Positions 1 through 20,059 of a stretch of 20,059 nucleotides of DNA are shown one piece after another; position 1 is the first letter of the stretch; every line of letters starts with the position of its first letter. The notes below the pieces were generated by a model, which did not search any database, had not been told where the DNA came from, and saw only the letters and a list, made by a program, of their open reading frames with translations. The translations under genes and the position numbers were made by a program. This DNA comes from a virus: IMG/VR virus record IMGVR_UViG_3300010153_000173, positions 1 through 20,059 of that record; one strand, given 5' to 3'.

Positions 1-15
1 AAGAGAGGATATTAA

Positions 16-225
16 ATGAATAAAGAATATCATTTAAAAAAATTAGATCGTCTTTATAAAGATTGGGTCTTGCATAGTAAATTTCATTTCATCCCAAAGC
101 CTATGGAGATGGAAGAATTTATAGACGTAAATTACGAGCAGTTAACTCATGATCAATATAGGTTTTTGAGATCATTAATAAACGTAACCGCACATGTTCA
201 AAATTTTGAGGAGAATGAACAATGA
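16..225 (+). CDS. Small hypothetical phage protein (69 aa)
   Basis: I do not recognise this protein. It is 69 residues, charged and mostly hydrophilic, rich in Lys, Tyr, His and Phe, with no membrane segment, signal peptide or cysteine motif. The start is supported by a purine-rich ribosome binding site (AGAGAGGA) just upstream. Its stop overlaps the next start as ATGA (222-225), so it is translationally coupled to the following gene and belongs to the + strand operon running toward the lysis gene. The window starts only 15 bases before it, so upstream context is missing. Confidence 0.75.
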   Translation: MNKEYHLKKLDRLYKDWVLHSKFHFIPKPMEMEEFIDVNYEQLTHDQYRFLRSLINVTAHVQNFEENEQ

Positions 226-575
226 AAATAATATCATCTAGCTATAATTTTAATGAAGAAGAATGTAAAATAAAAACCACTACATCATATAATGAGATGC
301 AAGATGTCATTAAAATGGACTGTCTAATTGATACAATATATGAATTAGAAAATTTGAGGGATAGCTTGCATGAAAAAATGTATGGTAAAGAAAAAGATGA
401 AGAATGTCCTGACGATTTAAGTAGGGTTAAAGTATGGCTTAAAGGAGAGGTTTCTGACGTAAGAAAACAATGTCACGAAGACGATGTTGATGCTAGAGAA
501 CTTGGCATACTTGATGGAAGACTTGAATGTGCTGAAAATTTATTAGAGCAAATAGAAAAATGGGAGAATGAATAA
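222..575 (+). CDS. Hypothetical acidic phage protein (117 aa)
   Basis: The function is unknown. The protein is 117 residues and strongly charged, with many Glu, Asp and Lys. Residues around 30-60 and 85-115 look helical, possibly coiled coil, with Leu and Ile spaced among charged residues, and there are a few scattered cysteines that form no clear metal site. A good ribosome binding site (GAGGAG, 208-213) precedes the ATG, which overlaps the previous stop by four bases. The stop overlaps the next ATG by one base (TAATG at 573-577). This tight spacing argues that it is expressed and co-transcribed with its neighbours. Confidence 0.75.
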   Translation: MKIISSSYNFNEEECKIKTTTSYNEMQDVIKMDCLIDTIYELENLRDSLHEKMYGKEKDEECPDDLSRVKVWLKGEVSDVRKQCHEDDVDARELGILDGRLECAENLLEQIEKWENE

Positions 576-772
576 TGGATAATATAGATAGAATTTTATT
601 ATTCTTGATGGGTATATGTGTAATGCTTATGTCCATTGTAACATTAGCTGATCCTGACGGATATTATATGCAAAGTATAGAGGGAATATTTATAACTTTG
701 TTTATAGGCTCTATTGGATTAACAATGATACTTGTCAGTTTTGGCAGTATCTTTTTCAAGTCAAATAATTAG
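575..772 (+). CDS. Two-helix small membrane protein, possible holin
   Basis: This 65-residue protein has two clear hydrophobic segments, at about residues 7-27 and 37-58, separated by a short polar loop containing DPDGYY, and a short Lys-Ser-Asn tail. It should be an inner-membrane protein with two helices. Small size, two helices and a location about 550 bases upstream of the SleB-like endolysin gene fit a holin, but no holin family signature is visible, so the role is inferred from context only. The start overlaps the previous stop by one base (TAATG), with GGGAG upstream acting as ribosome binding site. Confidence 0.7.
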   Translation: MDNIDRILLFLMGICVMLMSIVTLADPDGYYMQSIEGIFITLFIGSIGLTMILVSFGSIFFKSNN

Positions 773-962
773 AGGGAGAGGTCACTCCTATTAGGTGGGC
801 AAAAGTGGATGCCTGAGGTTTTTTATATATATTCCCCTCTAACCTAAATGCTATACATCCCTAGATAATTATCCCCTCACATATTTCTTTGAGATTTTTA
901 TTATGGGCAAAACCTAGACCTCTTTAAATTATGTCAGGTAAATGTATGGAAAGCCACAAACA

Positions 963-980
963 AAGGCTCATTAGAGCCTT
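963..980 (+). repeat. Perfect 7-bp stem-loop
   Basis: AAGGCTC (963-969) and GAGCCTT (974-980) are exact reverse complements around the four-base loop ATTA. The hairpin is immediately followed, with no spacer, by the larger stem at 981-1010. No T-run follows, so a simple intrinsic terminator is unlikely in the + direction. Confidence 0.7.
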
Positions 981-1010
981 GTACAGAGGGGTTGGCAGAC
1001 CTCTCTGTAC
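981..1010 (+). repeat. 12-bp stem-loop with alternative 3' partner
   Basis: Positions 981-992 pair with 999-1010: eleven Watson-Crick pairs and one G-T wobble (989/1002), with a six-base loop (993-998). The 3' arm end TCTCTGTACGA recurs exactly at 1035-1045, so the 5' arm GTACAGAG (981-988) could pair with either copy. Such mutually exclusive pairing ahead of the gene at 1076 would be compatible with a regulatory leader; that role is inference. Confidence 0.65.
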
Positions 1011-1075
1011 GAATACTAGTAAATTTAACAAACATCTCTGTACGAGCCGTGCATGGATAAAATGGAGAATATAAA

Positions 1076-1327
1076 ATGAACAAAAAAGGAAAAGGCGGTC
1101 ACTCAAGCACTTATGAATTTTTAAATAAGGATGTTAGAAATTCTCATAAAGACCTTGTTGAACGTAACAAAAAAATGACACCTCAGGAATTGGGGATGGA
1201 TGAAAAATTTGAAGATGTTCCTACTAGCTTATCAGATAAAGATAAAGAAATAGGAAGAGTTAATAAAGTGTCATCGTCAGGCATTCAACACATGCGGGGC
1301 GGTAGTGCATTTGAGGAGGTTTCATAA
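1076..1327 (+). CDS. Hypothetical hydrophilic protein (83 aa)
   Basis: This is an unrecognised 83-residue protein, Lys- and Ser-rich at the N terminus (KKGKGGHSSTYEFLNKDV), with no membrane segment or cysteine. The composition suggests a flexible or partly disordered protein. GGAG at 1064-1067 provides a ribosome binding site for the ATG at 1076. The stop overlaps the endolysin start by one base (TAATG at 1325-1329), so the two are probably translated together. Small virion or lysis-accessory roles are possible, but nothing in the sequence decides. Confidence 0.7.
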   Translation: MNKKGKGGHSSTYEFLNKDVRNSHKDLVERNKKMTPQELGMDEKFEDVPTSLSDKDKEIGRVNKVSSSGIQHMRGGSAFEEVS

Positions 1328-1776
1328 TGCTGACAACATCATTAATGTGCTTGGCTCTCAACATATATCATGAGGCTAAAAATCAAAGTTTCATAGGGCA
1401 AGTTGCAGTTGCACAAGTTGTCATGAATAGAGTAAATGATACAAGGTATCCCAATACAGTTTGTGAGGTAGTCAAACAAGGCTTAACTTACAAATGGAAA
1501 CCATCATTCCCTATCAAAAATAAATGCCAATTTAGTTGGTACTGTGATGGCAAGAGTGACAAACCTAAACAAGGTAAGGCATGGGAAGATGCTAAACATG
1601 TTGCCAATGGTGTTTATAATGAGCATCTATCTGACTTTGTTGAGGGGGCAACACATTACCATGCTGACTATGTCAATCCTAGTTGGGCTGAAACTAAAAC
1701 ATATGTAATGAGAATTGATGACCACATATTTTATAGGTGGGACATTGAGGAAAATAAAAACTACCTATACGACTAG
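1327..1776 (+). CDS. SleB-like cell wall hydrolase (endolysin)
   Basis: This 149-residue protein matches the SleB/CwlJ cell-wall hydrolase family (Hydrolase_2), used by many phages as an endolysin against peptidoglycan. Visible hallmarks are the N-terminal NIYHEA with the likely catalytic Glu16, the following helix ending VVMNRV (residues 32-36), the R-YPNTVCEVV segment (40-49), CQFSW-C (67-73), and a late ATHYHADYVNPSW block (about 108-120). No signal peptide is present, so release would need a holin; the two-helix protein at 575-772 is a candidate. GAGGAGG precedes the ATG, which overlaps the preceding stop. The TAG stop (1774-1776) is itself part of a 24-base palindrome. Confidence 0.9.
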   Translation: MLTTSLMCLALNIYHEAKNQSFIGQVAVAQVVMNRVNDTRYPNTVCEVVKQGLTYKWKPSFPIKNKCQFSWYCDGKSDKPKQGKAWEDAKHVANGVYNEHLSDFVEGATHYHADYVNPSWAETKTYVMRIDDHIFYRWDIEENKNYLYD

Positions 1777-1796
1777 AAGTTAAATTAAACTTTTAG
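1773..1796 (+). repeat. Palindrome family copy 1 (CTAGAAGTT N6 AACTTTTAG)
   Basis: This is an inverted repeat of two 9-base arms with a six-base AT-only centre. The TAG stop of the endolysin gene is positions 2-4 of the element. A 20-base stretch (1773-1792) is identical to copy 2 at 7863-7882. The placement relative to the gene end is the same as copy 4 at the end of the giant gene. Confidence 0.75.
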
Positions 1797-1881
1797 ATAA
1801 TTACCTACCTTAACAGAACCAAATATACACAACAGTCCTTTCTGAGGGCATCGTAAGTTCAACTATAAAAGGAAAAAGGTA

Positions 1882-2022
1882 ATGAAAAAATCTATTAATA
1901 AAGATAAGAAAAAGTTTTTACGTTTAATTTGTTTAACTGAAAATGAAAAGAGAATTATGCAAAAATATAAATGCACTAATCTAGCAATAAATAAATTATT
2001 CTTAAAAAGAGTTAATAGATAA
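1882..2022 (+). CDS. Very small Lys-rich protein (46 aa)
   Basis: The frame from ATG 1882 to TAA 2020-2022 encodes 46 residues, beginning MKKSINKDKKKFLRL. It is preceded by a good ribosome binding site (AAAGG and AAAAAGG in 1868-1879) at suitable spacing. The product is very basic, with the segment LTENEKRIMQKYKC that could form a helix, and it may be a small nucleic-acid-binding or anti-host protein; this is speculation. It lies alone between the palindrome at 1773 and the terminator at 2033. Its AT-rich composition and short length make a chance frame possible, but the clean ribosome binding site favours a real gene. Confidence 0.5.
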   Translation: MKKSINKDKKKFLRLICLTENEKRIMQKYKCTNLAINKLFLKRVNR

Positions 2023-2059
2023 AAAAAAGAATGAGGGCGGTATTGGAGTTACCGCCCTC
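2021..2059 (-). terminator. Strong intrinsic terminator for the minus-strand operon
   Basis: GAGGGCGGTA (2033-2042) and TACCGCCCTC (2050-2059) form a perfect 10-bp GC-rich stem with a seven-base loop. Read on the minus strand the stem is followed by a T-rich tract complementary to the A-run at 2021-2028, the classic rho-independent form. It lies about 70 bases past the end of the minus-strand gene at 2128, so it would end the replication operon before it runs into the + strand lysis region. In the + direction no T-run follows. Confidence 0.85.
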
Positions 2060-2127
2060 TTGCGTAAGAAGTGAGATGCTGAGAAAACAATCACTTTCAC
2101 AAAACATAATCCCACCTTTTAATTAAG

Positions 2128-2592
2128 TCAACTATTTCCCCAACTTTCATAAAAGTTTTTTATTGGCTTAACAATCCCACCTATATTATTTTCAATAAAT
2201 TCAATATCAATACGACTTAAATCCTTATCAGTTATTATTTTTAACAGAGTGTCGTAAACCTTAGATCCACCTGCTGATCTAGACGATCGTAAGCATTCAA
2301 AAACTTTTGTTCTTAAAATCTCGTTGTCATTGCTATTGGTGTCGTGGCTAGCGATAATTCTTGGATTGTAATTGGATGCCCTTATCCCCACCATACCTGA
2401 TCTATTGTAGTCCATTTGGAGTTTATCTAATATCATGAAGTGATCTAGCGATATACTATCATGGAGTAGCAACTTGTCTAAACAAGTCTGATCAACCACT
2501 CGCATCCTTACTTTATTTGATTTGCCTATAAACTCAGGCTTAACTGTTTTATTTTCAAAATGGTAAGTCTTCGTCATCTTCTTCTTTTTCAT
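2128..2592 (-). CDS. Hypothetical protein, possibly DUF6456-like
   Basis: This protein is about 154 residues from ATG 2592; a second ATG lies at 2577. Both starts overlap the 3' end of the primase-helicase gene. It opens with a basic stretch (MKKKKMTK), and the body has the pattern D-x3-L-x3-L (DQTCLDKLLLHDSISLDHFMILDKLQMDY), a variable middle, then VYDTLLKIITDKDLSRIDI and a C-terminal helix ending FYESWG. This order resembles DUF6456-type proteins of alphaproteobacteria and their phages, which may bind DNA, but I hold that loosely. It is the last gene of the minus-strand operon, before the terminator at 2033-2059. A 19-base stretch (2333-2351) is repeated exactly in the nuclease gene at 7883. 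Confidence 0.7.
   Translation of the reverse strand: MKKKKMTKTYHFENKTVKPEFIGKSNKVRMRVVDQTCLDKLLLHDSISLDHFMILDKLQMDYNRSGMVGIRASNYNPRIIASHDTNSNDNEILRTKVFECLRSSRSAGGSKVYDTLLKIITDKDLSRIDIEFIENNIGGIVKPIKNFYESWGNS
2333..2351. repeat. 19-base exact direct repeat, copy A
   Basis: CTATTGGTGTCGTGGCTAG on the + strand is repeated exactly at 8153-8171. Here it lies in the minus-strand gene at 2128-2592, coding for ASHDTNS. Confidence 0.75.
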
Positions 2593-4384
2593 AATAACTT
2601 CTAGGCGGAGATTTTGCTTTTGGCATATTGTATCCGCTTGGTGCAAGCATGTCCTCAGCATGAGAACTTTTGTCTACACTATTATACCTAGATGTTATTT
2701 TGTCAAAAGACAAGTCACAATCCCCAATAGAACCCACCCAAGAAAATCTACATTTCCAAATCATTATCTGACTTATGCTTGACGTTGATGGCTTAGGTCT
2801 ATGAACAGTTAGTCCTATGTCAGCTTTAGCAAACCAACTGGCTGAACCTGATATATCGTATCCTTTTGGTGGTGGAACAGTCCCGTCATCTTTCCTCATC
2901 ATTTTTGTTGGATGAGCAACAAACCAAATATGTATGCCATGTGCCTGAGCAAAAACTCTCAGGGCAGTCAACATATCTGAAATCCAATCTGTCTCAGAAG
3001 TTAAATTATCTTTTGAGATATAATTGTATGGATCAATTACAACTCCCCTAACTCCATGCCTCATTACCGCAACTTTCATTCTTTCCATAATGCTATCTAA
3101 CGTAGATAGCGAGCCATCTGCCTGATACAAAAATGAAAAATGATCTTGCACAAATTTCTTCCCCTCAATCAAATCTTCCTTATTTAATTTTGGTGTAATG
3201 CCATCAAAAAATGGCTTGCCTACATGCTTACTTATTAACTTGGCTATATGTATTCTAGGCTCATTTTCAAAAGAACATATTCCAAATTTCCATCCTTTTT
3301 CTTTTGCTATGTTTACCATTATCTGATCAACAAACTCTGACTTACCGCTTGATGGATGCCCCGTAACAACTGTTAGCTGACCCTCGACAATCGTATATAG
3401 CGGGTCTACTTCCTCATATCCCGTTGATGCCCCTGAGCCTACACCTTTCTCATATATCTCATCGACTTCCTCATAAAAATGCGATGCATCGTAAAGACCT
3501 GAAACGGGATACGGCTTAGGATTTGATGCAATCTCATCTAACTTTGTTTTGCCGTGCTTTACTAAAACTTCATTAGCATCCTTGCAGTCCTCAGGATAAT
3601 CTAATTTGTAACATCTGTCCTTACCAACTCTTCTAGCTATCTCTTCAGCCATTGCCTGACCTGACTTGTCGTTATCCATAGCTATAACAACCTTGTCACA
3701 CAGTTCTAATTTCTTCTTGGCATTCCAAATAAACTTAAATTTCCCGTCTTCATGTGCATCTATCTTGCCATCAACCACTTTCATTACTGCTCCATGTGGT
3801 ATCGAAACAACAGATTTGTACCCCGCCTCGATAAATGAAAGTGCATCCATTTCCCCCTCGCAAATAATAATCCAATCGTTAGTCTCAACATTATCTATAT
3901 TGAAAAAATTAACCGCTGATCCCTGAGAAGAAAATCCCTTACTTGGAAACGACCTCAGCTTTGCAAATTCAGTATTGCCCTTGTTGACATACGGAAAAAC
4001 CAAACAAGGCATCTCTTTTTTCTCTGATGCAATGTAATGTTTTTTAAATTTTACCCCTACTATTTTTGCGGTATTTTCTGATATCCCTCTGCTTTTTAAA
4101 TAATCTATACTGCCATTCTCAACTGATAAATCATCCCATCTTTTGTCTACAGCATGAACCACATTGCTCCTCCTTATCAGCCTAAAGTTATTATCTCCAA
4201 TTTTTACAGACCCGTTTTGATTGCAATGCCAACAATTATAAATAACAAGACTGCTATCTACTTTTAATGACATTGTTTTCTGATCTTTTTTCTTTCGCTT
4301 ATGCGAACAAAAGGGGCAGTTAACCTTGTGTTGACCGCTACCTAATCTGAGGGCATTAGCCCTGATGTTTGATGCTAGTTCCAT
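2555..4384 (-). CDS. T7 gp4-like DNA primase-helicase
   Basis: The 609-residue fused primase-helicase unwinds phage DNA and makes primers at the fork. Domains in order: a zinc-binding domain with C23-X2-C26 and C51-X2-C54; a primase TOPRIM fold with CEGEMDAL (Glu176) and MDNDKSG (Asp237, Asp239); and a DnaB/RecA-type helicase domain with Walker A GHPSSGKS (342-349), Walker B VVID (448-451) and a downstream WFVAHP motif. It is somewhat longer than T7 gp4 (566 aa). The C terminus ends EEDDEDLPF, an acidic tip like that of single-stranded DNA-binding proteins. The start at 4384 is fixed by AAGGAG in the TGCGTAAGGAGAAA leader. A sigma70-like promoter (4409-4437) lies just upstream. Confidence 0.95.
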   Translation of the reverse strand: MELASNIRANALRLGSGQHKVNCPFCSHKRKKKDQKTMSLKVDSSLVIYNCWHCNQNGSVKIGDNNFRLIRRSNVVHAVDKRWDDLSVENGSIDYLKSRGISENTAKIVGVKFKKHYIASEKKEMPCLVFPYVNKGNTEFAKLRSFPSKGFSSQGSAVNFFNIDNVETNDWIIICEGEMDALSFIEAGYKSVVSIPHGAVMKVVDGKIDAHEDGKFKFIWNAKKKLELCDKVVIAMDNDKSGQAMAEEIARRVGKDRCYKLDYPEDCKDANEVLVKHGKTKLDEIASNPKPYPVSGLYDASHFYEEVDEIYEKGVGSGASTGYEEVDPLYTIVEGQLTVVTGHPSSGKSEFVDQIMVNIAKEKGWKFGICSFENEPRIHIAKLISKHVGKPFFDGITPKLNKEDLIEGKKFVQDHFSFLYQADGSLSTLDSIMERMKVAVMRHGVRGVVIDPYNYISKDNLTSETDWISDMLTALRVFAQAHGIHIWFVAHPTKMMRKDDGTVPPPKGYDISGSASWFAKADIGLTVHRPKPSTSSISQIMIWKCRFSWVGSIGDCDLSFDKITSRYNSVDKSSHAEDMLAPSGYNMPKAKSPPRSYYEKEEDDEDLPF

Positions 4385-4386
4385 GT

Positions 4387-4400
4387 TTTCTCCTTACGCA
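4387..4400 (-). promoter_or_regulatory. Conserved leader/RBS element TGCGTAAGGAGAAA
   Basis: This 14-base sequence on the minus strand contains the AAGGAG ribosome binding site of the primase-helicase gene. It is identical to 5243-5256 ahead of the exonuclease gene on the + strand. Each lies 6-8 bases after a -10-like box, so each transcript would begin at or near this element. Confidence 0.65.
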
Positions 4401-4408
4401 ATTTGAAA

Positions 4409-4437
4409 AAGATAGTGCCATAAAAAATAATCGTCAA
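4409..4437 (-). promoter_or_regulatory. Sigma70-like promoter of the primase-helicase gene
   Basis: On the minus strand, TTGACG (complement of 4432-4437) and TATCTT (complement of 4409-4414) are separated by exactly 17 bases. The -35 matches consensus at five of six positions, and the -10 at four of six. The predicted start point falls about 20 bases before the primase ATG, giving a very short leader. The same architecture appears at 5208-5236 for the opposite operon. Confidence 0.65.
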
Positions 4438-4514
4438 TGAAAAAAAATATTATTTTTATAAGTTTGGGAACTAAATACTTTCTTTCTCATACGCCCCATA
4501 CTTGCCCATGTACT

Positions 4515-4538
4515 CCAAAAGTTAATTTTAACTTCTAC
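4515..4538 (-). repeat. Palindrome family copy 3
   Basis: The 16-base core AAGTTAATTTTAACTT (4519-4534) is identical to the core of copy 5 (16444-16459), and the reverse complement of the core of copy 4 (8995-9010). It lies between the primase promoter and the ACTAGT cluster. Confidence 0.75.
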
Positions 4539-4618
4539 TAGTATTACTAGTTATAACTAGTATATATATAACTAGTTTATATTATATATATTTATAACTA
4601 GTTCTTGTTATAACTAGT
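4537..4618. repeat. Cluster of six ACTAGT sites in an AT-rich palindromic tract
   Basis: ACTAGT occurs at 4537, 4546, 4556, 4571, 4597 and 4613, six times in 82 bases, embedded in TATAA-type sequence so that larger palindromes such as CTAGTTATAACTAG form. The tract is almost pure A/T apart from these hexamers. It lies just upstream of the primase promoter and overlaps the end of the gene at 4614. Repeated short sites in an easily melted tract next to a primase gene suggest a replication origin or a regulator-binding array; this is inference. Confidence 0.6.
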
Positions 4619-4940
4619 AGGGGGAACTTCTATTTTGAATTGTCTTCTTCAACTTCTCGCCCAAGTATCTAGCAACGATAGGTTTACTGTTTGCAATTTC
4701 AAATAAATATTTTTTCAGTCTACTCGCATTTAACTCTGCCATATCGCAAACCTGATCATAGTCATCGCTGATAATCCACTCAGCCACAGATAGCTTTTCT
4801 TTTGCAGTCCCTAAATACAAATCAGAAATCGCTTGGCACATCACATGTTTCCAGAGTCGACACTCTGACATGAGTTCTTGGTCTTTCTCTATCCAATCCC
4901 CAATATATATACTTTTGTTTAACTTGTCTGTCGTTAGCAT
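4614..4940 (-). CDS. Small conserved phage protein of replication region
   Basis: From ATG 4940 (AAGGA ribosome binding site on the minus strand) this gene encodes about 108 residues; a later ATG at 4871 is possible, and the open frame extends up to 4979. The central pattern ECRLWKHVMCQAISDL, then AEWIISDDYDQVCDMAELNASRLKKYL, resembles a small helical protein seen in many phages of proteobacteria beside replication genes; its function is unknown to me. It overlaps the RusA-like gene by 119 bases (or about 50 with the later start), an unusually long overlap. Its last codons lie inside the ACTAGT cluster. Confidence 0.7.
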   Translation of the reverse strand: MLTTDKLNKSIYIGDWIEKDQELMSECRLWKHVMCQAISDLYLGTAKEKLSVAEWIISDDYDQVCDMAELNASRLKKYLFEIANSKPIVARYLGEKLKKTIQNRSSPY

Positions 4941-5214
4941 ATATCTTTCCTTGCATACAATCCAAGATAACACTCTCATCTAGATCAGGTCTTCTTGAAG
5001 AGTAATATATAACTAACTCTACTTTGACATCTTTTTCAATAAGATTTTCTAATTGTGGGCATTGAAGAGCAAAAATCTTTTCGTAATTTCTAGCTTTATC
5101 TGATTTTATCAGGGCGGGTCTTTTGCCAAATGTAACTATTTTTCTTGAGTTTGACTTACTTGCGGGTTCGCCCTCGATAATAAAATTTATTTTTTTTTGG
5201 GTTTCTGTTGACAT
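4822..5214 (-). CDS. rusA: RusA-like Holliday junction resolvase
   Basis: This 130-residue protein is close in size to the 120-residue Escherichia coli RusA. It starts with the family pattern of a beta strand plus EGEPASKSNSRK, and has the acidic catalytic signature RRPDLDES (Asp77, Asp79), followed by GKIYANDRQV (Asp95), which corresponds to the D-x-D and later D of RusA. The enzyme cuts four-way DNA junctions symmetrically and would resolve recombination and replication intermediates before packaging. It is the first gene of the minus-strand operon, divergent from the exonuclease gene with 46 bases between the two starts. The -35 box of the opposite promoter overlaps its start codon. The 3' end overlaps the next gene. 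Confidence 0.85.
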   Translation of the reverse strand: MSTETQKKINFIIEGEPASKSNSRKIVTFGKRPALIKSDKARNYEKIFALQCPQLENLIEKDVKVELVIYYSSRRPDLDESVILDCMQGKIYANDRQVKQKYIYWGLDRERPRTHVRVSTLETCDVPSDF

Positions 5215-5236
5215 AAATTGGTATTCCTATTATCTA
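5208..5236 (+). promoter_or_regulatory. Sigma70-like promoter of the recombination operon
   Basis: TTGACA (5208-5213) is a perfect -35 box. After a 17-base spacer comes TATCTA (5231-5236), followed by TAAAA. The weak -10 resembles TATCTT of the primase promoter. The predicted start falls at about 5243, in the leader element TGCGTAAGGAGAAA. The -35 box overlaps the first codon of the divergent RusA-like gene, so the two transcription units may interfere with each other. Confidence 0.65.
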
Positions 5237-5242
5237 TAAAAG

Positions 5243-5256
5243 TGCGTAAGGAGAAA
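5243..5256 (+). promoter_or_regulatory. Conserved leader/RBS element TGCGTAAGGAGAAA
   Basis: This is an exact 14-base copy of the minus-strand element at 4387-4400. It supplies AAGGAG for the exonuclease ATG at 5261. Shorter TGCGTAA matches occur only at 2061 and 8882, both between genes. Confidence 0.65.
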
Positions 5257-5260
5257 TGAC

Positions 5261-6166
5261 ATGAAAATAACCAATAACTTTGGTATGCCACAACCTTTTG
5301 TGGACTTTGCCATAAACGACAAATACAGTAAAGGTAAAGCTGACATATCTGTCACTACCTTAATCGATAGCCCCAAGATAAGATTAATGAAAGAAAAGCA
5401 TGATCATCAGATAGAGGTGGATGCGGTTGATATGGTTTGGGCATTGTTTGGTACTGCGGTGCATTCAGTTCTAGAAAATTCAAAACAATCAGAAGATAGC
5501 ATAACAGAAGAGAGATTGTATTCTACTGTTAGTGGTTGGGTTTTGTCAGGTGCGGTTGATAGGCAAGAGATAAAAGACGACAAAATAACCATAGTTGATT
5601 ACAAGGTTACGTCAGTTTGGTCTGTAATATACGGAAAGCCTGAGTGGGAAAATCAATTAAATTGTTATGCCTATTTGGTAAATGACAAACATGCTTTCAA
5701 TAAAAGCAAAGTAACTAATCTTAAAATATGTGCAATCTTGAGAGATTGGAACAGAAGAGACGCAGAGAGAAAAGAAGACTATCCAAAAGCACCTATAGTT
5801 TTTGTTGATATACCTTTATGGGATCACGAAAAAGCATCAAAATATATAATTGACAGAATGGCTTTACATCAAGAGGCACAGATTTTGGCTGATGTTCATG
5901 GGGATTTAGGTCTTTGTAGTTCTGAAGAAATGTGGAAAAAGAACGACACATGGGCAGTAAAGAAAAAAGGGCAGAAGAGGGCATTGAGAGTTTTAGATAG
6001 CGAAGAAGAGGCTATCAAATACATTGAATGGCACAATGAAACGGACAAAGCATATGCCAAAAAAACTCATTTAGAAATTGAATTTCGTGGTGGCGAGTAC
6101 ACACGATGTGGCAACTATTGTTCAGTTGCTGATTTTTGTAACCAATATAAAGGAAGATCGATATGA
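5261..6166 (+). CDS. Cas4/RecB-like PD-(D/E)XK exonuclease
   Basis: This 301-residue nuclease has the PD-(D/E)XK fold of RecB/Cas4-type exonucleases: FGTAVHSVLE (His68), SGAVDR (Asp100), IVDYK (Asp113, Lys115) and QLNCYAYL (Gln132). Four cysteines, C219 and then C283-X3-C287-X5-C293, are placed as in Cas4/AddB-like enzymes that hold an iron-sulfur cluster. The segment CSSEEMWKKNDTWAVKKKG is typical of phage versions. It probably resects DNA ends to feed the annealing protein encoded two genes downstream. It is the first gene of the + strand recombination operon, with its own promoter and AAGGAG. Its stop overlaps the next start as ATGA. Confidence 0.85.
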   Translation: MKITNNFGMPQPFVDFAINDKYSKGKADISVTTLIDSPKIRLMKEKHDHQIEVDAVDMVWALFGTAVHSVLENSKQSEDSITEERLYSTVSGWVLSGAVDRQEIKDDKITIVDYKVTSVWSVIYGKPEWENQLNCYAYLVNDKHAFNKSKVTNLKICAILRDWNRRDAERKEDYPKAPIVFVDIPLWDHEKASKYIIDRMALHQEAQILADVHGDLGLCSSEEMWKKNDTWAVKKKGQKRALRVLDSEEEAIKYIEWHNETDKAYAKKTHLEIEFRGGEYTRCGNYCSVADFCNQYKGRSI

Positions 6167-6399
6167 CAGAAAAAATAAAGATACCTAAAAGAGTTGTTAG
6201 GAAAGTTAAAAAAAGTGGTCTTGTAAAATTAAAGCCTAGAGTAATAAGCGAAAGACCAAAGGATAGGTCTTTAATAGCAGAGCATATTGCAGAGGCTACA
6301 GGCAAAGCAAATGCAGTAGAGAAAAATATTTTCATAAGGGCATATCTTTATGTAAGTAATGCATGGAATAATTTTATTAATAAAATGTTTGGTATGTAG
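6163..6399 (+). CDS. Small basic hypothetical protein (78 aa)
   Basis: I do not recognise this 78-residue protein. The N-terminal half is very basic and rich in Lys, Arg and Val (KIPKRVVRKVKKSGLVKLKPR). The C-terminal half has an amphipathic helix containing AEHIAEATGKAN, then YLYVSNAWNNFINKMFGM. The basic half suggests nucleic-acid binding. It is coupled to the exonuclease gene by an ATGA overlap and has AAAGGAAG upstream. The location between the exonuclease and the annealing protein suggests a recombination accessory role, by context only. Confidence 0.7.
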   Translation: MTEKIKIPKRVVRKVKKSGLVKLKPRVISERPKDRSLIAEHIAEATGKANAVEKNIFIRAYLYVSNAWNNFINKMFGM

Positions 6400-6408
6400 G
6401 GGATTAAA

Positions 6409-7101
6409 ATGAAAAGCAATATACCTGATAAGGTTGTAGAAACCTTAAAAGAAATAGGAATGAACCACACAGATGCGGGATGGAACTGTCACGGAACTTA
6501 TGTTCTTTTACATAAGGCTTTGGAAAAAGTTGCGGTGGCTCGAAACATTAAGTTTGATGCCCCTCAAATATTAGAAAATGACAGTAGCAAAAGAGTTGTT
6601 AGTCTAATGGTCATGGGTCATATGGGCGATAAGTCAGAATGGTCTATAGGCGAGGCATCCCCGTCAAATAATAAAAATAGCTATCCATATGCTATGGCTG
6701 AGAAGAGGGCTAAGGACAGAGTTATACTAAAATTAGTTGGTCTTCATGGAGACGTATATGCAGAGGATGAGGCTGACAGTTTTAAAGAGGAACGACCTGA
6801 GGAAATAAAGGGCGGTACTAATGAAACTCAAGATAAAGATAATCTGCCTAAAGCAACATTTATAAATTTAGATAACACTAAAGAAACTATAAAAGGCATA
6901 GAGTTTATTAAAGAAGTCTTCATTCAGTTTTTACCAAGCAAAACTAGTAGAGCAGATATAGTTGGCTTTTGGAAAAGCAATAAAGAGGCACGGGAAGTTT
7001 TAGAAAACCTATCCCCAAAGGACTACGAAGACGTAGAAAAGGCTTTCAAGAAGAGAGCAGAAGAAATTGTCAATGATAAAGGAGAAGATAATGGACAATA
7101 A
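6409..7101 (+). CDS. Putative single-strand annealing protein (Rad52/Erf-like)
   Basis: This 230-residue protein has a conserved N-terminal part up to about residue 127, with DAGWNCHGTYVLLHKALEKVA, MGHMGDKSEWSIGEA, then NSYPYAMAEKRAKDRVILKLVGLHGDVYAEDEAD. The N-K-x-SYPYAMAEKRAKDR block resembles the central segment of phage single-strand annealing proteins of the Erf/Rad52-like group, and the neighbours (exonuclease before, SSB-like protein after) match a two-component recombinase cassette. I cannot name the exact family. The C-terminal 100 residues are charged and variable. The start has AGGGGAT upstream. The 3' end overlaps the next gene by 11 bases. Confidence 0.65.
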   Translation: MKSNIPDKVVETLKEIGMNHTDAGWNCHGTYVLLHKALEKVAVARNIKFDAPQILENDSSKRVVSLMVMGHMGDKSEWSIGEASPSNNKNSYPYAMAEKRAKDRVILKLVGLHGDVYAEDEADSFKEERPEEIKGGTNETQDKDNLPKATFINLDNTKETIKGIEFIKEVFIQFLPSKTSRADIVGFWKSNKEAREVLENLSPKDYEDVEKAFKKRAEEIVNDKGEDNGQ

Positions 7102-7423
7102 TCAATATCCCGCAACGGGTGGGCTATTTGCCCAAAGAGAAAAAAGGTCAGACAAAAGTCCTGATTACTCAGGAATGCTTTCATTGGAAATGGAAGTTGT
7201 TAACGACATAATAAAACAAAAGGAAGAGGGCATAAGCCAACCTAAAATTAATTTAGTTGGTTGGAAAAAGATGAGTAAGGCGGGTTCTCCTTATTTAAGA
7301 ATCATAGGGAATGTTGAAAGAGAAAGACAAGAGCAACAACATGGCTACACTAAAAGCAATGCCCCTCAGCAACAACAACAATCATCATCTAGTGCTATAT
7401 TAGATGATGAAATACCATTTTAA
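7091..7423 (+). CDS. SSB-like protein with acidic C-terminal tip
   Basis: From ATG 7091 the protein has 110 residues; an in-frame ATG at 7067 is possible, but the AAAGGAGA just ahead of 7091 favours the shorter form, which overlaps the previous gene by 11 bases. The body contains PKINLVGWKKMSKAGSPYLRIIGN, a plausible OB-like strand pattern. It is followed by a Gln/Ser-rich flexible linker and the tip LDDEIPF, almost the same as the DDDIPF end of bacterial SSB. The protein probably binds single-stranded DNA during recombination and replication. The OB fold is not certain from sequence alone. Confidence 0.6.
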   Translation: MDNNQYPATGGLFAQREKRSDKSPDYSGMLSLEMEVVNDIIKQKEEGISQPKINLVGWKKMSKAGSPYLRIIGNVERERQEQQHGYTKSNAPQQQQQSSSSAILDDEIPF

Positions 7424-7434
7424 GGGAGAGTTAA

Positions 7435-7665
7435 ATGGAAGAAGAAAATAAAATTGCTAATGTCCATTTTGAAGCAGTCAAAACATCCATGATGCAAGAC
7501 AAAAATGGAACGAACATACGTTTAACAATACATCCAAATGATGTCCCTGAGGCTTTGCACAAAGATTGGATTGGCTCAAGATACATGGTTGCTATGGTTA
7601 AGCTTAATGAAGATGGCACACCTGATGAAAGGCAAGAAAATGACAAAGAAAAAGTCGGAGAATAA
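7435..7665 (+). CDS. Conserved small phage protein (76 aa)
   Basis: This 76-residue protein carries the pattern VHFEAVKTSMMQDKNGTNIRLTIHPNDVPEAL, followed by WIGSRYMVAMVKLNEDGTPD. The pattern is familiar from small proteins in the recombination modules of proteobacterial phages, but I know of no assigned function. It reads as a compact beta-rich domain with no cysteines or membrane segments. AAGGGAGAG precedes the start. The 3' end overlaps the HTH gene by 26 bases. Confidence 0.75.
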   Translation: MEEENKIANVHFEAVKTSMMQDKNGTNIRLTIHPNDVPEALHKDWIGSRYMVAMVKLNEDGTPDERQENDKEKVGE

Positions 7666-7873
7666 TGCTGATATTCAATCAGACTATTTGACTTTAGATG
7701 GTGTTGCTAATTATCTTTCTATAAGTCGAATGACATTATATAACATAATCAATGATGAGAACTCTACTTTCCCAAAAAGTTTTGAAATAATTAAGTCTGA
7801 AAAGAACAGACCTAAAAGACTTTATAAGAAATCAGACGTAATTGCTTGGTTAGAAAAAAGTCCTAGAAGTTAA
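7640..7873 (+). CDS. AlpA/excisionase-like HTH DNA-binding protein
   Basis: Starting at ATG 7640 the protein is 77 residues; the open frame extends upstream to 7538, but that part is the shadow of the previous gene. It has a MerR/AlpA-type winged helix-turn-helix: YLTLDGVANYLSISRMTLYNIIN, then FPKSFEII-KSEK-RPKRLYKKSDVIAWLEK. Such proteins act as excisionases or small transcription regulators. The family often recognises short inverted or direct sites, so it is a candidate binder of the palindrome family, one copy of which covers its own stop codon (7863-7886). AAAGG lies upstream of the start. Confidence 0.8.
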   Translation: MTKKKSENNADIQSDYLTLDGVANYLSISRMTLYNIINDENSTFPKSFEIIKSEKNRPKRLYKKSDVIAWLEKSPRS

Positions 7874-7886
7874 ATTAAACTTATGG
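7863..7886 (+). repeat. Palindrome family copy 2 (overlaps a start codon)
   Basis: The left arm CTAGAAGTT is intact. The right arm reads AACTTATGG because the ATG of the next gene (7883) sits in it. The element covers the stop of the HTH gene (7871-7873) and the whole space where a ribosome binding site for the nuclease gene would lie. It shares 20 identical bases with copy 1. Confidence 0.75.
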
Positions 7887-8329
7887 CTAGGTCTTTATAT
7901 GAAACTTCACAAGATAGAAGATCAGAAAAACAAGTTCTAGACTATGTCTCAAAATGTTGGGGCATAGTCTATCACAAACTTCCAATGTCCTATAAGTTAG
8001 ATTATTCTATGTATCGATCAGAATTGCTGGTTGGCTGGGCAGAAGTAAAATGCAGAACACATAATTTTGGAACATTCCCCACATACATAATATCACTAGC
8101 AAAAGTTTTAGAGGCTAGGAGATTAGGAAAAGAAACAAATACAACTCCAATACTATTGGTGTCGTGGCTAGATGTATTAGCTTATTTGGATTTTTTTTCC
8201 CCTTTCACCATCAAGCAAGGTGGTAGATCAGATAGAAACGATTGGCAAGATCAGGAGCCAATGGCACACTTTGAATTAAAATATTTTAAAAGAGTAGGAG
8301 AAATAAATGAGACTAGCAGATGGGTTTGA
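7883..8329 (+). CDS. PD-(D/E)XK-like nuclease (small, phage type)
   Basis: The 148-residue protein has a likely PD-(D/E)XK core: Glu15 in RSEKQVLDYV, Asp40 in YKLDYSM, then GWAEVKCR with Glu54 and Lys56, followed by a helix rich in Ala, Leu and Arg and a strand TTPILLVSW. This resembles small phage nucleases of the VRR-NUC or T7 endonuclease I type, but the exact family is unclear. The ATG at 7883 has no Shine-Dalgarno sequence: the preceding bases form palindrome copy 2. Starting at a later Met would remove the conserved Glu15 region. The gene overlaps the next one by 23 bases and contains a 19-base repeat (8153-8171). Confidence 0.65.
   Translation: MARSLYETSQDRRSEKQVLDYVSKCWGIVYHKLPMSYKLDYSMYRSELLVGWAEVKCRTHNFGTFPTYIISLAKVLEARRLGKETNTTPILLVSWLDVLAYLDFFSPFTIKQGGRSDRNDWQDQEPMAHFELKYFKRVGEINETSRWV
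8153..8171. repeat. 19-base exact direct repeat, copy B
   Basis: This is the second copy of the 19-base sequence at 2333-2351, in the same orientation on the + strand. Here it codes for LLVSWL in the + strand PD-(D/E)XK-like nuclease, so the two copies are read in opposite directions and different frames by their genes and cannot reflect shared protein sequence. Confidence 0.75.
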
Positions 8330-8567
8330 AGATGCGTTTGTAGGCACAACTATAAGTGCCTTCGGTAGAAAACAAGTGGCGATATATGATTACGATAAAT
8401 GCATATTAATACTTATGCATGACAATCATATGAAAGAAGATGATGCCATAGAATATTTTGATTACAACGTAATTGGGTCTTGGGTAGGCGAAGATACCCC
8501 CATATACATCAATCAGCATACAATTTTAAACATAGAAGATTATTTGGAGGATCAAGATGAAAGCTAA
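8307..8567 (+). CDS. Conserved phage protein (86 aa)
   Basis: This 86-residue acidic protein begins MRLADGFEDAFVGTTISAFGRKQVAIYDYDKCILILM, followed by EDDAIEYFDYNVIGSWVGEDTPIYI. That pattern recurs in phages of marine and other proteobacteria and in cyanophages, without an assigned function that I know of. It has no membrane segment or metal site. A good ribosome binding site (AGGAGAAATAA) precedes the ATG, which lies inside the end of the nuclease gene. Its 3' end overlaps the DUF3310 gene by 11 bases. Confidence 0.8.
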   Translation: MRLADGFEDAFVGTTISAFGRKQVAIYDYDKCILILMHDNHMKEDDAIEYFDYNVIGSWVGEDTPIYINQHTILNIEDYLEDQDES

Positions 8568-8778
8568 AGATAACGTAAACAGACCTAGCCACTACAGAAA
8601 AGGAAAGGTTGAATGTATAGACGCAATCAAAAGTGCTACGGGAGATGGCTACCAATTTTACCTACAGGGGAACGTCATCAAGTACATGTGGAGATTTAAT
8701 CATAAGAATGGGCTAGAGGATTTGCAAAAGGCTCAATGGTATCTCTCAGAGTTAATCAAACTAAAAAAGAAAAAATGA
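8557..8778 (+). CDS. DUF3310 family protein
   Basis: The 73-residue protein matches DUF3310, sometimes labelled SaV-like: VNRPSHYRKGKVECIDAIKS, then a glycine/asparagine segment LQGNVIKYMWRFNHKNGLEDLQKAQWYLSELI. The N-R-PSHY start and GN-IKY-R-x-KNG-EDL-KA-WYL end are the family hallmarks. It is common in phage nucleotide-metabolism or replication modules; a nucleotide-kinase role has been suggested for the family, but the reaction is not settled. GGAGG precedes the start. It is the last gene of the + strand operon, before the convergent zone. Confidence 0.9.
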   Translation: MKAKDNVNRPSHYRKGKVECIDAIKSATGDGYQFYLQGNVIKYMWRFNHKNGLEDLQKAQWYLSELIKLKKKK

Positions 8779-8799
8779 TAGTATGATAGTAGTTGGTGC

Positions 8800-8852
8800 A
8801 AGATGGTCGCTTTTATACTTATTTATATGATCCCTAGATCGAAGACCATCTT
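8800..8852. repeat. 9-bp inverted repeat with structured loop
   Basis: AAGATGGTC (8800-8808) and GACCATCTT (8844-8852) are perfect complements. The 35-base interior contains GATC-CCTA-GATC (8829-8840), which may form an inner stem. The element lies 21 bases past the DUF3310 stop, so it may protect or end the + transcript, or be a small RNA. No T-run follows in the + direction. On the minus strand a T-run comes only about 20 bases later, too distant for a standard terminator. Confidence 0.55.
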
Positions 8853-8979
8853 AAACCAATGTTAGAAAATGTGGCGGAGGCTGCGTAAAAAAATGTATCT
8901 AGAAACCCAAACTTTTAGCTACATCTTGAACAAGCATGTTTAGATAACGGCTGCAGTATAAATTACTTACTATATTGCA

Positions 8980-8999
8980 AACTTTTAGACCTAAAAGTT
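8980..8999 (-). terminator. AT-rich hairpin after the giant gene, possible terminator
   Basis: AACTTTTAG (8980-8988) and CTAAAAGTT (8991-8999) form a perfect 9-bp stem with a two-base spacer. Its right arm is also the left arm of palindrome copy 4, so two alternative hairpins share one arm. On the minus strand this lies just past the giant gene. It is AT-rich and lacks a long T-run, so termination is only a possibility; it may equally be an operator half-site array. Confidence 0.4.
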
Positions 9000-9014
9000 A
9001 AAATTAACTTCTAG
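8991..9014 (-). repeat. Palindrome family copy 4 (end of giant gene)
   Basis: CTAAAAGTT AAAATT AACTTCTAG is the best-preserved 24-base copy besides copy 1. Read with the giant gene, the TAG stop (9013-9011) is positions 2-4 of the element, exactly as at the end of the endolysin gene. Confidence 0.75.
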
Positions 9015-12000
9015 CCTGCCTTTTTATATCCCGCAGACCTCATAAGAATAAGACCCATTTGCTGAAGCTCGTTTATCTTATCTCTTCTAATTCTTATAAT
9101 TTTTCTTTTTGTATTCTCAGGTATTTGTGGATTTCTTTCAATCTCTTTTATCTGCCTTTGCATCCTATTTCTTGCATTATCTATGGCTTTCATTCTTCCA
9201 ACTATACTTATTTGTTTCTTATTATTCTCGTAGATAGATGCGACTGCTTCTTTATCCCCAGACCTCTTTGCCATATCTAGTTGTGCTATTAACGTAAATA
9301 GGTCTTGTCTGTTATCTAAATAATTACCCGTGTCTGCTCTTGGAGACGGAGTTGTTATAACCTTTCTTGCTAAAGGTATACTGTTTATTAGACTGCCTTC
9401 AAAGTCTCCTTGTAGTGCATCGTATATGTCTACGGGAGCTTCAAGGCTTCTCATCGCAAATCTTCCTGCCCCACCCGTAAAAGTTCCAAACCAATACTCT
9501 ATAATGTCAGGCGACATATCTATTAGTCCGCCTTTTATATCGTCTCCACCAGTTAAGCTATTAACACTAGAAGCTATTGTCTTAGCTATAGAACTAGTAT
9601 TAGACCAATATTGAGAACTGTTTGCTTTTGCTACAGATGCGTAGGTAGGCGATTCTTTGTAAATAGGATCGCCTTTGTAATCCTCATTTATTCCTACTGA
9701 TATAAATGGGTCAAATACTGTAGGGGCTGCGAAGTTTAAGAAGTTATCATAAGCACCTATAGGACTAATGCTTTCAACAGTTGTTCCAACGATACTCCTC
9801 ATTGCTTCGCCCGGGGTGTATTCGCCTCTGCCCATCCTACTCAAACTTCTACCAAAATTAACTGCCATATTAAGACCATAAGCCATTGGGATTGTTATAT
9901 GCTTGTCGCCTGTAAGACCTAAAGTTGGTACAATTATATTGTGTTCAAGTATATGTCTTGGTATCTCATCATAATCACTAATACCATCTTCGTCTTCATC
10001 TCCAGAAAATAGTCCGTTAATAGTATCTTGCATAATGCCGTACACCATTAATCCCGCCCACATTTTTCTTACTTTGGATGATCTAGTAGCCGCGTTAACA
10101 AGTGCCATAGAACCTTGTAAAGAAGCATTATAAAATAAATACATGCTATTCATTACTGCTTTATTCTCTCCGCCTTTCGCAAAGTTAACAGTGATGTTCC
10201 TCGCTGCCAACGCAGCTCTTGACTTAGACACGCCTCTATCACGAAGTGATTTATACAAAGATACCCTGACACCATTCTCAACTGCAGTATTTGCATTATC
10301 TAACATAGATAGCAGTGATCTAGCATTCTTACCTACAAATTGATTTCTATTTAATCCTAATTTTTGTTTAATACCACTATCAGATATATCTCCTATTATA
10401 TTATCAATATTATCTATCTGATCTTTAACATCTCCCATTTGGTTAGTGGCATTCTTTCCACCAGCAGAAACAAACTCTTTATATATATCTGTCCATTTGT
10501 TCACTGCATTTTTATCAAATAATAATTTACCAATACCTATAACTGCTGAAGGAGTTCCTTTCATTACTTCTTTAGTAAAACCCTTTTCGTCATACTCTTG
10601 TGCATTTATGCCTGCCGTCTCAAGGTCTCTTGCAAAGTTTGGAATAACAAATGACGGGTTATAGGTTGTATTTACCGCAGATAGAAATCTGTTAAACTTT
10701 CCCATGTATCTAAATATTGCGGCATTTTGTTGTGGTGTTAAAGCGCCGTTCATAGACTTAGCTATTCTTGGGTCTTTTATAAGAAAATCTCTCTCTACTC
10801 CATTTTCTTTATATGTAAAAATATTTTCTGGCTTTACTCCTCTTTGATTTCTTTGCTGACTGTTTAGATTTGTTATTTCTTCAGCAATCTCTTTCATTTC
10901 TTTTGCAAGAGAGTCGTTTATAGCCATACTGCCATCAGGTTGTTCTTCAAGGCCCTCAACAAGCCTACCAAAAGATTGTCCTACTTTATTTCTTTCGCCT
11001 CTGTCTATAGAGTTATTATTTTGTGCCATCAATGATGCAACAATATTTTCAGCATAATCGTTTATGCCTGCTCTACCTCTTGCTGATTTATCTTCCCTAC
11101 CTTTTGCTCCAAAAAAGTTAGTAAATACTCTCTTCCTTCCGTACTGACTATCTAATATAGACTCAACTTCTATGTCGCTGTCGCCTTGAAGCGGTACATA
11201 AGAACCATCAGTGTAAATAATAATAGGAGGTTGTCTGTTAGGGTCTCTTGCATCTGCCGGTAATAAACCTGCCTCTATACGTCTATCTATAGTGTCTTCA
11301 TTTATTTTTCTAGCAAACTCTCTTATTTCTTCAAATTTAGCAATTTCTGTTTTATCTAAACTATTATACCAATCAATAATTTGATCAGCCTCAGTGCCAG
11401 TCATTCCTGATCCTGTGACTGTTTTGCCTCCAGTTTTTTGCTTTATATATGCGTTTCTTTGTCTTGCATGAAATGCGTATAAAACGGCATCTGTCATAGC
11501 TAATTTTTTACCAACATAATCTTTTTCAATACTGTCGTAAAATCCAGTAGAGCCTGCTGAACCTTTTATGTCTCTTAATTCTTGTATTTTCTCTTCACTA
11601 ATATTTAATGTGTCCATTACATTAATCATAGGCTCGAATAACTCTTCTTGTACTTTAGTAACCTTATCTCCTACTATTCCTGAATAGTTAGCCTCTTGCA
11701 TATAAGAGTCCATAGCATCTGTTATAGTAAAGCCATTCTTTCTTAACTCGTCTATCATAGACCCAACGGGTAACATGGCATCTTGAAAATATGTAAGTAT
11801 TCTCTGGGCTCTTGCCTTAGCAACATCTTCTTCATAAAAAACACCCAAACCTTTAGCTATGAATTTAGACAAATTATCATAAGTCATATTCTGAGCTTTT
11901 TGATTCATGTCTTGAACAAACTCTTCTGAGTTAGGGCTTGTTGTTTGTGCTGGGTTAGAGCTAATAGTAGAATATTTAAACTTATCTTTTATTGCTGTAT

Positions 12001-15000
12001 TCTGTGGCTTGGTAAAAAAAGTTCTAACTTGATATAAAGACCTCCACTCATATTCTCTTGGAGCAAAAGCTTGGGCAACGTTATCAGCAAAACTCTTTGG
12101 AGAAACTTTCTTTACTGATTTAAATCCTTTTGGCTCAAATTTTAATGAAAGAACAAGAGTTCTTTCTTGAGGCTTTATCTCTTGAGGTCTAGGATTTTGT
12201 CTTGTCCAAGGCTTCCCATATTTGTCTTTTGACATAGAAGAGCCGTCTGGAAATCTGCCATTTGCATTAGGTATCATCTTCACAGGCAACGCTAAAGGAG
12301 CATTGTCCCACTCAATTCTAATGTCATTATTGCCTACACCACCATCAGGAAAAACTCTTATACCATAATCTTTAGGTCTTCTTATAGAGCCATCTTTATA
12401 AAGACCCTCTGATATATCTCTGTTGTATTTTCTGTATTCTTCCATTGTATCAAATAGTAAATTTAATGGATCACCATCAATAACAGTGTGGTATTTTAGT
12501 ATACTTTCAGCGTGAGTAGGCAGCTTAATGCCATCCTCATTAAATCTTTCTCCAAAAATATGTTGATAACCATATCCACCATATTTACCTTTTCTATTTT
12601 CTAAAGGAAAATGATCTCCTTGAGGCACAACAACTATTTCATTTACGCCGTTCATAGTCTTTGCATAACCATATTGATTTGGATTTCCATATGGATAAGA
12701 TGGTTTATATTTATATCCGCCTAATCCTGCAGTTTTTCTGCCTAAAAATCTTTGAGGCAGTCTTATTGGATAGTTAGGGTCATCTAAGGCTCTTGGATTT
12801 CCTGCTATTTGAGAATATTTATAATCTAAACTAGCTTCTTCAAGTCTAGAAGCTTCTTCTGCAGGTAAATTTTCATAAGGATCAAAGTCAGGGTCTACTG
12901 GGAGAGCTTCTTCTTTTTGTTCTCTTTCAATAATTGAATCATCGCCTTCGCGAAGTTGTCCATCTCCTCTTCCGGCACTGATTCTACTATAGACTCTAGT
13001 TCGCTCTGCTTCGGGGAGTGTATCTGAGATTTCTCCATTTTCAAATCCTTTCAATTTTAATAAATATATTGCTCCATCAAGATAGTCATTGTCATCGCCT
13101 GTGCCCTTTGAAACACCCTGCTTCTCAAAAAACCTCTTCTCTGCGTACCATAACAATGCTTGAAAATCTGCATTAGTAATTTTAATTCCAGTATCTGCTT
13201 CTAATATAGCTCTTGCTCTATTTACTATTTCTCGCATAGCGGCTCTATCAGCCGCGCCTCTTGGAGCTTCTTGCTCTTGCGTTTGTGTATTATTAAAATG
13301 TGTTTCAGTAGCTAATTGTAATTCTGATTTGTCAGGCAGTTTAGTGCCAAATCTCATATTGCCTGCTTGGTATCCTTCACTTTCAAATTCTTTTCTAAAA
13401 GATTGATACTCCTTAACAAATTGTTCAGAAAAAAGTAAAGCATTATTTGCATTAGTTATATCCATACTCAATGCTTCTTGAGTTCTGTCTATTAGCTCTC
13501 TATCTAATTCTGTTAATTCATTATCAGTAGGCTCTTCGTTTTGTTTTGCGCTTTGTTTTCTTCCATCAAGAGCCAATAAAACTCTTTCTAGGTTTCTGTC
13601 TAATGTTTTTTGTGTAGGTGGTTTTTTAAATACGTCACCAGTCAATCTGTTTATGGCTCTCATAAACCATATATCCATTGTCAAGTTATCGTAATTTCCT
13701 CGTAAGTTTTGATAAAAGCCATGTCCTATCTTAGGCCCTATTACAAAAGCGCCCGTAACTGGCGTGTTGGCTGATTCTCCACCTGATATCGTAATTTTTA
13801 ATTCTTTTACAAATTGATTTTGTTTTAATTGACTAGGAGTTGTTTCCATGTCCATAAAATCTATAAATTCTTGAGTTGATACTCCATTATCTTTCATTGC
13901 ATTATAAAATAAAAATGCTTTTTTCATTGCAGATGATCTCTTGCCCCAGCCTTTTTTAGGAAATCTGCCGTTTGTAGATGCTTTCCATGCAGCATATTGT
14001 TCTTCAGCATGTTTAAAATTAAATAATACGCCCATGCCATTTGATGTAACTGATAAAGCAAAATCAAAAGCTAAGTTTGCATCTTTATCTGTTAATATTT
14101 CAGGATGTATAATTGATACGGCTTTTTTAGCAGCTTTTAACGTTTTGTCATACCAGCCAATGGCATTATCGCCTTGCTCTAAAGCTTTTTCAGCTTCAGC
14201 CGCCATCATAATGGCTACGTTTTCCCTAGCTTCTTCTCTTTCTACGGCTTTTTTTGAATGAATATCAAATACTATACCGCCTCTTTTAATTTGATGATTG
14301 GCAAGAGCATCTAATTTAAGAACTTTATTAGCTACAGCTATATTAGCTTTTGTAGGATCAGTTTGATACTCAGGTTGAGGTAGGATATTTCCTTTTTTAT
14401 CATATTCATTAACAATAGTGCTATCAATTAATGGTCTACCATTTGGATCAAGGGTAGATTTAGCTCTTGCTATAGATGAATACTTTTTATCTATTTTTTG
14501 CTCGGCAGAACCTCTATCCCTTGCCTTTGAAAATTCTTCAGCAAGTTTTCGTATATCTCTTCCACTGATTGCTCTGGCTTCACTACTGTAAGTACCGGCA
14601 TTTTTGAGTCCTTCGACTCCTTCTGGTGTTTGGATTTCATTAAACTCTCCTAAATCAAATATTGCTAACTGATTACCTTCTTCAGCAACATAAAGAGCCT
14701 CATTGAGGTCTTCTATAACCATAGTTGCATCTAAATAATATATTCCATCTGATGCCCATCCACCAGCATATAGTTTTTTACCAGATATTTCTGTCATTAA
14801 TTTTAAGTTTTTAGCAAATTGCATTACATCATCAAGAGTAAGATTTTCTGCTCTTATAACCATTTCAGCTTCTTTTACTGGGGCCACAGCAAAGCCTTTG
14901 TTAGGAACTTCTAATGTATCTGGGTCTACAGTAAATCCATCAGGATTATCTCTTATAAAACCTAACAATCTATTTTCTAATGATTGTGGCTTATTTGATA

Positions 15001-18000
15001 TTTTAGAGTATTTAAATTGTTCTTTGCCTTCAAACACAGGGTTTTTAGCTAGTACAAGTGGTCCAACTTGTATAACACGCTCCGCTGAAACAACTGGTTG
15101 TGTTGTTGTTCTATCGTAAAAATAAGAATGTCTTTCAGGATCAAAGCCAACTTGTATAAATGTAGGATCATTCATAGCGGCTTGAGCTTCTGCAAAAGAA
15201 TTATCAGGAGTTGTTTGAACTAAATCACCAGAAATTGTAGCATAAGGAGATTTTGTCATTCTTTTAGCTTTAGTAATATCTCCTGTTTCTCTAAATTCAG
15301 CACCAAATGGCTTTCTTCTAGCTATATCTAATCCTTTATTTTGATCTGCTTCAGACATTGTAAAGTCTGCATTTGTTATTATAGCAGTAGATTCATGTGA
15401 TATAGCTTTCCCTGCCATATTATGTATAGTTGGAACCCATGTGCCTTTTGTTGTGTAAGCTGGAATATCCAATCTTAATTTTATTCTTGTTCCTTCAGGT
15501 ATTTCTTGTAATTTGTTTATAATTGCTTTTTTCTTTTCTCCAGCTAAAGCCTCTCTCATTTCATTAATTGTTGCAGGAGCAGGAACAGTTTCATAAGGAA
15601 CTATAGGCTTTACATTATTAACTAACTTATCATATTGTGCGTAGTTTATTTTGCCTTGATATAATTTTTCAGAGGCTTCAGTTAGGGCATCTATTCTTGT
15701 TGTTACATCTTTAAATGATTGTTTTATTCTTTCTGTGTTACCTAGCTCAGGTCTTATGTACCCGGCAGCTATACCAGCGGTAGAGTATTTTGTTAAACTT
15801 CTAGCAGACTTTGGAACAGATTGTTTTCTTTTGATTTCAACTTCTGTTTTAGTTGAAAGAATGTTTGCAAATATTTGATTTGACTCAGTAAATCCAGCAT
15901 CATAATTGCTAGTAAATATTGCTTTTAAGAATCTGATTATCTTATCAAATATACTTTTTGGCTTTGCAACAACTTTTAATTTACCATCTGCGTAGTCACG
16001 AAACATTTCTGCTACGGCTTCTTCTTGTATTCCTTCTTCAGTCAATCCTTGGTCTTTATAAAGTGCGCTTGCTCTTTCCATATAAGAATATTCTTTTTTA
16101 ACAAACTTACCTTTTTCTAATCCAACATACTTCCTCTTTATGGCCGCCTTAACGAGGATGTCATATTCTGCATCTGTAAACGCTCCCATGTTTTTAAGAG
16201 CGTGTATAATCTCATGGTTCATAACGCCAGAAAGTTTTTTTGTTAACTGAGCCTCTGTAAGATTAGGATCATACAAATCCATCGCCAGTCCAATAATACG
16301 TTTTCCTTCAGGGGTAGAGCCAAAATAACCTTCTAACGAAGCATCTTCTTTGCCATATTGGTTAGAAATAATAGATTCGCCTTCTAATCTAATATCGCCA
16401 AGACCCATATCATTTAATTGTTGCTTTAAATTATTAAGCACAGAAGTTAATTTTAACTTATAGGCATCTGTATATGGAGATTTTGAGGCTTGATCTGATG
16501 TTCTTTTAGATGTGTAGTCAGGAATAACGTCTTCAGATTTTACCTGCTCTGTTTTTTCTGTCTTAGCTTTCTCTGAGGCCGACTCTAATGCATCGGCTTC
16601 ATTTTTTAGTGCCATGTATTCTATAGCTAAATTATCTATCTCTTCTTCTGACATAGCTTTATTCTGCAGGTTCAGTATTTCTTTACCTCTTTGCTTAATA
16701 GCTTCTGACTTGGCTTTAATGTCTAACGCTCGTTGATCGGCCTTTACATATCTACCTTTTTTATCTTTTAAAACAACTCCATCTTCTTCCAATAACTTTA
16801 AATAAGTATCAACATCTGTATTAGTTATTTTAATTGATCCACCAAAACTATCGTTCAATGCTTTTCTTAAAGTATTTTTATTTAACTTGCCATTAACAGC
16901 AAGGTCTTCCACTATTATTGAAGCTTCTTTGTTTTTTGAATCCACTTCTTGATCTGTCATTTGGTTTTCTTGACCAGATGGAGAGTAATAAATATCTTTT
17001 TCTTGTTCAGTTAATATTGGTTTTTGTTTTGCTGTCTCTCGTCTTGCAGCTGAAGCGCCTATAGTATTTTCTAATTCATCAATAGATACATCTGCGCTTG
17101 GATCAGCTCCACGCATTTGTCTACGTTGTGCAATTCTTAAAGCCTCGTCTTTAGGTAAGTTTTGCAATGAAATATTATTTAATGGCTGAGTGGTTTCTCT
17201 AGCGGCGGCCATAGTTGCTGATGCACTTTTCTCTCCTCTAGTCCTTAAGTCCTCTATAGCTCTTGGTGCTATAGACTTTTCTATCTTTTGACTAGGCCCT
17301 TGAAGGAGACGTTGCTCTTGTGTTTCAGGTATGTCTTTCTTAGGTCCTTCTAATAGCAAAGTAGGCTTCAAAGACTCGGCATAATTTTCATAATTCTTTT
17401 GACGTTGTGTAGCTTCTCTATTTAAGTTTTTAAGGTCTTCGTCTAGTTGCATTCCTTTTTTATAAAACTTATTTAACTGCCTACCTCTAACGCTATCTAC
17501 AATTAAGTTTAAAGCAGCACCTGCACCACCACCGTATACAGCATCATCGTAAGCACTTTGTCCTACCTCAAGGTCAGGATTATATAAACCTTGCTCAATC
17601 AAATCTTGAACAATTCCAGCACCTAGTTCTTGCGCCCCCTCTGCAATACCAGCACCAAAGGATCTTTTTAATTTACCACCTATCGTCATTAATGCTTTAT
17701 CTATATCGGCTTTAGGAACCTTTTTGAGTATTCTCATTGTAGTGCCAAGTGTTCTGAACATAGGAGCAAAAGGCAATGCCTCGGTTGTTCCTAACAGTGC
17801 ACTTAAACCAACTGCATCTCTTTTAGTTTGTTCATCAATTTCACCACCATTCTCAATAAAATTAGCCATTCTATTTAATTGATCAGATGTTTGTAAAGCT
17901 GCACCTTGCGTTGCCATCGTTCCTAAAGCAGATGCTCCAGCTACTCTTGCTCCAGCGCCTAATAAAGAGGCTCCTTTAGCCACAAATGTTCCGGGAATAA

Positions 18001-18406
18001 AGAAAGAAAGCAATGAACCAGCAGCTTGACCTGATTTACTTGATATACTTTCATTCATATCAAAAGTATCTTGTAAGCCTAACGCTGCTTCATTAGACCA
18101 GTTTTGAGCAGCTTTACCAAAATCAGTAGAGCCTATATCATAGCCACCAACATATTCTCCTAATGCAGATATACCTCCGGGAATTTGAGCTAGACTAGAT
18201 AAAAATCCTCCAGCAGTAGACTTACCAAAAGTTAGTAATCCGCCTTCATCTTCTTCGGGCGCAGCGGGGACTTCTTGATTATAATTTCCATCAGTAGAAA
18301 TATAGTTTTGAATCTTATCAAATTCTTCTTGATTAGGTGTTTCACCTTCTATTTCAAAGTCATATAGCTTCCCAGATAAAGGACTAATCGTAGAGTACAT
18401 TCCCAT
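9011..18406 (-). CDS. Giant polyvalent virion protein (3131 aa) with metallopeptidase motif and LPD38-like C terminus
   Basis: At 9.4 kb this gene fills almost half the window. Visible modules: a Gly/Ala-rich hydrophobic N-terminal region (about 50-175), as in injected virion proteins; a zinc metallopeptidase motif NHEIIH (His731, Glu732, His735) with a downstream EEAVAE (Glu800) as possible third ligand; a module with GFDPERHSYFYDR (to 1099) and VIQVGPLVLAK, recurrent in phage polyvalent proteins; a module around 1150-1300; a helical part with LTMDIWFMRAINRLTG; a segment with YGYQHIFGERF (His1949) that might be a PBECR-type nuclease; and a large C-terminal LPD38-like domain with NPSFVIPNFARDLE (from 2583), an acidic Ca-site-like DEDEDGISDYDE (2803-2814) and a coiled coil at the end. 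Six Y-S linkers separate the modules. The protein is probably packaged and injected with the DNA. The start directly follows the previous stop (TAAATG). Confidence 0.9.
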   Translation of the reverse strand: MGMYSTISPLSGKLYDFEIEGETPNQEEFDKIQNYISTDGNYNQEVPAAPEEDEGGLLTFGKSTAGGFLSSLAQIPGGISALGEYVGGYDIGSTDFGKAAQNWSNEAALGLQDTFDMNESISSKSGQAAGSLLSFFIPGTFVAKGASLLGAGARVAGASALGTMATQGAALQTSDQLNRMANFIENGGEIDEQTKRDAVGLSALLGTTEALPFAPMFRTLGTTMRILKKVPKADIDKALMTIGGKLKRSFGAGIAEGAQELGAGIVQDLIEQGLYNPDLEVGQSAYDDAVYGGGAGAALNLIVDSVRGRQLNKFYKKGMQLDEDLKNLNREATQRQKNYENYAESLKPTLLLEGPKKDIPETQEQRLLQGPSQKIEKSIAPRAIEDLRTRGEKSASATMAAARETTQPLNNISLQNLPKDEALRIAQRRQMRGADPSADVSIDELENTIGASAARRETAKQKPILTEQEKDIYYSPSGQENQMTDQEVDSKNKEASIIVEDLAVNGKLNKNTLRKALNDSFGGSIKITNTDVDTYLKLLEEDGVVLKDKKGRYVKADQRALDIKAKSEAIKQRGKEILNLQNKAMSEEEIDNLAIEYMALKNEADALESASEKAKTEKTEQVKSEDVIPDYTSKRTSDQASKSPYTDAYKLKLTSVLNNLKQQLNDMGLGDIRLEGESIISNQYGKEDASLEGYFGSTPEGKRIIGLAMDLYDPNLTEAQLTKKLSGVMNHEIIHALKNMGAFTDAEYDILVKAAIKRKYVGLEKGKFVKKEYSYMERASALYKDQGLTEEGIQEEAVAEMFRDYADGKLKVVAKPKSIFDKIIRFLKAIFTSNYDAGFTESNQIFANILSTKTEVEIKRKQSVPKSARSLTKYSTAGIAAGYIRPELGNTERIKQSFKDVTTRIDALTEASEKLYQGKINYAQYDKLVNNVKPIVPYETVPAPATINEMREALAGEKKKAIINKLQEIPEGTRIKLRLDIPAYTTKGTWVPTIHNMAGKAISHESTAIITNADFTMSEADQNKGLDIARRKPFGAEFRETGDITKAKRMTKSPYATISGDLVQTTPDNSFAEAQAAMNDPTFIQVGFDPERHSYFYDRTTTQPVVSAERVIQVGPLVLAKNPVFEGKEQFKYSKISNKPQSLENRLLGFIRDNPDGFTVDPDTLEVPNKGFAVAPVKEAEMVIRAENLTLDDVMQFAKNLKLMTEISGKKLYAGGWASDGIYYLDATMVIEDLNEALYVAEEGNQLAIFDLGEFNEIQTPEGVEGLKNAGTYSSEARAISGRDIRKLAEEFSKARDRGSAEQKIDKKYSSIARAKSTLDPNGRPLIDSTIVNEYDKKGNILPQPEYQTDPTKANIAVANKVLKLDALANHQIKRGGIVFDIHSKKAVEREEARENVAIMMAAEAEKALEQGDNAIGWYDKTLKAAKKAVSIIHPEILTDKDANLAFDFALSVTSNGMGVLFNFKHAEEQYAAWKASTNGRFPKKGWGKRSSAMKKAFLFYNAMKDNGVSTQEFIDFMDMETTPSQLKQNQFVKELKITISGGESANTPVTGAFVIGPKIGHGFYQNLRGNYDNLTMDIWFMRAINRLTGDVFKKPPTQKTLDRNLERVLLALDGRKQSAKQNEEPTDNELTELDRELIDRTQEALSMDITNANNALLFSEQFVKEYQSFRKEFESEGYQAGNMRFGTKLPDKSELQLATETHFNNTQTQEQEAPRGAADRAAMREIVNRARAILEADTGIKITNADFQALLWYAEKRFFEKQGVSKGTGDDNDYLDGAIYLLKLKGFENGEISDTLPEAERTRVYSRISAGRGDGQLREGDDSIIEREQKEEALPVDPDFDPYENLPAEEASRLEEASLDYKYSQIAGNPRALDDPNYPIRLPQRFLGRKTAGLGGYKYKPSYPYGNPNQYGYAKTMNGVNEIVVVPQGDHFPLENRKGKYGGYGYQHIFGERFNEDGIKLPTHAESILKYHTVIDGDPLNLLFDTMEEYRKYNRDISEGLYKDGSIRRPKDYGIRVFPDGGVGNNDIRIEWDNAPLALPVKMIPNANGRFPDGSSMSKDKYGKPWTRQNPRPQEIKPQERTLVLSLKFEPKGFKSVKKVSPKSFADNVAQAFAPREYEWRSLYQVRTFFTKPQNTAIKDKFKYSTISSNPAQTTSPNSEEFVQDMNQKAQNMTYDNLSKFIAKGLGVFYEEDVAKARAQRILTYFQDAMLPVGSMIDELRKNGFTITDAMDSYMQEANYSGIVGDKVTKVQEELFEPMINVMDTLNISEEKIQELRDIKGSAGSTGFYDSIEKDYVGKKLAMTDAVLYAFHARQRNAYIKQKTGGKTVTGSGMTGTEADQIIDWYNSLDKTEIAKFEEIREFARKINEDTIDRRIEAGLLPADARDPNRQPPIIIYTDGSYVPLQGDSDIEVESILDSQYGRKRVFTNFFGAKGREDKSARGRAGINDYAENIVASLMAQNNNSIDRGERNKVGQSFGRLVEGLEEQPDGSMAINDSLAKEMKEIAEEITNLNSQQRNQRGVKPENIFTYKENGVERDFLIKDPRIAKSMNGALTPQQNAAIFRYMGKFNRFLSAVNTTYNPSFVIPNFARDLETAGINAQEYDEKGFTKEVMKGTPSAVIGIGKLLFDKNAVNKWTDIYKEFVSAGGKNATNQMGDVKDQIDNIDNIIGDISDSGIKQKLGLNRNQFVGKNARSLLSMLDNANTAVENGVRVSLYKSLRDRGVSKSRAALAARNITVNFAKGGENKAVMNSMYLFYNASLQGSMALVNAATRSSKVRKMWAGLMVYGIMQDTINGLFSGDEDEDGISDYDEIPRHILEHNIIVPTLGLTGDKHITIPMAYGLNMAVNFGRSLSRMGRGEYTPGEAMRSIVGTTVESISPIGAYDNFLNFAAPTVFDPFISVGINEDYKGDPIYKESPTYASVAKANSSQYWSNTSSIAKTIASSVNSLTGGDDIKGGLIDMSPDIIEYWFGTFTGGAGRFAMRSLEAPVDIYDALQGDFEGSLINSIPLARKVITTPSPRADTGNYLDNRQDLFTLIAQLDMAKRSGDKEAVASIYENNKKQISIVGRMKAIDNARNRMQRQIKEIERNPQIPENTKRKIIRIRRDKINELQQMGLILMRSAGYKKAG
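16440..16463 (-). repeat. Palindrome family copy 5 (inside giant gene)
   Basis: The 16-base core AAGTTAATTTTAACTT (16444-16459) matches copy 3 exactly and is the reverse complement of copy 4's core. It lies within coding sequence for YKLKLTSVL, so it is maintained despite coding constraint or arose by chance from Leu/Lys codons. Confidence 0.6.
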
Positions 18407-19885
18407 TTAAGATGCCTTTTGTGTTGACGGTAACTTTCCTACATTAATTGAAGGCCTTGGTCTTATCTTAGCCTCTCCAAATAATTGACTTTTTTGAAAT
18501 TCTAAATCTTTTATAGATTCTCTTAACGCTGCTATTTCATTTTTCTGTTCTTCGCTTGGAGAGTTATACGAATCTTTCATAATATCTGAAATTAATTTTT
18601 CTTTAGATGATATAGAAGTGCTAAAGCTATTCAAAGCTTGTATAGCACCAGATCGAGTTAATTTTCCTTTAGCTCCAGCGGCTATTCTAGCTTGTTGTAT
18701 CTTGCTGCGCGCGTTAAGGATGTCGGTAATACCTTCTTCGTATCTTTTATTAGCTGCATTAAAAGCATCTAGACCCTGCATTCCACCTTCACCAATAGCA
18801 CCAGCTAATGTTGGCTTCTCAGATGCAAGTATGCCTAAACCAGCTTGAGCAAGTGCCATGTATTTATCAAAGTTTCTGCTCTTATCTAATCCAGCCTGTC
18901 TTTTAAGAAGCTCTTCTTCTATTGATAACGTTTTATTTTCATCGCCAGAAGTTAAATTTAACTTTGGCTGATTTTTATTTTCTGTTTGATTTATTATTGC
19001 ATCATTTAAACCTTGATCAATACCTTCAGCGTCTATTGTTTCTTCTTTTTCTTTCTCATTATCTAAAGTTGCATCAGTTGCAGGACTAGATAATGCTCCT
19101 AACATCCCGAATGGATTTCTTTTTTCAATTCTTCCCATAACAGTTTCTAAATCTGGATTTAATGCCTCTGATATGTATGAGCCAAATTTAGATAAATAAC
19201 TTTCTTCATCAGGCAATCCATCCTGCGCTCTTATAACCCCACCTTCTGCAAATCTTCTCGCCTCTGTCCCAAAAGGTTCATTTATTCTTGCGCTTGTAAA
19301 ATATTTATCTCTTCCATTCCTTAACACTGCTGGTTCTGGTCTAGCCATACCTTTACCACCAAAACCTATTTGTGTTGGAGGGCCTCTATATCCGGGTCTA
19401 GGAAACGCAGGCATAGGAATGGTAGGTCTAGGAACAATTCCGGTCTGTATATTCCCCATATTATTATTTAAATCAATATTAAACTTTTGCTCTGCTTCTT
19501 GTTGCACACCATCTAGATAAGGATCTATCTCTTGACCCATACTGTTTCTTATCTCATTACCAAACTGCATTAATCCACCAGAAGCCATCTTCATAGGCGC
19601 ACTTGTGCCTACACCTTCTGACACTGCACTCTGAGGAGCCATTGCTTCAGGCATACCCATCATGCCTTGTTGAGGCACACCTGCTGCAGCAACGGCTTCT
19701 TCTGCTACTGTAGGTTGGTTTTGTGCTTGTCTAGCTTCTAAGTCACCCTTAACTCTTTTTCTTCTGTTTAGTTCAGATAAAACAAGAAACTGTGGTGTAG
19801 TTCCACTAGGTTGTTGCATTTCTTTTACAAGTTGATCTTGAGAGAAATTTTTTAAGTCATCTTGAACTTGTAATAGATTCATCAT
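18407..19885 (-). CDS. Virion-associated protein (492 aa), likely internal/ejection protein
   Basis: The N terminus (MMNLLQVQDDLKNFSQDQLVKEM, then QFLVLSELNRRKRVK, to about residue 50) is a conserved signature of a virion protein from uncultured marine and proteobacterial short-tailed phages. It is followed by a Gln/Met/Ala/Pro-rich low-complexity stretch, two short glycine motifs of the type ASGGLMQFG and AEGGVIRAQDGLP, and a C-terminal half with MALAQAGLGILASEKPTLAGAIGEGG and a long helical region. Such proteins are usually internal virion or ejection components. The start overlaps the previous stop by one base (TAATG), and it is directly joined to the giant gene, which suggests assembly or ejection together. 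Palindrome copy 6 lies inside it. Confidence 0.75.
   Translation of the reverse strand: MMNLLQVQDDLKNFSQDQLVKEMQQPSGTTPQFLVLSELNRRKRVKGDLEARQAQNQPTVAEEAVAAAGVPQQGMMGMPEAMAPQSAVSEGVGTSAPMKMASGGLMQFGNEIRNSMGQEIDPYLDGVQQEAEQKFNIDLNNNMGNIQTGIVPRPTIPMPAFPRPGYRGPPTQIGFGGKGMARPEPAVLRNGRDKYFTSARINEPFGTEARRFAEGGVIRAQDGLPDEESYLSKFGSYISEALNPDLETVMGRIEKRNPFGMLGALSSPATDATLDNEKEKEETIDAEGIDQGLNDAIINQTENKNQPKLNLTSGDENKTLSIEEELLKRQAGLDKSRNFDKYMALAQAGLGILASEKPTLAGAIGEGGMQGLDAFNAANKRYEEGITDILNARSKIQQARIAAGAKGKLTRSGAIQALNSFSTSISSKEKLISDIMKDSYNSPSEEQKNEIAALRESIKDLEFQKSQLFGEAKIRPRPSINVGKLPSTQKAS
18945..18968 (-). repeat. Palindrome family copy 6 (perfect 16-base core)
   Basis: AAGTTAAATTTAACTT (18949-18964) is a perfect 16-base palindrome, the most symmetric core of the six. 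It lies within the 492-residue virion gene (coding for KLNLTSG). Confidence 0.6.
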
Positions 19886-20059
19886 TATCCTGTTATCCCT
19901 TTATATAAACCAAGACCAGCTATACCTGTTCCTAACAAGTCTTGGAAAGGGTCTCTGTTTTGTAGCTTGGTTGTCTCTGTAGACGGTTGAACTGGAACAC
20001 CTCTTAATATTGAAGACAAGAATGTAAGGTCTTCTCTTGGCATATCTCTTTGCCTTACA
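19885..20059 (-). CDS. C-terminal end of a virion protein (partial)
   Basis: The open frame runs in from beyond the right edge and ends at TAA 19885-19887, giving at least 57 residues. It includes PREDLTFLSSILRGVPVQPSTET, a Pro/Asp segment and a glycine-rich end LLGTGIAGLGLYKGITG. The motif of sequence around FLSSILRGVPV and a Gly-rich terminus is often seen at the end of phage tail or internal virion proteins placed just before the LLQ-QDDL protein. The stop overlaps the next start by one base. The N terminus is outside the window, so its identity stays open. Confidence 0.65.
   Translation of the reverse strand, partial: VRQRDMPREDLTFLSSILRGVPVQPSTETTKLQNRDPFQDLLGTGIAGLGLYKGITG

Follow-up and report, generated by a model that had tools for sequence, protein, structure and literature searches.

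Dispersed operator sets are known from a few temperate phages, in which they silence the prophage. In phage P1, a single repressor (c1) has many operators scattered over the genome. The hairpin promoters of phage N4 are few, short inverted repeats upstream of early genes that have an odd loop and are direction specific, and they go together with a giant virion protein. Stoperators, which together with SPBRE/MrpR of SPbeta come closest in function to the sites described here, are located in short intergenic gaps. In cluster A mycobacteriophages (for example L5, and TipsytheTRex with its immunity repressor) they form a set of many near-identical repressor-binding sites at which the repressor acts on elongation; each is 13 bp long, asymmetric and bound by a monomer, and the phages are temperate (PMC9283540). 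The SPBRE of the Bacillus prophage SPbeta is a repeated 15-bp intergenic element in promoter regions of the prophage, found in silico long before its binder, the recombinase-fold repressor MrpR (PMC10516654).

Here we describe a palindrome set of the dispersed-operator kind. Like stoperators, its members are many, near-identical and spread genome-wide beyond chance, mainly in gaps and at gene borders; unlike stoperators, they are symmetric and some lie inside genes. The set is distinguished from the stoperator family by its symmetry, by the fact that an integrase was not found, and by its coordinated lineage-specific spellings. The likeness to the c1 operators lies in many scattered sites for one protein, although those of P1 are asymmetric and belong to a temperate phage-plasmid. 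Literature searches found no description of these palindromic sites. Comparative sequence analysis makes it probable that they are operators of one symmetric, dimeric, sequence-specific protein, most probably phage-encoded, which would control transcription in a stoperator-like manner.

The window (the whole stretch of DNA that was analysed, 20,059 nucleotides long) contains six exact copies of a 16-bp core, AAGTT-N6-AACTT, starting at 1777, 4519, 7867, 8995, 16444 and 18949, with WAWWTW as the inner six bases. Among the 5-mer inverted repeats of the window, compared at all spacings from 0 to 12, this one comes first, and 200 dinucleotide shuffles of the window gave a mean of 0.09 copies and a maximum of 1. 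An earlier, sequence-only reading of this DNA had reported six copies in a number beyond chance; all six are present where it placed them, with the core exact in 6/6, and the composition-matched shuffles bear out the excess. Its 24-bp consensus, CTARAAGTT-N6-AACTTYTAG, was drawn too wide: it fits copies 1 and 4 only, copy 5 misses it by three bases and copy 6 by four, and copies 2 and 3 also deviate. It was right that copy 6 is symmetric and had mislabelled the identical pairs, as the core of copy 1 equals that of copy 3, copy 2 equals copy 5, and copy 4 is the reverse complement of copies 2 and 5. The family is sharply bounded, because the window has no copies one or two mismatches away from AAGTTWAWWTWAACTT. 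Shuffle comparisons of other genomes gave 9 sites against 0.23 in G001, 12 against 0.01 in G005, and 21 against 0.00 in the cultured phage MinM2. The sites of the window and the features around them are as follows.

1777..1792, no strand: palindromic site 1, AAGTTAAATTAAACTT, exact match; adjoins the TAG stop of a SleB-type cell-wall hydrolase gene (1327-1776)
4409..4437, minus strand: sigma-70-like promoter of the primase gene, TTGACG-N17-TATCTT, by consensus match; downstream of site 2 and kept through classes A, A2 and B
4519..4534, no strand: palindromic site 2, AAGTTAATTTTAACTT, exact match; in an intergenic region on the upstream side of the primase/helicase gene (minus strand), 134 bp from its start
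4536..4620, no strand: AT-rich intergenic block with repeated ACTAGTTATAACTAGT palindromes, from the sequence of classes A and B; adjoins site 2, upstream of the primase gene
7640..7873, plus strand: HTH_17 (AlpA/excisionase-like) gene, Pfam PF12728, E 6.4e-7
7867..7882, no strand: palindromic site 3, AAGTTAAATTAAACTT, exact match; includes the stop codon (TAA) of the HTH_17 gene and touches the ATG of the PDDEXK_14 gene
7883..8329, plus strand: PDDEXK_14 putative endonuclease gene, Pfam PF24579, E 5.9e-36; its ATG adjoins site 3
8995..9010, no strand: palindromic site 4, AAGTTAAAATTAACTT, exact match; adjoins the TAG with which the giant minus-strand gene ends
9011..18406, minus strand: gene of a giant 3131-aa protein with an LPD38 domain (polyvalent-protein type), Pfam PF18857, E 2.8e-34; contains site 5
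16444..16459, no strand: palindromic site 5, AAGTTAATTTTAACTT, exact match; in frame within the giant gene, coding for KLKLTS
18407..19885, minus strand: gene of a 492-aa protein, an ORF without family match; contains site 6
18949..18964, no strand: palindromic site 6, AAGTTAAATTTAACTT, exact match; in frame within the 492-aa gene, coding for KLNLTS

The flanking TAG of copies 1 and 4 is, as the sequence-only reading had noticed, the stop codon of the SleB hydrolase gene and of the giant gene, respectively. At 7867-7885 the ATG of the PDDEXK_14 gene lies directly on the palindrome, which leaves a Shine-Dalgarno sequence no space, and the upstream TAA is inside the palindrome. Matches in the sigma-70 and terminator scans were no more frequent than in shuffles, and promoter calls are therefore weak. 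The block at 4536-4620 is a probable replication origin, to judge from its sequence, with iterons of its own (ACTAGTTATAACTAGT).

A stretch near-identical to the window is included in G001 (IMGVR_UViG_3300025102_000056), a 47.6-kb contig. The genes carried are those for TerL, portal, capsid, a MoxR-type AAA and DUF2201 VWA pair, primase/helicase, RusA, a PDDEXK exonuclease, HTH_17, PDDEXK_14, a DUF3310 gene and the 3131-aa LPD38 protein; gene calls are mechanical ORFs, and genes without a family match are named by position or resemblance. Over both modules (primase, exonuclease, VWA and TerL) the closest cultured phage is Synechococcus phage MinM2 (OQ594354; 69% GC), and the Planktothrix phages Pag-Yong1 and Pra-JY27 score identically to it. 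The three records, each of 65,014 bp, give identical matches and were deposited under different hosts; at 69% GC, their host assignments may deserve checking. The giant proteins (window 9011-18406; MinM2 L316:15886-24297) match PHROG families without known function, and the MinM2 gene (2803 aa) is annotated as RelA/SpoT.

Across related genomes the sites are positionally conserved, fixed in sequence and selected at the DNA level. They are found again at matching positions across about 150 related viral loci (L005-L156, partial metagenomic contigs collected via the primase and the exonuclease), which is the retention in relatives that the sequence-only reading had named as its check. AAGTT-6-AACTT is the commonest 5-mer inverted repeat of the primase-set relatives, with 210 copies in 947 kb, and the whole records G001, G002, G003, G004, G005 and G016 hold 9, 10, 7, 6, 12 and 11 copies. 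About 5-12 sites per genome (21-37 in MinM2) occupy fixed early and replication gene borders and the giant-gene region. Orthologous places include the TerS/early-operon region (beside TerS), where most lineages have a site, at the AAA/VWA junction, and after p81, p83 or SleB, at early-operon stop codons (the equivalent of site 1 is occupied in L007, L022 and L031). The others are upstream of the primase gene; at the HTH_17/PDDEXK_14 junction, where classes A, A2, B, C and D each have a site in their own spelling; at the stop (3' end) of the giant gene, where the equivalent of site 4 is occupied in G002, G014 and G009; and inside the giant and 492-aa genes. A pattern scan of viral contigs was little informative, the matches listed being mostly single-copy contigs.

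Seven of the nine sites in G001 lie outside ORFs, where 8.5% of positions are found (p 1e-6), and sites are likewise enriched there in G002 (p 5.5e-8) and G005 (p 7e-7). Within the giant gene, the codons of site 5 (AAG TTA AAA TTA ACT TCT) do not differ between four homologues with protein identities of 52-70%, against the same codon kept in only 20% of other conserved residues nearby (P ~ 5.5e-5 for the six-codon identity). Six codons at site 6 are identical in homologues of the 492-aa gene (P ~ 4e-4), part of these homologues having been found through the motif.

Outside the 16-mer, the flank in lineage A is a weak YAR on each side: position -2 is A in 96% of half-sites, position -3 is T or C, and position -1 is A or G in 80%. 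The binding unit would measure 16 bp, or about 20 bp with flanks. Sites exactly abut a stop codon in 4/9 cases in G001 and 5/10 in G002, and in no case in G005, which belongs to lineage F and has an A-tract flank. Because the lineage A flank reads YAR, a TAA or TAG stop can supply the outer bases of the putative operator, and the overlap with stop codons looks like sequence economy and not like a termination signal. In class A the gap between site and start codon ranges from 0 nt to 14 nt or beyond, and one site is found where genes converge. At some operon ends GC-rich hairpins follow 3' of the palindrome (after the AAA gene in L060-L065; after p83/SleB in L007, L025 and L030), and these are possibly intrinsic terminators.

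The version of the sites differs from lineage to lineage: AAGTTAAWWTTAACTT, AAGTTCANNTGAACTT, GTTAAYRTTAAC, TTTACGTAAA and AAAGTTCANNTGCACTTT, with GGTTCAGNCTGAACC in MinM2. Classes were assigned by inspecting sites and afterwards checked by counts; their spellings are AAGTTAAWWTTAACTT for A (lineage logo) and, from lineage logos and further records, AAAWGTTAACGTTAACWTTT for B, AAGTTAANNTTAACTT for C, AAAASTTTACGTAAASTTTT for D, AAAAGTTCAATTGAACTTTT for E, AAAAGTTCANNTGAACTTTT for F and AAAGTTCANNTGCACTTT for Z. The change can be followed at single places: upstream of the primase gene, AAGTTAAAATTAACTT in lineage A stands at the same spot as ATGTTAAKGTTAACAT in lineage B, both halves having changed. 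Mixing of classes within a contig is almost absent, as class A is without B- or D-type sites and class D has almost only D-type sites. On the primase tree the nine class labels need 8 changes, the minimum possible, against a mean of 16 for shuffled labels. The sites of a genome thus change together, as expected for a single trans-acting factor; and because versions are lineage-specific and hardly ever combined in one contig, we read the sites as operators of one dimeric protein with drifting specificity. For SPBRE, PMC10516654 describes no such coordinated, lineage-wide series of spellings. A likeness to parS of the E/F and D-type spellings, seen by eye, was dropped because the spacing is off by one base in each half. 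One contig, L038, has a class B-like HTH_17 module and site (641-656) within an otherwise class G-like backbone; it is a possible recombinant of a kind that could show which protein the site class follows, although too short for that.

The factor could also come from the host, a host transcription factor binding the sites and lineage differences mirroring different hosts. The GC content of the classes (0.37 against 0.47) suggests that the hosts probably do differ, and a phage binder is so far a candidate only. Yet the versions drift within narrow phage clades (the primase tree nests class B together with A and A2), and 5-37 copies at early borders and in virion-type genes would be unusual for a host operator; we regard a host regulator as doubtful.

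MinM2 is without AAGTT-type sites and instead has 21 exact GGTTCA-N3-TGAACC palindromes (0.00 in shuffles) and 37 palindromes at most two mismatches from GGTTCAGNCTGAACC, none of which appear among the annotated features of its record (L316/L317). Many of them fill intercistronic gaps of the early operon, where one layout recurs several times: 3 nt separate a stop codon from the palindrome, and 21 or 22 nt the palindrome from a start codon. A comparable palindrome set was found neither in the terminase-related HTVC023P, HTVC027P, 023Pt_psg01, DSL-LC04 and CRP-901 (at most 50 kb each) nor in the exonuclease-related phage Baldr (at most 50 kb read). Because relatives by terminase only show nothing comparable, the set belongs with the early/replication module.

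The MinM2 copies also bear on whether the palindromes act as RNA, as intercistronic hairpins for processing, attenuation or termination. Many sites do lie 3' of stop codons, some followed by GC-rich hairpins, and for most of the copies in the window folding is stronger than in shuffled sequence (z from -2.4 to -4.0, but -1.0 for site 5). The stems are 5 bp and AT-rich, however, copies occur within genes, and the sequence is fixed within a genome without co-variation: none of 20 imperfect MinM2 copies has matching changes in both halves. Such one-sided changes break RNA pairing and would be tolerable for a DNA-binding dimer. An RNA element is accordingly very unlikely, and the 3'-end RNA hairpin that the sequence-only reading had listed among possible roles is disfavoured by these one-sided variants and by the invariant sequence.

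Slighter still is the chance that a virion RNA polymerase uses the palindromes as hairpin promoters, as it does in N4, the giant protein being that polymerase. The exonuclease has N4 homologues, VWA homologues occur in records of N4-sized podoviruses, the giant protein is of virion type, and 21-22 nt separate palindrome and start in MinM2. On the other side, the N4 sites are few, odd-looped and direction specific, several class A sites touch either a start codon or the end of a convergent gene, and the vRNAP profile phrog_2206, which is matched at full length in N4, matched 0/7 family records and gave only two short weak matches in MinM2. No RNA-polymerase profile match was found for the giant protein of the window; a Pfam PF00940 search gave zero matches, with its controls equally silent.

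More serious is the case for DNA-organising or segregation sites (parS-, matS- or Noc-site-like), at which a dimer would bridge, condense, segregate or package the replicating genome. Neighbouring sites in the early half are separated by 1.1-3.3 kb, save for one gap of about 7.5 kb; some sites are found where genes converge or within virion-type genes; one is beside the probable origin, and in most classes one is near TerS. Yet the first 17.7 kb of G001, most of its structural-gene block, are free of sites, and expression control better fits the preference for intercistronic gaps, often in MinM2 with a fixed offset to the start codon. No ParA/ParB-type gene turned up among the proteins covered by a general family scan. 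We consider this role unlikely, though it is the chief rival of the operator reading. Among the roles that the sequence-only reading had listed, we favour that of operator for a regulator that binds DNA.

As binder that reading had proposed the AlpA-like HTH_17 protein encoded at 7640, which now appears doubtful. An iterative HMM and family search, which recovered HTH_17 in classes C and E where single-pass BLAST had missed it, found it in all classes except F; lineage F has the sharpest and most numerous sites, and the gene is not in G005 or G016, although these have 12 and 11 sites. Lineage D has HTH_17 in two subtypes, one of which has a recognition helix close to that of lineage A (RMSLYN), and both go with the same D-type site. 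Its absence from F and the sharing of one site type by the D subtypes rule HTH_17 out as a general binder unless it is replaced in F, and we give it little credence. In lineage F an N6/N4 DNA methylase and a DUF6378 gene take the place of the HTH_17/PDDEXK_14 pair (L284:5350-7165, equal to G005 25350-27165).

A better candidate, with HTH_17 as the second, though a tentative one that leans on predicted structure, is p221 (18612-19277 of G001, outside the window), the first larger early gene and a fast-evolving one. We still consider it less likely than not that p221 is the binder, with most of the remaining probability going to another phage protein or a host protein. HMM searches found it in every class, F included, among contigs reaching the region, and it directly adjoins sites in E, F and MinM2, where a probable ortholog lies beside MoxR (hhalign probability 69, E 4.5e-5). 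Its AF2 models (pLDDT 85 and 80) run from three helices through a beta-hairpin to a long C-terminal helix, and the C-terminal half is predicted to be winged-helix-like; the best PDB matches in Foldseek are PadR-family regulators, at non-significant scores (E 0.39 and 1.2, TM about 0.25). Tblastn of phage records and a sequence search of the PDB gave no match for p221. In its third helix the GTTAA classes (A, B and C) share L[AG][ED]KIA, D has PLDT, and the GTTCA classes (E, F and Z) share a K/QAQ-or-QAK variant. These variants parallel the site classes in a suggestive way, and the parallel is confounded because p221, TerS, HTH_17 and the motif share one phylogeny.

We infer, from the spellings and symmetry above, that a dimer binds the sites. 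Less certain is the effect on transcription, for which we suggest that sites between genes act as roadblocks and those close to early promoters as operators: a protein sitting in the gap from a stop codon to the ribosome-binding site that follows, or next to the divergent early region, would block or modulate RNA polymerase. The set would then act like mycobacteriophage stoperators, for example in shutting down or pacing early transcription in a lytic programme. In 16 related records, possibly incomplete, a search for tyrosine integrases (PF00589; serine integrases were outside it) gave no match, with controls positive in 14/14. Because an integrase was not found, pacing or shut-off of early transcription in lytic growth is the simplest use and a classical lysogeny-keeping use is unlikely; superinfection-type immunity is conceivable. 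HTH_3 matched in only 6/16 records, which argues against a universal classical repressor. Several points sit uneasily with phage-encoded operators: the palindrome is without direction, whereas stoperators are oriented; a host could supply the binder; and the distance from site to start codon in class A is inconstant. The most specific account, which we offer as a speculation, is that in an old, large and apparently lytic lineage of seawater and fresh water a phage-encoded dimer of an undescribed family, p221, brakes transcription in a stoperator-like way at early junctions, protein and sites changing specificity together so that every lineage has a code of its own.

The architecture that in temperate phages serves the prophage is found here in a widespread family without detectable integrase, from 36% to 69% GC and from marine contigs to freshwater cyanophage isolates. 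At least six spellings have swept the sites of a genome, and the family may therefore offer a natural series for how a regulator and its many sites change specificity together. The operator reading predicts an undescribed phage regulator, testable in cultured MinM2 and its near-identical records, and suggests that these phages have a switch or brake, so far undescribed, which acts phage-wide on gene expression.
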